Positions 1 to 64,000 of a DNA stretch of 64,000 bases are shown piece after piece. The notes beneath the pieces are model-generated. The model worked only from the letters and a program-made list of their open reading frames with translations, searched no databases and was not told where the DNA came from. The position numbers were made by a program, and so were the translations under genes. Origin of the DNA: a virus; IMG/VR virus record IMGVR_UViG_3300046804_000544, positions 62,001 through 126,000 of that record; one strand, written 5' to 3'. The number at the start of each line of letters is the position of its first letter. The first letter of the stretch is position 1.

Positions 1-1472
1 AAGTAACGTTTAAGAGCAAAACGTTTTGATACATAAGGTTGCTGTACAATTTGAGCAAATGTATTAATACGTTGACCATCAACTTCACTTTGACGATAAG
101 CAGCAAAGTTTAACGGAGGCTGTAACTGTACTTCAAATAAACTACTATCAATGTTGATACCTCTATCATAAAGATAAAGTTTAAATTCTTGATCAAAAGT
201 TTCTTGTAATAGACTTTGTAGTCGTTCGCAATACTTGTTAAAACGCAATTCTTGAATATATGCTGTGCCAACTCGCCCGTCGTTATACTGCGCTTGACTG
301 TCATCTGCACCAGTTGGCAGATAGCTACTTGGAATTCTCAAACCACGGAATAGTTTGTTAGTAAAGTACTTTAAATCGTCAATCTCACCAAGATTCGTTC
401 CTCCTGGTAAAGTTTCAACTTTGGATCCACGTCCTTCAGCAGTTTGTGGGAAGAAGTAATCTTCGTTGATAGATAGCGGGTTGTATGCTGAATCAATAAC
501 GTTAGTGCCACCGCCAGTAGCACTTGGTATTCTTCTTTGATGAATTTCATTTTTAACCCTTTCAACAAAGCTCATAGCTAGGTGACTTGGCATATTACCT
601 ACGTCAACATAGAACACACGTCGTTCTGGAGCACGTTGTACACGATAGATAATAATAGCATCTTCTAACAATTCTTTCTGCTTATAAACTTTAAAAACTT
701 GCTCTAATAAGCTGTTACCAAAAGGATAATTGTTGTCTAAACCTTCACTTAGACTTAGATGAATCATGTGTTTTGCTTCAATAGAAACTTCATTTTGATT
801 ATTGCTAAAACGTGTTCCTGGACTGACTGGATATGCACTAGCTTGTCCTCTTGCTGCGGCACCTCCTGCAATATAAGCAGTGCCGCGATTGTTAGTGTTT
901 ATAGTGTTAGGATTAATTGTTGTAACAACTAAATCTTGAAAGTTTGGATTCAAATCTCTAATTACATACTGTTCAGGAAGTTTGCCTTCACTTTCATTTA
1001 CAATAATTTTAGTAATCTTGCCTGGATCAATGTAAAACCATTTTTTAGTTTCAGGATCACGAATAAAAAATGCATCGCCATACTTAAAAGCGTTGCGTAC
1101 AATTCTAAAAATACGTGTACCAAACTTTTGCATTTTGCACCATTGTTGCAGGTACTCACGTAGAATAGCAATTTCACTGTTAGTGGCCTTACTTCTAAAT
1201 TTTAAATGGAATGGTGTGTTGTTTTCTTCGTTTGGTTGACTGCAAAATTCTGCTAGGATATCTAGTGCAGCATTAACTTCACTGTCGTTATCCATAGTAT
1301 CATACTGCAAATAACGTTCGATACGATTAGGTGCACCTGTATAAACATCGGGCAAATAGCTAGAGTAGTTGGCTCGGGCTGGCCCAGGTCGTGATGACCC
1401 GTTACCTACAGGACTATATGTCCCTGGTTGTGTACCTGTTGAAACAGGATTGAAATATTTTTTCCAGCTCAT
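1..1472 (-). CDS. 20: Portal vertex protein, T4 gp20-like (3' end outside window)
   Basis: I translated the minus strand from the ATG at 1472; the frame stays open to the window edge, so about 490 N-terminal residues are visible and the C-terminus is missing. The portal forms the dodecameric DNA-entry ring at the capsid vertex. The match to T4 gp20 rests on order and motifs: an N-terminal stretch with a DSEVNAALDILAEF-like helix, then FKYGDAFF, and near residue 260 the block RAPERRVFYVDVGNMP, which is a gp20 hallmark, followed by GLRIPSSYLP. The start codon shares one base with the stop of the upstream tape-measure-like gene (TAATG), implying translational coupling. T4 gp20 does not follow a tape measure gene, so the order is rearranged. 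Confidence 0.9.
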   Translation of the reverse strand, partial: MSWKKYFNPVSTGTQPGTYSPVGNGSSRPGPARANYSSYLPDVYTGAPNRIERYLQYDTMDNDSEVNAALDILAEFCSQPNEENNTPFHLKFRSKATNSEIAILREYLQQWCKMQKFGTRIFRIVRNAFKYGDAFFIRDPETKKWFYIDPGKITKIIVNESEGKLPEQYVIRDLNPNFQDLVVTTINPNTINTNNRGTAYIAGGAAARGQASAYPVSPGTRFSNNQNEVSIEAKHMIHLSLSEGLDNNYPFGNSLLEQVFKVYKQKELLEDAIIIYRVQRAPERRVFYVDVGNMPSHLAMSFVERVKNEIHQRRIPSATGGGTNVIDSAYNPLSINEDYFFPQTAEGRGSKVETLPGGTNLGEIDDLKYFTNKLFRGLRIPSSYLPTGADDSQAQYNDGRVGTAYIQELRFNKYCERLQSLLQETFDQEFKLYLYDRGINIDSSLFEVQLQPPLNFAAYRQSEVDGQRINTFAQIVQQPYVSKRFALKRY

Positions 1473-4351
1473 TAACTTGCCTTATATAAATTTGAACTAT
1501 TGCTCTTAGTTGCACTAATTTGTTTATTGAATAAATCTTCAGTTTTGGTAATTAGCTGACCCATCTTAGTATTTAATTGATTTAAACTGGTTACTACGTC
1601 AGATAAGGTAGCTTCTTTAGCGCCGGCGGCGCTTGGCTTGCTATCAGACTTCTTATCGTCTCCTGTCTTTTTAGCAGCATCTCCTTTTTTTGCAGCAGCT
1701 TCATCAACTGGTGTATATTCTTCCCCAGTCTCTGGATTGATTTTTTTACCAGGGCTTGGTGTTTTTTCAGGAATAGTAGCAGCAGCAGCCTTAGTTTGTT
1801 TCATTATAGGCATGCCATTTGGTCCAAGAGAGAAACTATCTAAATTTAGTTTTCCTTCATTGAACACTGGACTAGTACCTGCTGCAAGATCTGCCATTGC
1901 TTGTGCTTTTTTACTCAATTTTCCTGCAGGCTCAGCTGATGCACGTTTCATTGCACCTTCTAAATCACCAAACTCAGTGTCAACATATTGTTGTTCAGGA
2001 GCCTGACGCTTCATTGCACCTTCTAAATCACCAAACTCAGTGTCTGGATACATTTGTTCAGCAGCACGCTTCATTGCCCCTTCTAAATCACCAAACTCAT
2101 CAATTGGCAGTGCATTAGATATATCGGTGCTGATTGATTCTATAGAACTTTCCCAATTATCACCAAAGTCATCAAATCCTTCAACTAAATCTCCTATTGA
2201 CTCTTCAACAACTTTGTTTAATCTATCATACGCTTCTTTATATTTTTCATAAGCAGAATTTAATTCTTCATCAGATGCATTGTCATCATTTAATAATCTA
2301 GTAACATCTTCTTTAGCTTTATCATGCGCTTCTCTAGCTTCATCTATACGCATTTGAGCTAGTTCTTTAGTAAGATTTAAAGGAAACGCATCTGAAATAT
2401 CATTACTAATTTCGTCTAACGATTTGCCCCAACTATCGTTAAAAATATCAAAACTGTCTGAAACATCTGTTGATGTTTCAGTAATTAATCCTGTAAATTC
2501 AGAACTAAAATCTGCAAAAGATTTTTCAAAAGGTCTTGTTAATTCAGCTAGATCAGGACCTTTAATTGTAGTAGAACCCCCACCGCTGGTCTTAGTTGCA
2601 GAACTAAAAGTAGTTGAGATATCTTTAGCAATAGATGAAATATCAACTCCACCTGCAGGTGTTTGTTCAGCTAGTCCTGCCATTGTACCATCTACTGTGT
2701 GTTTTAATAGCTGGTTAAGATCTTCGGGACGCATAATACTTTCTAAACCATGCAACTCTACTAAAGTACCGTCACCCCAATTTTCAAATAATTGTCCGGC
2801 CATTCCTAAAGAACCGCCTTGGCGTTTTGGTGTTGGTAATACTTTTTGTGCTACATCTCCAGCTTTACCAGCAATTGTACCAACATCTCTAGCTACATTT
2901 AATGCAGTACCTTCTATACCGCTGCCTCCTCTAGCATCGCCGGATCGTCGATCTCCTGTTGGTTTATTGCTTGAAGCAGCTCCTTCTTTAACCGCACCTT
3001 CGAGGGCTGGAGCCATTCTTTGATTTGAACCTCCAAATTTTTCTCCGCTAAGGTAACGATCAGCAAATGCACCTAACCCAGGGCCTACTTTTTCATTTAA
3101 TGGAGTTAATAATCCATTCATTAGTGCTGCTCGCGTGTCGTCTACTCTGTTCCCAAAAGCTATCATTGATTTTGTTGCACCGTCTACACTTTTTCCTTCA
3201 GCATCTTTACCTGCTTGAGAATCTTTTACACGTTTCCTAGCTTCAGCTTCGATCTCAGCAGTAGTCATGCGTTGGGCGCCTTTTTCTTTGACGTCTTTTT
3301 CGTTTTCTCTACGAACAGCATCCATAGCATCATACAGACCTCTAGTGGATTTCATTCCGTCCATTATGGTCTTTGATGCAGCATTGTTGTCACCAACTGT
3401 GGCTAAATTTAATTTTGCAACATTTCTTCCATCTTCATATGCAGCTTCTCTACCTCTCTTAGCAGCATCAGCAGCTTCTTGTTCTTGTCCTTTTTGTGTG
3501 GCCAATGCCATGTCTCTTGTAGCTTTGGCCTGTTCTTGATTAATAGCTGCTTGTGTTGCAGCATCTTTACTCATTATTTGTCCTGTAGCAAATATCTCTT
3601 TAAACATTTGCCCTTGACCGCGAGCTTGAGCTTCATTAAACTGTTGAGCATACATTGCTCTAGCTTTTGCTTCAGCTTCAGGACCTTCTTTAATGCCGAT
3701 CAATCGCATCTTAGCTTCAACTTGCATGTCCATCTGAGCTTTTTTCATGTTTTCCATTTGCTCTTCACGGCTCTTGCCAGTCAGCTTGGCCATTAGGTCC
3801 ATTTCAGTTGCTAGCTTTGCAGCAGATTCATACGCTTCTTGATCTCTCTGTTTACCGTCCTTCATTGAAGAACGCATAAATCCCATTTGAGTTGCTAGTA
3901 CTTCATTGAGGTCTTTGTTGGTGTAGCCCATTTGTTTAAGGCTTTCAGCTGCACCACTATCGTACATTTGTTTGCTAACTTCAGCAAAACGTTTAGCACC
4001 ATCAACAGCATTACCACCAAATCCTACAAAATCAGCAGCATTCTTTTTAACTACTTCTGCAAATTCTTGTAATGGTAATCTAGTTCCGGCTGCGGCAACC
4101 GTCATTCCAATAACATCGTTATTGAAACTAGCTCCCGACTTGCTTAAATCACGCCAGGTATTAAGACCTTTTTCTAATCCTTCTGCTAGAGATTTTGCAC
4201 CATCACCTGCATTTTTTAATGCATTAGTAAATGGGTTCATTGCGGCAGTAGCGTCGCCAACTTTTTTGTCAACGGCACTGATACCAGTGCCTTTTGATAC
4301 TGATTTGTTTAACTGTTTCAGTTGTTCTACAATTTCGTCATTAGTTGCCAT
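1472..4351 (-). CDS. Probable tail tape-measure / internal tail protein
   Basis: About 959 residues from the ATG at 4351. An in-frame TTG lies 15 bases upstream, but the ATG has GGAAAA upstream at suitable spacing. The N-terminal half is Ala/Lys/Glu/Gln-rich and predicted helical or coiled coil. A central segment (about residues 510-560) reads GGSLGMAGQLFENWGDGT then VELHGLESIM, resembling the glycine-rich '(G)LFxxxGxGTxxxLHGxE' segment near the C-terminus of many phage tape measure proteins. Further on, three tandem copies of a roughly 21-residue unit, EFGDLEGAMKR, occur. The C-terminus is Lys/Ala-rich. T4 gp29 is shorter, about 590 residues. The divergent neighbour is a gp26-type chaperone, which in phages partners the tape measure, and that supports the call. 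An alternative is another internal virion protein. Confidence 0.6.
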   Translation of the reverse strand: MATNDEIVEQLKQLNKSVSKGTGISAVDKKVGDATAAMNPFTNALKNAGDGAKSLAEGLEKGLNTWRDLSKSGASFNNDVIGMTVAAAGTRLPLQEFAEVVKKNAADFVGFGGNAVDGAKRFAEVSKQMYDSGAAESLKQMGYTNKDLNEVLATQMGFMRSSMKDGKQRDQEAYESAAKLATEMDLMAKLTGKSREEQMENMKKAQMDMQVEAKMRLIGIKEGPEAEAKARAMYAQQFNEAQARGQGQMFKEIFATGQIMSKDAATQAAINQEQAKATRDMALATQKGQEQEAADAAKRGREAAYEDGRNVAKLNLATVGDNNAASKTIMDGMKSTRGLYDAMDAVRRENEKDVKEKGAQRMTTAEIEAEARKRVKDSQAGKDAEGKSVDGATKSMIAFGNRVDDTRAALMNGLLTPLNEKVGPGLGAFADRYLSGEKFGGSNQRMAPALEGAVKEGAASSNKPTGDRRSGDARGGSGIEGTALNVARDVGTIAGKAGDVAQKVLPTPKRQGGSLGMAGQLFENWGDGTLVELHGLESIMRPEDLNQLLKHTVDGTMAGLAEQTPAGGVDISSIAKDISTTFSSATKTSGGGSTTIKGPDLAELTRPFEKSFADFSSEFTGLITETSTDVSDSFDIFNDSWGKSLDEISNDISDAFPLNLTKELAQMRIDEAREAHDKAKEDVTRLLNDDNASDEELNSAYEKYKEAYDRLNKVVEESIGDLVEGFDDFGDNWESSIESISTDISNALPIDEFGDLEGAMKRAAEQMYPDTEFGDLEGAMKRQAPEQQYVDTEFGDLEGAMKRASAEPAGKLSKKAQAMADLAAGTSPVFNEGKLNLDSFSLGPNGMPIMKQTKAAAATIPEKTPSPGKKINPETGEEYTPVDEAAAKKGDAAKKTGDDKKSDSKPSAAGAKEATLSDVVTSLNQLNTKMGQLITKTEDLFNKQISATKSNSSNLYKAS
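1936..2102 (-). repeat. Three tandem in-frame repeats in the tape-measure-like gene
   Basis: The block encoding EFGDLEGAMKR is repeated three times at about 1942-1982, 2007-2044 and 2068-2102, with a period of roughly 63-66 bases. The DNA of the core (gcttcattgcaccttctaaa and following bases) is nearly identical between copies, indicating recent duplication within the coding sequence. Residues between the copies vary. Confidence 0.85.
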
Positions 4352-4376
4352 TAAATTTTCCAGCAAAATCTGCGTA

Positions 4377-4384
4377 TATAAATA
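4377..4384 (+). promoter_or_regulatory. T4-type late promoter for the gp26 gene
   Basis: The sequence TATAAATA matches the T4 late consensus exactly and lies 28 bases before the ATG at 4412. The late sigma factor gp55, encoded in this window, would read it. It overlaps the region of a divergent late promoter on the other strand. Confidence 0.7.
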
Positions 4385-4393
4385 CGCATAGTA

Positions 4394-4401
4394 TATTTAT
4401 C
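4394..4401 (-). promoter_or_regulatory. Late promoter for the tape-measure-like/portal genes
   Basis: On the minus strand this reads GATAAATA, one base from the T4 late consensus, about 43 bases upstream of the ATG at 4351. Together with the plus-strand TATAAATA at 4377-4384 it forms a compact divergent late promoter pair. Confidence 0.6.
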
Positions 4402-4411
4402 GGATATAAAA

Positions 4412-5236
4412 ATGAGCCAACCAAACCCATTACAGCGTTATTTTAGACAACCAAAGTTGTATGTTACTTTGCCTAGCAAAGGTTTGTTCTACGAACCTGG
4501 CGCATTTCAAGGTGATTATAATCAAGTTCCTGTGTTTGCCATGACTGGTATGGACGAGTTGATTATGAAAACTCCAGATGCATTGTATAGCGGCGAAGCT
4601 ACAGCTAAAGTTATAGAAAGTTGCTGTCCTTACATTAAAAATGCTGGATTGATGCCTAGCATTGATATTGATGCGTTAATGGTAGCTATAAGAATTGCAA
4701 CATTTGGAGAAACTATGGACATTTCTCATACTTGCAAAAATTGCGGCACAGAAAATAGTTATGACATTAACCTAACAAATTTTATGGAATATTTCAATAA
4801 CCTTAAATTTGTTAATTCAATAGATGCAGGAAATGGTATGTCAATTAAAATTCGACCTTTACAATATAATGAAATGAGTTATTTCAGTATAGAAAATTAT
4901 AAACTGCAAAAAACTCTATTTCAAATAAATGAATTAAAGGATGAAGAAAAACAAACACAAATAGATGCTATCTATAAAAATCTAAGTGAGTTACAACTTC
5001 AATTATTTTTAACTGTAATTGAATCTGTATCTACTCCAGACGGTACTGTAACAGAAAAAGCTCACATAGAAGATTGGTTAAGAAATACAGAAAGAACGCA
5101 CTATGCTCTAATTAAAGAAAAATTAGAGTCTAATAAAGAAACTTGGTCTGTGCCTTCTCAACCAATTGTTTGTTCTAATTGCCAGCACAAAGATGAATTA
5201 AGTGTAACATTGGACCAATCAAATTTTTTCGGTTAA
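4412..5236 (+). CDS. 26: Baseplate hub assembly chaperone, T4 gp26-like
   Basis: 274 residues with the LPSKG motif near residue 20 (TLPSKGLFYEPG), typical of the T4 baseplate gp26 family (PF12322 as I recall it). Two CxxC pairs, CKNC near residue 109 and CSNC near residue 255, look like a split zinc-binding site. In T4, gp26 with gp51 and gp28 assists assembly of the hub around tape measure gp29. The last codons contain the heptamer T TTT TTC in frame for a -1 slip, and a gp51-like frame continues beyond the stop, so two products of 274 and about 350 residues are expected, like lambda G and GT. An exact late promoter lies upstream. Confidence 0.8.
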   Translation: MSQPNPLQRYFRQPKLYVTLPSKGLFYEPGAFQGDYNQVPVFAMTGMDELIMKTPDALYSGEATAKVIESCCPYIKNAGLMPSIDIDALMVAIRIATFGETMDISHTCKNCGTENSYDINLTNFMEYFNNLKFVNSIDAGNGMSIKIRPLQYNEMSYFSIENYKLQKTLFQINELKDEEKQTQIDAIYKNLSELQLQLFLTVIESVSTPDGTVTEKAHIEDWLRNTERTHYALIKEKLESNKETWSVPSQPIVCSNCQHKDELSVTLDQSNFFG

Positions 5237-5463
5237 AGCTGTTAAGACTGTCGAACTCTCAAATTGAAGAATTTATTAAATCTATAGATCATTCCGCAAA
5301 AGAATTAAAAGAAGAAATTTTTAGATTAGCATGGTATATGAGAGGTGGTGTTAACAGCGATGACTTATTTCACAAATATTCTTATGAAGATAGAGTTATT
5401 ATAAACGAAATTGTCAAAGACAATATTGAAATAACTAAAAAAACTGGAATGAATTTAATTTAA
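5197..5463 (+). CDS. 51: gp51-like extension made by -1 frameshifting from gp26
   Basis: The -1 frame relative to the gp26 gene is open from 5197 (after a TGA at 5194-5196) to the TAA at 5461-5463. It has no ATG, GTG or TTG before the internal Met of YMRGG, so it lacks a plausible start. Slipping on TTTTTTC at 5224-5230 joins gp26 codon 273 to CGG at 5230 and adds 77 residues: RLKLLRLSNSQIEEF, then WYMRGGVNSDD and SYEDR. The 'YMRGG ... (S/Y)xxDR/ER' pattern is that of T4 gp51 and the C-terminal parts of tail-assembly chaperones. The reading frame overlaps the converging gene at 5455-6582 by nine bases. No strong downstream stem-loop is obvious. Confidence 0.75.
   Translation: MKCNIGPIKFFRLKLLRLSNSQIEEFIKSIDHSAKELKEEIFRLAWYMRGGVNSDDLFHKYSYEDRVIINEIVKDNIEITKKTGMNLI
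5224..5230 (+). promoter_or_regulatory. Programmed -1 ribosomal frameshift slippery site
   Basis: TTTTTTC is read as T TTT TTC in the zero frame, a canonical X XXY YYZ heptamer. The overlapping A AAT TTT at 5221-5227 is also in phase. The zero frame stops two codons later (GGT TAA), and the -1 frame then runs 78 codons to 5463. Confidence 0.75.
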
Positions 5464-6582
5464 CGGTGGCCAGTCTTGGCCAGGTTTAAGTTTAACACCT
5501 GAGCTAATAAGTGGATCAGGTTGACCTTTTCTAATAGCTGTTTGTCGAATATTTTTTATGTAATGGTTGTATTTGACACTTGGCAGTAAAAATCCTTCAG
5601 CATCACTTACTGGAATATCTTGAACATAAATTCCAGCACCGCCTTCTTTACGTTCTTTTTCAGCTGCTGCTTGTGCTTCGGGCCCGCCAACTTTTTGTGT
5701 TTCTACGTCTTTCTTAGAACCAGGTAATATGCCTAAATCTTTAGGTTCTTTGCCAGTTATCTTTTTGTAACCATCTTGATAAGCTTCAATCACTTCATCC
5801 CATAGTGTATCGCCTACCATACCCAATGTAGAAATCATACCTCCAGCATATTTGTAAGCCCAGTTTCTACCTGCATCGCTACCTATCCATGTTTGAAACC
5901 AAACTAAAAACCCGTGCCATGCAATGACTCCAGCACCACCTAAACGAATAGCCAGCTTAGGAGCGAATCCTGCAATAAATCTAATAACAATATTTTTTGA
6001 TTTAGATGCTAATTTACTTGTAACCTTGGCAACAATTTTGGTAAGACCCAGAGCCGCCGCAGTTACTTTAGTTAAATTTAACAACCATGAAATAAATGCT
6101 GTTACTAATTTAGGTAGAATTTGAAGTGTAAAGAAACCCCACTCAAATTCTCGCATTTCTTTGTATTTTTCGTAGGCATTTGGTTTAGCACCGTCGTATT
6201 TGCCCTGTAGATAAAATGCTTCATTTACCATGAGATTAGCATAAAGCTGTTGTACTGGTACAAAGAATCCAGCAGCTTTTAAGAATGCTACCCATTTTGT
6301 AGGATATTTTTCGCCTAGTATGGCTCCTGCTCTATCATATAATTTGAGATTTTTAGCATAAGAAGTAAATGTTTTACTCAATGCTTCCGTAGACAATTTA
6401 GTAATTGCTACAGCAGTCACAGTGCCAATAGCTACAGTTTTTAAAGTTTGATAATCAGCTTTATCTAGAATTTCTGATAAAACTGGAGCATTACTTGCTA
6501 AGTCAGAACTACTATCTGAAGGAGTTTCATTTCCTAATCCAGGACTTTCGTAATCTTCTTTAACGATCTCAAATATTTTCAT
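5455..6582 (-). CDS. Hydrophobic virion-type protein of unknown function
   Basis: 375 residues beginning MKIFEIVKED, a start style common in structural proteins of aquatic T4-like phages. Residues about 1-45 are acidic and Ser/Asp-rich; several hydrophobic helical stretches follow between about 50 and 265 (for example TVAIGTVTAVAITKL and LVTAFISWLLNL), then a charged region and a C-terminus ending KLKPGQDWPPLN. It could be membrane-interacting or an internal virion protein ejected with DNA. A late-promoter-like AATAAATA lies only about eight bases upstream of the ATG, so the leader would be very short, and I see no Shine-Dalgarno sequence. No named family was recognised. Confidence 0.7.
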   Translation of the reverse strand: MKIFEIVKEDYESPGLGNETPSDSSSDLASNAPVLSEILDKADYQTLKTVAIGTVTAVAITKLSTEALSKTFTSYAKNLKLYDRAGAILGEKYPTKWVAFLKAAGFFVPVQQLYANLMVNEAFYLQGKYDGAKPNAYEKYKEMREFEWGFFTLQILPKLVTAFISWLLNLTKVTAAALGLTKIVAKVTSKLASKSKNIVIRFIAGFAPKLAIRLGGAGVIAWHGFLVWFQTWIGSDAGRNWAYKYAGGMISTLGMVGDTLWDEVIEAYQDGYKKITGKEPKDLGILPGSKKDVETQKVGGPEAQAAAEKERKEGGAGIYVQDIPVSDAEGFLLPSVKYNHYIKNIRQTAIRKGQPDPLISSGVKLKPGQDWPPLN

Positions 6583-6589
6583 AGTTTTG

Positions 6590-6597
6590 TATTTATT
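6590..6597 (-). promoter_or_regulatory. Late-promoter-like element close to a start codon
   Basis: The minus strand reads AATAAATA ending eight bases before the ATG at 6582. If used as a late -10 element it would give a nearly leaderless transcript for the 375-residue protein. Confidence 0.45.
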
Positions 6598-6699
6598 GAA
6601 AGAAGAACTTACGTTCTTCTGTTCTTCGCTCGCGCTCGAACTATTTCTTAGAATTTACTGCGAAGCAGTTTAAAATATTATCTAGATTGTGTAGTCACA

Positions 6700-6719
6700 C
6701 TTAGCCCGTTAGGGCTAAG
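6700..6719. repeat. Perfect 8-bp stem with 4-base loop
   Basis: CTTAGCCC, GTTA, GGGCTAAG. It is the cleanest single hairpin in the gene-free stretch. No U-tract follows on either strand, so a simple intrinsic terminator is unlikely. Confidence 0.8.
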
Positions 6720-6852
6720 AAACATTATCTGAGTTGCTAATGTCACACAGCGTTAGGACTATAATTGTCTATAGTTAAGTATAATTTACTATAATTAACC
6801 ATAAACAACTGCGTAGGCGGTTGTCCGGTACCTACTCATCCCGTCTTATCAC

Positions 6853-6895
6853 AACGGCAGGCCTGTACTGATACGCTATCATCTGTACAGCCGTT
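6853..6895. repeat. Long nested hairpin
   Basis: AACGGC pairs with GCCGTT. Inside, TGTAC pairs with GTACA and TGATA with TATCA around a CGC loop, with a five-base bulge on one side (AGGCC) and a TCT bulge on the other. The total is about 16 base pairs in three stacked segments. Confidence 0.75.
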
Positions 6896-7077
6896 AGGGA
6901 GTTACCCTTCTTTTAGCCTTTTTGAAATATTTTTCTAACAGCAAATCCGGTTGTATGTAGGCATATCCGAACATCGTCCTGTAAAGGATAGTTGCTATTG
7001 ACTCACAACGGCGAGAGATTTCCTTACCCTGCGACATCACCAGGGATTTGGGCGTCCGAAATTAGCTGACGCTGGCT

Positions 7078-7521
7078 TTAACCGTTTGTTTTTGCCTGTG
7101 CTTGTTCTTGTAGGCGTTGCCTTAAGACAGTTGAGCCGCCAATTCTACAGTTGATAATACCATTATAGTATTCATCTGACTCTAAAACTCTGCGTTCAAA
7201 CTGTTCTCGTGCCTCTAGATATGACATTTCTGCCTTACTTTTGCAGTAATAAAGTATTTCTCTTGTGAATTTTTCTGGACCTAATGCCTGTACGTCTGCT
7301 TGTAGCCTATCGCTTGAACTCCAATAATCACGCCAATCGCTTTCAACAACTGAGCGTCTTTTGAGTTTTTTGCCTTTGAGAGGCGGCCTAGTTTTTTTAA
7401 ATTGGGCTAATTTTTTGCCTATGTATTTTTGTCCAGTGGTGAGATTTGTAATAAGATAAACAAAGCCAATATAGCCTTCTGGTATTTCTTCTACTAATTG
7501 ATTGTGATAGACCCACGTCAT
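7078..7521 (-). CDS. GIY-YIG nuclease-like protein
   Basis: 147 residues from the ATG at 7521 (a TTG lies one codon upstream, directly after the stop of the previous gene). Residues about 18-37 read GFVYLITNLTTGQKYIGKK, matching the GIY-YIG nuclease core (Y-L-I ... Y-I-G). Later come KFTREILYYC and a Glu-containing segment (MSYLEAREQFERRVL) that would supply the catalytic glutamate. Family members are homing or repair endonucleases. Homologues next to gp46 occur as stand-alone genes in aquatic T4-like phages, as I recall. It is the last gene of the gp55-gp47-gp46 operon and borders the hairpin-dense region. Confidence 0.7.
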   Translation of the reverse strand: MTWVYHNQLVEEIPEGYIGFVYLITNLTTGQKYIGKKLAQFKKTRPPLKGKKLKRRSVVESDWRDYWSSSDRLQADVQALGPEKFTREILYYCKSKAEMSYLEAREQFERRVLESDEYYNGIINCRIGGSTVLRQRLQEQAQAKTNG

Positions 7522-7524
7522 CAA

Positions 7525-7779
7525 TTATGTAGTATCTTGAGCCTGATTCTTCTGTTGTTTTTGAGCGGCACGATATGCCGGAGATTTAATTTTAGGTTTC
7601 TTTTTACGTATTTGTAATATTTCTTCGCGCATTTCTAGCGCAATTCGCCTAATTTCATATAAATGTTTTCTTAGCCTAATACCACTGGCATGTGATTCAT
7701 AAGTTTCCCAGTTTTGATTTTCTTCAAAATAGGCGCGAAACTCTTTCATCAATGCTTCGTGGAGATGCCTTGTAGTCAT
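7525..7779 (-). CDS. Small basic protein of unknown function
   Basis: 84 residues, rich in Lys/Arg/Gln/His, predicted mostly helical, with a very basic C-terminal third (RKKKPKIKSPAYRAAQKQQK). The ATG overlaps the stop of gp46 (ATGA-type, 7776-7779), so it is translationally coupled to the recombination genes. A nucleic-acid-binding or nuclease-accessory role would fit, but that is inferred only from charge and neighbours. Confidence 0.7.
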   Translation of the reverse strand: MTTRHLHEALMKEFRAYFEENQNWETYESHASGIRLRKHLYEIRRIALEMREEILQIRKKKPKIKSPAYRAAQKQQKNQAQDTT

Positions 7780-9557
7780 TCTTCAATTTCTAAATCGTTA
7801 GCATAACTGGTAAAACCGTTTTCTTTAACAACTTTTAACACATTGTTAACACGACCTACCAATTCATCTTTGTGGCTGATGAGATAAATGTTTTTATTAC
7901 GTTCACGAGCCATCTTCTTCAATACTGCTAGTGCATTTTCGACACCGGCAGCATCTAAACCGTTGTCAATCAATTCATCGATAAACAACAAATTGATATT
8001 TTGATATAGGCTTTCCCATACATCACGGAAACTCCAGCTCAATCCTAAGATCAATCTGTTGCGTTCACCACGCGACAAGTTGTCAAAGTCTAAATCTTGT
8101 CCTAATTGCGTAATTTCTACATTCAAATCGTTTAAGAAACTGACTTGATGCGGTAATCCCATCTTGTCAAGATAGTAAGTTAATCTGTTATTCAAATAGG
8201 CCAAGTTCTGATCAATAATCTTTTTACGGATAAAACTGTCTTTGTTAGTTAATAACTTGAGTAGGAACTCTTGATGATCTTTCAAACTGGTCAACGCATT
8301 AATGTTATCCCAACTGATTGTTTGTATAGCAGTCTTACGTAGGTCATCAATCTGTTCTTGATATGGATCTACTTCTTGTTGACGAATAGCCAATGCATTT
8401 TCTAAACTGGTTAAATTGTTTTGGTGCTTGAGTGCTTCTTCAAGAGCGTCATAATAGGTGGTAGGTCGCCCATTAATGTCACCTATTGCATCTAATTCTT
8501 GAATAATCGAAGCATAACTATCGCTGAGTCCCTGCAAATAGATAAGCGCATCTTCTAAATTCTTTTCAGCAATAGCAGTCATTTCTTCATGCGTCTGCGT
8601 ATGTACACCTTGTTTACAACTTGGACAAGTATTATTTTTTAATTGTTCTACTTCTTCTTGATATTTTGTTACTTGTTTGTCTGCTTGTGTAATTGCAGTT
8701 TCTATAGTGGCTTTTTCTTTGTTAAGACTTTTGATCTTAGCTGATAGTTCGTCGTATACCTTTAGTTTAGCATGTTGCTCTAATTCACGTTCAATATCAA
8801 CTGCTTGTAATTCCAGTATGCTAGCAGCAATCTTTTCACAGTCTGATTTTTGTTGTGCATACCAAGCCTTTTGTCTAGTTTCTAAACCAGAAATGCTTTG
8901 TTCAATCTTATCGTTAGAACGTTTAGCTGCTTCAATATCAGCAGTTTCTTGTGTAATAGCATCTTTAGTATTACGTATCTGTTCTTTAAGCAGTTCTGCT
9001 TTCTCACTTAGCAGTGTAATACCTAGCAATTGTTCAATAATTTCTCTTTGTTCGTTTGCTTTTAAACTTAAAAATGGCTCGGTATAAGTGTTTAAAGCCA
9101 CAATATGACGGAACATGTCGTGACTCATACCTAATAATTGATCAATATCCTTTTGTGTTTCACGCATGTCACCTTGACTATCGTCAGTTTCTTCTGCGCC
9201 TTGCTCTTGATCATTAACATAGAACTTCATCACAGTGGGTTTGCGTCCACGCTCGATCTTATACTTGTTACCATCTTTGTCAAACGTCAGGGTGACCAAC
9301 ATGTTTTTACCATTAATCTTGTTGATCAGGTTATCTTTCTTAATGTTAGTCAGCGCCTGCCCATATAATGCGAAACTTAACGCATTAACAATAGTAGTCT
9401 TACCAGTGCCGTTTCGAGAGCCGGAATCGTCACCTCCTTGGTCCAAGTTCTCGCCTAGAACGAGCGTTAAGTTTTCTTTACCAAAATTTACGGCCTGGGT
9501 TTGATTGCCCACGCTCATAAAGTTTTTAACGGTTAATTCTTTTAGTTTTAAACTCAT
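7776..9557 (-). CDS. 46: Recombination endonuclease subunit gp46 (Rad50/SbcC-like ATPase)
   Basis: 593 residues with the full Rad50/SbcC layout: Walker A GSRNGTGKTT at about 46-55, long coiled-coil arms, a zinc hook CPSC near residue 310, the ABC signature LSRGERNRL near 500, and Walker B NLLFIDEL near 525. It partners gp47 as the ATPase of the exonuclease complex that resects DNA ends for T4-type recombination-dependent replication and host DNA degradation. Its ATG overlaps the gp47 stop by four bases, and it belongs to the minus-strand gp55-gp47-gp46 transcription unit. The length is close to T4 gp46 (560). Confidence 0.95.
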   Translation of the reverse strand: MSLKLKELTVKNFMSVGNQTQAVNFGKENLTLVLGENLDQGGDDSGSRNGTGKTTIVNALSFALYGQALTNIKKDNLINKINGKNMLVTLTFDKDGNKYKIERGRKPTVMKFYVNDQEQGAEETDDSQGDMRETQKDIDQLLGMSHDMFRHIVALNTYTEPFLSLKANEQREIIEQLLGITLLSEKAELLKEQIRNTKDAITQETADIEAAKRSNDKIEQSISGLETRQKAWYAQQKSDCEKIAASILELQAVDIERELEQHAKLKVYDELSAKIKSLNKEKATIETAITQADKQVTKYQEEVEQLKNNTCPSCKQGVHTQTHEEMTAIAEKNLEDALIYLQGLSDSYASIIQELDAIGDINGRPTTYYDALEEALKHQNNLTSLENALAIRQQEVDPYQEQIDDLRKTAIQTISWDNINALTSLKDHQEFLLKLLTNKDSFIRKKIIDQNLAYLNNRLTYYLDKMGLPHQVSFLNDLNVEITQLGQDLDFDNLSRGERNRLILGLSWSFRDVWESLYQNINLLFIDELIDNGLDAAGVENALAVLKKMARERNKNIYLISHKDELVGRVNNVLKVVKENGFTSYANDLEIEE

Positions 9558-10567
9558 AGGTTGTTGTAAATGCTGAGTAGCACCTTAGGATCAAAGCTGT
9601 CGCTTTGTATATTAACTAATTGATTGGTTACAATTTGATCAACACTTTCAAATTTTTGAATATCAATGTCTGTGTTGATTTCTAATTCTTTTTTCTCTGG
9701 AATAAGCGTAAGTTCACGGATGTCATAGTCTTCCATAAACTTTTCTTTGATAAAACTAGCTTCTTCGTAGCTTATATCAATGTCTAAACTTACACGAAGG
9801 TGCTGTTTAGGTTTAATAATTGTATCTGCTTCGTCAATAAGTTGACTTAGTTTAACTGTACGAAATGTGGGTTGTGCATCCCAAGTAAAATATTCAGGTT
9901 GACCACCCCACTCTAAGACCATCATGCCACGTTCATCATCCCATGCATCTGCATAGTTGTGAGGGAAAGCATTGCCAATATAGACCATGTTACGCTTTTG
10001 CTGACGTTTGTGAAAGTGTCCGCTAAAACCTAGCTCATACCCTTCAAATGCTTCTAACTGTATGTCACCGTGATCAGGCATTTGCACCATGGCATTCATC
10101 ATAAAGTGCGGCAACTCAAAGTGTCCAAAGATGTATCTGGCTTTCTTTTTACCAATAGACTTCCATTCTTCGCCCACTAACCACGGGCAAAGTGTAACGT
10201 CTCCAACAGTAGTTGGTTGATGAACTACAGTAATACCTGGAATGTATTTGCCAAACTCTACTGAGTGGATATCTCGCTTATCTTTATAATAAAGATCATG
10301 ATTGCCAGGGAAAAAATAAAACTGATCAAAAGCCTGTCCAAGTTTCTCCAGTGCTCGTAGGCTGTAGTCCATAGTAGTAATGTTAAGACTATTGCGATTG
10401 TGGTGCCAATCGCCCATAAAAATGCCAGTGTCACAACCTTCCTCCTTGGCTTTTTGTATATACCAATCTACAAAGTCTTCACAGTCTTGGTTATGTGTAG
10501 AACTATTTGATTTTAGTCCAAAATGTATGTCTGTAAAACAGGCTACTTTCTTAAAAAGATTACTCAT
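9554..10567 (-). CDS. 47: Recombination endonuclease subunit gp47 (Mre11/SbcD-like)
   Basis: 337 residues of the calcineurin-like phosphoesterase family. Metal-binding motifs appear in order: DIHFG (13-17), GDWHHN (52-57), GNHD (88-91) and GHFHKRQ (about 182-188). It is the nuclease partner of gp46 in DNA end resection and has essentially the length of T4 gp47 (339). It lies 31 bases downstream of the gp55 gene in the same operon. No strong Shine-Dalgarno sequence precedes its ATG. Confidence 0.95.
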   Translation of the reverse strand: MSNLFKKVACFTDIHFGLKSNSSTHNQDCEDFVDWYIQKAKEEGCDTGIFMGDWHHNRNSLNITTMDYSLRALEKLGQAFDQFYFFPGNHDLYYKDKRDIHSVEFGKYIPGITVVHQPTTVGDVTLCPWLVGEEWKSIGKKKARYIFGHFELPHFMMNAMVQMPDHGDIQLEAFEGYELGFSGHFHKRQQKRNMVYIGNAFPHNYADAWDDERGMMVLEWGGQPEYFTWDAQPTFRTVKLSQLIDEADTIIKPKQHLRVSLDIDISYEEASFIKEKFMEDYDIRELTLIPEKKELEINTDIDIQKFESVDQIVTNQLVNIQSDSFDPKVLLSIYNNL

Positions 10568-10598
10568 GGTTGTATATTACAGTCTTTACCAATTAAAA

Positions 10599-11429
10599 TC
10601 AATCGCTAGCTTCTTCATTTCTGCGTAGTGCCGCAGCATGTTCGCCTTCGCCCATTCTAGTATAACTAGGATTCATTCCGTTAATTTCTAACAGGTCGTC
10701 TCGAATAACTTGATTACGTTTTTCAATATTGATAATTCGAACAAAACTGTTTGTAACTGCGGCAGTAAAATAAGCAAAAGGATTGTTTGACTTTGATTCA
10801 TCAAATTGTAAACCAATCTGTGTAAGCTGTAGAATAGCTTGTCCACGCATTTCATCGTTGTAGGTATAGCCACGAACATTGCCTCTAGTAGCATAACGCT
10901 CGCATAATTTAATATACATGCGAGCTAGATTATTGGTAATTTGTCCGTGTTCTTTATTGAACTTGCCCTTTTCAATAGTGCCCTTCCAGTGACTTTTGCC
11001 TACACAGACTAGTACATCGTTTTCGTCAAACTTCCAATGCTGGAAAGGCGGAAAATTAACTTTATCGCGGCCGTCTGCTACGGTCTTTGGATTACGTTTG
11101 CGTGTTGAGTTTAACGGAATATGATCAAAAGTCATGATTCTAAAAATCAAATCTTCTTTTTTGATCTTTTTATAATCAACTTCGCAGTCAGCCTGTTTGA
11201 CTTTTTCGCCTGCAGATTTACGTGCTTCGTATGCCTGCTGCCCTAATCTTTTAGCTTGATTGCGCTTTGCTTCTGCAATAGTCCTGATATTAATTTTTTC
11301 AATACTAGGTAAAATAATATCGTATTGGTGATATTCTGGTTTGACAAATGTACAGTAAGTATTCTTTGATTTGTGTATTTCGTCTAACAGGTCTTTGTTA
11401 TTAAGGTAATTTATTTTCATAGTTGTCAT
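10599..11429 (-). CDS. 55: Late-transcription sigma factor gp55
   Basis: 276 residues; the C-terminal part carries the gp55 core, YTYNDEMRGQAILQLTQIGL followed by FDESKSNNPFAYFTAAVTNSF, equivalent to sigma region 2. T4 gp55 has about 185 residues; the extra length is N-terminal (about 1-150) and basic. gp55 directs host RNA polymerase to TATAAATA late promoters, several of which are present here. The ATG at 11429 is chosen for the adjacent AGGAA, but a second ATG at 11420 is possible. The perfect sigma70 promoter just upstream predicts a start about four bases before the first ATG, so the message may be practically leaderless, or start at the second ATG. Confidence 0.9.
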   Translation of the reverse strand: MTTMKINYLNNKDLLDEIHKSKNTYCTFVKPEYHQYDIILPSIEKINIRTIAEAKRNQAKRLGQQAYEARKSAGEKVKQADCEVDYKKIKKEDLIFRIMTFDHIPLNSTRKRNPKTVADGRDKVNFPPFQHWKFDENDVLVCVGKSHWKGTIEKGKFNKEHGQITNNLARMYIKLCERYATRGNVRGYTYNDEMRGQAILQLTQIGLQFDESKSNNPFAYFTAAVTNSFVRIINIEKRNQVIRDDLLEINGMNPSYTRMGEGEHAAALRRNEEASD

Positions 11430-11439
11430 AGTTCCTGTT

Positions 11440-11468
11440 ATTATAAAGTATGCACTTTATTTTGTCAA
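11440..11468 (-). promoter_or_regulatory. Perfect-consensus sigma70 promoter for the gp55-47-46 operon
   Basis: On the minus strand TTGACA (11468-11463), exactly 17 bases, then TATAAT (11445-11440). The spacer and -10 contain a 7-bp palindrome, ATAAAGT-ATGC-ACTTTAT at 11443-11460, a possible operator. The late element for the divergent structural operon abuts the -35 box. Confidence 0.85.
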
Positions 11469-11475
11469 CTAAATA
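11469..11475 (+). promoter_or_regulatory. Late-promoter-like element for the baseplate operon
   Basis: CTAAATA lies about 20 bases before the ATG at 11496, in the TAAATA style of marine T4-like late promoters. AAGGAG is a good ribosome site for the first gene. Confidence 0.5.
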
Positions 11476-11495
11476 TAACAATAAAGGAGTCCATA

Positions 11496-12554
11496 ATGGC
11501 ATTATTTGACAGCGTTTCTGGCGTATTCGGGCAAGCTGCCAGTAGTTTAGGGTCTAATGCGTCGTCTGCTATGGGAGCCATTGGATCGGTAGCCGGTACT
11601 GTTAGTAAAATGGCCGGTGCATTAAATAATTTATCTAATCCCGCAGCTCTGGTCAGTTCATTACGGCGCATAAATTTACCAGCTGGCGGAAATCCATCTC
11701 TCGGTGGTCAAGGAGCATCGGCGCAATTTGCTACCGATAGTAGCGACTGGCGAGTACGATTAAGTTTGCCAACTGCCGGCGGATTTACAGACAGTCCAAT
11801 TCTTCAACCGCTAGTTCAAGCAGGAGGTTTAGTATTTCCCTATACACCCAGTATGAGTATTGCCAGCGATGCAACGTACGAAGACACTCCATTAACACAT
11901 CAAAATTTTAATTTTATATCATATAAAAATAGTCGGGCAAGCACTATACAAATTACTGCACCATTTAACGTAGAAGATTCTGTACAGGCAGCTTATTGGT
12001 TAGCCGCTGTACATTATATGCGTTCTGTTACTAAAATGTTTGCCGGAGAAGATGAAGAAGCTGGAAATCCTCCTCCTATTGTTTATCTAAACGGTTACGG
12101 TGACTACGTGTTTAAAAATATACCAGTGGTAATAAAAAGTTTTAGTATAGACCTTCCACAGGGTGTGGATTATATTTCAACAAATGCAGGACAATCGGGA
12201 TCATTTGGCGGATTTGGTTTAGGATCTGCTGGCGGGGGCCAAACTATCGAAGGTATGGCCGCTACTACTGGCGCATTGGCGGGACTAGCCGGTGCTGTTG
12301 GCAGTGCTAAAGCTGCTAAAGCACTTGGTGTTGTCAGCGCAGGACTAGGAATTGCCGGAGGTGTAAAAAACTTATTAGGTGCTGCCGCAGGCGGATCATT
12401 GTTTGGTGGCGCAGCAGCATCCGGAGCTAGTCATGTACCTGTAAAAAGTTCAATGAATGTTACATTGCAACCAATTTATAGTAGACAAAAAATTAAAGAA
12501 TTCAGCCTTAAACAATTTGTTTCTGGTGCGTATGTTAATAGTGGGTATAACTAA
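11496..12554 (+). CDS. Baseplate tail tube initiator, gp48/gp54-like
   Basis: 352 residues. Residues about 80-225 hold the tube-initiator-like core: DWRVRLSLP, GLVFPYTPSM, YKNSRASTIQI, ALWLAAVHYMRSVTKMF-like text (here YWLAAVHYMRSVTKMF), PPPIVYLNGYGDY and PVVIKSFSIDLP. These match the gp48/gp54 family of aquatic T4-like phages. The N-terminal 60 residues and the segment 235-315 are Ala/Gly/Ser-rich and hydrophobic. The protein would cap the baseplate and start tube polymerisation. It is the first gene of the plus-strand baseplate operon; its stop overlaps the next start (TAATG). I cannot decide between gp48 and gp54 from the sequence. Confidence 0.75.
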   Translation: MALFDSVSGVFGQAASSLGSNASSAMGAIGSVAGTVSKMAGALNNLSNPAALVSSLRRINLPAGGNPSLGGQGASAQFATDSSDWRVRLSLPTAGGFTDSPILQPLVQAGGLVFPYTPSMSIASDATYEDTPLTHQNFNFISYKNSRASTIQITAPFNVEDSVQAAYWLAAVHYMRSVTKMFAGEDEEAGNPPPIVYLNGYGDYVFKNIPVVIKSFSIDLPQGVDYISTNAGQSGSFGGFGLGSAGGGQTIEGMAATTGALAGLAGAVGSAKAAKALGVVSAGLGIAGGVKNLLGAAAGGSLFGGAAASGASHVPVKSSMNVTLQPIYSRQKIKEFSLKQFVSGAYVNSGYN

Positions 12555-12853
12555 TGGCAACTTATAAAAATTCTAGTCCTTGGAAAGATACTGAGATAGT
12601 TAATAACTATCTAGACATATTGTCTATTCGAACTATTCCTGCAGAAGATGATGATTTCCTCTACACTATTGAACCTCAGTATAGTCATAGGCCTGATCTA
12701 CTAGCATATGACCTGTATCAAAATCCTAAATTGTGGTGGGTTTTTATACAAAGAAATTTAGATGTGCTGCAAGATCCAATATACGATTTTATTCCCGGTG
12801 TGCAAATTTACATACCTAAAGGAAATAAATTAGCAGCTAAATTAGGAATGTAA
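12554..12853 (+). CDS. 53: Baseplate wedge subunit gp53-like
   Basis: 99 residues. The segment SHRPDLLAYDLYQNPKLWWV, followed by FIQRN and a C-terminal IPGVQIYIPKG, is the LysM-like pattern of the gp53 family (dLxxIAxxxYGxPxLWW...G..L.IP). T4 gp53 is longer (196 residues); this is the short form seen in many T4-like aquatic phages. It links wedge subunits around the hub. It is tightly packed between the tube initiator and the hub gene. Confidence 0.8.
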   Translation: MATYKNSSPWKDTEIVNNYLDILSIRTIPAEDDDFLYTIEPQYSHRPDLLAYDLYQNPKLWWVFIQRNLDVLQDPIYDFIPGVQIYIPKGNKLAAKLGM

Positions 12854-12854
12854 C

Positions 12855-15167
12855 ATGGGATTTTTTGATGAAGCTAAAGCAGCAGCTACCACCGCTGCCT
12901 CCCAAGCGTCAAAGTTAGTTTCTGGATCAGCCGTAAGTCAAAGCCTTAACAGTGCTGCACAATCTGCACAAAATATCAAAACGGCTATTAGCACAGGACT
13001 TAGTAATGTTGGTACTTCTATAGGCACTGCTATTCCTGGACTAATTTCAGAACTTCAAGGAGCCAACGGCGTTGGCGGGGTATTAACAGGAAGACCTGAA
13101 CTAAACATAAAAAACTATGCAGGCGGCGCAAAATTAGATGTTTCTGATACGCCTCCGTTTCCAAATATATTGAATAGTTATAGTTCGTTTAACTATGTTT
13201 TTACTTTAAGTGTGCTTCCTGATACACACATTAATGATCCCGACGGAACTTATCGTAAAGGAGATCTTGGCCCTATCATTATAAGATCAGTTGGACTTTC
13301 TGATTTTAACTATGAATTTTTTATTGACAATGTAAAGATAAGCGGCATGGCAGGATTAAATCAAGGTACCGGTAATTCAAATGCACTAGGGCTTAGTTTT
13401 CAAATTATAGAACCTTATAGTTTTGGATTATTTTTTCAGGTTTTGCAAACTGCTGCATTAAGTGCAGGATATCTAAACTATTTAGATGTACCAATATTAT
13501 TAACTATTGAGTTTAAAGGTCATATAGATCCTAGCGGATTAAATGTAACTATACCACAAAGTAAAAGAATGTTTCCAATGAAATTAAGAGATTTGCAAAT
13601 GCGAGTTTCTGGAAAAGGTTGTACATATGATGTTGAAGCATATCCCTGGAATGAGCAAGCCTTCTCAGATAGTTTTAATAAAGTAAAATCTGATATTAAC
13701 ATTAGTTGTAACAAAGGCGGGACATACAAAGTTGAAGACTTACTTAAAAAAGCAGAAAAGAGTTTAGTCAATGTTATCAATAAATGGTTTAAAGATCAAA
13801 TTAAAGAAGGTAACAGAGATTACGCAGATGAAATTGACATTGAATTTCCCGACGATATAAGTTCTGCTAGTAACTCAAATTCTACAAATGTAATAGGAAA
13901 AGCTGGTTTAGGATTAGACCTATTTAACAAAGGTGAAACACCGTTTGGCAAAGATAACTTTGCATATGATGCTGCTACAGGAATTTATAAAAGAGGAAAT
14001 TTAACTATTGATCCAAATAATGCAGACTTTAAATTTGCTCAAGGAGCAACAATTCAAGATATTATTAATCAAATTATAATGACTAGTGATTACGGTCGTC
14101 AGGCACTAAAAAAAGAAAACTGGACACAAAGCGGCCAGGTCTTATGGTGGAGGATTGAAACAAAACTGTTTATTAAACCATTACCAGAAGATAAAAAAAT
14201 GGGTAAAAAAGTAAAAAAAGCTGTGTTCAGAGTTGTACCATATGCTGTTGATGCCAGTGTGTTTACACAGGTAAACTCAAAAAATCCTGGGGTAGAAGAA
14301 AAAAAACAACAGGCTTTAAAAGAATACAATTATATCTATACAGGAAAAAATATAGATATATTAGATTTTGCCATTGAGTTTAAGGCAGGATTTTATACGG
14401 CGTTAAATGCAGATGCGGGAAAGAATTCCGAAACACAGAAAGGCCTATCAGCAGCTACTGGTAATGCTGGTGTACAAAAGGATGAAATAAATTCAAAAAA
14501 TCCTAGCGGAGGAAAACCAGGACTAAATCCTCGAGTTGTAAAAGATGATAAACTACGTTCTCGAACAGCATTGTTAGGAGGAACTGGCGTTGATGATGCT
14601 GCAACAATCGCTTCAAGACAATTTCATGATATTGTTACTAAAGGTTACGACATGATAAATCTCAATATGACAATATTGGGAGATCCTTACTACATAACAG
14701 ATAGTGGCATGGGAAATTATTCTGCACAGCAAACAACAAAAGAAAATATTAATGCAGACGGAGCAATGGATTATCAAACAGGTGAAGTAGTTATTACTGT
14801 AAATTTTAGAACACCTATAGACATTAAAGCAGATCGTTCAGGTATGTACGATTTTGGCACGGCTACGCAACCAGTTGTACAATTTAGCGGATTGTTTAAA
14901 GTTTTAGGTATTGAAAGTATGTTTAATGCTGGTAAATTTACCCAAACACTAAGTTTAATTAGAATACCGAATCAAGAAAATACCAAAGCACCAGATCCGG
15001 TGCCAGCGGAAAAAGAGCTACCAATGCCAGAAACTGAGTGGACCGACGGATCTGATGCCCAGGCTGCAATTGAAGCAGCTAATGCAGCAGAAGGTGTTGA
15101 AGGAACTCCAATTTCTGATCAAGAAGCAGAAGCTAATCGTGCAGCTCTAGGAGATTTTGCAGGTTAA
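12855..15167 (+). CDS. Large baseplate protein, possible gp27-like hub
   Basis: 770 residues lying between gp53 and gp5, where a hub protein (T4 gp27, the gp5 partner) is expected. Residues 1-65 are an Ala/Ser/Thr-rich helix; about 95-290 look beta-rich (NYVFTLSVLPDTHIN, LGLSFQIIEPYSFGLFF, ILLTIEFKGHID, RDLQMRVSGKGCTYDVEAYP), consistent with tail-hub domains; a further beta-rich domain runs to about 690, with a Glu/Pro/Ala-rich tail. It is about twice the length of T4 gp27 (391). The hub assignment comes mainly from position, so another baseplate function is possible. Confidence 0.5.
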   Translation: MGFFDEAKAAATTAASQASKLVSGSAVSQSLNSAAQSAQNIKTAISTGLSNVGTSIGTAIPGLISELQGANGVGGVLTGRPELNIKNYAGGAKLDVSDTPPFPNILNSYSSFNYVFTLSVLPDTHINDPDGTYRKGDLGPIIIRSVGLSDFNYEFFIDNVKISGMAGLNQGTGNSNALGLSFQIIEPYSFGLFFQVLQTAALSAGYLNYLDVPILLTIEFKGHIDPSGLNVTIPQSKRMFPMKLRDLQMRVSGKGCTYDVEAYPWNEQAFSDSFNKVKSDINISCNKGGTYKVEDLLKKAEKSLVNVINKWFKDQIKEGNRDYADEIDIEFPDDISSASNSNSTNVIGKAGLGLDLFNKGETPFGKDNFAYDAATGIYKRGNLTIDPNNADFKFAQGATIQDIINQIIMTSDYGRQALKKENWTQSGQVLWWRIETKLFIKPLPEDKKMGKKVKKAVFRVVPYAVDASVFTQVNSKNPGVEEKKQQALKEYNYIYTGKNIDILDFAIEFKAGFYTALNADAGKNSETQKGLSAATGNAGVQKDEINSKNPSGGKPGLNPRVVKDDKLRSRTALLGGTGVDDAATIASRQFHDIVTKGYDMINLNMTILGDPYYITDSGMGNYSAQQTTKENINADGAMDYQTGEVVITVNFRTPIDIKADRSGMYDFGTATQPVVQFSGLFKVLGIESMFNAGKFTQTLSLIRIPNQENTKAPDPVPAEKELPMPETEWTDGSDAQAAIEAANAAEGVEGTPISDQEAEANRAALGDFAG

Positions 15168-15169
15168 TT

Positions 15170-16729
15170 ATGTCAGAAGAAAATAGAAGTCCAGCCGCAA
15201 GTTCTCCAACAGACTCTGGTCCGTTTTTGGCTAAAGTTGTTAGTCACCTCGATCCTACATACATGGGTGCTCTTGAAGTTGAACTACTGCACGAAGTAGG
15301 TAATCAAGATGCTAGAGAAGGGCAATTAAGAACAGTAAGATATCTAAGTCCGTTTTACGGAGTGACTGGGTTTGAATATGTTGGCGAAGATCCCGACGAC
15401 CACGACAACACTCAAAAAGCCTATGGTATGTGGTTCGTGCCTCCAGATGTAGGAACTATAGTTGTTTGTATTTTTATTGGTGGCGATGTTCGTAAAGGTT
15501 ATTGGATGGGATGTGTTCCTGAAGAAGGAATGAATTTTGCTCTACCAGGATATGCTGCTACTAGTTTTGTAGTAGACGATACAAGAAAAACTAGTACAGA
15601 AAAAACAAGGGTTCCAGTTAGTGAATATAATAAAATTATACATGAACCTAGTACTGATACAACTGCTATCTTTAAACCTGAAAGTTATTTTAGTACAGCT
15701 TTAGAATCTCAAGGTCTATTACGAGACGACACCAGAGGTATCACTACAAGTTCGGCTCGCAGAGAAGTACCGTCTATGGTATTTGGTATATCAACCCCAG
15801 GTCCAGTTGACAAAAAAGGAAAAAAGGATAGTTTTGGTAAACACGAAAGTAAAGTAGCAGCAGGGTTTGTTAGTCGGTTAGGCGGATCAAGTTTTGTCAT
15901 GGATGATGGTGATGATAAATGGGAGCGTAAAACACCGGCTTCAGACGGCCCTCCTGAATATGTCAACGTTGAAGATGGAGAAACTGCTGAACGTGATATT
16001 CCGCACAATGAGCTAATTAGACTAAGGACTCGAACAGGCCACCAGATACTATTACACAATAGTGAAGATTTAATTTATATAACCAATAGTAAAGGTACTG
16101 CATGGATTGAATTTACAAGTGATGGTAAAATTGACATTTTTGCAAATGACAGTGTCAGTATTAGAACAAAAGCTGATTTTAATTTTTATGCTGATAGAGA
16201 TATAAACTTTGAAGCAAAAAGAAATATTAATATGAAAGCTGGTGAAGAAATGCAAATTGAAACTGGTCTCAATTATAATGTAATTGTAGGAAAAGATGGA
16301 AAATTAACATTATCTGGTAATTTTGATACAAACGCTGGCGGATATATCTATGAAACTTCAGGCGGAGCTAATCATACAAAAGCTGGCGGAAACATAGTTG
16401 AAACTGCTTCAGTAATTCACATGAACGGTCCTACAGCATCTACGGCTGCAAAAGCAGTTGCACTAAAAACACATAATCTTCCAGATGTAGAAAGTCAAGA
16501 TGCTAACATGTCTGAAAAATTATCTATTCTAAGAAGAGTTCCAACTTTTGAACCATATCCTCAACACGAAAATTTAGATCCTACTAAAGTGAAAAAAGAA
16601 AAAACAGATAGAGATTCTGAAGGAAGAACAAGCGGAACAACTTCTACTATGAGTTTTGCAGGCGCAGGATACAAAACTTACAGCACAGAAAAAGATACGT
16701 TCAAAAAAGAACCACCAGTTAAAGAGTAA
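15170..16729 (+). CDS. 5: gp5-like hub and needle protein (OB-fold plus beta-helix)
   Basis: 519 residues. Residues about 15-125 form an OB-fold-like region (GPFLAKVVSHLDPTYMGALE to VGTIVVCIFIGGDVRKGYW), as in T4 gp5 and VgrG. From about 290 to 420 there are short regular strands (WIEFTSDGKIDIFANDSVSI, DFNFYADRDINFEAKRNINM), the repeat pattern of the triple-stranded beta-helix needle. I do not see a convincing glycoside hydrolase (lysozyme) domain between them; residues 130-240 are low in recognisable motifs. This suggests a needle without the T4 lysozyme domain. The C-terminus is polar. Confidence 0.75.
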   Translation: MSEENRSPAASSPTDSGPFLAKVVSHLDPTYMGALEVELLHEVGNQDAREGQLRTVRYLSPFYGVTGFEYVGEDPDDHDNTQKAYGMWFVPPDVGTIVVCIFIGGDVRKGYWMGCVPEEGMNFALPGYAATSFVVDDTRKTSTEKTRVPVSEYNKIIHEPSTDTTAIFKPESYFSTALESQGLLRDDTRGITTSSARREVPSMVFGISTPGPVDKKGKKDSFGKHESKVAAGFVSRLGGSSFVMDDGDDKWERKTPASDGPPEYVNVEDGETAERDIPHNELIRLRTRTGHQILLHNSEDLIYITNSKGTAWIEFTSDGKIDIFANDSVSIRTKADFNFYADRDINFEAKRNINMKAGEEMQIETGLNYNVIVGKDGKLTLSGNFDTNAGGYIYETSGGANHTKAGGNIVETASVIHMNGPTASTAAKAVALKTHNLPDVESQDANMSEKLSILRRVPTFEPYPQHENLDPTKVKKEKTDRDSEGRTSGTTSTMSFAGAGYKTYSTEKDTFKKEPPVKE

Positions 16730-16737
16730 ATATTATT

Positions 16738-17181
16738 ATGGTCGCTAATTCTAAATTATATGATAAAATTACTTTGCAAAGCAATAAGCAAAGTCAGTTT
16801 GTTCCCGGTACTAAAACATATAAAGGGTTTAGTACAGTAGCAAATATAGAAGGTTTTGCCTTATATGATTTAGAGTTAATTAAACAAGATTTGCTTAATA
16901 ATTTTCATATAAGACTAGGCGAAAGATTAGAACAACCTGAATTTGGTACAATTATATGGGATATACTATTTGAGCCGTTAACAGAAGAATTGCGTAGTGT
17001 TATTATTAAAAATGTAGAAGCAGTTGTCAACTATGATCCACGCATTCGAGCAGAGCAAATTATAGTATCTGCATACGAACAAGGGATTCAAATTGAATGT
17101 GTGTTAGTATATTATCCTTACAATATTAGAGAATCAATACAGCTTAAATTTGATAAAGATAACGGGCTATTGCTTACCTAA
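16738..17181 (+). CDS. 25: Baseplate wedge subunit gp25
   Basis: 147 residues of the gpW/gp25 family. The core reads LIKQDLLNNFHIRLGERLEQ, followed by PEFGTIIWDILFEPLTEE, then VVNYDPRI, which are the landmarks of gp25 (T4: 132 residues). It sits at the sheath-baseplate junction. It follows gp5 with an eight-base gap and precedes gp6, the usual wedge gene neighbourhood. Confidence 0.9.
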   Translation: MVANSKLYDKITLQSNKQSQFVPGTKTYKGFSTVANIEGFALYDLELIKQDLLNNFHIRLGERLEQPEFGTIIWDILFEPLTEELRSVIIKNVEAVVNYDPRIRAEQIIVSAYEQGIQIECVLVYYPYNIRESIQLKFDKDNGLLLT

Positions 17182-17209
17182 GCAGTAAAATACGCACTTT
17201 ATAAATTTC

Positions 17210-17217
17210 AATAAATA
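17210..17217 (+). promoter_or_regulatory. Late-promoter-like element before gp6
   Basis: AATAAATA lies 21 bases upstream of the ATG at 17239. TATAAATT (17200-17207) just upstream is a second near match. AAGG-type ribosome site GGAAATAAGGT precedes the ATG. Confidence 0.5.
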
Positions 17218-17238
17218 CCTTATAAAGGGAAATAAGGT

Positions 17239-20200
17239 ATGTCAGCAACCGACAGACAAAATAGATTATTAGTAGCAGAAGACTGGAAACGTGTATATCA
17301 AAGTTTCCGTAATGCTGATTTTCAAAGCTATGATTTTGAAAATTTACGTAGAGCAATGATCACTTATATCAGGGAAAATTACCCTGAAGATTACAATGAT
17401 TACATTGAATCTAGTGAGTATTTGGCCCTAATTGACCTCATTGCTTTCTTAGGACAAAGCCTTAGTTTCCGTATAGATCTAAATGCTAGAGATAATTTTT
17501 TAGAATTATCTGAGCGTAGAGAAAGCATATTACGCCTAGCAAGATTGCTCAGCTATAATCCTAAACGCAACATAGCCTCTTCTGGATTATTAAAATTTAC
17601 CACAGTTTCTACAACACAAACAGTGTTTGATGCTAACGGTAGAAATTTAGCAGGACAAACAATTACATGGAACGACCCAGCAAACGCCAACTGGTACGAT
17701 CAATTTATCAAAGTAATAAATGCAGCATTACCAGCTGCTAGACAATTTGGAAATCCAGACGATCGAGCGACTATTAACGGGATACCAACTGATCAATATA
17801 GATTTCAAGCTATTAATACTGACGTACCTTTGTATAGTTTTACAAAAACGGCTGATGGTTTAAATTTACCTTTTGAATTAGTCAGTACTACATTTAAAGG
17901 ATCTTCAACTATTTATGAAGAAGCTCCTTACATAGGTAATAGATTAGCATTTTTATTTAGAAATGATAACAAAGGTTATGGTTCTGTTAACACAGGTTTC
18001 TTTTTATTGTTTAAGCAAGGCACATTAAATCAAGGAACTTTTACAATTACACAACCTAGTACAAACGAAACTATTGATATTGATAGTACAAATATTAATG
18101 ATAGCGATGTATGGTTATATAGATTAGATCAAAATAATTTAGAGTCAGAATACTGGGCTAAAACAGCATCTACTGAAGGTAATAATGTTATCTATAATAG
18201 TTTGAATAAAGCAATTAGAAACATTTATACAGTTGTTACTAGAGCAGGCGATCGAGTAACTTTACAATTTAGCGACGGAACATTTGGAAACCTACCAAGA
18301 GGTACATTTAGAGTTTACTATAGAAGCAGCATTGGAGTTGGTTATACAATTAATCCAAGAGATATAAGAAATGTTTCAATATCTATACCCTATGTTTCTA
18401 ATGCTAATCAATCCGAAGTTTTGACATTAAATTTAAGTTTACAAAATAGTGTTTCTAATAGCGCAGAATCGGAAACTAATTCAAATATTAAAGCAAGAGC
18501 CCCGGCCACATACTATACACAAAATCGTATGATTACCGGAGAAGATTATAATATTAGTCCGCTAGCTGCTAGTCAACAAGTTGTTAAAGTAAAAGCACTA
18601 AACAGAAGTTCAAGTGGTATTAGTCGTTATTTTGATCTAGTTGATCCAACAGGAAAATACAGTAAAACTAATCTCTTTGGAGACGACGGTGCAATTTATT
18701 CTGAGGAATATTCAGACCAATTTAGGTTTACCTATGCAACAAGAACAGACATTGAAGGGATGATTTATAATCAATTGTATGATTTTTTAGAAAAAAAATC
18801 GTTAAGAGATTTTTATTATAACAAATATTATAAAATTATTACCGGGTCATTGAATGTTGCATGGTACAGTAAAACTGTTGATACTAATCAATCTACAGGA
18901 TACATTGGAGCTACCGAAGACACCGTACCTTATAAATTAGGTGTTTATTCCAGCACATTGCTAAGATTTGCAGTGCCAGGATCAATTTTAAAATTTGAAG
19001 CACCTGTAATCAACAATGTTCAACAGTATTTTGATAAAAGCAATAATAACAACTTAATTACAACAAACGGATTAAATTCTGCAACTTCTCTGTGGTGTAA
19101 AATTATTTCTGTTTCTGGAGACGGTACAAACAATGGAAAAGGTTACTTAGTTTCCGGTGAGGGAACAGTAATGCTTAATGACATTGTGCCTAGTAATGCA
19201 ATTCTTACACAGATAATTCCGGCCTGGCGAACAGTGCTAGATACAAATACAATTACAACAATGGTTGATCTAATATTTGGTAATAAGCCGTTTGGTTTAA
19301 GATATGATGTTGAAGAACGTAATTGGAAAATTATTTTTGATGTTAACCTTAATACAACAGACGATTTTAGTCTAGGACAGCAAGGGGATAATTCCAATCA
19401 AAAGAAAGATTCAAGTTGGTTAGTATTGTTTACTACTGACACAGAATATTATACCGTTAAATTTAGATTACGTCGATATATTTTTGAAAGCGATCAACAG
19501 ATTAGATTTTTCTTTGATGCTAGTGATAAAATTTATGATACTAGAACTAACACTGTAACCAAAGATAAAATTAAAATTCTAAGCATCAATACACGGCCTG
19601 ATTCCACTATACCGTTTACATTTGATCGAGATTGGGAAATTACTGAAGAATTTAGAGGCCTAGACGGATATGTAGATACTAAAAAAATACAGGTAACCTT
19701 TAGTGATACTGACGATGACGGGGTAGTTGATAATCCTGATATTTTCGATGAAATAGTAAGTCCAAATGTAAATGTAACATCAAAATATGTAGTTTTAGAA
19801 AGATACACAATTGAACAAGGACAAGAAGACTATAGGTTATTTGATAATTCAAATAGCACAGTTTTGATTTATAATGATGAAACTGAAGTGACTAACTTAT
19901 CTTTGTTTAATGAAGGACAATACTTTTATTTTATCAATGGTGATACTGTTAAAAAATTAGATTTAATTAACGGCTTAGTTGTCAGTTTAGATTATATTGT
20001 ATATCAAGGACGTAATAATTTAAAATTTCAGTACATTCATAATGCAGATTATGAAACAAGAATTGATCCCGGATTAACTAATTTAATTGATGTCTTCATT
20101 TTAACAAAACAATACGATAAAGAATTTAGAGAATGGTTAGATGGTATTAGAGAGGCTGAACCTTTACCTCCTAGTTCTGATGCACTCTACAATTTATTGT

Positions 20201-20694
20201 CACCAGAATTGAATAAGATTAAGTCAATCAGTGATGAAATAATCTATCACCCTGCAAAATATAAAGTGTTATTTGGCAGTAATGCTAGTAGAGATGTACA
20301 GGCAACTTTTAAAATTGTAAAAAATGCAGAAGTTGTAATAAGTGACAACGATGTTAAATCTAGAGTCATTTCTGCAATCAACGAATTTTTTGCACTGGAC
20401 AACTGGGACTTTGGGGATAATTTTTATTTCTCAGAGTTAACAACTTATGTAATGAATAAATTAGCACCAAACATTGTTACTTTTATTTTAGTGCCTAGAG
20501 ATGGTGATTTGTCTTTTGGTAGTTTATTTGAAGTAAGATCTGAAAAAGATCAAATTTTTATTAGTGGTGCTACTGTTGATGATATTGAAATTATTACAGC
20601 AGTGACAGCAAGTAAGTTGCAAGCATCTGGTTCAATAACATTAAACGCAACAGTCACAAACCAACAGGTAATAACAAGTTCAGGAATTAACTAA
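17239..20694 (+). CDS. 6: Baseplate wedge subunit gp6
   Basis: 1,151 residues. The N-terminus (NADFQSYDFENLRRAMITYI, NDYIESSEYLALIDLIAFLG, then SFRIDLNARDNFLELSERR and RLARLLSYNP) is the strongly conserved gp6/baseplate J-like opening in aquatic T4-like phages. Later segments (ARAPATYYTQNRMITGEDYN near residue 420) continue the baseplate-J-like pattern. T4 gp6 has 660 residues, so this version is nearly twice as long, with extra beta-rich sequence in the second half. gp6 dimers form the inner ring of wedges. The stop overlaps the start of the next, giant gene (TAATG). Confidence 0.85.
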   Translation: MSATDRQNRLLVAEDWKRVYQSFRNADFQSYDFENLRRAMITYIRENYPEDYNDYIESSEYLALIDLIAFLGQSLSFRIDLNARDNFLELSERRESILRLARLLSYNPKRNIASSGLLKFTTVSTTQTVFDANGRNLAGQTITWNDPANANWYDQFIKVINAALPAARQFGNPDDRATINGIPTDQYRFQAINTDVPLYSFTKTADGLNLPFELVSTTFKGSSTIYEEAPYIGNRLAFLFRNDNKGYGSVNTGFFLLFKQGTLNQGTFTITQPSTNETIDIDSTNINDSDVWLYRLDQNNLESEYWAKTASTEGNNVIYNSLNKAIRNIYTVVTRAGDRVTLQFSDGTFGNLPRGTFRVYYRSSIGVGYTINPRDIRNVSISIPYVSNANQSEVLTLNLSLQNSVSNSAESETNSNIKARAPATYYTQNRMITGEDYNISPLAASQQVVKVKALNRSSSGISRYFDLVDPTGKYSKTNLFGDDGAIYSEEYSDQFRFTYATRTDIEGMIYNQLYDFLEKKSLRDFYYNKYYKIITGSLNVAWYSKTVDTNQSTGYIGATEDTVPYKLGVYSSTLLRFAVPGSILKFEAPVINNVQQYFDKSNNNNLITTNGLNSATSLWCKIISVSGDGTNNGKGYLVSGEGTVMLNDIVPSNAILTQIIPAWRTVLDTNTITTMVDLIFGNKPFGLRYDVEERNWKIIFDVNLNTTDDFSLGQQGDNSNQKKDSSWLVLFTTDTEYYTVKFRLRRYIFESDQQIRFFFDASDKIYDTRTNTVTKDKIKILSINTRPDSTIPFTFDRDWEITEEFRGLDGYVDTKKIQVTFSDTDDDGVVDNPDIFDEIVSPNVNVTSKYVVLERYTIEQGQEDYRLFDNSNSTVLIYNDETEVTNLSLFNEGQYFYFINGDTVKKLDLINGLVVSLDYIVYQGRNNLKFQYIHNADYETRIDPGLTNLIDVFILTKQYDKEFREWLDGIREAEPLPPSSDALYNLLSPELNKIKSISDEIIYHPAKYKVLFGSNASRDVQATFKIVKNAEVVISDNDVKSRVISAINEFFALDNWDFGDNFYFSELTTYVMNKLAPNIVTFILVPRDGDLSFGSLFEVRSEKDQIFISGATVDDIEIITAVTASKLQASGSITLNATVTNQQVITSSGIN

Positions 20695-23600
20695 TGGCTA
20701 ATCAAAATCAAAGCGAGTCAGGACTTCCGCTATCAAATCAAAGTAATCGTCAAACTTCTGACCTTCTTCCAAGATATTATAGAACAGATGCTAACAAAAA
20801 GTTTTTGTCAGCAACATTGGACCAACTGACTAAACCTGGTAAAGTTAAAAAGTTAACTGGATATATTGGTCGAGCCTATGCTAAATCTACTGTAGCTGAT
20901 GATGTATTTTTACAAGCATCAACTACTGAACGACAAAATTACCAATTAGAACCTGCGGCTGTAATTCAAGATTATCTTGGAAACGTAACCTTCTTTAAAG
21001 ACTATATTGATCATATGAATCATATTGAAGTCTTTGGCGGAATAGTTAATAATCATGCTAGGGTTAACGAACAAGAGTTTTACAGTTGGGACCCACATAT
21101 TGATTGGGATAAGTTTGTTAATTTTGAACAGTATTATTGGTTGCCCGACGGTCCTCCGGCAGTTGAAGTTATAGGTCAAACAGAAGAAATTGAAAGCACA
21201 TTCACTGTACGTACCGAAGATGAAGGAGATACGTATGCATATATTTTTACTCCCGACGGGCTTACAAGAAATCCTACATTGACTTTGTATAAAGGGCAAA
21301 CTTATAAATTTGAAATAAACAGCCCTAACAATCCATTCTCAATTAAAACTGCTAGAGTTAGCGGAGATTTAGAAAGATATACGGACGGAGTCAGTGCTAG
21401 TGCTATTGAAGAAGGTGTTATTACTTTTGTAGTTCCTAGAGGAAGTCCTGACGTATTGTATTATGTTAGCGAAGAAGATGCTAATGTTGGCGGAACAATA
21501 CAAGTTGCTGACATTAATGAAAATACATTTTTAGATGTAGACAAAGATATTATAGGTAAAAAAACTTATAAGTTAAAAAACGGTTTATCTTTGTCTAACG
21601 GAATGAAATTATATTTTACAGGCAAAACTAATCCGTCACAGTACAGCACTGGTTACTGGTATGTTGAAGGAGTAGGAAAAGCCATTCAATTAGTTAATGA
21701 AAAAGATTTAAGCATTATTGGCTCGTATACTGAAGAAGTTAATCAACTTTTTGATGATAGACCGTTTGATAGAGATCCCTTTAGTACAAGTACAGCATAT
21801 CCGGCTAACAAAGATTACATTGTTATTAATCGTGCTAGCCCAGATCGAAATCCATGGAGCCGTTACAATCGTTGGTTCCATCAGGATGTTATTATCCAGT
21901 CTGCTGCTAATAACGGATCTATTGCAGATTTAGATCAAACTGCTCGTGCTAATAGACCTATTATTGAATTTCAAGCAGGATTAAAACTGTATAATTTTGG
22001 TCATAAAGCAAAACTAGATGTTGATTTAATTGATAATTTTACTACAGATGTGTTTTCTACAGTAGAAGGCTCGTTAGGTTATAATATTGACGGAATAGAT
22101 TTGGCACAGGGAATGCGTGTTATTTTTTCTGCGGATCCTGATAGATTTGTAAAAGATAAAATTTTTAATGTTAATTTTATAGAAGTTATTGTACCTAGTA
22201 GACAATTTGAATTTTTAGCAGCTACAGGAGTAGATGTTACTACAGATATTATTACTTGTAATACGCCTCACGGACTTAACACTGGTAATCAAATCACATA
22301 TTTGAATAATGGAAATGCTAGTGTCCAAGGATTAGTCCATAGAAAAATTTATTATGCATATATTATTAATGATACACAATTAAAATTATATACAGATAAA
22401 TTGTTAACGCAACAAGTAGATATTTTTAATATTGGAACAGGAGTTCATTCTTTTGAAGTATTTTCGGGTATTCGCCGACAAATTAATCTAGTAGAAGCTG
22501 ATGACGCAGTTCCTTTAGAAAATGAAACTGTTATTATTAAACAAGGTACAACAAATCAAGGATCTATGTACTGGTATGATGGTACAGACTGGAAGACTGG
22601 CCCTGCAAAAACTTCTGTAAATAATAATCCTTTATTTGATTTATTTGATAGTAATGGAAACAGCTTTGGAGATACATCAGTTTATGATGGGTCTTCTTTC
22701 TCTGGCAACAGAATTTTTTCTTATAAAGTTGGTACTGGACCTAATGACTCTAGTTTAGGTTTTCCGTTATCCTATCAAAATATTAATAATGTTGGTGATA
22801 TTAAGTTTGAATTTAATTTATTAAATGAGTCTTTCAATTACAAAGAAATAACCCAAGTATTAACTAAGAAAACAAATGTTGGATATTTAAAAGTTATTAA
22901 AGATCTAACTAATTTTGACTACGCTAACGGGTGGGTCACATCTAAAGTAAAAAATACGCAACCAGTTATTAGAGTATTTAAAGAGTCTAATTTAACAAAC
23001 AATTTTCCAATTGACGTGTTTGACTATAAAGATAAATTAAGTGATCTTGAAGTTCGAGTGTATATTAACGGGGTTCGTCAAGATAAAGATACTTATTCAG
23101 TAATAGACAGCACTGTTTATAAAAAAGTTCTGCTAGCAAAAGACGTATTGTTAACAGACATAGTTACATTAAAATGTTATACTGCTCAGCCTGCAAACAG
23201 TGTTGGATATTATGAAGTTCCTGTTAGTTTACAAAATAATCCAGGTAACAAAGATTTAGTGAATTTTACTCTAGGCGAAGTTATTAATCACGTTGATTCA
23301 ATAATTGATAATTTACCAGCTATACAAGGAGAATATCCTGGTTATAGCAATCTAAGAGATTTAGGATTTGTAACACCGTACGGCGTAAGATTTGTTCAAC
23401 ATAGTAGTCCGTTAAATTTTGCATTATATCATTTAGGCAGTAAATCTGAAAATATTTTTAAAGCTATTGATCAATCTAGAGAAGACTACAATAGATTTAA
23501 AAAATTATTTTTAAACAAAGCGTTTGATGCAGCAATTTATACAGAACCTAGAGCGTTTGTTGATTACATTTTAACAGAAATGTTAAAAGATAAACCCAAG

Positions 23601-26600
23601 ACAGATAGTTATTATTTGTCAGATATGTTTGCATATTCTGGAGCAAAAGTTTTATCATATACTGTATTAGATGCAACAGTTAAAACATATCCGTTAACTG
23701 CTCATTTTGATTTGGATACATTATCAAATAAAGCAGTAGGAATTTATTTAAATGGCGAACAGTTATTGCAAGGCAGAGATTATACGTTTGGCACTGAAAA
23801 TTTCTTTACAATAACAGCTAATTTATCTGAAGATGATATCATTGAAGTTTATGAGTACGAAAGCACCGACGGAAGTTTTTGCCCTCCAACCCCTACTAAA
23901 TTGGGATTGTTTCCATTATACGAACCTGAAATATTTCTTGACAACACATACCTAACCCCGCAAACAGTTATAAGGGGACATGATGGCAGCATTGTTGTTG
24001 GTTATAATGATTATAGAGACAACCTTTTATTAGAATTAGAAAAACGAATTTTTAATAATATTAAGATAAAATACAATCCTGATATTTTTGATATCTATGA
24101 TTTAATTCCGGCGTACGAAAAAACTCAAACATATACTAGGGCAGAGTATAATCAAGTACTAAGTCAGTTTTATTATCAATGGATTAACAATGCCAGTATT
24201 AACAATAATATATCTTATGAAGGTGATGTTGATATAACTTTTGGATATAGCTACGATCAATCATATGCAATAAATGGCGAAAATGTTCCTGCATATTGGA
24301 GAGGAATTTATTTATGGATGTTTGGAACAGATAGTCCGCATACACGCCCCTGGGAGTGTTTAGGTTTTAGCATTAAACCTCTGTGGTGGGAATCGGTATA
24401 CGGTCCAGCCCCATATACCAGCAACAACTATATTTTATGGGATGATATTGCAAACGGATTAATTCGAGAACCAGGAAAGCCTGTTAGAACAAATTTAAAA
24501 TTTGCAAGGAGCGCATTAACATCTGGACTTCCAGTTGACGAAGACGGAAAATTAATTAGCCCGTTATATTCTAATTTTATACTCGGCTCCTACAACCCAA
24601 CTACGGCCGACAACTACGTATTCGGAGATGTTGGACCAATTGAGACCGCATGGCGCAGAAGTAGTAACTATCCATTTGCTATAATTCAAACAGCATTATT
24701 ATTGCAACCTAATAAAATATTAGGAACATGTTTAGATAGAAGCAGAATAATTAAATCAAAAACAAATCAGTTAATTTATTCTGATACCGGTGTAAGAGTT
24801 AGATTAGAAGATCTTGTTCTTCCATCTACTGCTAGTTCTAATACAAGAACTTTTACTAGTGGTTTGTTAAATTATGTAGTTGATTATCTAACCAGTAGCT
24901 TGACTTCAAACTTAGAAACTTACAAGTCTAATCTAACTAATTTAACAAATAAAATTACATCTAAACTAGGAGGATTTACTACTAAAGAAAAATATAGATT
25001 ACTATTAGATAGCAAAAATCCTTTAAGTTCAGGCGGAGTATTTGTTCCTGAAGAAAGTTATAATTTATTTCTTAATACTAGTTCTGCTATTAAACGAGTA
25101 TCTTATAGTGGCATAATCGTTACTTTAGGAACATCTGGAAAATATGAAGTTAGAGGGTATGATATCGATCGTCCCTATTTTGTAACATATTCTCCTATCG
25201 AACTAGGAAAATATATTAACATTGGAGGCATCTCAGAAAGCTATCTTAACTGGGATACTGAAAAATATTATCTATCTGGAAAAGTTACCAAATACAACGG
25301 AAATTATTATAGAGTAAAGATATCACATACCAGCACTGACAAGTTTAATACCGAATACTTTGTAAAGCTACCAAGCCTGCCGTTAATGGGAGGAGTTGAT
25401 GCATATCTTCCAAACAAATGGAATTTTAGCCAACCTATTGTAGTTCCATACGGCACTACGTTTTCATCACGTCAAGATGTGGTAACTTTTATACTAGGTT
25501 ACGGAGCGTATCTAAAATCTCAAGGTTTTGTATTTGATGATTACAATCCAGAATACAAACTTATTGACAATTGGGAAACTAGCACAAAGGAATTTTTATT
25601 CTGGACAACACAGAATTGGGCAGTAAATTCTGCAATAGCATTAAGTCCATTGTCTAAGAAATTAATTTTTACCCCAACTGAAACTAGTGTTGTTGGAAAT
25701 ATTAGAGATGACTTTTACAATTATAGCATTTTTAGAGCCGATGGACAAAAGTTAAATGCAGAATTTACCAATACATTTAGAGAAGAAAGCACATTTACAC
25801 TTAGTCCTAAAAATACTAATCATGGCATTTACGGTGCAGTGCTATATTTGTTACAAAAAGAACATGTGTTGTTATTAGAAAATCGTACGTTGTTTAATGA
25901 TGTCATCTACGACCAAGAGCCAGGATTTAGACAGGAAAAAATTAAAGTATTAGGTTACATTACTAGCTACTGGTCTGGAGGATTAGATAGTCCAGGTTTT
26001 ATTTTTGACGAAGCAAAAATAACAGAATGGCAACCCTATCAAGATTATTATTTAGGCGAAACTGTTCAATATAAACAATTTTACTATGTAGCTAATAGGT
26101 TCGTCAACGGCAGTGACAGCTTCCAAATGACTGATTCTAATAGGAATGTAAATTGGATTAAAATAGATGAAAAGCCAAAAGCAAAATTATTACCTAATTG
26201 GGATTATAAAGTAGAACAGTTTACTGATTTTTATGATTTAGATACAGACAACTTTGACACTGAACAGCAAAGATTAGCGCAACATTTAATTGGTTATCAA
26301 AAGCGTCAATACCTTGAAAATATTATTAACGATGATGTAAGTCAATATAAATTTTATCAAGGAATGATTATCGAAAAAGGAACACAAAATGTTCTAAATA
26401 AACTTTTTGATGTATTAAGCGCAGATGGCGAGGAAAGTTTAGAATTTTATGAAGAATGGGCTGTGCGTGTTGGTGAATACGGCGGCATTGAAATTTATGA
26501 TGAAATTGAGTTTAAATTAGACGAAAGTTTGTTTAAATTAAATCCTCAACCGTTTGAATTAACATCAACAAATTCTAATATAAATGATTTCATCATTAAG

Positions 26601-29600
26601 CAACTGCCAACTGACATATATCTTAAACCATTGGGGTATAACAATACTCCTTGGTCGACAGACGGAGTAACAGAATATTTAAGGACTCCTGGATATGTTA
26701 GATATGAAGATGTAAAATTAAATTTAGACACTTTAGATGAAGTTTTAACAAAAGATGTTACCGCATTTAAAGAAGGTGATTATGTTTGGTGTGCATTTGA
26801 AGGACGTGATTGGAACGTCTATAGATTTACTAAAACTAATTTTTACGTTGAAGATGTAGAATATAATTCGGGTACACTGTCTATTCAGTGTTCGTCTATA
26901 CCTGAATTAGTCACCGATGATATTATTGGTATTGTTAATTCAGATACAATACAGGGGTTCTACAAAGTTTCGTCTGTTGAATTAAACAAAATTTTTATTA
27001 AAACTACAATTGCAAAATGGCAACCGCCGTTTGCTGATAGTTCTACAATATTAACATTTAAATTTACAAAAATTAGATCGTTGTCTATTGATGACATGAA
27101 TGCTGTATTGCCTGCAAGATTAAAACATAACGAACTTGTATGGGTTGATGATAACGGTAGCGGTTTATTTACAGTGTATAAAAACAATCCTGTTTATCAA
27201 CCTCGTTCTATTAAGAGATTTTCTCTCGATACAGATAATTTAAATTTTGGACAAAAAGTAGCCATAGCTAAGAATGGAAATTTAGCGGCAGTTACAAGCA
27301 ACACTGAAGTTGCAATATTTGGAAAAGATTCTACAGGTTTAGCTTGGATCCAGAAACAAATTATTACCCCAGACCCAACAATTTCTAGTTTAACAAATTT
27401 AAACTTTGGTAAAGAAATCTGTTTTAGCCCTGATGGCAATTGGATGGCAATATCTGCTCCAACTGCTTCATATGTTCGTTCATCGTGGGCTGGTGACTAT
27501 GACGGTGGCCATAGTTATTATGCTGGAGATGTAGTAAGATTAGTTTCTAAGTATAAAAATCCAGTAAGGAATGTTTATCTAAGTACTCATTGGAAAGCTA
27601 AACCAACAGCGGTCTTTCGAGGATCAATTACAGGAACAACGCTTACTGTAACCAACATATTGTCAGGAACTATTGCAATAGGACAGCCTATTAGCGCAAA
27701 TAATATTCTTCCGGGAACAGTTATAACTGCTGGTTCTGGTTTAAGCTGGACAGTTAGTACTAATCAAGTATTAACTGATGCTGTTTTTTATAGCGGACTT
27801 ACTGGAATAGACTGGAGTACTATAAATGTCTTTAGTCAAGATTGGGAAATGGCTACTATGGTAGATGTTGATCCAATTAAACCTGCTAGTACTTTGTTAA
27901 GACAGGGCTATGTTGAGTTATATAACAAGAATAGTCAAAGCGGAAATTACACATTACATTCTAGATTTGTTAGCCCGTTCCCAACAGCAAATGAATTATT
28001 TGGTTCTAAAATGGTACTTAGCAAATCCGGTGATGAATATGTGCTGGCAATTTCTAGCCTAGGTTATAATAACGATCAAGGTCGAGTCTATATGTTTAGA
28101 TATAACTCAGATTTTACCAGCTCGGCATCTTGGCATATGGATTATGATAAAAACTATGTTGGAACTTTTGATCCTACAGTAAAATATTCAGTTGGAGATA
28201 TTGTTTTTAATTCTGACACGTATGAATTATATCAATGTTTATCTGAACAGGATCCTGCACCGTTTACACAAAATCCAAGTGCATGGCAATTAGTTGAAAG
28301 ATCAAATATATTAGGATACTTCCCCCAAGAAGTAGTTACTGGTCAAATTAACCCTTATCTTGTAGTTAAACCTACAAAAGACGACTTAGTAGAAAGTGTA
28401 TTTGAAGGTGATCAGTTTGGTTACAGTTTAAGTTTTTCTAGTGACGGATCAACACTTGCTATATCTTCTCCTTTAGCCGACCAGTATGCTGACAATAATT
28501 TTAAAGGTCTGTATAGAGAAACATTAGCATATAGTCAAAACGATATTGTTTACTATAACGGAATTTATTATTCTTATCTTTTAACATTTAACGGCATACC
28601 TGCTGGTACTTTTAATTTGAATAATTGGACAGCAGTATCTAATTTGCGATATTTAAATTCTGGAAAAGTATTTTTATATGAAAGTACTAATGCTGGATAT
28701 AAATTAATTGATTCGTTAGGGGTATCAGATTTAGATTCAGAAAGAGAAATTAGATTCGGAGAATCTATTGATTTATCAACTGACGGAAGTTTGTTAGTAG
28801 TAGGAAGCCCCGCATTTGATGTAAATGTTATAGACTCTGGAGCAGTATTTTTGTTTGGAAGAAATAATTCTTCTTATAATTTAGTAAAAGAAATATATCG
28901 TAATAAACAAGAAGAAAATGAAAGAGTGGGAACTTACGTTGCTTTAATGAACGATGATGAAACATTAGTTTCCTTTGCAGCGAACGGTGATGTTTATAGA
29001 TATACAACATTTGATTCTTATTCCGAACCATTTACCGGAATTGATTCAACAACTGCAAAATATCTACTAGATCCAGAATCTACGCAAACTGAGCAATCAA
29101 CTACATTTGACAATGATACTTTAAAATTAGTTGAAGTTCAGGTAGATACCGGTCGAATTGATATTTTTGACAAATTTGGAAATAGTTATGTCTATGGAGA
29201 AAGCCTAGATACTAGCGATACAAATTCTACTACTGATGGCTACGGAACTTCAATTGCTGTTGGCAATAACAATATTCTAGTTGGTGTTCCTTACGATAGT
29301 GTAAACTTTGTATTAAATGGTAGGGTTGATACATTTTCAAAATTACCTAATACAAAATCTTGGTCTGTACTGCATGAAGAAGTTCCTAGACCAAATGTTT
29401 ACAACATCAAGAAGGCCTATGTTTATAACAAAATATCTAATACGTTAATTTCTTATATTGATGTAGTCGACCCAATACAAGGAAAAATCCCAGGCCCGGC
29501 AGATCAAGAAATACGATACAAAACATATTTTGATCCGGCAGTTTATGCTGTTGGAACAGAAGGACTAAATGTTGACGAAGGGATGCAATGGTCTGCTAGT

Positions 29601-32600
29601 CAAGTTGGTCTCCTATGGTGGGACTTAACAAGAGCAAAATTTATAGATAATCAGGGAGGTAATACTACCTACAGATCATCAACTTGGAATAAACTATATG
29701 AAACTTCAAGCATAGATATATACGAATGGGTTGAAAGTAAACTTAAACCATCTGAAAGAGATGCATTAGTAGGTACACCTAAGGGAGAAAGTTTAGGAAT
29801 TACTGGATTAAGTAGGTATGGAGATTCTGTATACAGTGTTAAGAAAAAATATGACACAGTAGCACAAAAATTTAAAAACACCTATTATTATTGGATTAAA
29901 AACCCTACAGTAATACCCAATGTTCAGGGAAGAATTTTAAGTGCTAAAACTGTAGCTAGTTTAATAGCTGATCCTATAGCAGAAGGATATGCATGTTTAA
30001 TTCTAACTGGAAACAATACATTTTCTTTAGCAAACTTTGAAAGTTTAATTGAATCAACAAATTGTAATTTCAATGTTGAGTATTGGACCATAGCTCCGCA
30101 ATATACTCAAATAAACTCTCACAGCCAATGGAAAATTTTAAGTGAAAATGTAGAAACTGTAATTCCTGTAGAAATTGAAAAGAAATGGATTCATAGTCTA
30201 GTTGGAAAAGATGACGACAATAGGCCTGTTCCTGATTTAGCAATTCCTTTTAAACGTCGATACGGTGTTGAGTTTAGACCTAGACAAAGTATGTTTGTTA
30301 ACCGCATTGAGGCATTAAAACAATACATTGAGCGAGTTAACTCTGTTATATCTAATATATTAATAGCTGACGATTATGATTTGACAGATTTATTAGCATA
30401 CGATCCTGTACCTAGCGCAGTAACTGGTAAATGGGATAAAGAAATTAATACAGAATTAGAATTAAGATTTATTGGTACAGCATTAGTCCAGCCAGCTGAG
30501 TTAACACCAACTATAGTTAACGGTAGAATTACCGGAGTAATTATTAATAATTCTGGATACGGATATATAAATGCACCTTATGTTAAAATAGTAAGTAACC
30601 AGGGTGTTGATGCAGTTTTAAGAACAGAGATCAACAATCTAGGCCAGGTTATCGGTGTCAGTGTAATTAATTCCGGTAAAGGTTATTTGTCAGATACCAC
30701 CTTAGTAATTAGACCTTATGCCGTTTTAGTTAAATCAGATTCAAATGTATTTGATAAATGGAGCATTTATCATTTTAATTCTGCGACCCAAATTTGGGAA
30801 CGATATCAGAGTCAATCATACGATGTAACTTTATATTGGAATTATATTGACTGGTACAGCGCCGGATATAGCCAGTTTACAAAAATTGATTTTGTTGTAG
30901 ACAACACATATCAACTTGCTTCTTTAAGTGCAAATATTGGCAATGTAGTAAAGGTCAACAACATTGGAACTGGCGGCTGGATTTTATTAGAAAAATATGC
31001 CAATAATCCGTCTATTGATTATACTTTAAGTTATTCTGTAATTGGAAGACAACACGGAACTATAGAATTTTCTAAGCAATTATATGATTTTTCAAATTCA
31101 ATAGAAGGGTTTGATGGTAGTTTGTATGATAGTTTATATTACGACAATGTTCCTGACATAGAATTAAAAATTATTATTGACACTATTAGAAACAAGATAC
31201 TTGTCGACGAGCTTAAAGTTGAATATTTAAAATTATTCTTTGCCTCTGTTAGATATGCACTGAACGAACAAACATTTGTTGACTGGGCATTTAAAACCAG
31301 CTTTGTAAAAGCAACACACAAAGTAGGGTACCTAAAACAAAAAGTAAATTATAATAATGACAATCTATCTAATTTTGAAGATTATATTAAAGAAGTTAAA
31401 CCTTATAGAACTCAAATTAGAGAATATATTAGTCAGTATCAGTCTTTAGATACTGCTTATAGCTCAGTAACTGATTTTGATTTACCTCCAAAGTTGAATG
31501 ATGATTTAAGTATAACTCCTGTTAGTGCTGTAGTCGACAGCGGCGGAATTTTTTCTTATGATACAGAAATAAATCAATATCCGTGGAAACATTGGAAAGA
31601 TCATGTTGGTTTTACTATACAAGATATTGTAATAGTAGACGGAGGATCTGGTTATATTGATAATCCTATTGTTAACATTATTGGCGGCTACGGAACTGGA
31701 GCAACGGCCAAGGCTTATATAGCCAATGGAAAAGTTAATAGAATACAAATAATTAATCCTGGTACAGGATATTTGAAAGCTCCTGTTATTTCTATCGATG
31801 GAAGTTTAGGCGTAGGTGGCATTCAAGCTCGTGCAGTAGCAATTATTGAATCTGAAGTTGTTAGAGCAAATAAAATATCAATTAAGTTTGATAGACTTGC
31901 TAAAACATACATAGTATCAGAAATTATTGAAACTGAAACATTTATCGGAACTGGTTCTAGATTACAATTTGCTCTTAAATTTAGTCCTGTACTAGCAATT
32001 AATACACATTCCGTTCTTGTAAACGGTGTTGATGTTCTTAAAGAAGATTATTCTTTAAGCACTAAAAAATCAACAGCCAAAGGATTTACCAGTTACAGTG
32101 GTCTACTAACACTAACAGAAGCACCAGCTAAGAATGCAGTAATAACTATTGCTTATAAAAAGAATTTTGAACACCTATCTGCTACAGATAGAATCAACTT
32201 TTATTATAATCCAGATTCTGGAATGTACGGTAAAGATCTAGCACAGCTAATGACTGGTGTTGACTATGGCGGCGTTGAAGTTACCGGCTTAGGATTTGCT
32301 ATAAGTGGCGGCTGGGAAAGCCTTCCTTGGTTCTCTGATACTTGGGATGGTTTTGATGTACTGTTTAGTGATTATATTGTATCTGTAAGTGACAGTACCT
32401 ACAGTTACACATTGCCTTATGTTCCTGCTGTTGGAGAAGAAATTAACATATATGTTAACGGTCAACGAATAGATGATCCTTACTTTAACAGTTACGACGG
32501 TAGCACAGTCAAACCAAATGGAAGAACTATTGCTCCGGTTGGCACAGTTATGCAAACTATTGTAGGAGATGGTGTAACTAATACGTATGTATTGCCGAAC

Positions 32601-35081
32601 TTGCAAGCTACTCCTCCGTTGGATATTAACGAAGGCGACACTATTATTTTTAGAAAGGCAACCAGCGACGGCAGCTACACTCCACTACCAAATGAGTATG
32701 ACACTCAATTAACAGGCGGAAATTTAGCGTATACAACTGCTACTGGATTTGCTGCCGATGATATTAATGTTGACGGAGACGGATTTGTAACACCTAATAC
32801 TAGCTATGCTCCCGAAGAAGTAGTTCCAGGACAATTGTTTGACACGGTAGCTATTAAAGTATTCCAACTACCAACTAGCGGTGCTGCAAGATTAATGTTT
32901 AAGAATTATGTTTGTGACGGAGTAAACACAAATTTTGCATTTGGACAAATTCCGCAGAGCAATACTGCTGTTCTAGTAAAATTAGATAATGTAATTTTAA
33001 AAGAATCTGTAGACTACACAGTTGATTGGCCAAACTTACAAATTGTAATGACAGTTGCTCCAGCTAACAAGAAAGTTATTAACATAATTACGTTTGGTAG
33101 CGCATCACCTTATCTATTAGATACAAATTATTTTGTATCAGATGGTAGCACAACGGAGTATATTACTAATGCTCCTTGGTTAGAAACACTTGGTAATATT
33201 GTATTAGTTGACGGTGCAGCAGTGCCGTATGATTTGTTTAAAACAGATGCTACATATGAAAAGCCTAGTTGTGCAGGTATAAGATTAGGATCTGCTCCAG
33301 CTGAAGGTTCTGTAATTACATATATGATTACCTCAGACGGTAATAGTACAGCCAGTGTGGTTAAATCACAATCTCTATTAACAGACGGCTCAACTAAAGT
33401 CTTTACATTGACAAATCCTCCAGGAGTTTCATTACCTAATGAAAATAATGTTTTAGTAAAAGTTGGCGGTACTATATTAGCTCCAGGTAGTAATTCAGAA
33501 TACTTTACACTAACAGATTTAAACTTAGAGTACAACTTGACTCTATATAAGAGCGAACCTTATAGCATAGATCCAGTTAATACTAAAGTTTATCTAGACG
33601 GCGTAGAACTTTCAATCGGCACTGATTTTGTATTTGATATCAGCGTACCTAGTGTTCAACTTAATGTTGATCTCTATAAAGACGGAGGCACATTAATTGT
33701 AACAAACTTTGCCGGATCTGCATACACTATAGCAAATAATCAAATTGTGTTTGCTAATGCCCCAGTTGATTACACAGTAACTCCAGTTGAAATAATTACT
33801 TTCTACAACCATAATGTTGAAGAAGTCGTAAGAACACGAGAAACAGTTTCTACTAGCGGATCATTAACTGTAGGCACTTATGACTATTTTAGATTTATGC
33901 ACCTAAGCGGCGGCGATTTAAAATTAAGCGGGCCAGTACGTGAAGATGATCAAATTTGGATTGTTAAAAACAGTTATTTGTTATCACACAGCATTGATTT
34001 TTATCTAGATGAAACTCGTCAATCAATTGTGTTATCAACTCCGTTAACATCTACTGATGTGTTAGATGTCATATTGTTTAGTGGTCCTCAAGTATCTGCA
34101 GGTTACGGATACATGCAGTTTAAAGACATGTTAAATCGTGTACATTACAAACGTATTAACAAAAACAAAACTACTAGATTAGCACAAGATTTAGCTCAGT
34201 TTGATAAAGATATTATAGTGCAAGATGGTACTGTACTGTCTGAACCTGGTACAATGCCGGGAATTATTGAAATCAACGGCGAGCGTATTGAATATTTTGC
34301 TAAATCAGGGAATACATTATCTAGATTAAGAAGAGGCACATTAGGCACAGGAACACCTGAACTGCATGTGGCTAACACTTATGTTATAGATTTAGGTCCA
34401 ACAGAAACTATTCCTTACAACGATACACAGCATGTTGATAAGTTAATCAGTGACGGTAGCTCAACTACGTTTGGATTACGTTACATTCCTGAATCTGTTA
34501 ATGAAATTGAAGTATTTGTACAAGGATATAGATTAAACAAATCAGCTTACAGTAGATTTGAAGAATCAAATGATTATCCTTATAGTCCAGAAGGTGACAG
34601 TACGTACCCTGCAGATTTTACTGTAAATGGAACTAGCAATAGTGTAACTATAACCAATAGTGTAGCAGTCAACAGCAGAGTCGTAGTAACTAAACGCACT
34701 GGACGAGTATGGCAAGACAGTCAGTCTAATGTTCAACAACAGGTAATTTACAAAGACATTCGCGTTGGACCTGCTAGTTTTAATGTTCGTCGTGTTGGCG
34801 CTGGATACACTTTAACCCTTAATGCAGGTGGCTACGGATATTCTGTAGGAGATGTCTTAAAGATAACTGGTGATATGGTAGGCGGAACAAGCCCTGATAA
34901 CGACATTTTTATCACAATTACACAGGTTTCAGAAGACAGCACCAACAGTATTTTATCTTACACTTATACAGGACAAGCATACAATATTAACTATTTGGCT
35001 AAAAATCTGTTAAATTCTAACAATACAATTGCACAATTTGTCACTGCATATGAGACAATTTATCCGCAGTACATGCCCTGA
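20694..35081 (+). CDS. Giant baseplate wedge protein, gp7-like (4,795 aa)
   Basis: A single uninterrupted frame of 4,795 residues directly after gp6, where T4 has gp7 (1,032 residues). The N-terminus (LLPRYYRTDANKKFLSATLD, then EPAAVIQDYLGNVTFFKDY and WDPHIDWDKFVNFEQYYWLP) matches the giant gp7-type proteins of marine T4-like phages as I recall them. Near 195-225 is LTLYKGQTYKFEINSPNNPF, a beta-sandwich-like motif. Residues about 2190-2870 hold at least five FG-GAP/propeller-like blades (DGNWMAISAP, GSTLAISSPLAD, DGSLLVVGSPAFD, NNNILVGVPYDS). Around 3270-3340 and 3640-3700 two glycine/tyrosine motifs repeat (GYGYINAPYVKI, GSGYIDNPIVNI). From about 3930 to 4640 several 'DGST...F, VLVNG/VYLDGVEL' modules recur. 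The wedge role is inferred from position and N-terminus; the rest may be adhesive or fibre-like. Confidence 0.65.
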   Translation: MANQNQSESGLPLSNQSNRQTSDLLPRYYRTDANKKFLSATLDQLTKPGKVKKLTGYIGRAYAKSTVADDVFLQASTTERQNYQLEPAAVIQDYLGNVTFFKDYIDHMNHIEVFGGIVNNHARVNEQEFYSWDPHIDWDKFVNFEQYYWLPDGPPAVEVIGQTEEIESTFTVRTEDEGDTYAYIFTPDGLTRNPTLTLYKGQTYKFEINSPNNPFSIKTARVSGDLERYTDGVSASAIEEGVITFVVPRGSPDVLYYVSEEDANVGGTIQVADINENTFLDVDKDIIGKKTYKLKNGLSLSNGMKLYFTGKTNPSQYSTGYWYVEGVGKAIQLVNEKDLSIIGSYTEEVNQLFDDRPFDRDPFSTSTAYPANKDYIVINRASPDRNPWSRYNRWFHQDVIIQSAANNGSIADLDQTARANRPIIEFQAGLKLYNFGHKAKLDVDLIDNFTTDVFSTVEGSLGYNIDGIDLAQGMRVIFSADPDRFVKDKIFNVNFIEVIVPSRQFEFLAATGVDVTTDIITCNTPHGLNTGNQITYLNNGNASVQGLVHRKIYYAYIINDTQLKLYTDKLLTQQVDIFNIGTGVHSFEVFSGIRRQINLVEADDAVPLENETVIIKQGTTNQGSMYWYDGTDWKTGPAKTSVNNNPLFDLFDSNGNSFGDTSVYDGSSFSGNRIFSYKVGTGPNDSSLGFPLSYQNINNVGDIKFEFNLLNESFNYKEITQVLTKKTNVGYLKVIKDLTNFDYANGWVTSKVKNTQPVIRVFKESNLTNNFPIDVFDYKDKLSDLEVRVYINGVRQDKDTYSVIDSTVYKKVLLAKDVLLTDIVTLKCYTAQPANSVGYYEVPVSLQNNPGNKDLVNFTLGEVINHVDSIIDNLPAIQGEYPGYSNLRDLGFVTPYGVRFVQHSSPLNFALYHLGSKSENIFKAIDQSREDYNRFKKLFLNKAFDAAIYTEPRAFVDYILTEMLKDKPKTDSYYLSDMFAYSGAKVLSYTVLDATVKTYPLTAHFDLDTLSNKAVGIYLNGEQLLQGRDYTFGTENFFTITANLSEDDIIEVYEYESTDGSFCPPTPTKLGLFPLYEPEIFLDNTYLTPQTVIRGHDGSIVVGYNDYRDNLLLELEKRIFNNIKIKYNPDIFDIYDLIPAYEKTQTYTRAEYNQVLSQFYYQWINNASINNNISYEGDVDITFGYSYDQSYAINGENVPAYWRGIYLWMFGTDSPHTRPWECLGFSIKPLWWESVYGPAPYTSNNYILWDDIANGLIREPGKPVRTNLKFARSALTSGLPVDEDGKLISPLYSNFILGSYNPTTADNYVFGDVGPIETAWRRSSNYPFAIIQTALLLQPNKILGTCLDRSRIIKSKTNQLIYSDTGVRVRLEDLVLPSTASSNTRTFTSGLLNYVVDYLTSSLTSNLETYKSNLTNLTNKITSKLGGFTTKEKYRLLLDSKNPLSSGGVFVPEESYNLFLNTSSAIKRVSYSGIIVTLGTSGKYEVRGYDIDRPYFVTYSPIELGKYINIGGISESYLNWDTEKYYLSGKVTKYNGNYYRVKISHTSTDKFNTEYFVKLPSLPLMGGVDAYLPNKWNFSQPIVVPYGTTFSSRQDVVTFILGYGAYLKSQGFVFDDYNPEYKLIDNWETSTKEFLFWTTQNWAVNSAIALSPLSKKLIFTPTETSVVGNIRDDFYNYSIFRADGQKLNAEFTNTFREESTFTLSPKNTNHGIYGAVLYLLQKEHVLLLENRTLFNDVIYDQEPGFRQEKIKVLGYITSYWSGGLDSPGFIFDEAKITEWQPYQDYYLGETVQYKQFYYVANRFVNGSDSFQMTDSNRNVNWIKIDEKPKAKLLPNWDYKVEQFTDFYDLDTDNFDTEQQRLAQHLIGYQKRQYLENIINDDVSQYKFYQGMIIEKGTQNVLNKLFDVLSADGEESLEFYEEWAVRVGEYGGIEIYDEIEFKLDESLFKLNPQPFELTSTNSNINDFIIKQLPTDIYLKPLGYNNTPWSTDGVTEYLRTPGYVRYEDVKLNLDTLDEVLTKDVTAFKEGDYVWCAFEGRDWNVYRFTKTNFYVEDVEYNSGTLSIQCSSIPELVTDDIIGIVNSDTIQGFYKVSSVELNKIFIKTTIAKWQPPFADSSTILTFKFTKIRSLSIDDMNAVLPARLKHNELVWVDDNGSGLFTVYKNNPVYQPRSIKRFSLDTDNLNFGQKVAIAKNGNLAAVTSNTEVAIFGKDSTGLAWIQKQIITPDPTISSLTNLNFGKEICFSPDGNWMAISAPTASYVRSSWAGDYDGGHSYYAGDVVRLVSKYKNPVRNVYLSTHWKAKPTAVFRGSITGTTLTVTNILSGTIAIGQPISANNILPGTVITAGSGLSWTVSTNQVLTDAVFYSGLTGIDWSTINVFSQDWEMATMVDVDPIKPASTLLRQGYVELYNKNSQSGNYTLHSRFVSPFPTANELFGSKMVLSKSGDEYVLAISSLGYNNDQGRVYMFRYNSDFTSSASWHMDYDKNYVGTFDPTVKYSVGDIVFNSDTYELYQCLSEQDPAPFTQNPSAWQLVERSNILGYFPQEVVTGQINPYLVVKPTKDDLVESVFEGDQFGYSLSFSSDGSTLAISSPLADQYADNNFKGLYRETLAYSQNDIVYYNGIYYSYLLTFNGIPAGTFNLNNWTAVSNLRYLNSGKVFLYESTNAGYKLIDSLGVSDLDSEREIRFGESIDLSTDGSLLVVGSPAFDVNVIDSGAVFLFGRNNSSYNLVKEIYRNKQEENERVGTYVALMNDDETLVSFAANGDVYRYTTFDSYSEPFTGIDSTTAKYLLDPESTQTEQSTTFDNDTLKLVEVQVDTGRIDIFDKFGNSYVYGESLDTSDTNSTTDGYGTSIAVGNNNILVGVPYDSVNFVLNGRVDTFSKLPNTKSWSVLHEEVPRPNVYNIKKAYVYNKISNTLISYIDVVDPIQGKIPGPADQEIRYKTYFDPAVYAVGTEGLNVDEGMQWSASQVGLLWWDLTRAKFIDNQGGNTTYRSSTWNKLYETSSIDIYEWVESKLKPSERDALVGTPKGESLGITGLSRYGDSVYSVKKKYDTVAQKFKNTYYYWIKNPTVIPNVQGRILSAKTVASLIADPIAEGYACLILTGNNTFSLANFESLIESTNCNFNVEYWTIAPQYTQINSHSQWKILSENVETVIPVEIEKKWIHSLVGKDDDNRPVPDLAIPFKRRYGVEFRPRQSMFVNRIEALKQYIERVNSVISNILIADDYDLTDLLAYDPVPSAVTGKWDKEINTELELRFIGTALVQPAELTPTIVNGRITGVIINNSGYGYINAPYVKIVSNQGVDAVLRTEINNLGQVIGVSVINSGKGYLSDTTLVIRPYAVLVKSDSNVFDKWSIYHFNSATQIWERYQSQSYDVTLYWNYIDWYSAGYSQFTKIDFVVDNTYQLASLSANIGNVVKVNNIGTGGWILLEKYANNPSIDYTLSYSVIGRQHGTIEFSKQLYDFSNSIEGFDGSLYDSLYYDNVPDIELKIIIDTIRNKILVDELKVEYLKLFFASVRYALNEQTFVDWAFKTSFVKATHKVGYLKQKVNYNNDNLSNFEDYIKEVKPYRTQIREYISQYQSLDTAYSSVTDFDLPPKLNDDLSITPVSAVVDSGGIFSYDTEINQYPWKHWKDHVGFTIQDIVIVDGGSGYIDNPIVNIIGGYGTGATAKAYIANGKVNRIQIINPGTGYLKAPVISIDGSLGVGGIQARAVAIIESEVVRANKISIKFDRLAKTYIVSEIIETETFIGTGSRLQFALKFSPVLAINTHSVLVNGVDVLKEDYSLSTKKSTAKGFTSYSGLLTLTEAPAKNAVITIAYKKNFEHLSATDRINFYYNPDSGMYGKDLAQLMTGVDYGGVEVTGLGFAISGGWESLPWFSDTWDGFDVLFSDYIVSVSDSTYSYTLPYVPAVGEEINIYVNGQRIDDPYFNSYDGSTVKPNGRTIAPVGTVMQTIVGDGVTNTYVLPNLQATPPLDINEGDTIIFRKATSDGSYTPLPNEYDTQLTGGNLAYTTATGFAADDINVDGDGFVTPNTSYAPEEVVPGQLFDTVAIKVFQLPTSGAARLMFKNYVCDGVNTNFAFGQIPQSNTAVLVKLDNVILKESVDYTVDWPNLQIVMTVAPANKKVINIITFGSASPYLLDTNYFVSDGSTTEYITNAPWLETLGNIVLVDGAAVPYDLFKTDATYEKPSCAGIRLGSAPAEGSVITYMITSDGNSTASVVKSQSLLTDGSTKVFTLTNPPGVSLPNENNVLVKVGGTILAPGSNSEYFTLTDLNLEYNLTLYKSEPYSIDPVNTKVYLDGVELSIGTDFVFDISVPSVQLNVDLYKDGGTLIVTNFAGSAYTIANNQIVFANAPVDYTVTPVEIITFYNHNVEEVVRTRETVSTSGSLTVGTYDYFRFMHLSGGDLKLSGPVREDDQIWIVKNSYLLSHSIDFYLDETRQSIVLSTPLTSTDVLDVILFSGPQVSAGYGYMQFKDMLNRVHYKRINKNKTTRLAQDLAQFDKDIIVQDGTVLSEPGTMPGIIEINGERIEYFAKSGNTLSRLRRGTLGTGTPELHVANTYVIDLGPTETIPYNDTQHVDKLISDGSSTTFGLRYIPESVNEIEVFVQGYRLNKSAYSRFEESNDYPYSPEGDSTYPADFTVNGTSNSVTITNSVAVNSRVVVTKRTGRVWQDSQSNVQQQVIYKDIRVGPASFNVRRVGAGYTLTLNAGGYGYSVGDVLKITGDMVGGTSPDNDIFITITQVSEDSTNSILSYTYTGQAYNINYLAKNLLNSNNTIAQFVTAYETIYPQYMP
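27230..29310 (+). repeat. FG-GAP/beta-propeller-like blades within the giant protein
   Basis: Protein-level repeats of the type (D)G..LAISSP....GRVYMF occur at about 27280, 27430, 28025, 28440, 28780 and 29265, each followed by an inserted segment. Integrin-like and sugar-binding propellers show this pattern; the DNA itself is not repeated. Confidence 0.55.
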
Positions 35082-35087
35082 TAAATA
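35080..35087 (+). promoter_or_regulatory. Late-promoter-like element after the giant gene
   Basis: GATAAATA overlaps the stop codon of the giant gene and lies 73 bases before the next ATG, giving an A-rich leader that ends AAAGAGAAAACTT. Confidence 0.5.
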
Positions 35088-35160
35088 TGAAAGTTGGAAA
35101 TTTTTTGGTGGAAAACTGCGTAGATAATGGAAATAATTAAATACATTAAAGAGAAAACTT

Positions 35161-35772
35161 ATGCAAGGTAAAGACTTATCCGGAATACATGTAGAGGGAC
35201 ATATTAAAATATTTGATCCCTCTACAGGCGAAGTTTATATTAATAAACGCAACGCTATTCATTATGAAAATATGAGTATAGCATTAGCTGAAAGCATAGC
35301 TAACAGCGGCCAAGGTTTTATATATGAAATGGCATTTGGCAATGGCGGCACAACTATAGATCCTACAGGAATTATTACATACTTAACTCCTAATTCTACC
35401 GGTACTAATGCCAGTCTTTACAATGAAACTTATACTAAGGTAGTTGATGATCGTGCTCTTGCAAACGTTGACCCTACTAGAAATAAAATTGAAACTAGAC
35501 ACGTTACAGGTAAAAATTATACTGATGTGTTTGTTACTTGTTTATTAGATTACGGCGAACCTAGTAACCAGCAAGCCTTTGATGTTACTACAAACAATGA
35601 TGAAAATTATGTTTTTGACGAGTTAGGATTAAAAAGTTATAGTCCTACCGGACAAAGTAGATTATTAACTCATGTAATTTTTCATCCGGTTCAAAAATCA
35701 TTGAATAGATTAATTCAAATTGACTATACTGTTCGCATTCAAAGTTTAACAGGTCTAAGTGAGGTAGCCTAA
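35161..35772 (+). CDS. Virion structural protein of unknown role
   Basis: 203 residues between the giant wedge protein and the fibre genes. Motifs include MQGKDLSGIHVEGHIKIFDP, ENMSIALAESIANSGQGFIY, EMAFGNGGT and a C-terminal HPVQKSLNRLIQIDYTVRIQ. No T4 counterpart is recognised; a baseplate-to-fibre adaptor (the gp8 to gp10 position in T4) is possible. Its stop overlaps the next start (TAATG). Confidence 0.6.
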   Translation: MQGKDLSGIHVEGHIKIFDPSTGEVYINKRNAIHYENMSIALAESIANSGQGFIYEMAFGNGGTTIDPTGIITYLTPNSTGTNASLYNETYTKVVDDRALANVDPTRNKIETRHVTGKNYTDVFVTCLLDYGEPSNQQAFDVTTNNDENYVFDELGLKSYSPTGQSRLLTHVIFHPVQKSLNRLIQIDYTVRIQSLTGLSEVA

Positions 35773-37904
35773 TGACATACTATATAGACCATACAGATGC
35801 AAATAATTACGGTACTATTACTATTGCTGATCAAACAGTTAACCAAGAAACCAGTTTAAAATTTGTAGGAAAAAACTATCCTAACTATGCTCAACCTATA
35901 GCTGAAAATTTTTTACATTTATTAGAAAATTTTGCTAAAAGCACACCACCAACAAGCCCAGTTATAGGACAATTATGGTACGATACTAATAGTATTGCTA
36001 ACCCTAGTCAGCCTCAATTAAAAGTATGGGACGGTACTAACTGGGTCCCAGCCGGCAATGTTAAAAAGTCAATAACTCGACCTACAACATCAGTTATTGG
36101 TGATATTTGGGTTGATACTGCTAACCAACAGTTATACATTTGGTCTGGTGCAACATGGATTTTAGTTGGGCCACAGTTTAGTGAAGGCACACAATCTGGC
36201 CCTGTAGTAGAACAAGTATATGATATACTTAATGCTACCCACGTTATCATTAAATTTATTGTCGGAAATGAAATAGTTGCTATTATCAGTAAAGATGCAT
36301 TCACTCCAAAAGTAGCAATTGAAGGATTTACTGCTGACGGTATTAAAGCAGGTATTAATATATCTGGAAAAGATTTTAATAATAACGGGTTTGTTGACAA
36401 CAAGTTATGGGGAGTAGCTGATAAAGCCTCTAAACTTATTGTAAACGGCTATCCAACTGGACTAGCTGCTGATAATTTCTTAAGAGGCGATGTTTCAACA
36501 ACGGCCAATGCTGGCATTAACATTAGAAATAATTCTGGTTTAACATTTGGTAGCGATTTAAATGCATCTTTATCAACATCTACTAATGGAGACATTTTAT
36601 TATCAAATAAAACAGAAGGCACTAATATTTACATTAGAACATATATTGCAGGTGATTACAACAACGTAGTTACAGTTTCTGGAAATAACGTAGGCATTAA
36701 CAAAACTAATCCTGCCGAAGCATTAGATATAACTGGAAAGATCGTTGCCAGTGACGGGTTAACAGTAACAAGCACAGTTGATTCAACAAATTTAGTTACA
36801 GGCAGTATAAAAACTGCTGGCGGAATAAGTATAGCCAAGTCATTAAATGTTGGATCTAATGCAAATATATCTGGTACAGTTACAACAGGAGCATTACTAC
36901 CAACAACAACTAATACAAAAGATATTGGTAGCGACACTGCAAGATACAATAGGATTTATGCTAATACTGTTGGTAACATTGATAATACTACACAATTTGT
37001 TGGAACATTTACTGGAACTTTTGCTGGATCAGTAACTGGAACTGCAACAAAATTAGTAAGTCCTACTATTTTTCAATTAACAGGTGATGTAGCAAGTAAT
37101 GCAATTAGCTTTACAGGATTACAAGAAGATGGTTTAGCTACATTTACAACTGTACTAAGTTCAGATGTAATTACATCAAAAGATGCTGTAGTTGATAGTG
37201 CATTAACTGATACATTATTAATTTATAGACCATTAGTAGGTTTAAGAAAAACAACTAAAGCTAGTTTTTTAGCTAATGTTGCTACAGTGCCAACAGGAGT
37301 TATATTTCCGTTTGCCGGAACAACTGTACCAAACGGATATGTACTTTGCGACGGAAGCGAATATTTAATTAGTCAATATCCAGAGTTATACGCTGTAATA
37401 GGTTATGCATACAAAGCACTGGGATTATTACAAGGTGTTGCAACTTTTGCTGTTCCAGATTTAAGAGGACGTTTTCCTCTAGGATTAGATTCAATGTTTA
37501 GCGGTAATACTGTGCCTTTAGCACCAACAGGCGCAACATCTGGAACAACAGTGACTTCTGCTGCTAATCGGGTAACGGATGTTACAGCTGATATTATAGG
37601 TAACGGCAATGGAACAGAAGAAAAGCCAATATTAGTCAGCAATTTACCAGAACACAAACACGATCTAAAAGGTACAGATAGTTTAGGCAATAAAGGTAAT
37701 AAGTATTACGCAGTTAGAAATAGTCCTGATCCTATAACAGATGTAGATGCAGTAGCAGGATTTGGTCTAGACACAGGTGCAACTGCACAGTTTCTTTCAA
37801 ACAGTGGCGGTATTGATAATACAGCACAAACAGATGTGCCAATTAATGTTATGAACCCGTATCTAACTGTTAACTACATAATTTTTACCGGTAGGATAAT
37901 TTAA
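35772..37904 (+). CDS. Tail fibre with tail-collar domain
   Basis: 710 residues. The N-terminal module (about 1-135) has ENFLHLLENFAKSTPP, GQLWYDT and IWVDTANQQLYIWSG, shared with the next two genes and presumably used for attachment to the tail. The middle is repetitive beta-rich fibre sequence (TGTFAGSVTGTATKL). The C-terminus is a phage tail collar domain (PF07484 type): FPFAGTTVPNGYVLCDGSEY, FAVPDLRGRFPLGLD, NLPEHKHDL and MNPYLTVNYIIFTGRII. T4 gp12 has a similar receptor-binding domain. It likely contacts the host surface. Confidence 0.8.
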   Translation: MTYYIDHTDANNYGTITIADQTVNQETSLKFVGKNYPNYAQPIAENFLHLLENFAKSTPPTSPVIGQLWYDTNSIANPSQPQLKVWDGTNWVPAGNVKKSITRPTTSVIGDIWVDTANQQLYIWSGATWILVGPQFSEGTQSGPVVEQVYDILNATHVIIKFIVGNEIVAIISKDAFTPKVAIEGFTADGIKAGINISGKDFNNNGFVDNKLWGVADKASKLIVNGYPTGLAADNFLRGDVSTTANAGINIRNNSGLTFGSDLNASLSTSTNGDILLSNKTEGTNIYIRTYIAGDYNNVVTVSGNNVGINKTNPAEALDITGKIVASDGLTVTSTVDSTNLVTGSIKTAGGISIAKSLNVGSNANISGTVTTGALLPTTTNTKDIGSDTARYNRIYANTVGNIDNTTQFVGTFTGTFAGSVTGTATKLVSPTIFQLTGDVASNAISFTGLQEDGLATFTTVLSSDVITSKDAVVDSALTDTLLIYRPLVGLRKTTKASFLANVATVPTGVIFPFAGTTVPNGYVLCDGSEYLISQYPELYAVIGYAYKALGLLQGVATFAVPDLRGRFPLGLDSMFSGNTVPLAPTGATSGTTVTSAANRVTDVTADIIGNGNGTEEKPILVSNLPEHKHDLKGTDSLGNKGNKYYAVRNSPDPITDVDAVAGFGLDTGATAQFLSNSGGIDNTAQTDVPINVMNPYLTVNYIIFTGRII

Positions 37905-38992
37905 TGACTTATAAGATTAATAAAACCGACGGGTCGTTGTTAGCTGAAGTAGTCGATAGTACTATTGATCAGACAGCTTCAGACCTAACATTAATTGGAA
38001 AAAACGTTGCCGGTTTTGGTGAATACATTAATGAAAACTTTATTCATTTATTAGAAAATTTTGCAAACACAAGCCAACCTAATAATCCTATTACCGGACA
38101 GTTATGGTTTGATACTAGTCAAAATAGACTAAAAGTTTATGACGGTGCAGGTTTTAAACAAGGCAGCGGTCCTATCGTTTCGGGCACAGACCCACTAACT
38201 TATGTGCAAGGAGACATGTGGATTGACAGTGCTGAAAAACAACTGTATTTTACCAGCGGATCTGGATGGACACCAGCTAGTAAAATTTATAAAGATAGTC
38301 AAGGCATTTCAGGTTTTACAGTTGAAACTATATTTGATACAAATAGTAATGAAAAAGTTGTTTTGTATCTATGGTGCGGTTCGGTAATTTTAGGAATTTT
38401 TAGTAAGTATTCTGTTGAATTTACACCGTCAGTTGCTATTCCTGGATTTAGCGGAAATATTAAACCTGGATTTAATGCTGGTACATTGGCCAACATGAAG
38501 TTTAATGTAACAGCAACAGCAGCAGATCAGCTAGTAGGACCTAGCGGCAATTTAAAAACTTATGCAGATTTTATGAGTACTACTGGTGATACCAACACCA
38601 CTGGTACTATTACAATTACTAATGCTAAACCGTTTATATTAGGTCCTAATCAAAATTATGAAGTAATTTCAAGTGTATCGTTGTTTTCTATAAAAAGTAA
38701 CAATTCTGCACAAGATTTCAGCGTACAAGTTAAGTACGGAGCGACAACACAGGATGCAATTACTGTAAAAAGTACTACAAGTAGGGTAGGAATTTTTAAT
38801 AATAATCCGCAATATACTTTAGATGTTACGGGATCTATGCGTGCTAGCCAGCAATTAATGCTACCAAAGTATACAACTGCTACTAGGGATGCTAGGACAT
38901 TAACATCGGCTAATTATGGAGAGATTATTTTTAACACTACTACAAGCAAAGTGCAGGTTTACACGTCTACCGGTTGGCAAGATTTGAACTAA
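37904..38992 (+). CDS. Tail fibre paralogue 2
   Basis: 362 residues. It repeats the N-terminal module of the preceding gene: NENFIHLLENFANTSQPNNP, TGQLWFDTSQNRLKVYDGAG and MWIDSAEKQLYF. The C-terminus ends in a short beta motif (GEIIFNTTTSKVQVYTSTGW) also used in many tail fibres. It lacks the collar domain of the first paralogue. It starts at the TAATG overlap with the previous gene. Confidence 0.75.
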   Translation: MTYKINKTDGSLLAEVVDSTIDQTASDLTLIGKNVAGFGEYINENFIHLLENFANTSQPNNPITGQLWFDTSQNRLKVYDGAGFKQGSGPIVSGTDPLTYVQGDMWIDSAEKQLYFTSGSGWTPASKIYKDSQGISGFTVETIFDTNSNEKVVLYLWCGSVILGIFSKYSVEFTPSVAIPGFSGNIKPGFNAGTLANMKFNVTATAADQLVGPSGNLKTYADFMSTTGDTNTTGTITITNAKPFILGPNQNYEVISSVSLFSIKSNNSAQDFSVQVKYGATTQDAITVKSTTSRVGIFNNNPQYTLDVTGSMRASQQLMLPKYTTATRDARTLTSANYGEIIFNTTTSKVQVYTSTGWQDLN

Positions 38993-38995
38993 ATA
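38989..38995 (+). promoter_or_regulatory. Late-promoter-like element before fibre paralogue 3
   Basis: CTAAATA overlaps the preceding stop codon 23 bases before the ATG at 39018; CAAGGGG follows as a ribosome site. Confidence 0.45.
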
Positions 38996-39017
38996 TAAAA
39001 TACAAGGGGTTGAGTAA

Positions 39018-40481
39018 ATGCCATACAGCATTAACAGATATAACAACGCAGTACTAACAGTAATCGCAGATGGTACTATTGACACTACGACTGATCTTAA
39101 ATTGATTGGTAAAAATTATGCTGGTTACGGCGAAGTACAAAACGAAAATTTTGTAAATTTACTTGAAAATTTTTCAGGAACTACAGCACCGCCTCGTCCC
39201 CTAAGCGGTCAAGTTTGGTTTGATAGTTCTGTAAAAAAGTTAAAGTTTTACGATAATTCAAAGTGGCGCACTACTGGTGGTGCAGAAGTTAGCACAAGTG
39301 CTCCTTCTGGATTAACAACTGGCGATTTTTGGTGGGACAGTGCTAATAAACAGTTATGGTCTTATAACGGCTCGGATTTTACATTAGTTGGACCGCAAAC
39401 AGCACCAGGTTTTGGATCAACTGAAATAGTATCTGCTACAGTTACTGATACAAATAGCAATTTACATGCTATAATTAAAGCAGTAGTTGACGGTGATGTA
39501 GTTTATGTTATATCTACTGACGAATTTACAGTTGACGGCCCAGCACAAAGCCTACCTGGTTTTACAGTTATTAAACAAGGTTTAACATTAGTTAACACTC
39601 CAACTAGCGGCGTAACGTCTACAGCCCACAGATACTGGGGAACAGCATCTAATGCATTAAAATTAAACGGTTATAGTAGCGGAGATTTTATTTTAGCCGG
39701 TAGTGCTAATTTTAATACAGTGGTCCGTTTTAGTGATTTAGGGTATACTGTAGGTAACAGCAACGATTTAGCAGTTTATATTGACGGTGATGGCACAACA
39801 CCAGTTATTAAAAATACTCTTAGCGATACTATTAAATTTCAAACAACTAGCGGAGGAACAAAAACTCCATTAACATTAGTTGGCGCAGATCTTCTTCCAG
39901 GATCAACCGCTATTTCAAACATAGGGTCTGCTTTATTAAAGTATGCAACAGTATACGCTAATAGTTTTAATGGAACTGCTACTAAATCAGATACAACAAA
40001 TGTAGGTGGAAGCTATTATAGCGCCTCAACAACCGTATCTGCAGGATCTATTAGTATTGCTGCAAGAGATTCAAACGGTGATTTGTACGCAAATGTGTTT
40101 AACGGAACAGCTACACAAGCTAGATTTGCTGACTTAGCAGAATTGTATCTAGCTGACGAAACATACGAAGTTGGAACAGTATTAATGATTGGTGGAGATA
40201 AAGAAGTTACTGCATGTTATGTTGGTATGAGAGCAATTGGTGCAGTATCTAAAAACCCTGCACATCTGATGAACAGCCAATTACCAAACGGAACGCCAGT
40301 GGCTCTTAAAGGCCGCGTTCCGGTTAAAGTTACAGGACCAGTATTTAAAGGTGATAGATTAGTAGCAGGCCCACACGGAACCGCGCGGCAAGCTAACGAA
40401 TTTTTTGAAAATGTATTTGCCGTAGCATTAGAGACAAACACAGCCGACGGCGTTAAATTAGTTGAAGCTCTAATTTTATAA
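39018..40481 (+). CDS. Tail fibre paralogue 3 with distinct C-terminal domain
   Basis: 487 residues. The N-terminus again carries the shared module (NENFVNLLENFSGTTAPPRP, GQVWFDSSVKKLKFYDN, FWWDSANKQLWSY). The C-terminal 130 residues differ: RFADLAELYLADETYEVGTV, then LMIGGDKEVTAC, GRVPVKVTGPVFKGDRLVAG. This block is common at the C-terminus of phage fibre and structural proteins, where it may trimerise or act as a chaperone-like tip. An own late-promoter-like element and Shine-Dalgarno site precede it. Confidence 0.75.
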   Translation: MPYSINRYNNAVLTVIADGTIDTTTDLKLIGKNYAGYGEVQNENFVNLLENFSGTTAPPRPLSGQVWFDSSVKKLKFYDNSKWRTTGGAEVSTSAPSGLTTGDFWWDSANKQLWSYNGSDFTLVGPQTAPGFGSTEIVSATVTDTNSNLHAIIKAVVDGDVVYVISTDEFTVDGPAQSLPGFTVIKQGLTLVNTPTSGVTSTAHRYWGTASNALKLNGYSSGDFILAGSANFNTVVRFSDLGYTVGNSNDLAVYIDGDGTTPVIKNTLSDTIKFQTTSGGTKTPLTLVGADLLPGSTAISNIGSALLKYATVYANSFNGTATKSDTTNVGGSYYSASTTVSAGSISIAARDSNGDLYANVFNGTATQARFADLAELYLADETYEVGTVLMIGGDKEVTACYVGMRAIGAVSKNPAHLMNSQLPNGTPVALKGRVPVKVTGPVFKGDRLVAGPHGTARQANEFFENVFAVALETNTADGVKLVEALIL

Positions 40482-40490
40482 GGAAATAAA

Positions 40491-41435
40491 ATGCCAGGCG
40501 TTGGATCAATAATTAGCACAACAGATTATAATAACATTAGAGATAAAGTTAATTTAGTTCTAGGAACTAATTCAAACGGATATGGACAACCTTTGTCTAG
40601 TAGTGCTGCTACATCTGGCAGTTTAATTTCAGTTTCTTTATGGAATAATTTGCGTACAGATTTGTTAGTTGCTCGTCAGCATCAATCAGGGGTAACCGAA
40701 TCTTTAACAATTCCTACAACATCAACACTAATTACGGAATCATTTAGAGCTGCATATGATTCAATGGCCGATACAATCACAGCAAACAAGTTTATCTGTG
40801 CGCCAAATAAAGCGGGCATTGAGCCTCTAGTAAATAGAAACGCTGTTTCATGGTACACCCAAATAACTCACACGGTTACTGTTAGCTTTCTTAACAATAC
40901 TGAAGCAAGATATTTCTTTAATGCAGGCGGCCAAATAAGATTTAATGCTTATAATACTGGAACCACCGGTGGTTCCAGCGGAGCTAAAAATGTAGCATGG
41001 CAAGCTATGATAGGTAGTCAAAATATTACCTATACCGGTAACATTCCTAATGTATCAAGCGGTATGGGTGTAGTCGCTATGAATTATAATTCTACATCTA
41101 CAGTGTCTGGAAGCGCATCTACTCCTGGCACAGGTAGTGGTTTTGGATTTTATACAATAACTGGAACGTCTGCAGGGTCAGCAAATACGCTTTTTACAAC
41201 TAACGGACCTGCCGGTTTGTATGCTGCGGTTGATTATAGCATTAAGGCCTATGTAGATAATGCAAGTACTCCTTCTGCTATTACTTTTATTATTCAAATG
41301 AATGACGATAGAAGTGAAAACATTGACGAAGTAGTAGGACAAACATACAGTGTAGTCCAATCTTTTAGACCGCAAGGTGCCGGTGATGTTACCGTTACTG
41401 GCCCATCAGTAAGCGACTCGTTTACTTCTTCATAA
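40491..41435 (+). CDS. Accessory virion/fibre protein
   Basis: 314 residues beginning MPGVGSIISTTDYNNIRDKV, with a middle of Gly/Ser/Thr-rich beta sequence (AYNTGTTGGSSGAKNVAWQA, STVSGSASTPGTGSGFGFYT). It resembles structural proteins that follow fibre genes in aquatic phages. It lacks the LLENF module of the three preceding paralogues. It is the last gene of the structural operon; GGAAATAAA precedes the ATG. Confidence 0.6.
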   Translation: MPGVGSIISTTDYNNIRDKVNLVLGTNSNGYGQPLSSSAATSGSLISVSLWNNLRTDLLVARQHQSGVTESLTIPTTSTLITESFRAAYDSMADTITANKFICAPNKAGIEPLVNRNAVSWYTQITHTVTVSFLNNTEARYFFNAGGQIRFNAYNTGTTGGSSGAKNVAWQAMIGSQNITYTGNIPNVSSGMGVVAMNYNSTSTVSGSASTPGTGSGFGFYTITGTSAGSANTLFTTNGPAGLYAAVDYSIKAYVDNASTPSAITFIIQMNDDRSENIDEVVGQTYSVVQSFRPQGAGDVTVTGPSVSDSFTSS

Positions 41436-41464
41436 TTAACAATCCATCCAAATTTTAACGATAA

Positions 41465-41483
41465 CTACATTATAATAATGTAG
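41465..41483 (+). promoter_or_regulatory. 9-bp inverted repeat upstream of the modification cassette
   Basis: CTACATTAT-A-ATAATGTAG is a perfect dyad containing TATAAT at 41471-41476. It sits in the only sizeable gap (57 bases) between the structural operon and the cassette, nine bases before the GTG start. No G/C-rich stem or U-tract is present, so an operator or promoter is likelier than a terminator. No convincing -35 box is seen. Confidence 0.5.
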
Positions 41484-41492
41484 GGGAATCGT

Positions 41493-41843
41493 GTGGAAAA
41501 TTTTCTAGAAAAAGCTCTTGAAACAGCCAATTTGATGACAAATTTGGCAAATCAAAAACGTGCCCTTAAAGAAGAATTTGAACAAACTCAAATTTTTTTT
41601 TATAATGGCGGCACATTTACTATTACAACTCAGTTAATTACATTTGTTAATTTTTTAATCAGTAAAGGTTATACCGGAAAAGTTCCGCTAATTGATAATA
41701 ACGGTGTCCCTATACTAGTTGAAAACTTAGATTTCTTTTTAGATTCATTGCTTGATCTTTATTTTCAAAGTACAAACAAGTATTATCACAAATACGAAGC
41801 TATAAGACAAACTAAAGACATTAAAAATATTTTAGATCTATGA
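41493..41843 (+). CDS. Small conserved-type phage protein, first gene of cassette
   Basis: 116 residues with a GTG start, supported by AGGGG six bases upstream. Contents include LANQKRALKEEFEQTQIFFY, then YNGGTFTITTQLITFVNFLI and VPLIDNNGVPILVENLDFFL. It appears helical with one beta segment. I recall similar small proteins near fibre genes of marine T4-like phages but no function. The stop overlaps the next ATG (ATGA). Confidence 0.6.
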   Translation: MENFLEKALETANLMTNLANQKRALKEEFEQTQIFFYNGGTFTITTQLITFVNFLISKGYTGKVPLIDNNGVPILVENLDFFLDSLLDLYFQSTNKYYHKYEAIRQTKDIKNILDL

Positions 41844-42664
41844 GCAAAGGCGTATTGCTATTTGCCTATAATAATTCTGATATAGATTATATTGAATTAG
41901 CAGTTATAAGTGCAAATAGAATTAAACATCATCTAAACCTGCCAGTGTCTATAGTAGTTGACACTGTATCACTTGACGATTCTAGATTATCTCTATTTGA
42001 TAAAATTATTGAATCAAATAGTAAGTCAAGTCAGAAAAAAAGATTTTATGATGGTCCAGATTATAAAATGTTAGAATGGAAAAATTCTACACGACCTAAT
42101 GCTTATACATTAACACCATACAAAGAAACATTAGTATTAGATGTTGATTATATAGTATGTTCTAATATTTTATTAAATTCTTTTAATTTAAACAAAGATT
42201 TTTTAATTTATAAACAATCTTATGATATGGCTGAGTGGCGTAGTAAAGATGCCTTTAATTATATTAACAGTTATTCAACAGAATTTTTCTGGGCTACAGT
42301 ATTCTATTTTAAGAAAACTGCCTGGACAGAAATGTTTTTTAATTTAGTCACGTACATTAAAGATAATTGGGAATATTATAGATGTCTTTACCAGGTAGAC
42401 ATGCCTAATTATAGAAATGACATTGCTTTTAGTATAGCATTAAACATACTTAACGGTTTTAGCACAGCTAATAATTTTGTTGGACATTTACCGTCAAAAT
42501 TATATTATACTGCCGATAGAGATTTTCTAATAAAAACAGATAATACATCTTGCACATTTTTGCTGCAAAAAGAAAATGCACTAGGCGAATATACAATAAT
42601 GCGTACAGAAAATTTAGATGTACATGTTATGAATAAGTCTAGTATATTAAGGACTTGCAAATGA
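41840..42664 (+). CDS. Glycosyltransferase-like protein (GT-A type, DxD)
   Basis: 274 residues. The N-terminus (GVLLFAYNNSDIDYIELAVI) and the motif TLVLDVDYIV (DVD at 101-103) fit the GT-A sugar-nucleotide fold with its metal-binding DxD. A conserved-looking aromatic block follows (SYSTEFFWATVFYFKKTAWT). The donor and acceptor cannot be deduced. The next gene is a distant relative. It would decorate a glycan, protein or other acceptor in the cytoplasm. Coupled by overlap to both neighbours. Confidence 0.6.
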   Translation: MSKGVLLFAYNNSDIDYIELAVISANRIKHHLNLPVSIVVDTVSLDDSRLSLFDKIIESNSKSSQKKRFYDGPDYKMLEWKNSTRPNAYTLTPYKETLVLDVDYIVCSNILLNSFNLNKDFLIYKQSYDMAEWRSKDAFNYINSYSTEFFWATVFYFKKTAWTEMFFNLVTYIKDNWEYYRCLYQVDMPNYRNDIAFSIALNILNGFSTANNFVGHLPSKLYYTADRDFLIKTDNTSCTFLLQKENALGEYTIMRTENLDVHVMNKSSILRTCK

Positions 42665-43491
42665 ATAGAGGACATGTATTCTTAGCACAAAATAGTGACG
42701 TTAATTATGTTAGACAGGCCTATGCTCTTGCAACGTCAATTAAAAAATTTAATAAAAATAATCAAACTTGTTTGATTACTAATGACTCAGTTCCTTTAGA
42801 ATATTTTAAATCGTTTGACCATATAGTTAAAATTCCCTGGGGTGATGCAGCACACCATAGTCAATGGAAAATTGAAAATCGTTGGAAAATAATTTATGCT
42901 ACGCCTTTTAAATATAATCTAGTATATGATACAGACATGTTGGTTTTATCTTCAACTGATCATTGGTGGGAATATCTTGAAGATAGAGATGTTGTTTTAA
43001 CATCTCAAGTAAAAACTTATCGAGGACTAGCAGCAACTAGTGACCATTATAGAAAGGCCTTTACAGCAAATCAGCTACCTAATAGTTATTTTGGTCTACA
43101 TTACTTTAATAAAAATCGTCAATCTTTTGAATTTTATAAATGGTTAGAAATTGTTGTAAAAAATTGGCGTGTGTTTTTTGAAAAATATACTCCTCAATCT
43201 ACTCAAAGGTTTTGTAGTATTGATGTAGCTTCTGCTATTGTTATAAAATTAATGAACGCAGAATCTGACTTTATGATTGATAGTGATTTACCTTCATTTA
43301 TACATATGAAATCTGGTATACAAAACTGGAAAGAATTTTCTGAAGATTGGCAAGAAGAAGTACCGGTAACATTTGATAACCAATGTCGTTTAAAAATAGC
43401 AAATTTTTTACAATCTGGCGTATTCCATTACACTGAAGATAGTTTTTTAACCGATGACTTTATTAATAAATTAGAGAATTACAATGTCTGA
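42661..43491 (+). CDS. Glycosyltransferase-like protein (GT8-like, DxD)
   Basis: 277 residues from the ATG at 42661, which overlaps the preceding stop as ATGA. HVFLAQNSDVNYVRQAYALA at the N-terminus, then YNLVYDTDMLVLSS with DTD at 90-92, gives the GT-A layout seen in GT8 and related enzymes. Downstream HYTED near the end could supply the C-terminal metal-binding His. The substrate is unknown. Confidence 0.6.
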   Translation: MNRGHVFLAQNSDVNYVRQAYALATSIKKFNKNNQTCLITNDSVPLEYFKSFDHIVKIPWGDAAHHSQWKIENRWKIIYATPFKYNLVYDTDMLVLSSTDHWWEYLEDRDVVLTSQVKTYRGLAATSDHYRKAFTANQLPNSYFGLHYFNKNRQSFEFYKWLEIVVKNWRVFFEKYTPQSTQRFCSIDVASAIVIKLMNAESDFMIDSDLPSFIHMKSGIQNWKEFSEDWQEEVPVTFDNQCRLKIANFLQSGVFHYTEDSFLTDDFINKLENYNV

Positions 43492-44080
43492 AGAAATTGA
43501 ATATCTTAGTCAAGAAGAAATTGATCGTGCTGAAGCCCTTCTAAAAGGATCAAAGAAGTATTATGTCTACTATACAGACGAAGGCGAAATTGTTGCTATT
43601 GTAAAAGAACCTAAAGATTGGGCCAAAAACGTTTTAGAAGTTGACGAAGAAAATGTTTTAGGGTTTTTAAAAGGTGAAAAAACTACATACACCTACAAAA
43701 TTAATAAACCTGCTCTTAAAGATAAAGCTATTGTAACAAGTAATCAGTTAAAAAAGTTTTCAAAATCGCCGTTAAGTGTTATTGACGGTAACAATGGAAA
43801 TGAAGATTTAATTATTACGCACAATTATGATCTTTGGAAAATAAAATTAAACAAAGATGATTTTAATGAACAAGACTTAGATAAAAAGTTAGACATATTT
43901 GTTGCAGTCAAAGACAATCATAATTTTTTATTAAACACTTTAAGTTTTAAAATAAAAGATGCAATAAACGGAATAACATTTAAATTTAAATCACAGCACG
44001 AACAGAATTTTTATTCTGTTGAGTTATTAACTAAAAAAGTTTTTCCTTCCTACGGAACGCAATATGAGCCAAAAAGTTAA
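43484..44080 (+). CDS. Unknown protein of the cassette
   Basis: 198 residues, Lys/Asp/Asn-rich. Visible: YYVYYTDEGEIVAIVKEP near 26, a central charged region and a C-terminal FKFKSQHEQNFYSVELL. It overlaps its neighbours by 8 and 17 bases. No family was recognised. As a non-enzymatic-looking protein inside an enzyme operon, it could be a structural target or an adaptor. Confidence 0.55.
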   Translation: MSEEIEYLSQEEIDRAEALLKGSKKYYVYYTDEGEIVAIVKEPKDWAKNVLEVDEENVLGFLKGEKTTYTYKINKPALKDKAIVTSNQLKKFSKSPLSVIDGNNGNEDLIITHNYDLWKIKLNKDDFNEQDLDKKLDIFVAVKDNHNFLLNTLSFKIKDAINGITFKFKSQHEQNFYSVELLTKKVFPSYGTQYEPKS

Positions 44081-44990
44081 AATTATAGATCATGATGTTG
44101 TTTATCTAAGCTATGATGAACCTAATGCTGAAAGAAATTATGCAGATTTGCTAAAGAAAATTCCGTGGGCAAAACGTGTTCATGGAGTTGACGGAAGTGA
44201 TAGCGCACACAAAGCCTGTGCTAAATTAGCAACAACTGAACGAGTTACTATTATAGATGGTGATAATATTGTTGATGCAAACATTTTATCTCAAGAAATA
44301 GAATTCCAAGATCATGCTGATCTTTCAAAATGTGTACTCAGTTGGGGTGCTAAAAATATTATTAATGGATTAATTTACGGTAATGGTGGAATTAAATGTT
44401 GGCCTACACAGCTAATACTCGATATGCGTACACACGAAAATGCAGACCCTGCAAATGAAAAAACACAAGTAGATTTTTGTTGGGATATTAATTACATACA
44501 AATGAGCAAGTGTATGAGTGACGTACACAATAATGCTAGTCCTCAACAAGCGTGGCGTGCAGGATTTCGTGAAGGTGTAAAGATGAGTTTATTAGAAGGA
44601 TCAAAGATAGATCCTAATAAACTTTTTGACACACAAATACACTGGAAAAACTATCATAGACTCTGTACATGGTTAAATGTTGGCGCCGATGTTGAAAATG
44701 GTCATTGGGCTATTTACGGTGCTAGACAAGGTTGCCATATGACAAACTTAACAGACTGGGACTTTACTGAAGTTAGAGATTTTAAATGGCTAAACAATTT
44801 CTGGGAAACTAAGGCATCGGGATTAGATGAACAACAGTTAAAGTCTATGATAATATTCTATGGCGAAGAGCTTTGTCGTAAATTAAACATTCTTACAGGC
44901 CCAACATGTATGACACCAGAACAGAGTAAATTTTTCAAAGCAGTTTACACTAATCCGCCTAGAATGAAAAGTAATTTGGTAATTGAATAA
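44064..44990 (+). CDS. Putative glycosyltransferase, GT2-like (paralogue A)
   Basis: 308 residues. Residues 12-72 read VVYLSYDEPNAERNYADLL, WAKRVHGVDGSDSAHKACAK and TIIDGDNIVD, with a DGD at 65-67, the nucleotide-sugar site pattern of GT-A enzymes. YGNGGIKCWP near 110 is shared with the next gene. The C-terminus adds about 80 residues not present in that paralogue. The stop overlaps the next ATG (TAATG). A role in glycan or protein glycosylation is inferred. Confidence 0.55.
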   Translation: MSQKVKIIDHDVVYLSYDEPNAERNYADLLKKIPWAKRVHGVDGSDSAHKACAKLATTERVTIIDGDNIVDANILSQEIEFQDHADLSKCVLSWGAKNIINGLIYGNGGIKCWPTQLILDMRTHENADPANEKTQVDFCWDINYIQMSKCMSDVHNNASPQQAWRAGFREGVKMSLLEGSKIDPNKLFDTQIHWKNYHRLCTWLNVGADVENGHWAIYGARQGCHMTNLTDWDFTEVRDFKWLNNFWETKASGLDEQQLKSMIIFYGEELCRKLNILTGPTCMTPEQSKFFKAVYTNPPRMKSNLVIE

Positions 44991-45664
44991 TGTACGATAT
45001 AGTTTTTATCAGTTATAACGAACCTAATGCGGATGATAATTGGAATAAGTTGATCACTAGGTTTCCTTTAGTTCGACGTGTACATGGAGTTAAAGGTATA
45101 CATCAAGCTCATATTGCCGCTGCAAAATTATGTTTTACTAATATGTTTTGGGTAGTTGACGGTGATGCAGAAATTGTAGAATCTTTTGATTTTAGTTATC
45201 GTACTAAAATACAAGATTATGTCTATGTATGGCGCAGCCGTAATCCTGTAAATGATTTAGAATACGGTAATGGCGGCGTTAAATTATTGCCTCGGTTAAT
45301 GACTATCAATATGGATGTATCTAAACCCGATATGACTACCAGTATTAGTGAAAAATTTAAACCTGTAATGCAAGTAAGTAATATTAATTGTTTTAACAGT
45401 GATCCTTTTAATACATGGAAAAGTGCTTTTAGAGAGTGTTGCAAATTAAGCAGCAAAATTATTGATAGACAAAAATCTGATGAAACTAATGAAAGACTAC
45501 GTACATGGTGTTCAAAAGGTTCAGAAAGACTCTATGGAGAATATGCAATTAAAGGTGCTCGAGCAGGTATGCAATATGGTATTGAAAATAAGGATAATGT
45601 TGAAGAGTTAAAAAAGATCAACGATTTTGATTGGCTTACTCAAAAATTTAAGGAATCTTTATGA
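44990..45664 (+). CDS. Putative glycosyltransferase, GT2-like (paralogue B)
   Basis: 224 residues, clearly paralogous to the preceding gene: VFISYNEPNADDNWNKLI, RVHGVKGIHQAHIAAAKL, WVVDGDAEIVE (DGD at 57-59) and YGNGGVKLLP. It lacks the C-terminal extension. The two adjacent copies point to local duplication and divergence. Coupled to the next gene by an ATGA overlap. Confidence 0.55.
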   Translation: MYDIVFISYNEPNADDNWNKLITRFPLVRRVHGVKGIHQAHIAAAKLCFTNMFWVVDGDAEIVESFDFSYRTKIQDYVYVWRSRNPVNDLEYGNGGVKLLPRLMTINMDVSKPDMTTSISEKFKPVMQVSNINCFNSDPFNTWKSAFRECCKLSSKIIDRQKSDETNERLRTWCSKGSERLYGEYAIKGARAGMQYGIENKDNVEELKKINDFDWLTQKFKESL

Positions 45665-46587
45665 GTGAAAATACTACCGATAAAGTAGAATGGTTATATG
45701 GATTAGAAGAATATTTTTTATTTACTAACAAAGAACACTTTGCCGAACATATTCATGATTTTATATCATTAAACTATGTTGACGATCCTACTACAACCCT
45801 TAAAAAATTAATTTTAAAGTCACAAACGCTACCTGCTGATATTTTTAGTAAACATTTAAATTGTTATTTTAACAGCGGAAAAAAAGAATTTAATTTAGTA
45901 GAAATTGCAAGCACGCTTAAAGACGTCACTAACGACAAACTTTTAAATATTATTCATGCTTTTGCAAGAAATAATTTAGATATTAACCAACTTGGGGATG
46001 CATTTAGTAAAGGCCAAGTTCGAAGTAAAATTTGGTTGATTAAAGAATTATCTAATGTATCTACTAGATATAACAATGTAATGGTGCTTGCTGGTTGGTA
46101 TGGACAATTAAAGTTGTTCTATGATAGGTTATTAACTTATCATAAAATGAGAATAGTTGATCTGGATCGTACAGCATGTGAAGCAAGTGATTATATTTTT
46201 AATTTAAGTAATTTAGAAAACTACAAAGTTAAAAGTGTATGTGCAGATATTAATAACCTAACTTGTTATAAAACTGGATACGAATGGGATGTTACTAATT
46301 TTAAAGAAGGTACAAGTTATAAAGAAAAATTTTTACCTGATTTAATCATTAATACCAGTGCCGAGCATATGACGGAAGAATGGTTTAATCAAATTAGATT
46401 TAAAGAATTTGAATCAAACCCTATAGTTGCCATTCAAAGTAACAATATGTTTAATTTACCTGAACATGTAAATTGTGTTCATAGCGTTAATCACATGAAG
46501 AAAAAGTTCCCTATGAAAGAAATATTATTTGAAGGAGAACTTCAACTTAAAGGATATAAGCGTGTAATGCTTATAGGAAGACCATGA
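45661..46587 (+). CDS. Putative class I SAM methyltransferase-like protein
   Basis: 308 residues. The N-terminal 130 residues are helical. Then NNVMVLAGWYGQLKLFYD, MRIVDLDRTACEAS and DLIINTSAEHM follow the order of a Rossmann methyltransferase: glycine-bearing loop I, acidic end of strand 2, and post-strand-4 residues. Similar 'AGWYG' proteins are frequent in aquatic T4-like phages in my recollection. The target is unknown. Translationally coupled on both sides. Confidence 0.5.
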   Translation: MSENTTDKVEWLYGLEEYFLFTNKEHFAEHIHDFISLNYVDDPTTTLKKLILKSQTLPADIFSKHLNCYFNSGKKEFNLVEIASTLKDVTNDKLLNIIHAFARNNLDINQLGDAFSKGQVRSKIWLIKELSNVSTRYNNVMVLAGWYGQLKLFYDRLLTYHKMRIVDLDRTACEASDYIFNLSNLENYKVKSVCADINNLTCYKTGYEWDVTNFKEGTSYKEKFLPDLIINTSAEHMTEEWFNQIRFKEFESNPIVAIQSNNMFNLPEHVNCVHSVNHMKKKFPMKEILFEGELQLKGYKRVMLIGRP

Positions 46588-46808
46588 TTGATATTGATTC
46601 TATGGAATTGAGACAATTACAGATAGAAGCAGCTAAAGCTATGTCTGCATATGAAGCTACTAATAACTTCATTCATCAATTTAACAAACAGGCACATCAT
46701 AACAGTCAAAACTGGTATAAAGCAGTAATTAAACATTATGTTAGTGAATATGGCGATTTACCTAGTCTTACTGGCCCTGCAAAAGATATAAAGTTGGTAA
46801 TGGAATAA
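46584..46808 (+). CDS. Small 74-residue protein before the first radical SAM gene
   Basis: It begins MIDIDSMELRQLQIEAAKAM and continues with a His/Asn/Gln-rich middle (NNFIHQFNKQAHHNSQNWYK) and a short C-terminus (YGDLPSLTGPAKDIKLVME). It is overlapped by both neighbours and its stop shares a base with the radical SAM start (TAATG). Its size and place would suit a peptide substrate or an adaptor of the radical SAM enzymes, but there is no Cys-rich or Gly-rich core of a typical precursor. Confidence 0.55.
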   Translation: MIDIDSMELRQLQIEAAKAMSAYEATNNFIHQFNKQAHHNSQNWYKAVIKHYVSEYGDLPSLTGPAKDIKLVME

Positions 46809-47977
46809 TGTACAAATACGATGAAATTAAAACAGTGCATTTAGAAATTACAGATAACTGTAATGCTGCCTGTCCTATGTGTGCCCGCAATATTAATGGC
46901 GGACAAGAGAATCCTCAAGTGCCGGGTACAGAACTTTTTATAGATGATATTAAACGTATATTTGATCCTAATTTTATAAAACAATTAGACCGTATGTATA
47001 TGTGTGGTAACTACGGTGACCCAATTGCCGCAAGAGATACATTGGAAACTTTTGCTTACTTTAGGCAACATAACTCAACAGCTATGTTAAGTATGCATAC
47101 AAACGGCAGCGCCAAAAAACCAGAATGGTGGGCAGAGTTAGCACGTACGATAGGTCGTAAAGGATATGTGGTTTTTAGTCTAGATGGTTTAGAAGACACT
47201 AATCACCTTTATAGACAAAATACTGTATGGTCAAAGATAATGGAAAACGCACAAGCCTTTATTGATGCAGGTGGCCGAGCACGTTGGGATTATATTGTAT
47301 TTGCACATAACGAACATCAAGTAGAAGAAGCTGAGCAGTTGGCGAAATCAATGGGATTTGAAAAATTTCAGTTTAAGAAAAGTGCTAGATTTTTTTCAAA
47401 CGCTAGCGGCGTAACAAAAGAAATGCATCAGGCAGCAAATCGTAAAGGCATGGCTACTACGTTACTTCAAGCGCCAACTAATCCAAAGTATAGAAATGCA
47501 GCCTTAGAAGAATTAAGTAAAATTGCTAAATCAGAAGCACCTATTAAATTTTTACCTAGCAAACAGGAAGATTTAGAAGGTTATACCTTTCCACAAATAT
47601 TTCACAAAGACCCTGCAAAGAAAAAACCTATGGAAAAATACTGGGATGAAGTTCCTATCAAATGTAAAGTAGCAGAAGAAAAGAGCCTTTATGTTTCTGC
47701 AGAAGGTATTGTACAGCCATGTTGCTGGACTGCTGGTCAAATGTACGTTTGGTACTGGACACCTAAAGGTGGACAGATATGGAACTTAATAGATGAAGTT
47801 GGCAAAGACAATCTTAATGCTAAGTTAAACAGTTTAGAATCAATTGTTAATGGTCGTTTTATGCAAGATCTAGTTCCTAATAGTTGGATCAAATCAAGTT
47901 GCTCTGACGGCAAGCTAGCAGTATGTGCAAAAACATGCGGTACTAAGCATGATGCATTTGCGGAGCAATTTAAGTGA
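46808..47977 (+). CDS. Radical SAM protein 1 with SPASM-like C-terminus
   Basis: 389 residues. The CxxxCxxC motif for the 4Fe-4S/SAM cluster is at 18, 22 and 25 (NCNAACPMC). Supporting text includes MYMCGNYGDPIAA, equivalent to the GGEP SAM-binding region, and VVFSLDGLEDTNHLYR. A C-terminal cysteine set at about 286, 305, 306, 365, 373 and 377 (EGIVQPCCW, AVCAKTCG) suggests auxiliary clusters as in SPASM enzymes, which modify peptides or other substrates. GC content appears higher than in the flanking genes. Confidence 0.8.
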   Translation: MYKYDEIKTVHLEITDNCNAACPMCARNINGGQENPQVPGTELFIDDIKRIFDPNFIKQLDRMYMCGNYGDPIAARDTLETFAYFRQHNSTAMLSMHTNGSAKKPEWWAELARTIGRKGYVVFSLDGLEDTNHLYRQNTVWSKIMENAQAFIDAGGRARWDYIVFAHNEHQVEEAEQLAKSMGFEKFQFKKSARFFSNASGVTKEMHQAANRKGMATTLLQAPTNPKYRNAALEELSKIAKSEAPIKFLPSKQEDLEGYTFPQIFHKDPAKKKPMEKYWDEVPIKCKVAEEKSLYVSAEGIVQPCCWTAGQMYVWYWTPKGGQIWNLIDEVGKDNLNAKLNSLESIVNGRFMQDLVPNSWIKSSCSDGKLAVCAKTCGTKHDAFAEQFK

Positions 47978-48960
47978 AACCAATAGCTATTGAATATGTT
48001 GATCCAAGAAGGTACGATGCAGTATACATAGATTGGACCTTAGGTAATTTTTGTAATTTTAAATGTAGTTATTGCCCAGATAATTTACATGACAATTCTC
48101 ATCCTATGGCAGATATTGAAATTGTAAAAAATTTTGTTAAGAGGGTGTTTGAACATTATACAAAAAATTTAGATAAAAAATATTTTGTTTTTAATCTCAT
48201 GGGCGGCGAGCCAACATTATGGAAAAGCATAGAACCGTTTATCATATGGGTAAAGCAGTACAGTCAAGATTTAGGAATAGTAAGTTATATTGAAATTTTA
48301 ACTAATGCTAGTAGAACTTTACGTTGGTGGAATGACTATATTAAGTATTTTGATTTTGTAAAAATTACACATCACGCAGAATTTGCTGATCCTATACACA
48401 CAGCATCAGTGGCAGATTTAGCTATAGAAAATGGAATACATTCAACTGTGCAGGTTACAATGATACCATCTCTCTGGGATCAGTGCCTATCACATTTAGA
48501 TCAAATTAAAAAAAGCAATTATAAGTTTCAAATAGATGTGAAACCTTTGCGTGTTAATTTTGGATCTACGTTATATCCTTACACTACAGAACAGTTTGAT
48601 TTTTTTAAAAAACCTTTTAGAAAAAGTGATATTACTAAACCTTTATCTGGATCTGTTGGAATGAAAAGTAAATTTTTATTTTTAGATAAGTCCGAACAAG
48701 AAATTAGATATCAAGACTTAATTACAAATAAACAAAACAGTTGGATAGGATGGAAATGTTGGGCAGGATTAGATATATTAACAATTAGATCAGATGGATC
48801 TTTAAGATTTGGTGGTGCATGTCTTATGTCGGATACTGGTTTTTTTGATAAAAAAATTACAGATGATAATATTGTTTTCAGAACAGATCCAATTATTTGC
48901 AATCAACAATGGTGTAGCTGCGGCCCTGATATGGAGACTAGAAAATTAAATGAAAACTGA
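47974..48960 (+). CDS. Radical SAM protein 2
   Basis: 328 residues with a GTG start; GGAG lies about ten bases upstream and the start overlaps the preceding stop. Cluster cysteines are at 27, 31 and 34 (FCNFKCSYC), and the SAM-binding motif is NLMGGEPTLW near 75. A C-terminal group (WKCWAGLDILTIRSDGSLRF, GGACLM, CNQQWCSCG) may bind an auxiliary cluster. The substrate is unknown. Confidence 0.8.
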   Translation: MKPIAIEYVDPRRYDAVYIDWTLGNFCNFKCSYCPDNLHDNSHPMADIEIVKNFVKRVFEHYTKNLDKKYFVFNLMGGEPTLWKSIEPFIIWVKQYSQDLGIVSYIEILTNASRTLRWWNDYIKYFDFVKITHHAEFADPIHTASVADLAIENGIHSTVQVTMIPSLWDQCLSHLDQIKKSNYKFQIDVKPLRVNFGSTLYPYTTEQFDFFKKPFRKSDITKPLSGSVGMKSKFLFLDKSEQEIRYQDLITNKQNSWIGWKCWAGLDILTIRSDGSLRFGGACLMSDTGFFDKKITDDNIVFRTDPIICNQQWCSCGPDMETRKLNEN

Positions 48961-50113
48961 TACTATTTGTTTTGTTCCTTTTAGAGAATTGCATATTAAT
49001 CCTTATGGAAAATATAGAAATTGTTGCATACAAAAGGAAGTAATGGGTAAGATTAAACCAAATTTAGAAAATCCTAACGAGTGGTTTAAAAAAAATAAAC
49101 CAATGCAAGATCTTAGGAATGATCTTATAGTTGGTATAAAAAATAAAAATTGCGATAAGTGTTGGACATTAGAAGATAAAAACTTATCTTCTTACAGATT
49201 AAATTGGAATCAACAATACAAAAATAAAAACAATATTGATTTAGAAAGTCGAATTGAAGTACTAGATTTGCGTCTAGGAAATAAATGTAATCTACAGTGC
49301 AGAATGTGCAATTCAACTTGGAGCGACCAAATATCTAAACAGATAGAAGAATTAACTGCTCTTGGCGTAAAAAATTCTTATACTCAAATGCCTATAACAG
49401 GAGTTATTCAGCAGTCATCTGATTTTATGAATGATTTATTTTATTTTGTAAAAAACACTCCAACCTTAAAAGAAATAAAATTAGCCGGAGGCGAGCCTTT
49501 TGTAATGGACGAAGTAGAAGAATTTTTAGCTAAATTAGTTGAAAATAAAATTACAAATTTAGAATTAAGTTTATTAACAAACGTTACTGTAGTAAAAGAT
49601 AGAATAGTTGAAATTTTAGAAAAATTTTCAAGTACACATATACAATGTAGTATAGATGGTATAGGAGAATTGTTAGAGTATCAACGTTTTCCTAGTAAAT
49701 GGTCAGTGATAGAAAGAAACTTTATTAAATTATATAACTCTTTGTTAACAGTTAATTTAACTCCGTGTTGGAGTAATTTAAACATTTTATCTGTAGCAGA
49801 TTTTTTAGAATGGACTAACCAATTTCCAAAAAGTCATGTAGCGTATAACGAAGTTACAACTCCTACTTATTTAGATTGGAAATTAGTACCGTTGGCTGCT
49901 AGAAAAAATACAATTAACAAATTATCTTTAATTACTATGCATTCTAAAGTACACAAAGATTATTCAAAATTTATCCAACAATTCTCTTCAGAAGCTAGAA
50001 CTTTTACTGATGAAGAATTAATCAAATATGCTGATGCAATTGAATCTTGGGACTTAATTTCTAAAATTAAATATAAAGATTTATATTCTTGGAACGAACA
50101 GATACTTAAATAA
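48950..50113 (+). CDS. Radical SAM protein 3, N-terminal twitch-like type
   Basis: 387 residues. Cysteine groups precede the core: C7, C25-C26 (YRNCCIQ) and C68/C71 (NCDKC), forming a twitch-like auxiliary region. The core CxxxCxxC is at 113, 117 and 120 (NKCNLQCRMC), with LAGGEP at 179-183. This 'N-terminal auxiliary domain then radical SAM core' order recurs in three other genes here and resembles the family NCBI calls twitch-domain-containing radical SAM proteins (from memory). The start overlaps the preceding gene by 11 bases. Confidence 0.8.
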   Translation: MKTDTICFVPFRELHINPYGKYRNCCIQKEVMGKIKPNLENPNEWFKKNKPMQDLRNDLIVGIKNKNCDKCWTLEDKNLSSYRLNWNQQYKNKNNIDLESRIEVLDLRLGNKCNLQCRMCNSTWSDQISKQIEELTALGVKNSYTQMPITGVIQQSSDFMNDLFYFVKNTPTLKEIKLAGGEPFVMDEVEEFLAKLVENKITNLELSLLTNVTVVKDRIVEILEKFSSTHIQCSIDGIGELLEYQRFPSKWSVIERNFIKLYNSLLTVNLTPCWSNLNILSVADFLEWTNQFPKSHVAYNEVTTPTYLDWKLVPLAARKNTINKLSLITMHSKVHKDYSKFIQQFSSEARTFTDEELIKYADAIESWDLISKIKYKDLYSWNEQILK

Positions 50114-50116
50114 AAC

Positions 50117-51520
50117 ATGAAAGAAAAATACCCTAGTAAGACTTTTTGCATATTGCCGTGGATCCATCTGAGTACTAGGCCGGATGGTAGTATGCGTGTA
50201 TGTTGTACAGCTAATGCCAGCGGCGTAGGCCCAACTAATGACAAAAAATTAGGCGGAGCTCAAGTAGGAGTTATCAAAGACGAAACAGGTCTTCCTAGCA
50301 ATTTGAATATAATGGATTTTCAAACTGCATGGAATAGTACCTACATGAAAAATGTCCGCAAACAAATGTTAGCGGGAGAACAGCCTCCTAGTTGTTTAAA
50401 GTGCTATAAGGAAGAAGCCGCAGGTCATAACAGTAAGCGTATGTGGGAAACAGAGTATTGGAGTCAACGGGTTAGTATTGACAATTTATTAGCTAATACA
50501 AAAGAAGATGGCAGCGTTCCACCTGAGCTAACTTACATTGATTTACGTTTTGGTACTAAGTGCCAGCTAGGATGTGTCATGTGTAGTCCGCATGACAGCA
50601 GCGGTTGGATTAAAGACTGGCAAAAGATTTTTCCTACTATTGAAAATCCGCACGTTAGAAAAATTTGGGACTGGGAAAACAAAGGCAGCAATAATGGAAG
50701 CAGTTATAATTGGCATAAAAATAATCCAGAATTTTGGAAACAGTTTTATGAACAGATTCCTCACATGCAACAAGTTTATTTTGCTGGAGGCGAACCTTTA
50801 ATTATTGACGAACATTACGAAATATTAGAAGAAATTATTCGTCAAGGTCGTGCAGCAGATATTGAAATACGCTATAATAGTAATGGTGTAGAGTGGCGTG
50901 ATGATCTATTTGAGTTATGGAGTCATTTTAAATTAGTGCGTTTTCATTATAGCGTTGACAGCATAGGGCCTATGAATGAGTATATTCGTTATCCTAGCAA
51001 ATGGGAACGTACACAAGAAGTATTTAGAATACTAGATGAGCAAACAACAGACAACGTTGAAGTTACTATTGCCTGTGCAGTACAGGCATTAAATATCTAT
51101 TATATTCCAGATTTCTTAAAATGGAAATTACAGCAGAATTTTAAGAAAGTAAACATGTGGCCCTTAGGTGCAGGCGGTATAAATTATCACTTTGTCTACT
51201 GGCCTGCGTTTTTAAACGTCAAAGTTTTACCACAATGGTTTAAAGACGAATGTGAACGTAAGTATGAAGAATTTATTCCGTGGTTTGAAGAAAACTGGGA
51301 ATTGTGCCTTGCTGAAAAAGACCGAGGTACTGTTAGTAAAGAAAAATGGTTAGCTAACGGTTATGGTATAAAGAGACTGCGGGGAATGATTAGTTTTATG
51401 AAATCTGAAGACTGGAGTAACAGATTACCAGAAATGAAAGAATATTTAGAAAAAATAGATGCTCATAGGGGTATTAGTTTTTATCAAATATTCCCCGAAA
51501 TGAAAGAAATATTTGATTAA
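50117..51520 (+). CDS. Radical SAM protein 4, N-terminal twitch-like type
   Basis: 467 residues, the largest of its type here. Cysteines at 11, 29-30 (MRVCC) and 93/96 (PSCLKCYKEEAAG) precede the core CQLGCVMC at 149, 153 and 156; GGEP is at 224-227. The segment RKQMLAGEQPPSCLKCYKEE is nearly shared with radical SAM protein 5. Its base composition seems less AT-rich than that of neighbours 3 and 5. Confidence 0.8.
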   Translation: MKEKYPSKTFCILPWIHLSTRPDGSMRVCCTANASGVGPTNDKKLGGAQVGVIKDETGLPSNLNIMDFQTAWNSTYMKNVRKQMLAGEQPPSCLKCYKEEAAGHNSKRMWETEYWSQRVSIDNLLANTKEDGSVPPELTYIDLRFGTKCQLGCVMCSPHDSSGWIKDWQKIFPTIENPHVRKIWDWENKGSNNGSSYNWHKNNPEFWKQFYEQIPHMQQVYFAGGEPLIIDEHYEILEEIIRQGRAADIEIRYNSNGVEWRDDLFELWSHFKLVRFHYSVDSIGPMNEYIRYPSKWERTQEVFRILDEQTTDNVEVTIACAVQALNIYYIPDFLKWKLQQNFKKVNMWPLGAGGINYHFVYWPAFLNVKVLPQWFKDECERKYEEFIPWFEENWELCLAEKDRGTVSKEKWLANGYGIKRLRGMISFMKSEDWSNRLPEMKEYLEKIDAHRGISFYQIFPEMKEIFD

Positions 51521-51533
51521 GGAGCAACAATTT

Positions 51534-52544
51534 ATGTACGAATCATTGCACGGAGAACCTATTGTATTAAAATCAATACAACGAGAAACTAAAGAAATTA
51601 ATTCAAGATGGCAAAAAGATAATCCCTACGATGAACCACACGAGGGCTTTATGATGCACCTTAGAGATCCTCATGTTGTACAAAATATTGCAGAGCATTT
51701 AGAACCTGCAAAAATGTTTGTTGAAGACGAACTATCTTTTACTAGAGATGAGTTAAAATGGCTATATGGTTTTGCATTCAGTGAATGTTTAAATGTAAGA
51801 CACAATGCAAATGGAACAATTTTTATGTCAGGAAACTTACATAAAATTGTTGAAAAATTCATTAACAAGCTATCTAAAATTCTTCCAGGCTGTGAAAATA
51901 GCCCAAGTGTTGCTGGAAATTTTTTAATAACACCAAGTCAATACGGATTACACACTGACAGTACTCGAGAAAGTGACTGGGTGAATAGCCTTAGCAAAAT
52001 TCCTCTAGGTGATAGTAGACGAAAATATGTACCCTGGAGAAATATACTTATTCCTATGTGGATTGGTGGATCTCCTGACACTGTTAGTCACGCAGTATTT
52101 TTTGATCAGCGGCACATTGATTTTGCTCATGTGTACCTCCATGGAAGACCATATGACAAAGATCCTGCAACCACATATCCTATTGTGTATAATCATAGTG
52201 AAATTGATTTTTACAATGAACAGGGAAAGTTAATTTCTCGAGAAGACAACAATCAACCTTACGATGTAGAACATTGGAAACAGTATTTAGAATATACACC
52301 ATATAAAAGATTAACAGGATTAACACCATCTTTAACTACAGAATGGATTCCTGGTAAACCTTTTGTGTTTGATGCATTTCAATTGCATGCCACTAATAGA
52401 GGAACTAATGTTCTTTACGGTTATAAACATGTTCAAATTGATAAACAAGGAATAGAAACTGGAGTTTCAAAAATAGTATTAGAAAGAGATACTTGGGCAT
52501 TAAAAATGGGACTTTTACTAACATTCTTACGCGAGGTAAAATGA
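51534..52544 (+). CDS. Probable 2-oxoglutarate/Fe(II) oxygenase-like protein
   Basis: 336 residues from the ATG at 51534, chosen because AAGGAG lies 10-15 bases upstream. YGLHTDSTRES gives an HxD at 140/142, and FQLHATNRG gives a distal His at 285 with Arg at 289, the facial triad spacing of cupin-type 2-oxoglutarate oxygenases. Between them are beta-rich segments (NILIPMWIGG). Such enzymes hydroxylate or desaturate peptides, sugars or small molecules. It stands between two paralogous radical SAM genes and overlaps the next start by four bases. Confidence 0.6.
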   Translation: MYESLHGEPIVLKSIQRETKEINSRWQKDNPYDEPHEGFMMHLRDPHVVQNIAEHLEPAKMFVEDELSFTRDELKWLYGFAFSECLNVRHNANGTIFMSGNLHKIVEKFINKLSKILPGCENSPSVAGNFLITPSQYGLHTDSTRESDWVNSLSKIPLGDSRRKYVPWRNILIPMWIGGSPDTVSHAVFFDQRHIDFAHVYLHGRPYDKDPATTYPIVYNHSEIDFYNEQGKLISREDNNQPYDVEHWKQYLEYTPYKRLTGLTPSLTTEWIPGKPFVFDAFQLHATNRGTNVLYGYKHVQIDKQGIETGVSKIVLERDTWALKMGLLLTFLREVK

Positions 52545-53752
52545 AAACAAAAACTTTTTGTGTAATGCCTTGGAATAGTATTGCTACTAATGCATCGGGT
52601 GTTTATAGAGTTTGTTGTAATAGTACCCCGGGAAAAAATACAATCAATAATGAAAATGGCGTTCCGATGAAAATTTTTCAATACACGCCAACAGAAATTT
52701 GGAATAGCTCTACTTATACAAAAATAAGAGAACAGATGTTAGCAGGCGAACAACCTGAAATGTGTGAACGATGTTTTAAAGAAGAAGCTTCAGGTATCGA
52801 TAGTGCTAGAATAAATTGGAATAAACGTTGGTACAAAGAAGACCGAGAGTATGCTGTAGAAGAAACCCCCAATATTCAATATGTTGATTTAAGATTAGGA
52901 AATCTCTGTAATCTAAAGTGTAGAATGTGTAACCCTTATAGTAGTAATCAATGGGTAGAAGAATGGAATGCTGTAGTAGATAAAGCTGAATTAGTTCCAA
53001 ATTTTCCAATTAGCAATGAAGAAGCTACCAGATTGTCAAAATTAGATTGGCCAAAGAATGAAAAAACTTGGGATAGCTTAATAGAAATTGCAGACACAAT
53101 TGAAGAAATATACCTAACAGGCGGAGAGCCAACGTTAGCAATAGAGCAGTATAAGCTATTTGACCTTTTAATTGAAAAACAATTATCTAAAAAAATTAAA
53201 TTAAAATACAATACAAATTTAACTAATATTCCTAAAAAAATGATCGAATATTGGAATAATTTTAAACGTATACAAATAAATGCTAGTATTGATGCATTTA
53301 AAGATTTAAATCGTTACATAAGGTATCCTACAGCTTGGTCTAGCGTTGAAAAAAATATGGATCAATTTTCTAATATGCAAAATGTAGAAGTGCAATTACA
53401 TTGCACAGTTCAAACCTATAACATATTAAATCTACATGAATTATTTGAATGGATGAAAAAATACCCGACAGTTAAATTATATTTAAACATATTGAATCAT
53501 CCTCGATCTATGAATATACGTGTATTACCAGAAGAACTTAAAGAACTAGCAGAAAAAAGATTGCAGCCATATTTACATCTTCCAAAAGTCCAGCAAACAA
53601 TAAAATACATGAATGATAAAAACGAAAGTGAATACTTAAAAGAATTCTTTGATTATACAATTACATTAGATGAAATGCGTAATCAAGACTTTTTTAATCT
53701 AGTTCCAGAGTTTAGGAAATTTTTTATCTCAACGTACCACACAACTGAATAA
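52541..53752 (+). CDS. Radical SAM protein 5, N-terminal twitch-like type
   Basis: 403 residues from the ATG at 52541 (overlapping TGA). Cysteines 7, 25-26 (YRVCC) and 75/78 (EMCERC) form the N-terminal set; the core cysteines are 123, 127 and 130 (NLCNLKCRMC), followed by YLTGGEPTLA. REQMLAGEQPEMCERCFKEE is nearly shared with protein 4, so the two are recent paralogues despite the oxygenase gene between them. Confidence 0.8.
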   Translation: MKTKTFCVMPWNSIATNASGVYRVCCNSTPGKNTINNENGVPMKIFQYTPTEIWNSSTYTKIREQMLAGEQPEMCERCFKEEASGIDSARINWNKRWYKEDREYAVEETPNIQYVDLRLGNLCNLKCRMCNPYSSNQWVEEWNAVVDKAELVPNFPISNEEATRLSKLDWPKNEKTWDSLIEIADTIEEIYLTGGEPTLAIEQYKLFDLLIEKQLSKKIKLKYNTNLTNIPKKMIEYWNNFKRIQINASIDAFKDLNRYIRYPTAWSSVEKNMDQFSNMQNVEVQLHCTVQTYNILNLHELFEWMKKYPTVKLYLNILNHPRSMNIRVLPEELKELAEKRLQPYLHLPKVQQTIKYMNDKNESEYLKEFFDYTITLDEMRNQDFFNLVPEFRKFFISTYHTTE

Positions 53753-53756
53753 TTTT

Positions 53757-54986
53757 ATGAAACATATTGTCTGTAGTAAAATGTGGACGGATATTAATCT
53801 TAATATACCTACTAAAGAAATCAAAAATTGTTGTAAGAGACAATCTACTAAGTTATCAGTAAACGAACTTAAATTTTTAGGAAAAGACAGTTTTACAAAA
53901 AATCAAATGATTGTTGACGATAAAAAATTTATGGTTGACAATAATCAACTACCTGGAGCATGTTATGGTTGTAAAATGACATGGCCTAATTCTCTTTGGA
54001 AAGTTTGGAATGTATGGAAAGATAAAGACTGGACAGCAGACCAATTGGAAAATCTTAAAAGTCAAGATCATGTCCATCAAATTGAAATTATGTTAGGAAT
54101 TACCTGTAATCAGTCCTGTATGTATTGTACAGAGTTTGTTAGTAGTATGTGGGCGGACATAAAAGGTATTCCAATTACAACTGATACGGAATGGGAAGAT
54201 CAAGCATTAGCAAATTTATACGAATACATCGAATCTGAAAGATATAATGATAAAAATTATATAATGTATAATTTTTTAGGTGGAGAACCATTTTTAGAAT
54301 TGAGAATTTTTGAAGTAGTAGAAAAATTAATTGCAATTCATAGGTTTAAATCTATTCCTAATAAAAAAATTATTATACACATGACTACTAATTTAAACAT
54401 CAAGAGTAAAACTCTTGACCGTTATTTAGAAATAGTAGAAAAAAATCTAGATATAGAATGGGGTATAAGTGCTAGCCTTGATTCTATTGGCCGGCAAGGT
54501 GAAGAAATAAGAGACGGATTAATTTTTTCTAGATTTGAAGAAAATTTAGAAAAGATTTATGCTTCTAATAAATTCCGTCATGTCTCTATATTACCGTCAG
54601 TTAGTGCATTAAGTATTCCAAATAAAGCTGATTTAATTAATTGGTTTTTAAATCTAACTAAAAAGTATAGAAATTTATCCAATTTTGGTCATACTTTTAA
54701 TATTGGACAAAATATAGTTACATGGCCCGATGCAATGCATCCGGGGATATTGACTGACAATTATAAAACAGAAATAGATAAGTGCATTCAAATAATAGAA
54801 ACATTAGATAGAAGCAACGCCGATACAAAAAAATATTTAGATCATCTAAACAATTTAAAACAGCTAATTGGAACAAAACGCCAACCAGAATATTTAAATA
54901 ATGCCAAAGAATGGTATATAAATCAAGGTAAGTTAAAAAATAAAAATTACTTTGATATTTTTCCATTCTTGAATGAAATATTATAA
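53757..54986 (+). CDS. Radical SAM protein 6, N-terminal twitch-like type
   Basis: 409 residues. It has the same layout: C6, C25-C26 (IKNCCKR), C69/C72 (ACYGC), core C117, C121 and C124 (ITCNQSCMYC), and NFLGGEPFLE. It is more divergent from proteins 3-5 than 4 and 5 are from each other. Strongly AT-rich. The stop overlaps the next start (TAATG). Confidence 0.8.
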   Translation: MKHIVCSKMWTDINLNIPTKEIKNCCKRQSTKLSVNELKFLGKDSFTKNQMIVDDKKFMVDNNQLPGACYGCKMTWPNSLWKVWNVWKDKDWTADQLENLKSQDHVHQIEIMLGITCNQSCMYCTEFVSSMWADIKGIPITTDTEWEDQALANLYEYIESERYNDKNYIMYNFLGGEPFLELRIFEVVEKLIAIHRFKSIPNKKIIIHMTTNLNIKSKTLDRYLEIVEKNLDIEWGISASLDSIGRQGEEIRDGLIFSRFEENLEKIYASNKFRHVSILPSVSALSIPNKADLINWFLNLTKKYRNLSNFGHTFNIGQNIVTWPDAMHPGILTDNYKTEIDKCIQIIETLDRSNADTKKYLDHLNNLKQLIGTKRQPEYLNNAKEWYINQGKLKNKNYFDIFPFLNEIL

Positions 54987-56383
54987 TGAATAATTTGTCT
55001 ATTAATTTTGTTACGCCAAAAGATCAAAGAAGAGAAAAGTTATTATTTGTTTTTTGGAATGATTATTTTTGTAAAAAACAAAAATATTCTTACGATTTTT
55101 CCTATGCTAATGACCTAATGCATATGACTCAGATGATAGCAAACAGTATGCTATATCATAATTATGATAGAATATTGTGCTATAACTTAGAAGAAGCATT
55201 AGAATTGGCGGCTGCTTCAAATTTTAAAAATGTTGTAGTACATAGTCCTGGATCTATTATAAACAAAAACCATAATAATTTTGTGCTAGATTACATTAAA
55301 AATAAAGATTATTTTATTGCAGGGCATATTTTAGACGGACGCCCTAAAAACAAATACCTACATCTTCACGAGCAGTGTTTTGTAGTAAATTTAGATCATT
55401 TTAATAATTTTGATCATAAACTTGATTTTACCTGTAATCAAGAAAAAACATTTCAAGATTATTATAGAAGTACAGAAAATTTTCACGATGATTATACACC
55501 TTTATGGGTTAAAGGATTGAATACAACACTAACAACAAAAAATTATGACTGGTCAGCGTCTTGGTTAGATTATGGATTAAAAACAAATACACTGTATATG
55601 TTTATTGAAGGCATTAGGGGAAATAAATTTCATATGTATCCTGAAACTCCTAAACATAGAGAAACGTGGTATGGAAGTATTAACGAAGAAAATCAACTAA
55701 GCAGAATACTAGATTCTGCATGTAAAATTGACACGCAGCAACACATTTTTAATAACGAAAATTTTTCAAAAAGTTCTGCTTACACAGTTAAAGACAATAT
55801 TGATACTCTAATTGTTCCAGCCAGCGGATTTTTTAGTGTCCACGCATTTAAACACTTTAAACCTAAAAAAATAATTTACTATGATATTGATACTAAAACT
55901 TTAAATTTAAGAAAAATTATAAATGATCATTGGAATGCAATCACTCCTATAAGGGATATATTTGTAGATGGTATTAATCCGTTTCAAGACATTGAAATAC
56001 CTCAGATACAGCTTATTGATAACGACTGGATTAAATCTCAAGACGAAGCAGAAGTTGTTTGGAAGGAATTTCAACTTGTTGAAAAAGAATACCATTGTAT
56101 TGATATTATACACAACTATGATCAATTATTATCAATTGTGCCCGATAGTAATACGTTTATATGGTTAAACAGCATTTATACATATTCGATAAACATTTGG
56201 AACCATAGACCAAGTAAAATTTTTGAATCTTATTATAACTTTGTATATGGGTTAAAAAAGAAACAATCTAAGATTTGGGTCGATGTGAAAGAACCAACAG
56301 GTCAATACAGATGTTTTGAGGTACATGGTTATGTTCCAGATGCTGTTATGATGGGCTATGCTAACTACACTAGGTTTTTATAA
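54986..56383 (+). CDS. Unknown protein with methyltransferase-like Rossmann segment
   Basis: 465 residues. Residues about 1-240 have no recognised domain. From about 270, DTLIVPASGFFSVHAFKHFK, then IIYYDIDTKTLNLRKI and later NTFIWLNSIYTYSINIW align by eye with a segment of the 56919 gene (DCIITVSSGLLPLNLISQ, VTLVDINNNCLEF, PLVYFSNIFSYVPTLF). The order glycine loop, acidic residue after strand 2 and SNIF/LNSIY suggests a SAM-type Rossmann domain. Coupled to the next gene by TAATG. Confidence 0.5.
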   Translation: MNNLSINFVTPKDQRREKLLFVFWNDYFCKKQKYSYDFSYANDLMHMTQMIANSMLYHNYDRILCYNLEEALELAAASNFKNVVVHSPGSIINKNHNNFVLDYIKNKDYFIAGHILDGRPKNKYLHLHEQCFVVNLDHFNNFDHKLDFTCNQEKTFQDYYRSTENFHDDYTPLWVKGLNTTLTTKNYDWSASWLDYGLKTNTLYMFIEGIRGNKFHMYPETPKHRETWYGSINEENQLSRILDSACKIDTQQHIFNNENFSKSSAYTVKDNIDTLIVPASGFFSVHAFKHFKPKKIIYYDIDTKTLNLRKIINDHWNAITPIRDIFVDGINPFQDIEIPQIQLIDNDWIKSQDEAEVVWKEFQLVEKEYHCIDIIHNYDQLLSIVPDSNTFIWLNSIYTYSINIWNHRPSKIFESYYNFVYGLKKKQSKIWVDVKEPTGQYRCFEVHGYVPDAVMMGYANYTRFL

Positions 56384-56922
56384 TGATAGTTGCAGGAAAT
56401 AAAAATTACGGGATTGCTAAGGAAATTTATAAATTGTTTCCAGAAGCAATTTTTGCCAGCAGGACTACAGGATTTGATTTAACTAACAGTAAAGATCAAT
56501 CTAGATTTGCTGAATTAGTCCTTGAACATGATGTGTTTATAAATTGTAGTGCTTTATGGAAATTTAATCAAACAGTGTTATTAGATATTGTTTATAAAAA
56601 ATGTGTTGAGCATAAACACTATCCTTATATTATTTGCATAGGATCAACTACTGATAGAGTTAAAAAAGGTGGTGCATGGTTGTACAACGCAGAAAAAAAA
56701 GCCTTAAGGGATTATTGCAATACGTTAGGATTTAACGGAGTATGGGGTAAAGCTCCAAAGATAACCTATATAAGTTTTGGAAGTTTGAGCAATGTACAAG
56801 ATAAACATCCTGATAGGACCTGCTTACCTATTGATAAAACAGCTATATACATTAAGTGGTTAATCGACCAACCATCAGAAATCTGCATAAACGAAATAAG
56901 TATTGATCCTGTACAACTATGA
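56383..56922 (+). CDS. Short-chain dehydrogenase/reductase-like protein
   Basis: 179 residues, short for an SDR (about 250). The N-terminus MIVAGNKNYGIAKEIYKLF resembles the cofactor loop, with NCSAL near 54, IGSTTD giving Ser88 and YNAEKKAL giving Tyr101 and Lys105 of the SDR catalytic set. It would oxidise or reduce a hydroxyl or keto group, for example on a sugar. No substrate loop is recognisable. Overlaps the next ATG. Confidence 0.55.
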   Translation: MIVAGNKNYGIAKEIYKLFPEAIFASRTTGFDLTNSKDQSRFAELVLEHDVFINCSALWKFNQTVLLDIVYKKCVEHKHYPYIICIGSTTDRVKKGGAWLYNAEKKALRDYCNTLGFNGVWGKAPKITYISFGSLSNVQDKHPDRTCLPIDKTAIYIKWLIDQPSEICINEISIDPVQL

Positions 56923-58448
56923 ATATTGGTATTATATTATCTAATCATGAAAATGATCGTGTTAACAAATTAAGACTTTTTACATTTAATGCTATAAAAG
57001 CAGCACCATCTCAAAATAATTATACTATAGCAAGTGATGTTCCTTTAGATTTTACCTTAGAATTTAAAAATGATATTTGTATTACTAATGCAAATAAATT
57101 TGTTAAAATTATAGACAATAGTTTAGAAAACTCTAATTTAGAAAACGAAGATTTAAAGGTAAGTGTAGCTAGTAGTCAAGAAGTTAAAACTTTAACGAAC
57201 GAAATTAAATCAACTTATAAAAATTATAAAGATACTGATTTTGAAAGCTGGTTAAGTAACCATATATCTCCAACTAATCATTATTGGGCATATAATTCTG
57301 AAAGTTTAAATTTTGTTTTGCCTCCAGATACGGATTGCATTATTACAGTAAGTTCAGGGCTATTACCTTTAAATTTAATTAGCCAATTAGATAAACCATG
57401 CACTGTTACATTAGTTGATATTAATAATAATTGTTTGGAGTTTCAAAGATATTTAATTAACAATATAGATAGACTTAAATCTATAAAATCATATAAAGAA
57501 TTAATTAAAAACTTTTCTATTGAATATAGAGTTGACCCTATTGGTAACTTAACAGATATTGATAAAATTGAATCAATTATAGAAATAATAAATCATAAAA
57601 AACGCATTATAAAACAATGTTCTATAAATTATGTCATTGGTGATCTACGAGAGCCTAATGAAATAATTGTACAAAATTTAAGATCATCTAAAAATCCATT
57701 AGTTTATTTTAGCAATATTTTTTCTTATGTTCCAACGCTATTTGGAAACAATTCTGAAAAAGATTTTGTTCTATTTTTAAACATGTTGCTAGGTGCAAAC
57801 CTAAATGTAAAGTGGCACGGCGATACACCTAATCGAATATGTTCTAGCAATTTAATGAAACAGTCACAAGATGAATATCATTGGAAAGTTAACATAGATT
57901 TACCTTATAAAGATTTTTTAGAAGAAGTTTCTATCTTAGAATCAAAAAATTTATTTGTAAAACATAGAACTAAAGACGGACACAAAGGTGTATATTTCAA
58001 TCATGGGTGGTCTAGTTTTTGCATACATGGATTAGCTTATGACATGACCCAAGGTCCTGAGCAATACGGTTATACAGAAGAAACTGCACCATATGATTAT
58101 ACGCCTGAAGCACTAGAGTATTGTCCTAAATTAGTTAACTGGTTTAAAGAAAATGCATTTAGAAAAAAATATCACAGAGTTAGAATAATGAAATTAGATC
58201 CAGGCGGCATAGTAGGATTACACAATGATAATCCAAATTCTAAAGCGTCTGCTACTAATATGGCTATTAATAATCCTGTTGGTTGCGAAATGCATTTTCT
58301 AAATAGAAACTATCAGTATCTAGGTCTAGTTCCTTGGACAGACGGTGATGTTTATAAAATACAAATTGGGTTAAATCATTATGTTGTAAATAAGAGCAAC
58401 GAAAATAGATATCATATGATAATACATGGCACTGGCGGAACACTATGA
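56919..58448 (+). CDS. Rossmann-like plus Asp/Arg-type beta-hydroxylase fusion
   Basis: 509 residues. The middle (about 140-310) shares the Rossmann/methyltransferase-like segment of the 54986 gene. The C-terminal 90 residues look like the aspartyl/asparaginyl beta-hydroxylase cupin: VGLHNDNP (His435, Asp437), LNHYVVN (distal His487) and NRYHMIIHG (Arg497). These are the Fe(II) triad and 2-oxoglutarate-binding Arg in the usual order. A fusion of methyl transfer and hydroxylation chemistry is therefore possible. Extremely AT-rich. Confidence 0.6.
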   Translation: MNIGIILSNHENDRVNKLRLFTFNAIKAAPSQNNYTIASDVPLDFTLEFKNDICITNANKFVKIIDNSLENSNLENEDLKVSVASSQEVKTLTNEIKSTYKNYKDTDFESWLSNHISPTNHYWAYNSESLNFVLPPDTDCIITVSSGLLPLNLISQLDKPCTVTLVDINNNCLEFQRYLINNIDRLKSIKSYKELIKNFSIEYRVDPIGNLTDIDKIESIIEIINHKKRIIKQCSINYVIGDLREPNEIIVQNLRSSKNPLVYFSNIFSYVPTLFGNNSEKDFVLFLNMLLGANLNVKWHGDTPNRICSSNLMKQSQDEYHWKVNIDLPYKDFLEEVSILESKNLFVKHRTKDGHKGVYFNHGWSSFCIHGLAYDMTQGPEQYGYTEETAPYDYTPEALEYCPKLVNWFKENAFRKKYHRVRIMKLDPGGIVGLHNDNPNSKASATNMAINNPVGCEMHFLNRNYQYLGLVPWTDGDVYKIQIGLNHYVVNKSNENRYHMIIHGTGGTL

Positions 58449-59125
58449 ATAGCAATTATGAAAAATTTATAACAGATGATATACTTTCAAAATTTGGTGT
58501 AGTCCAATCAGTAGATTTATATCAATTGGCTTACATAGTTAGTAAATTGGAAGAAGGTCCAATTGTTGAAATTGGAACATGGTTAGGAAAATCAGCATAT
58601 ACCATGTCTCTTTATAAAAATAAAAATAGTGTATTGCATCTAGTTGATCCTTTTGAATCAAGTTTTGGATCTAGTAACAATTCTTACCCACAGGCTGATT
58701 TATTAGTTTATAAAAAAAACAATTCTACTACACCCGATGATGTTGTTCTTAAATATAGACAAATAATTTTTGATACAAAAGATAATTTACCAGTAGTCAA
58801 AGATGTACTAAAAGATTTTTTATCAACAACAGTATTTCACAAAATGAGAAGTGAAAATTTTAAATTAACATTTGAACCTAAGTTTGCTTTTATTGATGGA
58901 GGACATACTTATCAAGAATGTTACGACGATATTAAAAAATTTGTTCGGTACGATAATATTTTAATTGCAGTACACGATTATGATCAATTAGATGTAAAAT
59001 TAGCATGCCACAATATTGCCAACGAGCATGATAGAAAATTACTTTTTTCTCACCAAATGTGTTATATCTTAGATAAGAATTGTCAATATGAAAGTCTTAT
59101 AAGAGAAATATTATCTACTTTATAA
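58445..59125 (+). CDS. Class I SAM-dependent methyltransferase
   Basis: 226 residues of the Methyltransf_24-like type. PIVEIGTWLGKSAYTMSLY (residues about 39-57) is the SAM-binding loop and LVDPFE the acidic turn. FAFIDGGHTYQECYDDIKKF near 150 is characteristic of cephalosporin-hydroxylase/CmcI-like and sugar O-methyltransferases. This favours a small-molecule or glycan acceptor. Overlaps the previous stop by four bases (ATGA). Confidence 0.75.
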   Translation: MNSNYEKFITDDILSKFGVVQSVDLYQLAYIVSKLEEGPIVEIGTWLGKSAYTMSLYKNKNSVLHLVDPFESSFGSSNNSYPQADLLVYKKNNSTTPDDVVLKYRQIIFDTKDNLPVVKDVLKDFLSTTVFHKMRSENFKLTFEPKFAFIDGGHTYQECYDDIKKFVRYDNILIAVHDYDQLDVKLACHNIANEHDRKLLFSHQMCYILDKNCQYESLIREILSTL

Positions 59126-59143
59126 AGTCGTATAAGTAAAAGT

Positions 59144-60316
59144 ATGACAAAAGATTTAAGTTGGAGTGCCTACGATTTTACCAAAATACCGTACAGTGAT
59201 ATTGTACGTGTAGGTCAGCGTACCATGCTGTATAAAGATCTTTTTACAGTAAGTTGGCTGCTAGGTCGTTACTGTAACTATCGTTGTAGTTACTGTTGGC
59301 CTTATGCTCGCAGTGACAGTAAAGACCATAGACCAACTGAGTTATGCTTAAAGACAATTGACGAAATTAAACGTCAAGCTCGTGAGCGTAATTTTAACAG
59401 TTTTCATTTTAGTCTAAGCGGTGGCGAACCTACATTCCACCCGGGCTATATTGATATATTAAACTACCTTAATGATGATGTAGATAATACAAACTATACT
59501 AGTGTACACATGACTAGTAACATGAGTCGTCCATTAAAGTGGTTTGAAGAAAAATATTGTCCTGCTGTTAGCAAGTTTCATCGTGCTAGTATTACTGCTA
59601 GCCTACATACAGAGCATGTAGATACACCAGAAAAAATGCAAGAGTTTGCAGACAAATTAATCCTTTGTCAAGAATATGATGTACAAGTAACTATTAACAT
59701 GGTTATGGTACCAGAATGGTTTGAGCGTGACTTTGATAATGCGTTATTCTTTCACGATCAAGGAATTAATGTAACCTTAAAGCCCCAAAGCGATCCGACT
59801 GCTAGTCGTGTAGTTGACGGATATACTCCAGAAATGTTAAAGCGTTTGCATAACGGTATGCCTCAAAGAGCATTTACTGAGACAAAAGCCGCACTCGCCA
59901 AAAAGGTTAAAAGACCCGAACCTCGATTCTTTAAAACACCAGATCCTATCTATCAAGAAGCGCAGAGTAAAATACCACAGCACTTTCAAGTAGAATTTAT
60001 AGACAAAGAAAAGAAAATATGGTATATGGATCAAGCTGAACGATTCAACGCTTTTAACTTTAACAAATTCAAAGGTTGGGAATGTTCTAGCGGATACAGG
60101 GGTATTATTATACGTGAACCAGACGGTAGCATTAAACGTAGCTATAGCTGTCACGATGCTCCTATAGGTAACATTGAAACAGGATTCAAACTGTTTGACG
60201 GACCAAAGCCTTGCATTAGCGAAAGTTGTGTTAGCTCAGCTGACAGCAAAATACCCAAAAGAGCGCCCGGAACAGAGTTGCCTCTGTGGCCGGGCGATAA
60301 AACCTTTATTCGCTAA
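59144..60316 (+). CDS. Radical SAM protein 7 with C-terminal cysteine motif
   Basis: 390 residues. Core cysteines are 44, 48 and 51 (RYCNYRCSYC) and SLSGGEPTFHP is near 87-95. C-terminal cysteines (WECSSGYRG, RSYSCHDAP, PCISESCVSS) suggest an auxiliary cluster. GC content looks clearly higher than in the preceding five kilobases. It is the last gene of the cassette and converges on thyX, with an 11-base tail overlap. A strong hairpin lies inside its last codons. Confidence 0.8.
   Translation: MTKDLSWSAYDFTKIPYSDIVRVGQRTMLYKDLFTVSWLLGRYCNYRCSYCWPYARSDSKDHRPTELCLKTIDEIKRQARERNFNSFHFSLSGGEPTFHPGYIDILNYLNDDVDNTNYTSVHMTSNMSRPLKWFEEKYCPAVSKFHRASITASLHTEHVDTPEKMQEFADKLILCQEYDVQVTINMVMVPEWFERDFDNALFFHDQGINVTLKPQSDPTASRVVDGYTPEMLKRLHNGMPQRAFTETKAALAKKVKRPEPRFFKTPDPIYQEAQSKIPQHFQVEFIDKEKKIWYMDQAERFNAFNFNKFKGWECSSGYRGIIIREPDGSIKRSYSCHDAPIGNIETGFKLFDGPKPCISESCVSSADSKIPKRAPGTELPLWPGDKTFIR
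60264..60296 (-). terminator. Strong hairpin at convergent rSAM 7/thyX ends
   Basis: CGCCCGG...CCGGGCG encloses ACAGAG-TTGC-CTCTGT, giving 13 pairs in an AT-rich genome. On the minus strand it starts ten bases after the thyX stop and is followed by CTCTTTTGGGTATTTT, so it suits an intrinsic terminator for the thyX operon. It lies within the coding sequence of radical SAM protein 7, so it may also block the opposing transcript. Confidence 0.65.
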
Positions 60317-60974
60317 CTAATTCTTTAGCCATTGGAAATACTGTGGATATTACTTCGGCGCAGGCTTTGGCAATTAGCTGGTGTTCTTTCTGCGTACCAT
60401 TGGCACTACGCAATTCGATAAAGTGTACCCAACTACGTAGTGTACCATTCATGTAGAGTCTACTTTCAATTAGTCCTTCTGGAAGCACAGCACGAGCCTG
60501 TTCTTTTGCAATACCGTTAGCAATCGCCCATTCGTATTCTCTTTGAGCAGCATATATTACTCTTTGTTGGGCACGATACCAATCGTTTTGCAATAAGTGG
60601 TCGTCAACTTCTATACTGTTTTGTCTATTCTTTGTGTCTTGGAGTCTGGCTTCTCTTGTAACGAATCTAAGATCTTTTGTAGGGTCTGCATATCTTTGAC
60701 TGAACTCCTGGAAACTAAAACTTCTGTGACGTAGGATCTGCCTTGCAATATCTCTTGTCGTTGTAATTTCCATGCAAGCTGAAACCATCTCGAGTGGACT
60801 CCAGTGTGCGTGTTTGACGAGGTACCTGATAAGTTTATCTGAAGTTTCGGTGTTGAATTGATTACTCGGGTTTGAGACTCGGGCACAGTAGGCAATGAGT
60901 TCTTGTGCATCATCGATTCCCATGCTGGCGAATTCATCCGTTGGTTGTGAATAGGATAAAAGTTTGACATTCAT
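60306..60974 (-). CDS. thyX: FAD-dependent thymidylate synthase
   Basis: 222 residues. The ThyX motif RHRSFSFQEFSQR at 82-94 is exact to the family pattern RHRxxSxxxxSxR, with HWSPLEM and LPEGLIESRLYMNGTLRSW as further landmarks. It makes dTMP from dUMP using FADH2 and methylene-tetrahydrofolate, feeding phage DNA synthesis. Common in aquatic T4-like phages instead of ThyA. It is the last gene of a minus-strand operon of small conserved phage genes, overlapping the previous stop by four bases. Confidence 0.95.
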   Translation of the reverse strand: MNVKLLSYSQPTDEFASMGIDDAQELIAYCARVSNPSNQFNTETSDKLIRYLVKHAHWSPLEMVSACMEITTTRDIARQILRHRSFSFQEFSQRYADPTKDLRFVTREARLQDTKNRQNSIEVDDHLLQNDWYRAQQRVIYAAQREYEWAIANGIAKEQARAVLPEGLIESRLYMNGTLRSWVHFIELRSANGTQKEHQLIAKACAEVISTVFPMAKELVSE

Positions 60975-61291
60975 GTAAGTCTTCGTTTCTTTAAAAATCT
61001 TTTAGTGCCTTTTATCATGTCTTTTTTGACACGTTCTGTATCTAATCGGAAATCAATATTGTCTATATCTTTTTCATAAGATGCGAGCATTTCTTTGAGA
61101 CTCTTTTCAAAAGTGTCCCAATCATCTTGCCCATGTTTCGATCTAACATTTATTTCCCACAGCTTGCCGTTTTTAAATTTTATAGTAATTGAATCTAAGT
61201 ACCTAAGCGGAATTACATTTAGTGTAATTTCACCAAATACTTCGGGCCAGTGCTCAATTACTTCTCTGGGGAATTGCTTCCCCTGAGTCAC
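60971..61291 (-). CDS. Conserved-type phage protein, unknown function
   Basis: 106 residues: FPREVIEHWPEVFGEITLNV, then IPLRYLDSITIKFKNGKLWE and a basic C-terminus (GTKRFLKKRRLT). It resembles small proteins of marine T4-like phages but no function is known to me. The start overlaps the previous stop and its own stop overlaps the thyX ATG, so it is coupled in both directions. Confidence 0.65.
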   Translation of the reverse strand: MTQGKQFPREVIEHWPEVFGEITLNVIPLRYLDSITIKFKNGKLWEINVRSKHGQDDWDTFEKSLKEMLASYEKDIDNIDFRLDTERVKKDMIKGTKRFLKKRRLT

Positions 61292-61935
61292 TGCTTAACT
61301 GCTACTTTTTTCTTTGTAGGTACAAGGTCTTCTGCCATACGGCGTAATTGAGCAGCTTCTTTGCTAAGACGATCTGCATCACTACGATATTTGCGAGCTA
61401 AAGATTCATCATCTAAAGGTAATTGATTTACAGATCCTGATGTAGTCTTACCAATATCTTGATCAATTACTGGTTCAGTATTTCCTGTCTTTGGACTAAT
61501 GTCTTTGACTTTGGCTAGCTCTTGAATTTCTACATTGTCTTTAGCATCTGGCTTAATAGCAAGATCCTGTACGCTAACACCTGCCTGCTCAGCAATCATC
61601 TGATTAAGTTCACTTAACAGAATATTTGTTGCATTGTTAGGAATCATCATAACTTGATCAGTTGGTACTTTTGTTAGTAGTCCTCTTACATGGAGGCTTG
61701 GTAACATGGTACTGCCATCTGGAAAGATGGATCTAGCCATTACTTCTGCAAATTCATTGGCAGTTTGTGCCGCAGTAGTTTCTACTAAATTGATCAGCGC
61801 ATCGTGTTCACTTGGATCTAAATTTTCTGTGGTAACAACTAGTGCATTAAAAGCATCGCCGGGGAGAGTTCTATACGCTACTAGACACTTACGTCCAGTG
61901 TCTACAATACGTCCTACGTGTTTAGTATTTTGCAT
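61288..61935 (-). CDS. Conserved-type phage protein with C-terminal coiled coil
   Basis: 215 residues. VGRIVDTGRKCLVAYRTLPG, then HDALINLVETTAAQTANEFA and MARSIFPDGSTMLPSLHVRG are blocks I associate with an uncharacterised protein present in most marine T4-like phages. The C-terminus (ARKYRSDADRLSKEAAQLRR) is helical and ends basic. It has been found in the same small-gene operon setting. Function unknown. Confidence 0.65.
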   Translation of the reverse strand: MQNTKHVGRIVDTGRKCLVAYRTLPGDAFNALVVTTENLDPSEHDALINLVETTAAQTANEFAEVMARSIFPDGSTMLPSLHVRGLLTKVPTDQVMMIPNNATNILLSELNQMIAEQAGVSVQDLAIKPDAKDNVEIQELAKVKDISPKTGNTEPVIDQDIGKTTSGSVNQLPLDDESLARKYRSDADRLSKEAAQLRRMAEDLVPTKKKVAVKQ

Positions 61936-61936
61936 A

Positions 61937-62164
61937 TTAAGCCCCCTGTGCAGGTGCTGGCTGTTTTGCTACTGTGCTTAAAAAGTTACTAAGTTTAGTA
62001 TAAGTTTGACCAACTACAAGCATTTCGTTAGGCTTGAATGCACCACGACTAGCAGCCACATCAATAATGTTCTTCATAGCGTTAAGATCGCTAATGGTAA
62101 GATCACCAGATTCCTGTTGTTCTGCTGTTGGCTGTGCGGGTTGTTGATTTAATTCTTCAGTCAT
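61937..62164 (-). CDS. Small conserved-type phage protein
   Basis: 75 residues. The N-terminus is Gln/Pro/Glu-rich and flexible; the C-terminal half is TISDLNAMKNIIDVAASRGA then FKPNEMLVVGQTYTKLSNFL, a helical motif seen in small proteins of marine T4-like phages. AAGGAGAT lies at ideal spacing before the ATG. Function unknown. Confidence 0.65.
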   Translation of the reverse strand: MTEELNQQPAQPTAEQQESGDLTISDLNAMKNIIDVAASRGAFKPNEMLVVGQTYTKLSNFLSTVAKQPAPAQGA

Positions 62165-62202
62165 AAGATCTCCTTAATGAGTAATATATGTATATTAATT
62201 TA

Positions 62203-62484
62203 TCAATTATTGATGTAGGGGCAGGCAAGTTTGAAGAAGCTAAGTTCTTTTTCTTGCTCAAAGCCAATTTTAGTGACAAATACAATAGTATTGTCAACAA
62301 GGTCGATAGCCTGGCCTGTATAATATCTGCTGTTTAGATTAGCATAAATCCAACTGTCTATTTGCTTTTGATAAGCGGGTGTGAATTTAGGCAGTAGTGT
62401 ATAATGAAAATGATGCGCTGGAAAAGAGACTCTCCTCAAATCCAGCGCATTTAGCGGATTAACTTTTCCGTTTTTAAGTGCCAT
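62203..62484 (-). CDS. Small conserved-type phage protein
   Basis: 93 residues: ALDLRRVSFPAHHFHYTLLP, then YQKQIDSWIYANLNSRYYTG and VFVTKIGFEQEKELSFFKLA. It looks like a compact alpha/beta protein. The ATG overlaps the stop of the VWA/metallopeptidase gene (TAATG), suggesting that the two products are made together. Function unknown. Confidence 0.65.
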   Translation of the reverse strand: MALKNGKVNPLNALDLRRVSFPAHHFHYTLLPKFTPAYQKQIDSWIYANLNSRYYTGQAIDLVDNTIVFVTKIGFEQEKELSFFKLACPYINN

Positions 62485-63659
62485 TAATTCTTAAACTCGT
62501 AGTATGCATGAGCACCAAATGGCGGAACTATAGTATTGTTTCCGTGAATGATGAATACTGTATCACAGTAGTTCTCGTCACCCCAGCTACCAAACGGATA
62601 TCCATCTGTAAACATAATAAACTTCTTAGGTTGGATATCGTTTTCCTTCATGTAGTCCCAGTTCACCATAAACTCGGTACCACCACCTCCGACGGGTTGA
62701 TAAGAGTCAAACTCATCCATTGAGTAGCCATCGTAGTCTTGTTCGGCATAGACCGCAGTGTCAAAACACCACAGTTTAATTTTAAAGTCCTTGTACTCTT
62801 GCATGATGCCTTTGATCTCGCTTAAAAAATCTTTAGCCTGCTCGTCGCCAATGGAACCAGACATATCAATACCTACACAGATATCAATAGTTTCTTCGTA
62901 GTTGGTACCGGGTAGGATAGCGTTCATGTGCCACGCTTTACGGTTAGGACGCATAAAGGTATAATCGTTCTTAATGGTGCTTTGGATTTGCTGACGCAGG
63001 ATTTCACGCCAGTTCATCTTAGGCTCTGTAAGTTCCTTAATCATGCGTTGAATCTCAGCAGGAGTATTACCCGCACCCGCCGCCTGAGCAGCCTGCATCA
63101 TTTGCTCTTTGATTTCGTCACGAATTTGTTTGAGTTCTTCTTTTGAATAAGAAGGTCTTTTTCCATTACCTTCTTTTTCCCAATCAATATGCTCATCTAA
63201 TAATTGTCCTAAAGCCTTTAATGATTGCTCATCCATGTCTTCATAAATTTCGTCATAGATCTGTTCGGTGCTTTTGCCGTAATGTTTGGTATCGTGGAAG
63301 ATTTTAATTTTAGGAGGCACTTCGCCAATCTTATCGCGTACAAGGGTACCATTGACTGAATAGTCTGCGGCTGCGTTCCAAATGCTACGATCGCGGCCCT
63401 CTACACGCATCATGTGCTCGTAGACATTGTGCAGAATTTCGTGTGCAACAACAAACTCAACCTGCTTAGTGGTTAAGTCTTGAAAGAAATCTTTATTGTA
63501 AAAAAGGTGACGTCCATCTGTTGCGGCAGTAGAGCACCAGTCACTGGCGTCTTTAATTTGAAGGCGTGTAGCCATATTGCCAAAAAACGGATGACGAAGC
63601 AGTAGACCTACTCGGGCTACTACAATTTTGTCAACGATTGGATCTAGATAATTAGACAT
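62484..63659 (-). CDS. VWA-like metallopeptidase-type protein (DUF2201-like)
   Basis: 391 residues. The N-terminal half holds an HExxH zinc motif, VAHEILHNVYEH (His73, Glu74, His77), with IWNAAADYSVN downstream. The C-terminal half is VWA-like with a MIDAS-type DMSGS near 265 and FTDGYPFG. This matches the DUF2201 architecture of a putative metallopeptidase with VWA domain. T4-like aquatic phages often carry it with unknown role. GGAG precedes the ATG, and a perfect sigma70 promoter lies about 35 bases upstream. Confidence 0.8.
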   Translation of the reverse strand: MSNYLDPIVDKIVVARVGLLLRHPFFGNMATRLQIKDASDWCSTAATDGRHLFYNKDFFQDLTTKQVEFVVAHEILHNVYEHMMRVEGRDRSIWNAAADYSVNGTLVRDKIGEVPPKIKIFHDTKHYGKSTEQIYDEIYEDMDEQSLKALGQLLDEHIDWEKEGNGKRPSYSKEELKQIRDEIKEQMMQAAQAAGAGNTPAEIQRMIKELTEPKMNWREILRQQIQSTIKNDYTFMRPNRKAWHMNAILPGTNYEETIDICVGIDMSGSIGDEQAKDFLSEIKGIMQEYKDFKIKLWCFDTAVYAEQDYDGYSMDEFDSYQPVGGGGTEFMVNWDYMKENDIQPKKFIMFTDGYPFGSWGDENYCDTVFIIHGNNTIVPPFGAHAYYEFKN

Positions 63660-63692
63660 ATTTCTGCTCCGTATTATTTACTTGATGTATAT

Positions 63693-63721
63693 ATTATAAC
63701 AGGACCCGAAGGTCCTGTCAA
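63693..63721 (-). promoter_or_regulatory. Perfect-consensus sigma70 promoter with palindromic spacer
   Basis: On the minus strand: TTGACA (63721-63716), 17 bases, TATAAT (63698-63693). The spacer and part of the -35 form ACAGGACC-TTCG-GGTCCTGT (63699-63718), a perfect 8-bp dyad. It directs the 63659-to-thyX gene set. The dyad could be an operator or, as RNA, a UUCG-capped terminator for the gene upstream at 63738-63992; the two are compatible. Confidence 0.85.
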
Positions 63722-63737
63722 TTGGTTTTGGCTACGT

Positions 63738-63992
63738 TTAACGCTTTTCGGTAGCAGCCGCAATATACTTGCCATACTTAGCATGGAAGTCGTCAAAGCA
63801 TTTAATCTCGTCCGGATCCAAAGGCAATTGATATTGGGTAAGTGCCAATTTAGTGCCCATTACAACCAGCTCAGTTTCAAAGTTATTCATCATGAATTCA
63901 AAGAAACAGTTAACTTGATCGTTCCAATCCTTAACGTTCTTATCAGCGGCATCCTTCAATTCGTAGCACAGGCTCACAGTTAAAGAGTACAT
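63738..63992 (-). CDS. Small protein of unknown function
   Basis: 84 residues, acidic and helical: MYSLTVSLCYELKDAADKNV, then WNDQVNCFFEFMMNNFETEL and LPLDPDEIKCFDDFHAKYGK. It starts at an ATG eight bases from the window edge, so its upstream context is not visible and an earlier start outside the window is possible. The UUCG hairpin at 63699-63718 lies just after its stop. Confidence 0.6.
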   Translation of the reverse strand: MYSLTVSLCYELKDAADKNVKDWNDQVNCFFEFMMNNFETELVVMGTKLALTQYQLPLDPDEIKCFDDFHAKYGKYIAAATEKR

Positions 63993-64000
63993 GGCACTAA

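Follow-up and report, generated by a model that had tools for sequence, protein, structure and literature searches.

Do the two overlapping reading frames at positions 4412–5463 of the window encode two proteins, or a short and a long form of one? The window is the whole 64,000-base stretch of DNA analysed here, corresponding to bases 62,001–126,000 of a virus record of 132,916 bases. Within it, a 274-codon frame runs from 4412 to a stop codon ending at 5236 on the + strand, and a second frame, offset by -1, is open from 5197 to a stop codon at 5461–5463. A preliminary description of the locus had interpreted the arrangement as a programmed -1 frameshift that joins counterparts of T4 gp26 and gp51 into one expressed unit, by analogy with the G/GT tail chaperones of phage lambda.

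In lambda, a -1 shift close to the 3' end of a single gene yields a short and a long tail assembly chaperone, the short form being in excess; the tape measure protein is coated by gpG, the tail tube protein is bound by the T part of gpGT, and G–T frameshifting is described as conserved "except T4" (PMC5009743). A T4 account lists gp26 and gp51 as hub assembly chaperones (Table 2) and gives gp51 as absent from the particle (PMC3004832). The tail assembly chaperones of T4-like phages, which belong to the same gp26/gp51 family as the window gene, are the subject of Vladimirov, Gautam and Davidson (2022, Virology 566:9-15), and the frameshift principle is already published for this group. In two papers citing that work, some T4-like phages are stated to have one short and one long gene in place of the frameshift (PMC10885494), and poly-T signals are described as known in the genes of the T4-like chaperone N domain, TAC-N (PMC12846349).

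Zero-frame protein and genomic context

The 274-residue product of 4412–5236, designated TAC-N, matched the Pfam family T4_baseplate (PF12322; E 1.8e-20) and phrog_150, baseplate hub (E 5.8e-22), and homology to the N domain of T4 gp26/gp51 was thereby found; the protein also contains two CxxC pairs. It gave the only PF12322 match in the whole 132,916-base record. An AlphaFold2 model was obtained with a mean pLDDT of 84.3. Searches of the PDB with the N domain returned no structural match at E ≤ 0.001 and a best E of 0.59 by sequence. In BFVD, the model matched proteins of the baseplate-hub family (annotated or unnamed) and uncharacterised phage proteins. Some of the latter are uncharacterised proteins of roughly 450–690 aa from other large phages (for example Erwinia phages Special G and phiEaH2 and Achromobacter phage Motura), which may be the chaperones of those phages. 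The neighbouring gene (1472–4366, - strand; 964 aa) is transcribed divergently and had no informative family match in Pfam or PHROG. In phage RaK2 the gene at this position carries a note of similarity to a tape measure protein, and by this synteny the neighbour is probably the tape measure protein of the window phage.

A slippery heptamer and the minus-1 extension

The zero frame closes with AAT TTT TTC GGT TAA (Asn-Phe-Phe-Gly-stop; the protein ends in SN-FF-G) and includes T TTT TTC at 5224–5230 (+ strand). This is an in-phase XXXYYYZ heptamer near the end of the zero frame, four codons before the stop and in the register needed for a tandem -1 slip, as had been reported for this site. Across the 54 window ORFs that encode at least 100 aa (21,609 codons), TTTTTTC occurs in this phase twice, and one of the two occurrences is the site at 5224–5230. 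A slip here is predicted to join residues 1–273 to 77 residues encoded in the -1 frame (RLKLL...GMNLI, designated TAC-C; 5230–5463 including the stop, + strand), giving a product of 350 aa. The earlier statement that the -1 frame runs to 5463 without a usable start codon also held: its first ATG, GTG or TTG is the ATG at 5338, from which the last 41 aa only would be made. The open frame taken alone is weak evidence, because a -1 extension at least 74 codons long accompanies 10 of these 54 ORFs, and it was rejected as a stand-alone argument. The extension was modelled as entirely helical at low confidence (pLDDT 69.9), and the window's -1 peptide had no match among the Pfam and PHROG families.

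Conservation of the junction in related phages

Junctions were compared in a table of 119 rows, from which three T4 loci and 11 reverse-strand loci were omitted and in which cyanophages are represented by the best 80 of their 591 matching loci. Single-protein scans with gp26 of 121Q and Atu_ph07 had contributed four loci, two of them the query records again. For tallies of codons and representatives, 8 same-record duplicates were removed, leaving 111 rows, and clustering at 70% identity yielded 27 representatives. TTTTTTC was present in 113/119 rows, again with the cyanophages as the best 80 of 591 matches. Comparison with related phages had been proposed as a check on the heptamer, and it came out in its favor: with the cyanophages sampled in the same way, 23 of the 27 representatives have TTTTTTC, one has TTTTTTG, two have TTTTTTT, and one has no heptamer. 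Among the named relatives outside T4 whose junctions were read, an XXXYYYZ heptamer is present in 16 of 17. TTTTTTC is kept in Phosso, PA5oct, 121Q, GAP32, RaK2, Atu_ph07, Vibrio phage 2.275.O, SCTP-2, Hallingskeid, XaC1, CBB, cyanophage Sf-FS3 and Rhizobium phage IC12; RL38J1 has TTTTTTG, XacN1 and CM1 have seven T, and the exception is Pseudomonas phage Cygsa01. All 11 IMG/VR relatives, which were found with junction-free peptide patterns, retained TTTTTTCG and a -1 ORF at the same place.

Conservation extends to synonymous positions. The codon before Phe-Phe varies (AGT, AAT, CAT, GAT, TCT, CGT, GCT or TAT) and ends in T in every case. Given the amino acids and each gene's own codon usage, the choice of NNT TTT TTC in 26 representatives (Cygsa01 omitted) had a log10 P of -28.8, a value that overstates the strength of the result because shared ancestry is ignored. 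T4 gp26 (gene end at positions 7803–7850 of locus L018), which lacks such an extension, also has Phe-Phe near its C-terminus, spelled TTC TTT, and its -1 frame stops there; the Phe-Phe pair thus persists where there is no slip, and the slippery spelling does not. Over 21 pairs, pn/ps of the -1 ORF was 0.11–0.66, comparable to the 0.07–0.55 of the gp26 part, with many pairs synonymously saturated; among the close relatives of the window it was 0.25–0.66, and the closest pair gave 0.11. By this measure the -1 ORF is under purifying selection, and the conservation among relatives excludes chance as the origin of the combined heptamer and -1 ORF.

A proposed downstream stem and an upstream Shine-Dalgarno-like element

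Downstream of the window heptamer, GCTGTTAA (5238–5245) pairs with TTAACAGC (5351–5358), a match equalled in 0/200 shuffles. The proposed stimulatory stem comprises a 5' arm at 5238–5248 (GCTGTTAA-G-AC), which begins at the eighth base after the heptamer, and a 3' arm at 5348–5358 (GT-G-TTAACAGC), both on the + strand, with eight contiguous pairs plus two. Folding of the 135 nt from 5231 to 5365 gave -27.0 kcal/mol (z -1.84), with 11/200 shuffles at least as good, and as a whole fold the long-range stem is of moderate significance. The partner is unusually distant, approximately 120 nt after the heptamer, in the codons for the residues following YMRGG, and its position differs from that in the nearest relative (L001). 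A local hairpin was considered as the stimulator in the window and rejected: none was found after the heptamer, where the predicted folds of the first 55–100 nt were poorer than those of shuffled sequence (z +1.2 to +2.6).

The position of the 5' arm was examined in 25 representatives (Cygsa01, which has no heptamer, and L046, which is short, were omitted) by testing 14 bases from +5 after the heptamer, and the same arm at other offsets, for complementarity to downstream RNA against shuffles. Complementarity was seen at offsets +1 to +7 and not outside them, with a mean z between -1.6 and -2.2, and had faded by offset 8–10. At offsets 2–6 the mean z was about -2.1 to -2.2 and 9–12 of the 25 representatives were significant, compared with a z near zero and 0–1 of 25 at each of ten upstream control offsets. 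There is a clear family-wide preference for complementarity between an arm that starts 5–8 nt after the heptamer and the RNA downstream. The start of the partner varies, from some 25 nt downstream in cyanophages, through 43–67 nt in six loci (L001, L003, L008, L010, L012 and L017), to 144 nt in SCTP-2. In the shuffle test the stem was weak in L016, L019, L021 and L057, and there was no clear stem in L002, L014, L015, L026–L028 and L130. The cyanophage hairpin showed modest covariation, with one of its ten pairs changed on both sides; 89.3% of cells pair in the alignment, against 27.9–57.6% when it is slid.

Five cyanophage loci (L020, L046, L049, L057 and L104) carry, in addition, a Shine-Dalgarno-like element upstream of TTTTTTC. 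This match to the anti-Shine-Dalgarno sequence (GGAGGG or GAGGG; -6.1 to -9.8 kcal/mol) ends about 9 nt before the heptamer. Known Shine-Dalgarno stimulators of frameshifting, such as that of dnaX, occupy this place. At the corresponding position in the window the match is weak (-3.0 kcal/mol). A tentative model, which we regard as possible, is that the chaperone genes of the T4 superfamily share one recoding signal in which the slippery site and the 5' arm keep their places and the partner has shifted repeatedly in evolution, lying between about 25 and about 144 nt downstream; that the ratio of short to long product in the window phage might be set by a long-range stem melted by each shifting ribosome; and that cyanophages may have added an upstream Shine-Dalgarno stimulator.

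Frameshifting or separate expression

The principal alternative is that the -1 ORF is a small gene of its own, whose translation begins at an overlapping or non-standard codon through coupling or re-initiation. Some relatives have features that count in its favor and against a frameshift: in Phosso, 121Q, Atu_ph07 and cyanophages an ATG lies -4, -1 or +2 from the stop of the zero frame, and for Phosso, 121Q and Sf-FS3 the annotation starts a separate gene at the overlapping ATG. More generally, the extension is annotated in relatives as a separate hypothetical gene or is omitted, and a joined frameshift gene is marked in none of the 16 annotated records examined for the gp26/gp51 family outside T4 and P1-like phages (the record of CM1 carries no annotation). 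However, the position of the overlapping ATG wanders, and it is directly preceded by the T run rather than by a ribosome binding site. The window has no ATG, GTG or TTG before 5338, and the same holds for the -1 frame as far as +12 nt of the stop in 11 of the 27 representatives, the window included. The -1 reading is conserved from the heptamer onward (FFR...), before any ATG is reached, and the cyanophage Shine-Dalgarno element, at a distance of about 24 nt, is too remote from the annotated gp51 ATG to start it.

The preliminary description had named two observations as counter-evidence, a normal start codon for the second frame in homologues and a missing heptamer. The former was found in form, as the ATG codons above, yet all of the relatives with such an ATG, except Cygsa01, keep a heptamer; the latter was found in one of the 17 named non-T4 relatives, again Cygsa01. 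In that phage (L022:1780–1815) the heptamer is replaced by C ATT TTC, the junction is TAATG, and upstream of it the -1 frame contains no stop for 35 codons; because of these three features it may use a coupled start, and a switch from frameshifting to coupled translation is possible there. As an explanation of the window, a separate gene is very unlikely.

Slippage of the polymerase on the six-T run, which would join the frames at the level of the transcript, is less probable still. A homopolymer run is present and reaches seven T in XacN1 and CM1, but it stays at six T in nearly all relatives and has not been lengthened, and the spacing of the stem and the cyanophage Shine-Dalgarno element are signals addressed to ribosomes that polymerase slippage would not need. 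A sequencing error or a decayed in-frame gene, for which no supporting point was found, is refuted by the same arrangement in at least 100 loci and in isolate genomes of several genera, and by purifying selection in the -1 frame.

Relationship to T4 gp26 and gp51

Programmed frameshifting remains the preferred reading, and it bears on how the products correspond to those of T4. Both T4 proteins are full-length members of PF12322 (gp26, E 8.8e-64; gp51, E 3.9e-52) and are similar to each other, with gp51 continuing for about 50 residues beyond its gp26-like part; by sequence, gp51 is a gp26 paralogue with a C-terminal extension. Across 18 records, T4 has two PF12322 genes and 16 of the 17 others have one; in SCTP-2 the family model gave no match and gp26 was located by tblastn. 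Since gp26 and gp51 are both full-length family members, the counterpart of gp51 is the predicted long product rather than the -1 segment alone, and gp26 corresponds to the short product. The earlier proposal of a gp26–gp51 fusion is thus upheld as regards a single frameshifted unit and needs revision as regards gp51, which already contains the whole gp26-like domain. The description of the extension as "gp51-like" on the basis of YMRGG was not borne out, as this motif is conserved in close relatives of the window and absent from T4 gp51.

Direct homology between the window-type -1 peptide and T4 gp51 was sought with hhalign and not found (E 0.12). An indirect path runs through the cyanophages: the window-type extension aligned with the cyanophage type over 32 columns (E 2.8e-4, probability 41%), and the latter aligned with the C-terminus of T4 gp51 (E 2.6e-5). 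The cyanophage -1 peptide matched phrog_634, "baseplate hub assembly catalyst" (E 7.9e-27), and the end of T4 gp51 matches this family as well (E 1.2e-23). At most, then, the -1 segment of the window corresponds to the gp51 tail. T4 shares the PF12322 domain with the window protein, but has two genes and no heptamer in gp26. These comparisons support the view of T4 as the exception, in which the two products have been split into two genes as gp26 and gp51, and they provide an explicit prediction for the role of the gp51 C-terminal tail. Vladimirov and colleagues are said to have found frameshifting kept in several T4-like groups and to have named T4 genes 26 and 51.

Proposed mechanism and relation to known systems

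Genome comparison establishes the slip site, shows that the -1 ORF and the signal are conserved, and reveals a single copy of PF12322 outside T4. From these we infer that the window phage shifts frame at 5224–5230, and that the locus is very probably the tail assembly chaperone locus of a large T4-related myovirus, producing a short and a long form by -1 programmed frameshifting. Most ribosomes would terminate at 5236, releasing the short chaperone of 274 aa. A minority, with tRNA-Phe on TTT-TTC at both the P and the A site, would slip back by one base onto TTT-TTT and translate as far as 5463; the long chaperone so made would have 350 aa and a helical extension at its C-terminus. The efficiency of the shift is presumably influenced by the downstream stem, whose 5' arm at 5238–5248 probably stalls the ribosome and helps to set the ratio of the two forms. 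If the lambda G/GT system is a guide, the tape measure protein would be coated by the short part, and the extension would recruit the tail tube. The lambda parallel drawn in the preliminary description, like its -1 frameshift, is strongly supported by the comparative evidence, and production of short and long tail chaperones in the manner of lambda would extend to several lineages of very large phages.

The likeness to lambda gpG/gpGT lies in a short and a long chaperone from a single gene with a -1 shift near its 3' end. The lambda slippery site is G GGA AAG, compared with T TTT TTC in the window. Unlike in lambda, the N domain of the window protein belongs to its own CxxC-containing family, and the putative tape measure gene is transcribed away from the chaperone gene. 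A parallel in signal is provided by the tail assembly chaperones of the Vandenendeviridae and Andersonviridae, described for phage Adele, which combine a poly-T motif with a conserved -1 ORF, routinely annotated as hypothetical; the motif there, GTTTTT, differs (PMC12846349). A literature search covering few subscription papers found nothing joining jumbo phage, frameshift and tail assembly chaperone, and no prior account of the synonymous constraint, the stem with a mobile partner or the cyanophage Shine-Dalgarno element. What the present analysis adds to the published principle is its occurrence in many lineages of large phages, together with three features of the signal: constraint on synonymous codon choice, a stem arm that is conserved although its partner is mobile, and the Shine-Dalgarno element of cyanophages.

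P1-like phages

PmgB of phage P1 was recognized as a distant gp26 relative (hhalign E 3e-6), and its gene lies between the tail tube and tape measure genes. Three P1-like loci were compared: P1 (NC_005856, 44200–45600; L134), D6 (L135) and Cronobacter phage JK004 (L136). In P1 the +1 frame continues past the PmgB stop, and the extension (NLVLYGGIPIQDAERL...) is conserved in P1, JK004 and D6, which suggests that P1 PmgB undergoes a +1 or -2 frameshift missing from the annotation.

Follow-up and report, generated by a model that had tools for sequence, protein, structure and literature searches.

We describe a conserved block of 20 overlapping genes in a large virus whose products, judged from sequence and synteny, would be soluble enzymes that build a sugar decoration and tailor it by radical chemistry, probably on a tail fibre, a reading to which we give roughly even odds (about 50%). 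The block occupies positions 41493–60316 of the window, the 64,000-nucleotide stretch of DNA analysed here (Table 1). Synteny and purifying selection (cassette dN/dS 0.03–0.3) extend over dozens of contigs, so the block is a conserved system rather than a chance cluster.

Results

All 20 genes lie on the plus strand, and start and stop checks of their open reading frames gave junctions of −17 to +18 bp, with no internal stops. An earlier note on this DNA had counted about 19 genes without gaps; the block is real, but the count had overlooked a 74-aa gene (PEP, 46584–46808), which fills the sole apparent gap and makes the cassette truly gap-free. All seven proteins that it called radical SAM enzymes (rSAMs) carry CxxxCxxC, whereas its other assignments hold unevenly. 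Among four proposed GT-A-like proteins, GTd is borne out by AlphaFold and Foldseek, and GTa and GTb show just a DxD motif and a weak PHROG link; of two 2-oxoglutarate (2OG) oxygenases, OG2 is supported by a profile and OG1 by an HxD...H pattern; of at least three methyltransferases, MT2 has a profile match and MTx resembles MJ0882 weakly at profile level (E 0.12); and the SDR-like protein forms a family without profile support. By Kyte–Doolittle analysis (19 aa), transmembrane segments are absent from all the cassette proteins (none above 1.6). The late-promoter motif TATAAATA is depleted, occurring once in the window (position 4377), which makes it unusable as a test for a cassette promoter. 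Read by eye, a thymidylate-synthase-like ORF (60306–60974) abuts the 3′ end.

Table 1. Genes of the cassette and of its fibre side (window positions).
Gene	Assignment	Position	Strand	Evidence
fib487	Tail-fibre-like	39018–40481	+	PHROG tail fibre 1.4e-13; 5′ of cassette, precedes fib314 in many loci
fib314	Fibre-like, module A; candidate decoration acceptor	40491–41435	+	Synteny with GTa
orf41493	116 aa	41493–41843	+	Between fib314 and GTa
GTa	Putative GT-A glycosyltransferase	41840–42664	+	GTb paralogue, synteny; no Pfam match
GTb	Putative GT-A glycosyltransferase, DTD motif	42655–43491	+	phrog_1903 6e-4
u43484		43484–44080	+	Family of 30 loci, same position
GTc	GT-A-like glycosyltransferase	44064–44990	+	GTd homologue; fusion in locus L055
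GTd	GT-A-fold glycosyltransferase (predicted)	44990–45664	+	AF2 pLDDT 93.6; Foldseek
MTx	Rossmann methyltransferase-like, hypervariable N-terminus	45661–46587	+	In 93% of RS4 loci
PEP	Conserved three-helix protein, 74 aa	46584–46808	+	AF2 pLDDT 94.3; 111 loci by HMM; rSAM nearby in 79/80 PEP-fetched loci
RS1	Radical SAM, SPASM-like C-terminal cysteines	46808–47977	+	PF04055 38.5 bits
RS2	Radical SAM, variable module	47974–48960	+	PF04055 27.9–30.1 bits
RS3	N-terminal-twitch radical SAM, variable module	48950–50113	+	NF033640 247 bits
RS4	N-terminal-twitch radical SAM, most conserved core enzyme	50117–51520	+	NF033640 430 bits
OG1	2OG-oxygenase-like, motif only	51513–52544	+	HxD in 23/23 members; no Pfam/NCBIfam match
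RS5	N-terminal-twitch radical SAM	52541–53752	+	NF033640 382 bits
RS6	N-terminal-twitch-like radical SAM	53757–54986	+	NF033640 146 bits; cysteines intact in 13/13
u54986	465 aa	54986–56383	+	No profile match
SDR	SDR-like small Rossmann-type protein, motif only	56383–56922	+	53-locus family; no Pfam/NCBIfam match
OG2	Asp/Asn beta-hydroxylase-like 2OG oxygenase domain at C-terminus	56919–58448	+	PF05118 1.3e-6
MT2	Methyltransferase	58445–59125	+	PF13578 3.3e-7
RS7	Radical SAM, C-terminal Cys-rich region, core enzyme	59144–60316	+	PF04055 52.9 bits

RS1, RS3, RS4, RS5 and RS7 exceed the PF04055 cutoff; RS2 is borderline, at 27.9 bits against a cutoff of 29.5 (30.1 with frame neighbours). Taking membership of N_Twi_rSAM (NF033640) as more than 170 bits with N-terminal twitch cysteines, RS3, RS4 and RS5 belong to this family; RS1, RS2 and RS7 match its core only, and RS6, which is under the PF04055 cutoff, aligns over its full length but stays under the cutoff of 170. 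RS1 has invariant residues C18/C22/C25, C305-C306, C365, C373 and C377, and cluster cysteines are kept in 971 of 980 rSAM homologues, so the degenerate cysteines that the earlier note had said would undermine its proposal are not what the homologues present. The GTd model matched WrtF, RmlT, ArnC, SunS and PGANT in Foldseek (E 7e-5 to 3e-3; probability 0.9–1.0 with low TM), and D57 and D59 are invariant; GTd alone among the cassette glycosyltransferases thus combines a predicted GT-A fold with DxD, GTa and GTb being putative glycosyltransferases by motif and weak similarity. PDB sequence and profile searches with RS4, the glycosyltransferases, PP-loop f7, GTb and fib314 yielded no useful match (for GTb, no profile match at all), and fib314 has no PHROG match.

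The block is common to hundreds of uncultured viruses, its carriers being some large water-borne phages: RS4 relatives occur on at least 593 viral contigs, with no close relative in any deposited phage, and tblastn against phages found no match for RS7, PEP, GTd, GTb or fib314 (for fib314, 0 among 50,697 phages). The 46 loci fetched with RS4 contain RS1 in 96%, GTc/GTd in 93%, MTx in 93% and RS7 in 72%, and gene order is colinear in 43/43. Among close relatives, RS1 and RS4 match at 95–97%, and the variation falls in the middle of the block, on RS2, RS3 and OG1; within MTx, the N-terminus is 23–45% identical versus 50–79% for the C-terminus.

Two modules appear, the genes of each moving together. 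Module A comprises fib314, orf41493 and GTa/b/c; module B comprises GTd-MTx-PEP-RS1-RS4-RS7 and swapped tailoring enzymes, the exchangeable genes, placed among or alongside the fixed ones, encoding rSAMs, 2OG oxygenases and methyl-, carbamoyl- or amidinotransferases. Distances among fib314, orf41493, GTa, GTb and GTc co-vary (r 0.73–0.86), and RS4 distances do not track them (r 0.16–0.33). All 63 fib314 homologues are followed by GTa within 3 kb, and the tight linkage of glycosyltransferase genes to a fibre gene that characterizes phage fibre glycosylation is found here (63/63 and 68/74). Independently fetched fib314 homologues have orf41493-GTa-GTb in 71–72 of 79 cases; where flanks are full, 29/31 loci carry orf41493-GTa-GTb-GTc/d and 23/31 at least one rSAM, and in roughly one fib314 locus in four no rSAM could be recognised up to 10 kb away. 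Conversely, GTb-fetched loci have fib314 in 36/37 and at least three rSAMs in 35/37. This co-occurrence of fib314, glycosyltransferases and rSAM block in independent scans supports well the earlier proposal that the phage encodes a modification pathway tied to its fibre genes, and is the opposite of the singly scattered genes that would have told against it. Directly upstream in some phages lie genes for NDP-sugar epimerases, a sugar-nucleotide-type NTP transferase, a C-methyltransferase and a carbamoyltransferase, and in one clade the block is placed behind NDP-sugar genes.

The module B core is also present in Bdellovibrionota chromosomes, and viral RS4s nest within cellular RS4 diversity. 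In Bdellovibrionales the RS7-RS1-RS4-MTx quartet known from the cassette stands beside GT2, in one case with AT3-SGNH genes as well; at least five genomes have GT2 genes no more than 5 kb from RS4, and of the 20 cellular loci examined 17 contain RS7. Since no Polysacc_synt gene (PF01943) was seen close to cellular RS4, the polysaccharide context derives from GT2 and the neighbourhoods of loci L177, L178 and L292. One Bdellovibrionota contig carries fib314-orf41493-GTa-GTb-u43484-GTc with RS4 and RS7, adjoining pheST. Most cellular RS4/RS1 blocks lack fib314, and some RS4/RS1 blocks lie away from it; module B therefore cannot depend on fib314.

Discussion

The cassette may be a two-module decoration system of large myoviruses. 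In module A, GTa, GTb and GTc would put sugars onto fib314 in the cytoplasm, with orf41493 as a small partner (a chaperone-like role is our guess), and the lack of transmembrane segments fits a cytoplasmic acceptor. In module B, radical and oxidative steps would extend and chemically tailor the fib314 sugar, the fixed scaffold giving a common sugar core and the swapped genes a phage-specific variant, much as in O-antigen loci; the benefit might be receptor binding or fibre shielding. We infer the glycan product, the fib314 acceptor, the step order and the benefit alike. Of the targets suggested earlier—a fibre, a peptide or a surface glycan—the glycan and fibre are favoured over the peptide by the upstream NDP-sugar genes, the cellular polysaccharide neighbours, the GT-A fold and PEP, the sole small protein, which is folded, conserved and missing from nearly all cellular versions, while the mostly peptide substrates of SPASM/twitch rSAMs count against a sugar. 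More tentatively, and with a clearly greater chance of being wrong than right, we picture a dedicated, widespread aquatic phage system in which radical chemistry builds variable, natural-product-like sugars on the phage's own receptor-binding fibre; phages would have taken up the whole unit from Bdellovibrio-type bacteria and varied it through exchange of enzymes, and it would include a new 74-aa partner lacking any fold match.

Polysaccharide loci contain or adjoin some of the cellular homologues, and, together with the NDP-sugar genes of some phages, this could mean that the cassette acts during infection on the polysaccharide of the host surface, for serotype conversion or to exclude superinfection, by the same kind of glycan chemistry that Bdellovibrionota use on their own surface; a host-surface role is proposed in the pelagimyophage paper for glycosyltransferases of the host-recognition cluster (PMC7029224). 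We consider this unlikely, given a near-obligately linked fibre-like gene in the same orientation and a cassette without membrane protein, flippase or lipid-linked transferase; Gtr-type conversion employs a membrane flippase, GtrA, and a lipid-linked GtrB, and the cassette encodes no hydrophobic segment above the 1.6 threshold.

PEP raises the question of a ribosomally made peptide product (RiPP), with PEP as precursor and the rSAM, 2OG, methyl- and glycosyltransferase enzymes as maturases. Its gene lies directly 5′ of RS1 in most PEP-bearing loci, many cassette rSAMs resemble NCBIfam peptide maturases, and the GT-A fold of GTd is SunS-like. Yet PEP is predicted to fold and is conserved over its entire length, which makes a RiPP improbable: the alignment reveals no variable core of the kind that a small precursor beside its maturase would have. 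PEP is also missing from 64/169 RS1 loci and has no confident match in 18 cellular genomes carrying the rSAM core; Pfam scans of the window cassette recognised neither protease nor exporter. Structure searches with PEP gave no fold match. After alignment, predicted fold and cellular absence, PEP as precursor was dropped as the main reading.

Free swapping of the middle genes might instead mark a hypervariable island of host-derived auxiliary genes with no one shared pathway; this is very doubtful against the fixed order (colinear in all 43), the near-complete co-occurrence and the joining of three core genes in a single GTc-GTd-repeats-MTx protein (L055:1225–4455). That the genes serve to modify the phage's DNA, RNA or nucleotides (a hypermodified base, tRNA or cofactor) is less probable still: rSAMs, methyltransferases, carbamoyltransferases and glycosyltransferases can modify nucleic acids, and a thymidylate-synthase-like gene follows the cassette, but the block adjoins fibre genes, its middle is variable and some cellular neighbours are polysaccharide genes.

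A fibre-sugar system would have partial parallels. Phage-encoded glycosyltransferases glycosylate virions, for example in mycobacteriophages, and there too adjoin structural genes, although we know of no radical SAM tailoring in virion glycosylation. Bacterial O-antigen and capsule loci share fixed ends and a variable middle, but the cassette, which follows a fibre gene, encodes neither flippase nor polymerase nor any membrane protein.

The earlier statement that no described phage system has this set was too strong, for rSAM-rich modules already described in Campylobacter phages and pelagimyophages mean that the cassette is not unprecedented. In 2010, interchangeable modules of five rSAMs and an amidinotransferase were reported in Campylobacter phages; like the cassette, the gap-free CP220/CPt10 cluster lies near baseplate/fibre genes and is swapped between relatives, and it includes NDP-sugar-transferase-like proteins (Timms 2010, PMC2853527). 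It has RS1 and amidinotransferase families in common with the cassette family, but in the CP220 stretch neither GTc/d nor any orthologue of PEP, MTx, RS4 or RS7 was seen. A T4-like environmental marine genome with 12 rSAM genes followed in 2017, read as Fe–S metabolism and with no cassette architecture given in the part consulted (Nishimura 2017, PMC5332604), and in 2020 the pelagimyophage host-recognition cluster, an island of fibres, glycosyltransferases and rSAM cassettes (PMC7029224). As far as the accessible parts of these three papers go, such islands have been recorded since 2010 with neither a function nor a fibre–glycosyltransferase–rSAM architecture. Tying them to one fibre-like protein, a glycosyltransferase set and a fixed scaffold offers a substrate that can be tested, and the homologues in cells open a second route to the chemistry; if our reading is right, phages diversify attachment fibres through enzymatic chemistry besides sequence. 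The pelagimyophage cluster is defined as the island between VrlC and gp14, and the isolate Mosig EXVC030M shares the RS1 family, a SPASM protein, carbamoyltransferase, MTx and nitroreductase but lacks the RS4/RS7/GTc/d scaffold in the stretch compared. The window phage itself, whose baseplate wedge has its closest counterparts in Atu_ph07 and other jumbo phages, is probably no pelagimyophage.

A conserved cassette in a probable large myovirus

The enzyme cassette that follows the fibre-like gene fib314 is real, conserved and widespread. Its gene list in the earlier note stands apart from one omission, the gene for a 74-residue protein, and the seven proteins described there as radical SAM (rSAM) enzymes, RS1–RS7, do carry CxxxCxxC. 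RS3–RS6 have an N-terminal CC...CxxC twitch-like region, with three of the four exceeding the cutoff of the N-twitch rSAM profile NF033640; C-terminal cysteines are present in RS1 and RS7. GTd has a GT-A fold, and profiles support the 2-oxoglutarate (2OG) oxygenase-like OG2 and the methyltransferase MT2, while the 2OG oxygenase-like OG1, the SDR-like protein and the glycosyltransferases (GTs) GTa and GTb are putative assignments from motifs and synteny.

Features of the window and of related loci
Position (strand)	Feature	Remarks
4377-4384 (+)	TATAAATA, T4-type late promoter core	1 in window vs 14.1 expected; shortly upstream of baseplate-hub gene at 4412
6936-7077 (-)	Rfam RF01718 Polynucleobacter-1 RNA	76 bits; in phage record
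20694-35081 (+)	ORF of 4795 aa	upstream of fibre genes
40491-41435	fib314	fibre-like protein
41465-41483	perfect 19-bp palindrome CTACATTATAATAATGTAG	between fib314 and orf41493, immediately 5' of cassette
41493-60316 (+)	cassette	20 genes; junctions -17 to +18 bp; no internal stops
41493-41843 (+)	orf41493	116-aa protein
43484-44080 (+)	u43484	
46584-46808 (+)	74-aa protein gene	fills sole apparent gap in cassette
60306-60974 (-)	ThyX-like ORF (read by eye), family f20	convergent with cassette 3' end
L055:1225-4455	fused GTc+GTd+MTx	also contains repeats
L087:6557-7783; L066:1306-3867	variable-number repeats	
L114:13877-14200; L102:17151-17483	SPASM-like Cys-rich proteins (f37, f51)	free-standing; adjoin rSAM genes
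L163:1730-2788; L145:5508-7454	AMP-binding ligase (PF00501) and GNAT-like protein (by eye)	opposite strand

The window forms positions 62001-126000 of a 132,916-bp IMG/VR virus record. It probably derives from a large myovirus, not from a pelagiphage or cyanophage: the nearest matches of the baseplate wedge protein (36% identity) are in Agrobacterium phage Atu_ph07 and other jumbo myophages, and a 399,796-bp contig (L020) carries the cassette in almost gene-for-gene form. The RF01718 RNA may point to freshwater as the source or to a freshwater host, and the palindrome is a possible operator or terminator. Other A/T octamers, for example ATATATAT, are depleted in the window like the late promoter core. 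Family f20, together with f22, f24, f30 and f46, flanks the cassette in several relatives.

Conservation and modularity

The scanned viral contigs include at least 593 loci carrying RS4 relatives and at least 587 carrying RS1 relatives. Among 46 full-flank loci fetched with RS4, RS1 occurs in 96%, the Rossmann methyltransferase-like protein MTx and GTc/d in 93% each, the 74-aa gene in 76% and RS7 in 72%, with a median of 8 rSAM genes per 21 kb; MTx, RS1 and RS4 are colinear in 43 of 43 RS4-fetched loci. One 256-kb contig holds 17 NF033640 matches, and some phages encode GTc, GTd and MTx as a single fused protein. Cluster cysteines are kept in 971/980 homologues, and dN/dS against relatives is 0.03-0.3, with dS near saturation in many pairs. 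The cassette is thus a conserved unit.

We also fetched loci independently, with fib314 alone or with GTb. Fibre-fetched loci with full flanks carry orf41493-GTa-GTb-GTcd in 29 of 31 cases and at least one rSAM gene in 23; GTb-fetched loci carry fib314 in 36 of 37 and at least three rSAM genes in 35. When pairwise distances are compared over the 35 loci that are complete, fib314, orf41493, GTa, GTb and GTc show mutual correlations of 0.73-0.86, RS4 correlates with these five at just 0.16-0.33, and RS4 with the 74-aa protein at 0.54, figures that are descriptive because the loci are phylogenetically non-independent. Minimal loci (for example L411, L415 and L431) have the fibre and GT genes without a recognised rSAM gene in the surrounding 10 kb. 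Read most simply, the data show two modules that are associated, yet not locked together: A, with the fibre and GT genes, and B, with the rSAM genes.

The genes exchanged in the intervals between the fixed ones encode additional rSAMs, PP-loop proteins with weak profile support, 2OG enzymes of the aspartyl-hydroxylase type, nitroreductases, aminotransferase-like proteins, carbamoyltransferases of the NodU/CmcH type and arginine amidinotransferases related to StrB1 and SxtG. RS1 and RS4 are 95-97% identical between the window and L183, a close relative, RS3 and OG1 are 53-55% identical, and RS2 is missing from L183. The MTx N-terminus is hypervariable; repeats of NLHSIFRL and EMFW type lie as insertions between GT and MTx domains or ahead of them, and the f37 and f51 proteins look as if rSAM and SPASM domains had been split. 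In about ten relatives the ligase/GNAT-like pair adjoins another fibre-like gene and the cassette.

A candidate partner protein and the favoured target

The earlier note had allowed for a modified peptide, a reading now disfavoured: the only small protein, the 74-aa one, is conserved throughout, is predicted to be folded and is often absent. Its gene directly follows MTx in 98 of the 111 loci that have it, and 79 of the 80 loci retrieved with this protein include an rSAM. The predicted structure is compact and three-helical (pLDDT 94), with no match to its fold in the PDB. It is conserved end to end, is missing from 64/169 RS1 loci and, in 18 Bdellovibrionota genomes possessing the enzymes, is absent or scores at noise level; a role as a partner protein therefore fits it better than one as a peptide substrate.

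The glycan or fibre target proposed at the same time is favoured by sugar genes upstream of the cassette in some phages and by GT2 glycosyltransferases beside some of the cellular core genes. In one phage clade (L114), the cassette is preceded by three genes for NAD-dependent sugar epimerases/dehydratases and one for a carbamoyltransferase, the latter assigned via its family member in L124; in L124 itself the preceding genes encode a nucleotidyltransferase-kinase, a C-methyltransferase and an aldolase. GT2 genes adjoin the quartet RS7-RS1-RS4-MTx in two Bdellovibrionales MAGs, one of which adds genes for an AT3-SGNH acyltransferase and for an asparagine synthase, and lie within 5 kb of RS4 in at least five cellular genomes. 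Other cellular loci (for example L289) have no GT2 or polysaccharide-type neighbours, and a search near cellular RS4 found no Wzx-type flippase close by.

None of the 20 cassette proteins has a transmembrane segment, which suggests soluble enzymes acting on a cytoplasmic acceptor; such an acceptor is more in keeping with a fibre protein before assembly than with a glycan on a lipid carrier. In the decoration that we infer, module A would add the first sugars to fib314 and module B would then extend and tailor them; the cassette would be a phage surface-decoration locus with unusual chemistry.

Relation to described loci and origin

Phage modules rich in rSAM genes were known before. For the Campylobacter phages CP220 and CPt10, Timms et al. 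(2010, PMC2853527) reported exchangeable modules that comprise five rSAMs plus an amidinotransferase, and the CP220 cluster resembles our cassette in its RS1 and amidinotransferase families; a pelagimyophage study of 2020 describes a host-recognition cluster with rSAM cassettes and GTs (PMC7029224), and the isolate Mosig EXVC030M has several families in common with the cassette. A 2017 marine genome study reports one T4-like genome with 12 rSAM genes (PMC5332604). Excerpts of these three papers give neither a function nor the fibre-GT-rSAM scaffold; the search covered open-licence papers, and other descriptions may exist.

In cells, RS1 occurs in 17/141 genomes of one Bdellovibrionota order and RS4 in 15/291 genomes of the phylum; at high stringency, the only one of 398 Pseudomonadota genomes with RS4 was the MAG that supplied the query. 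The RS1, N-twitch and RS7 families recur jointly at cellular loci (18, 18 and 17 of 20). A chromosome can host the fibre-GT-rSAM set, since on one Bdellovibrionota contig pheST (identified by eye) is directly followed by RS4, RS7, fib314, orf41493, GTa, GTb, u43484 and GTc. In the RS4 tree, 44 viral sequences lie within a Bdellovibrionota grade; as the root is the midpoint on two long paralogues, transfer from cell to phage is likely, not proven. Two MAG contigs nesting among the viruses, L176 and L179, are labelled Neisseriaceae and Gammaproteobacteria; both carry the viral cassette and are probably phage contigs mis-binned with bacteria.
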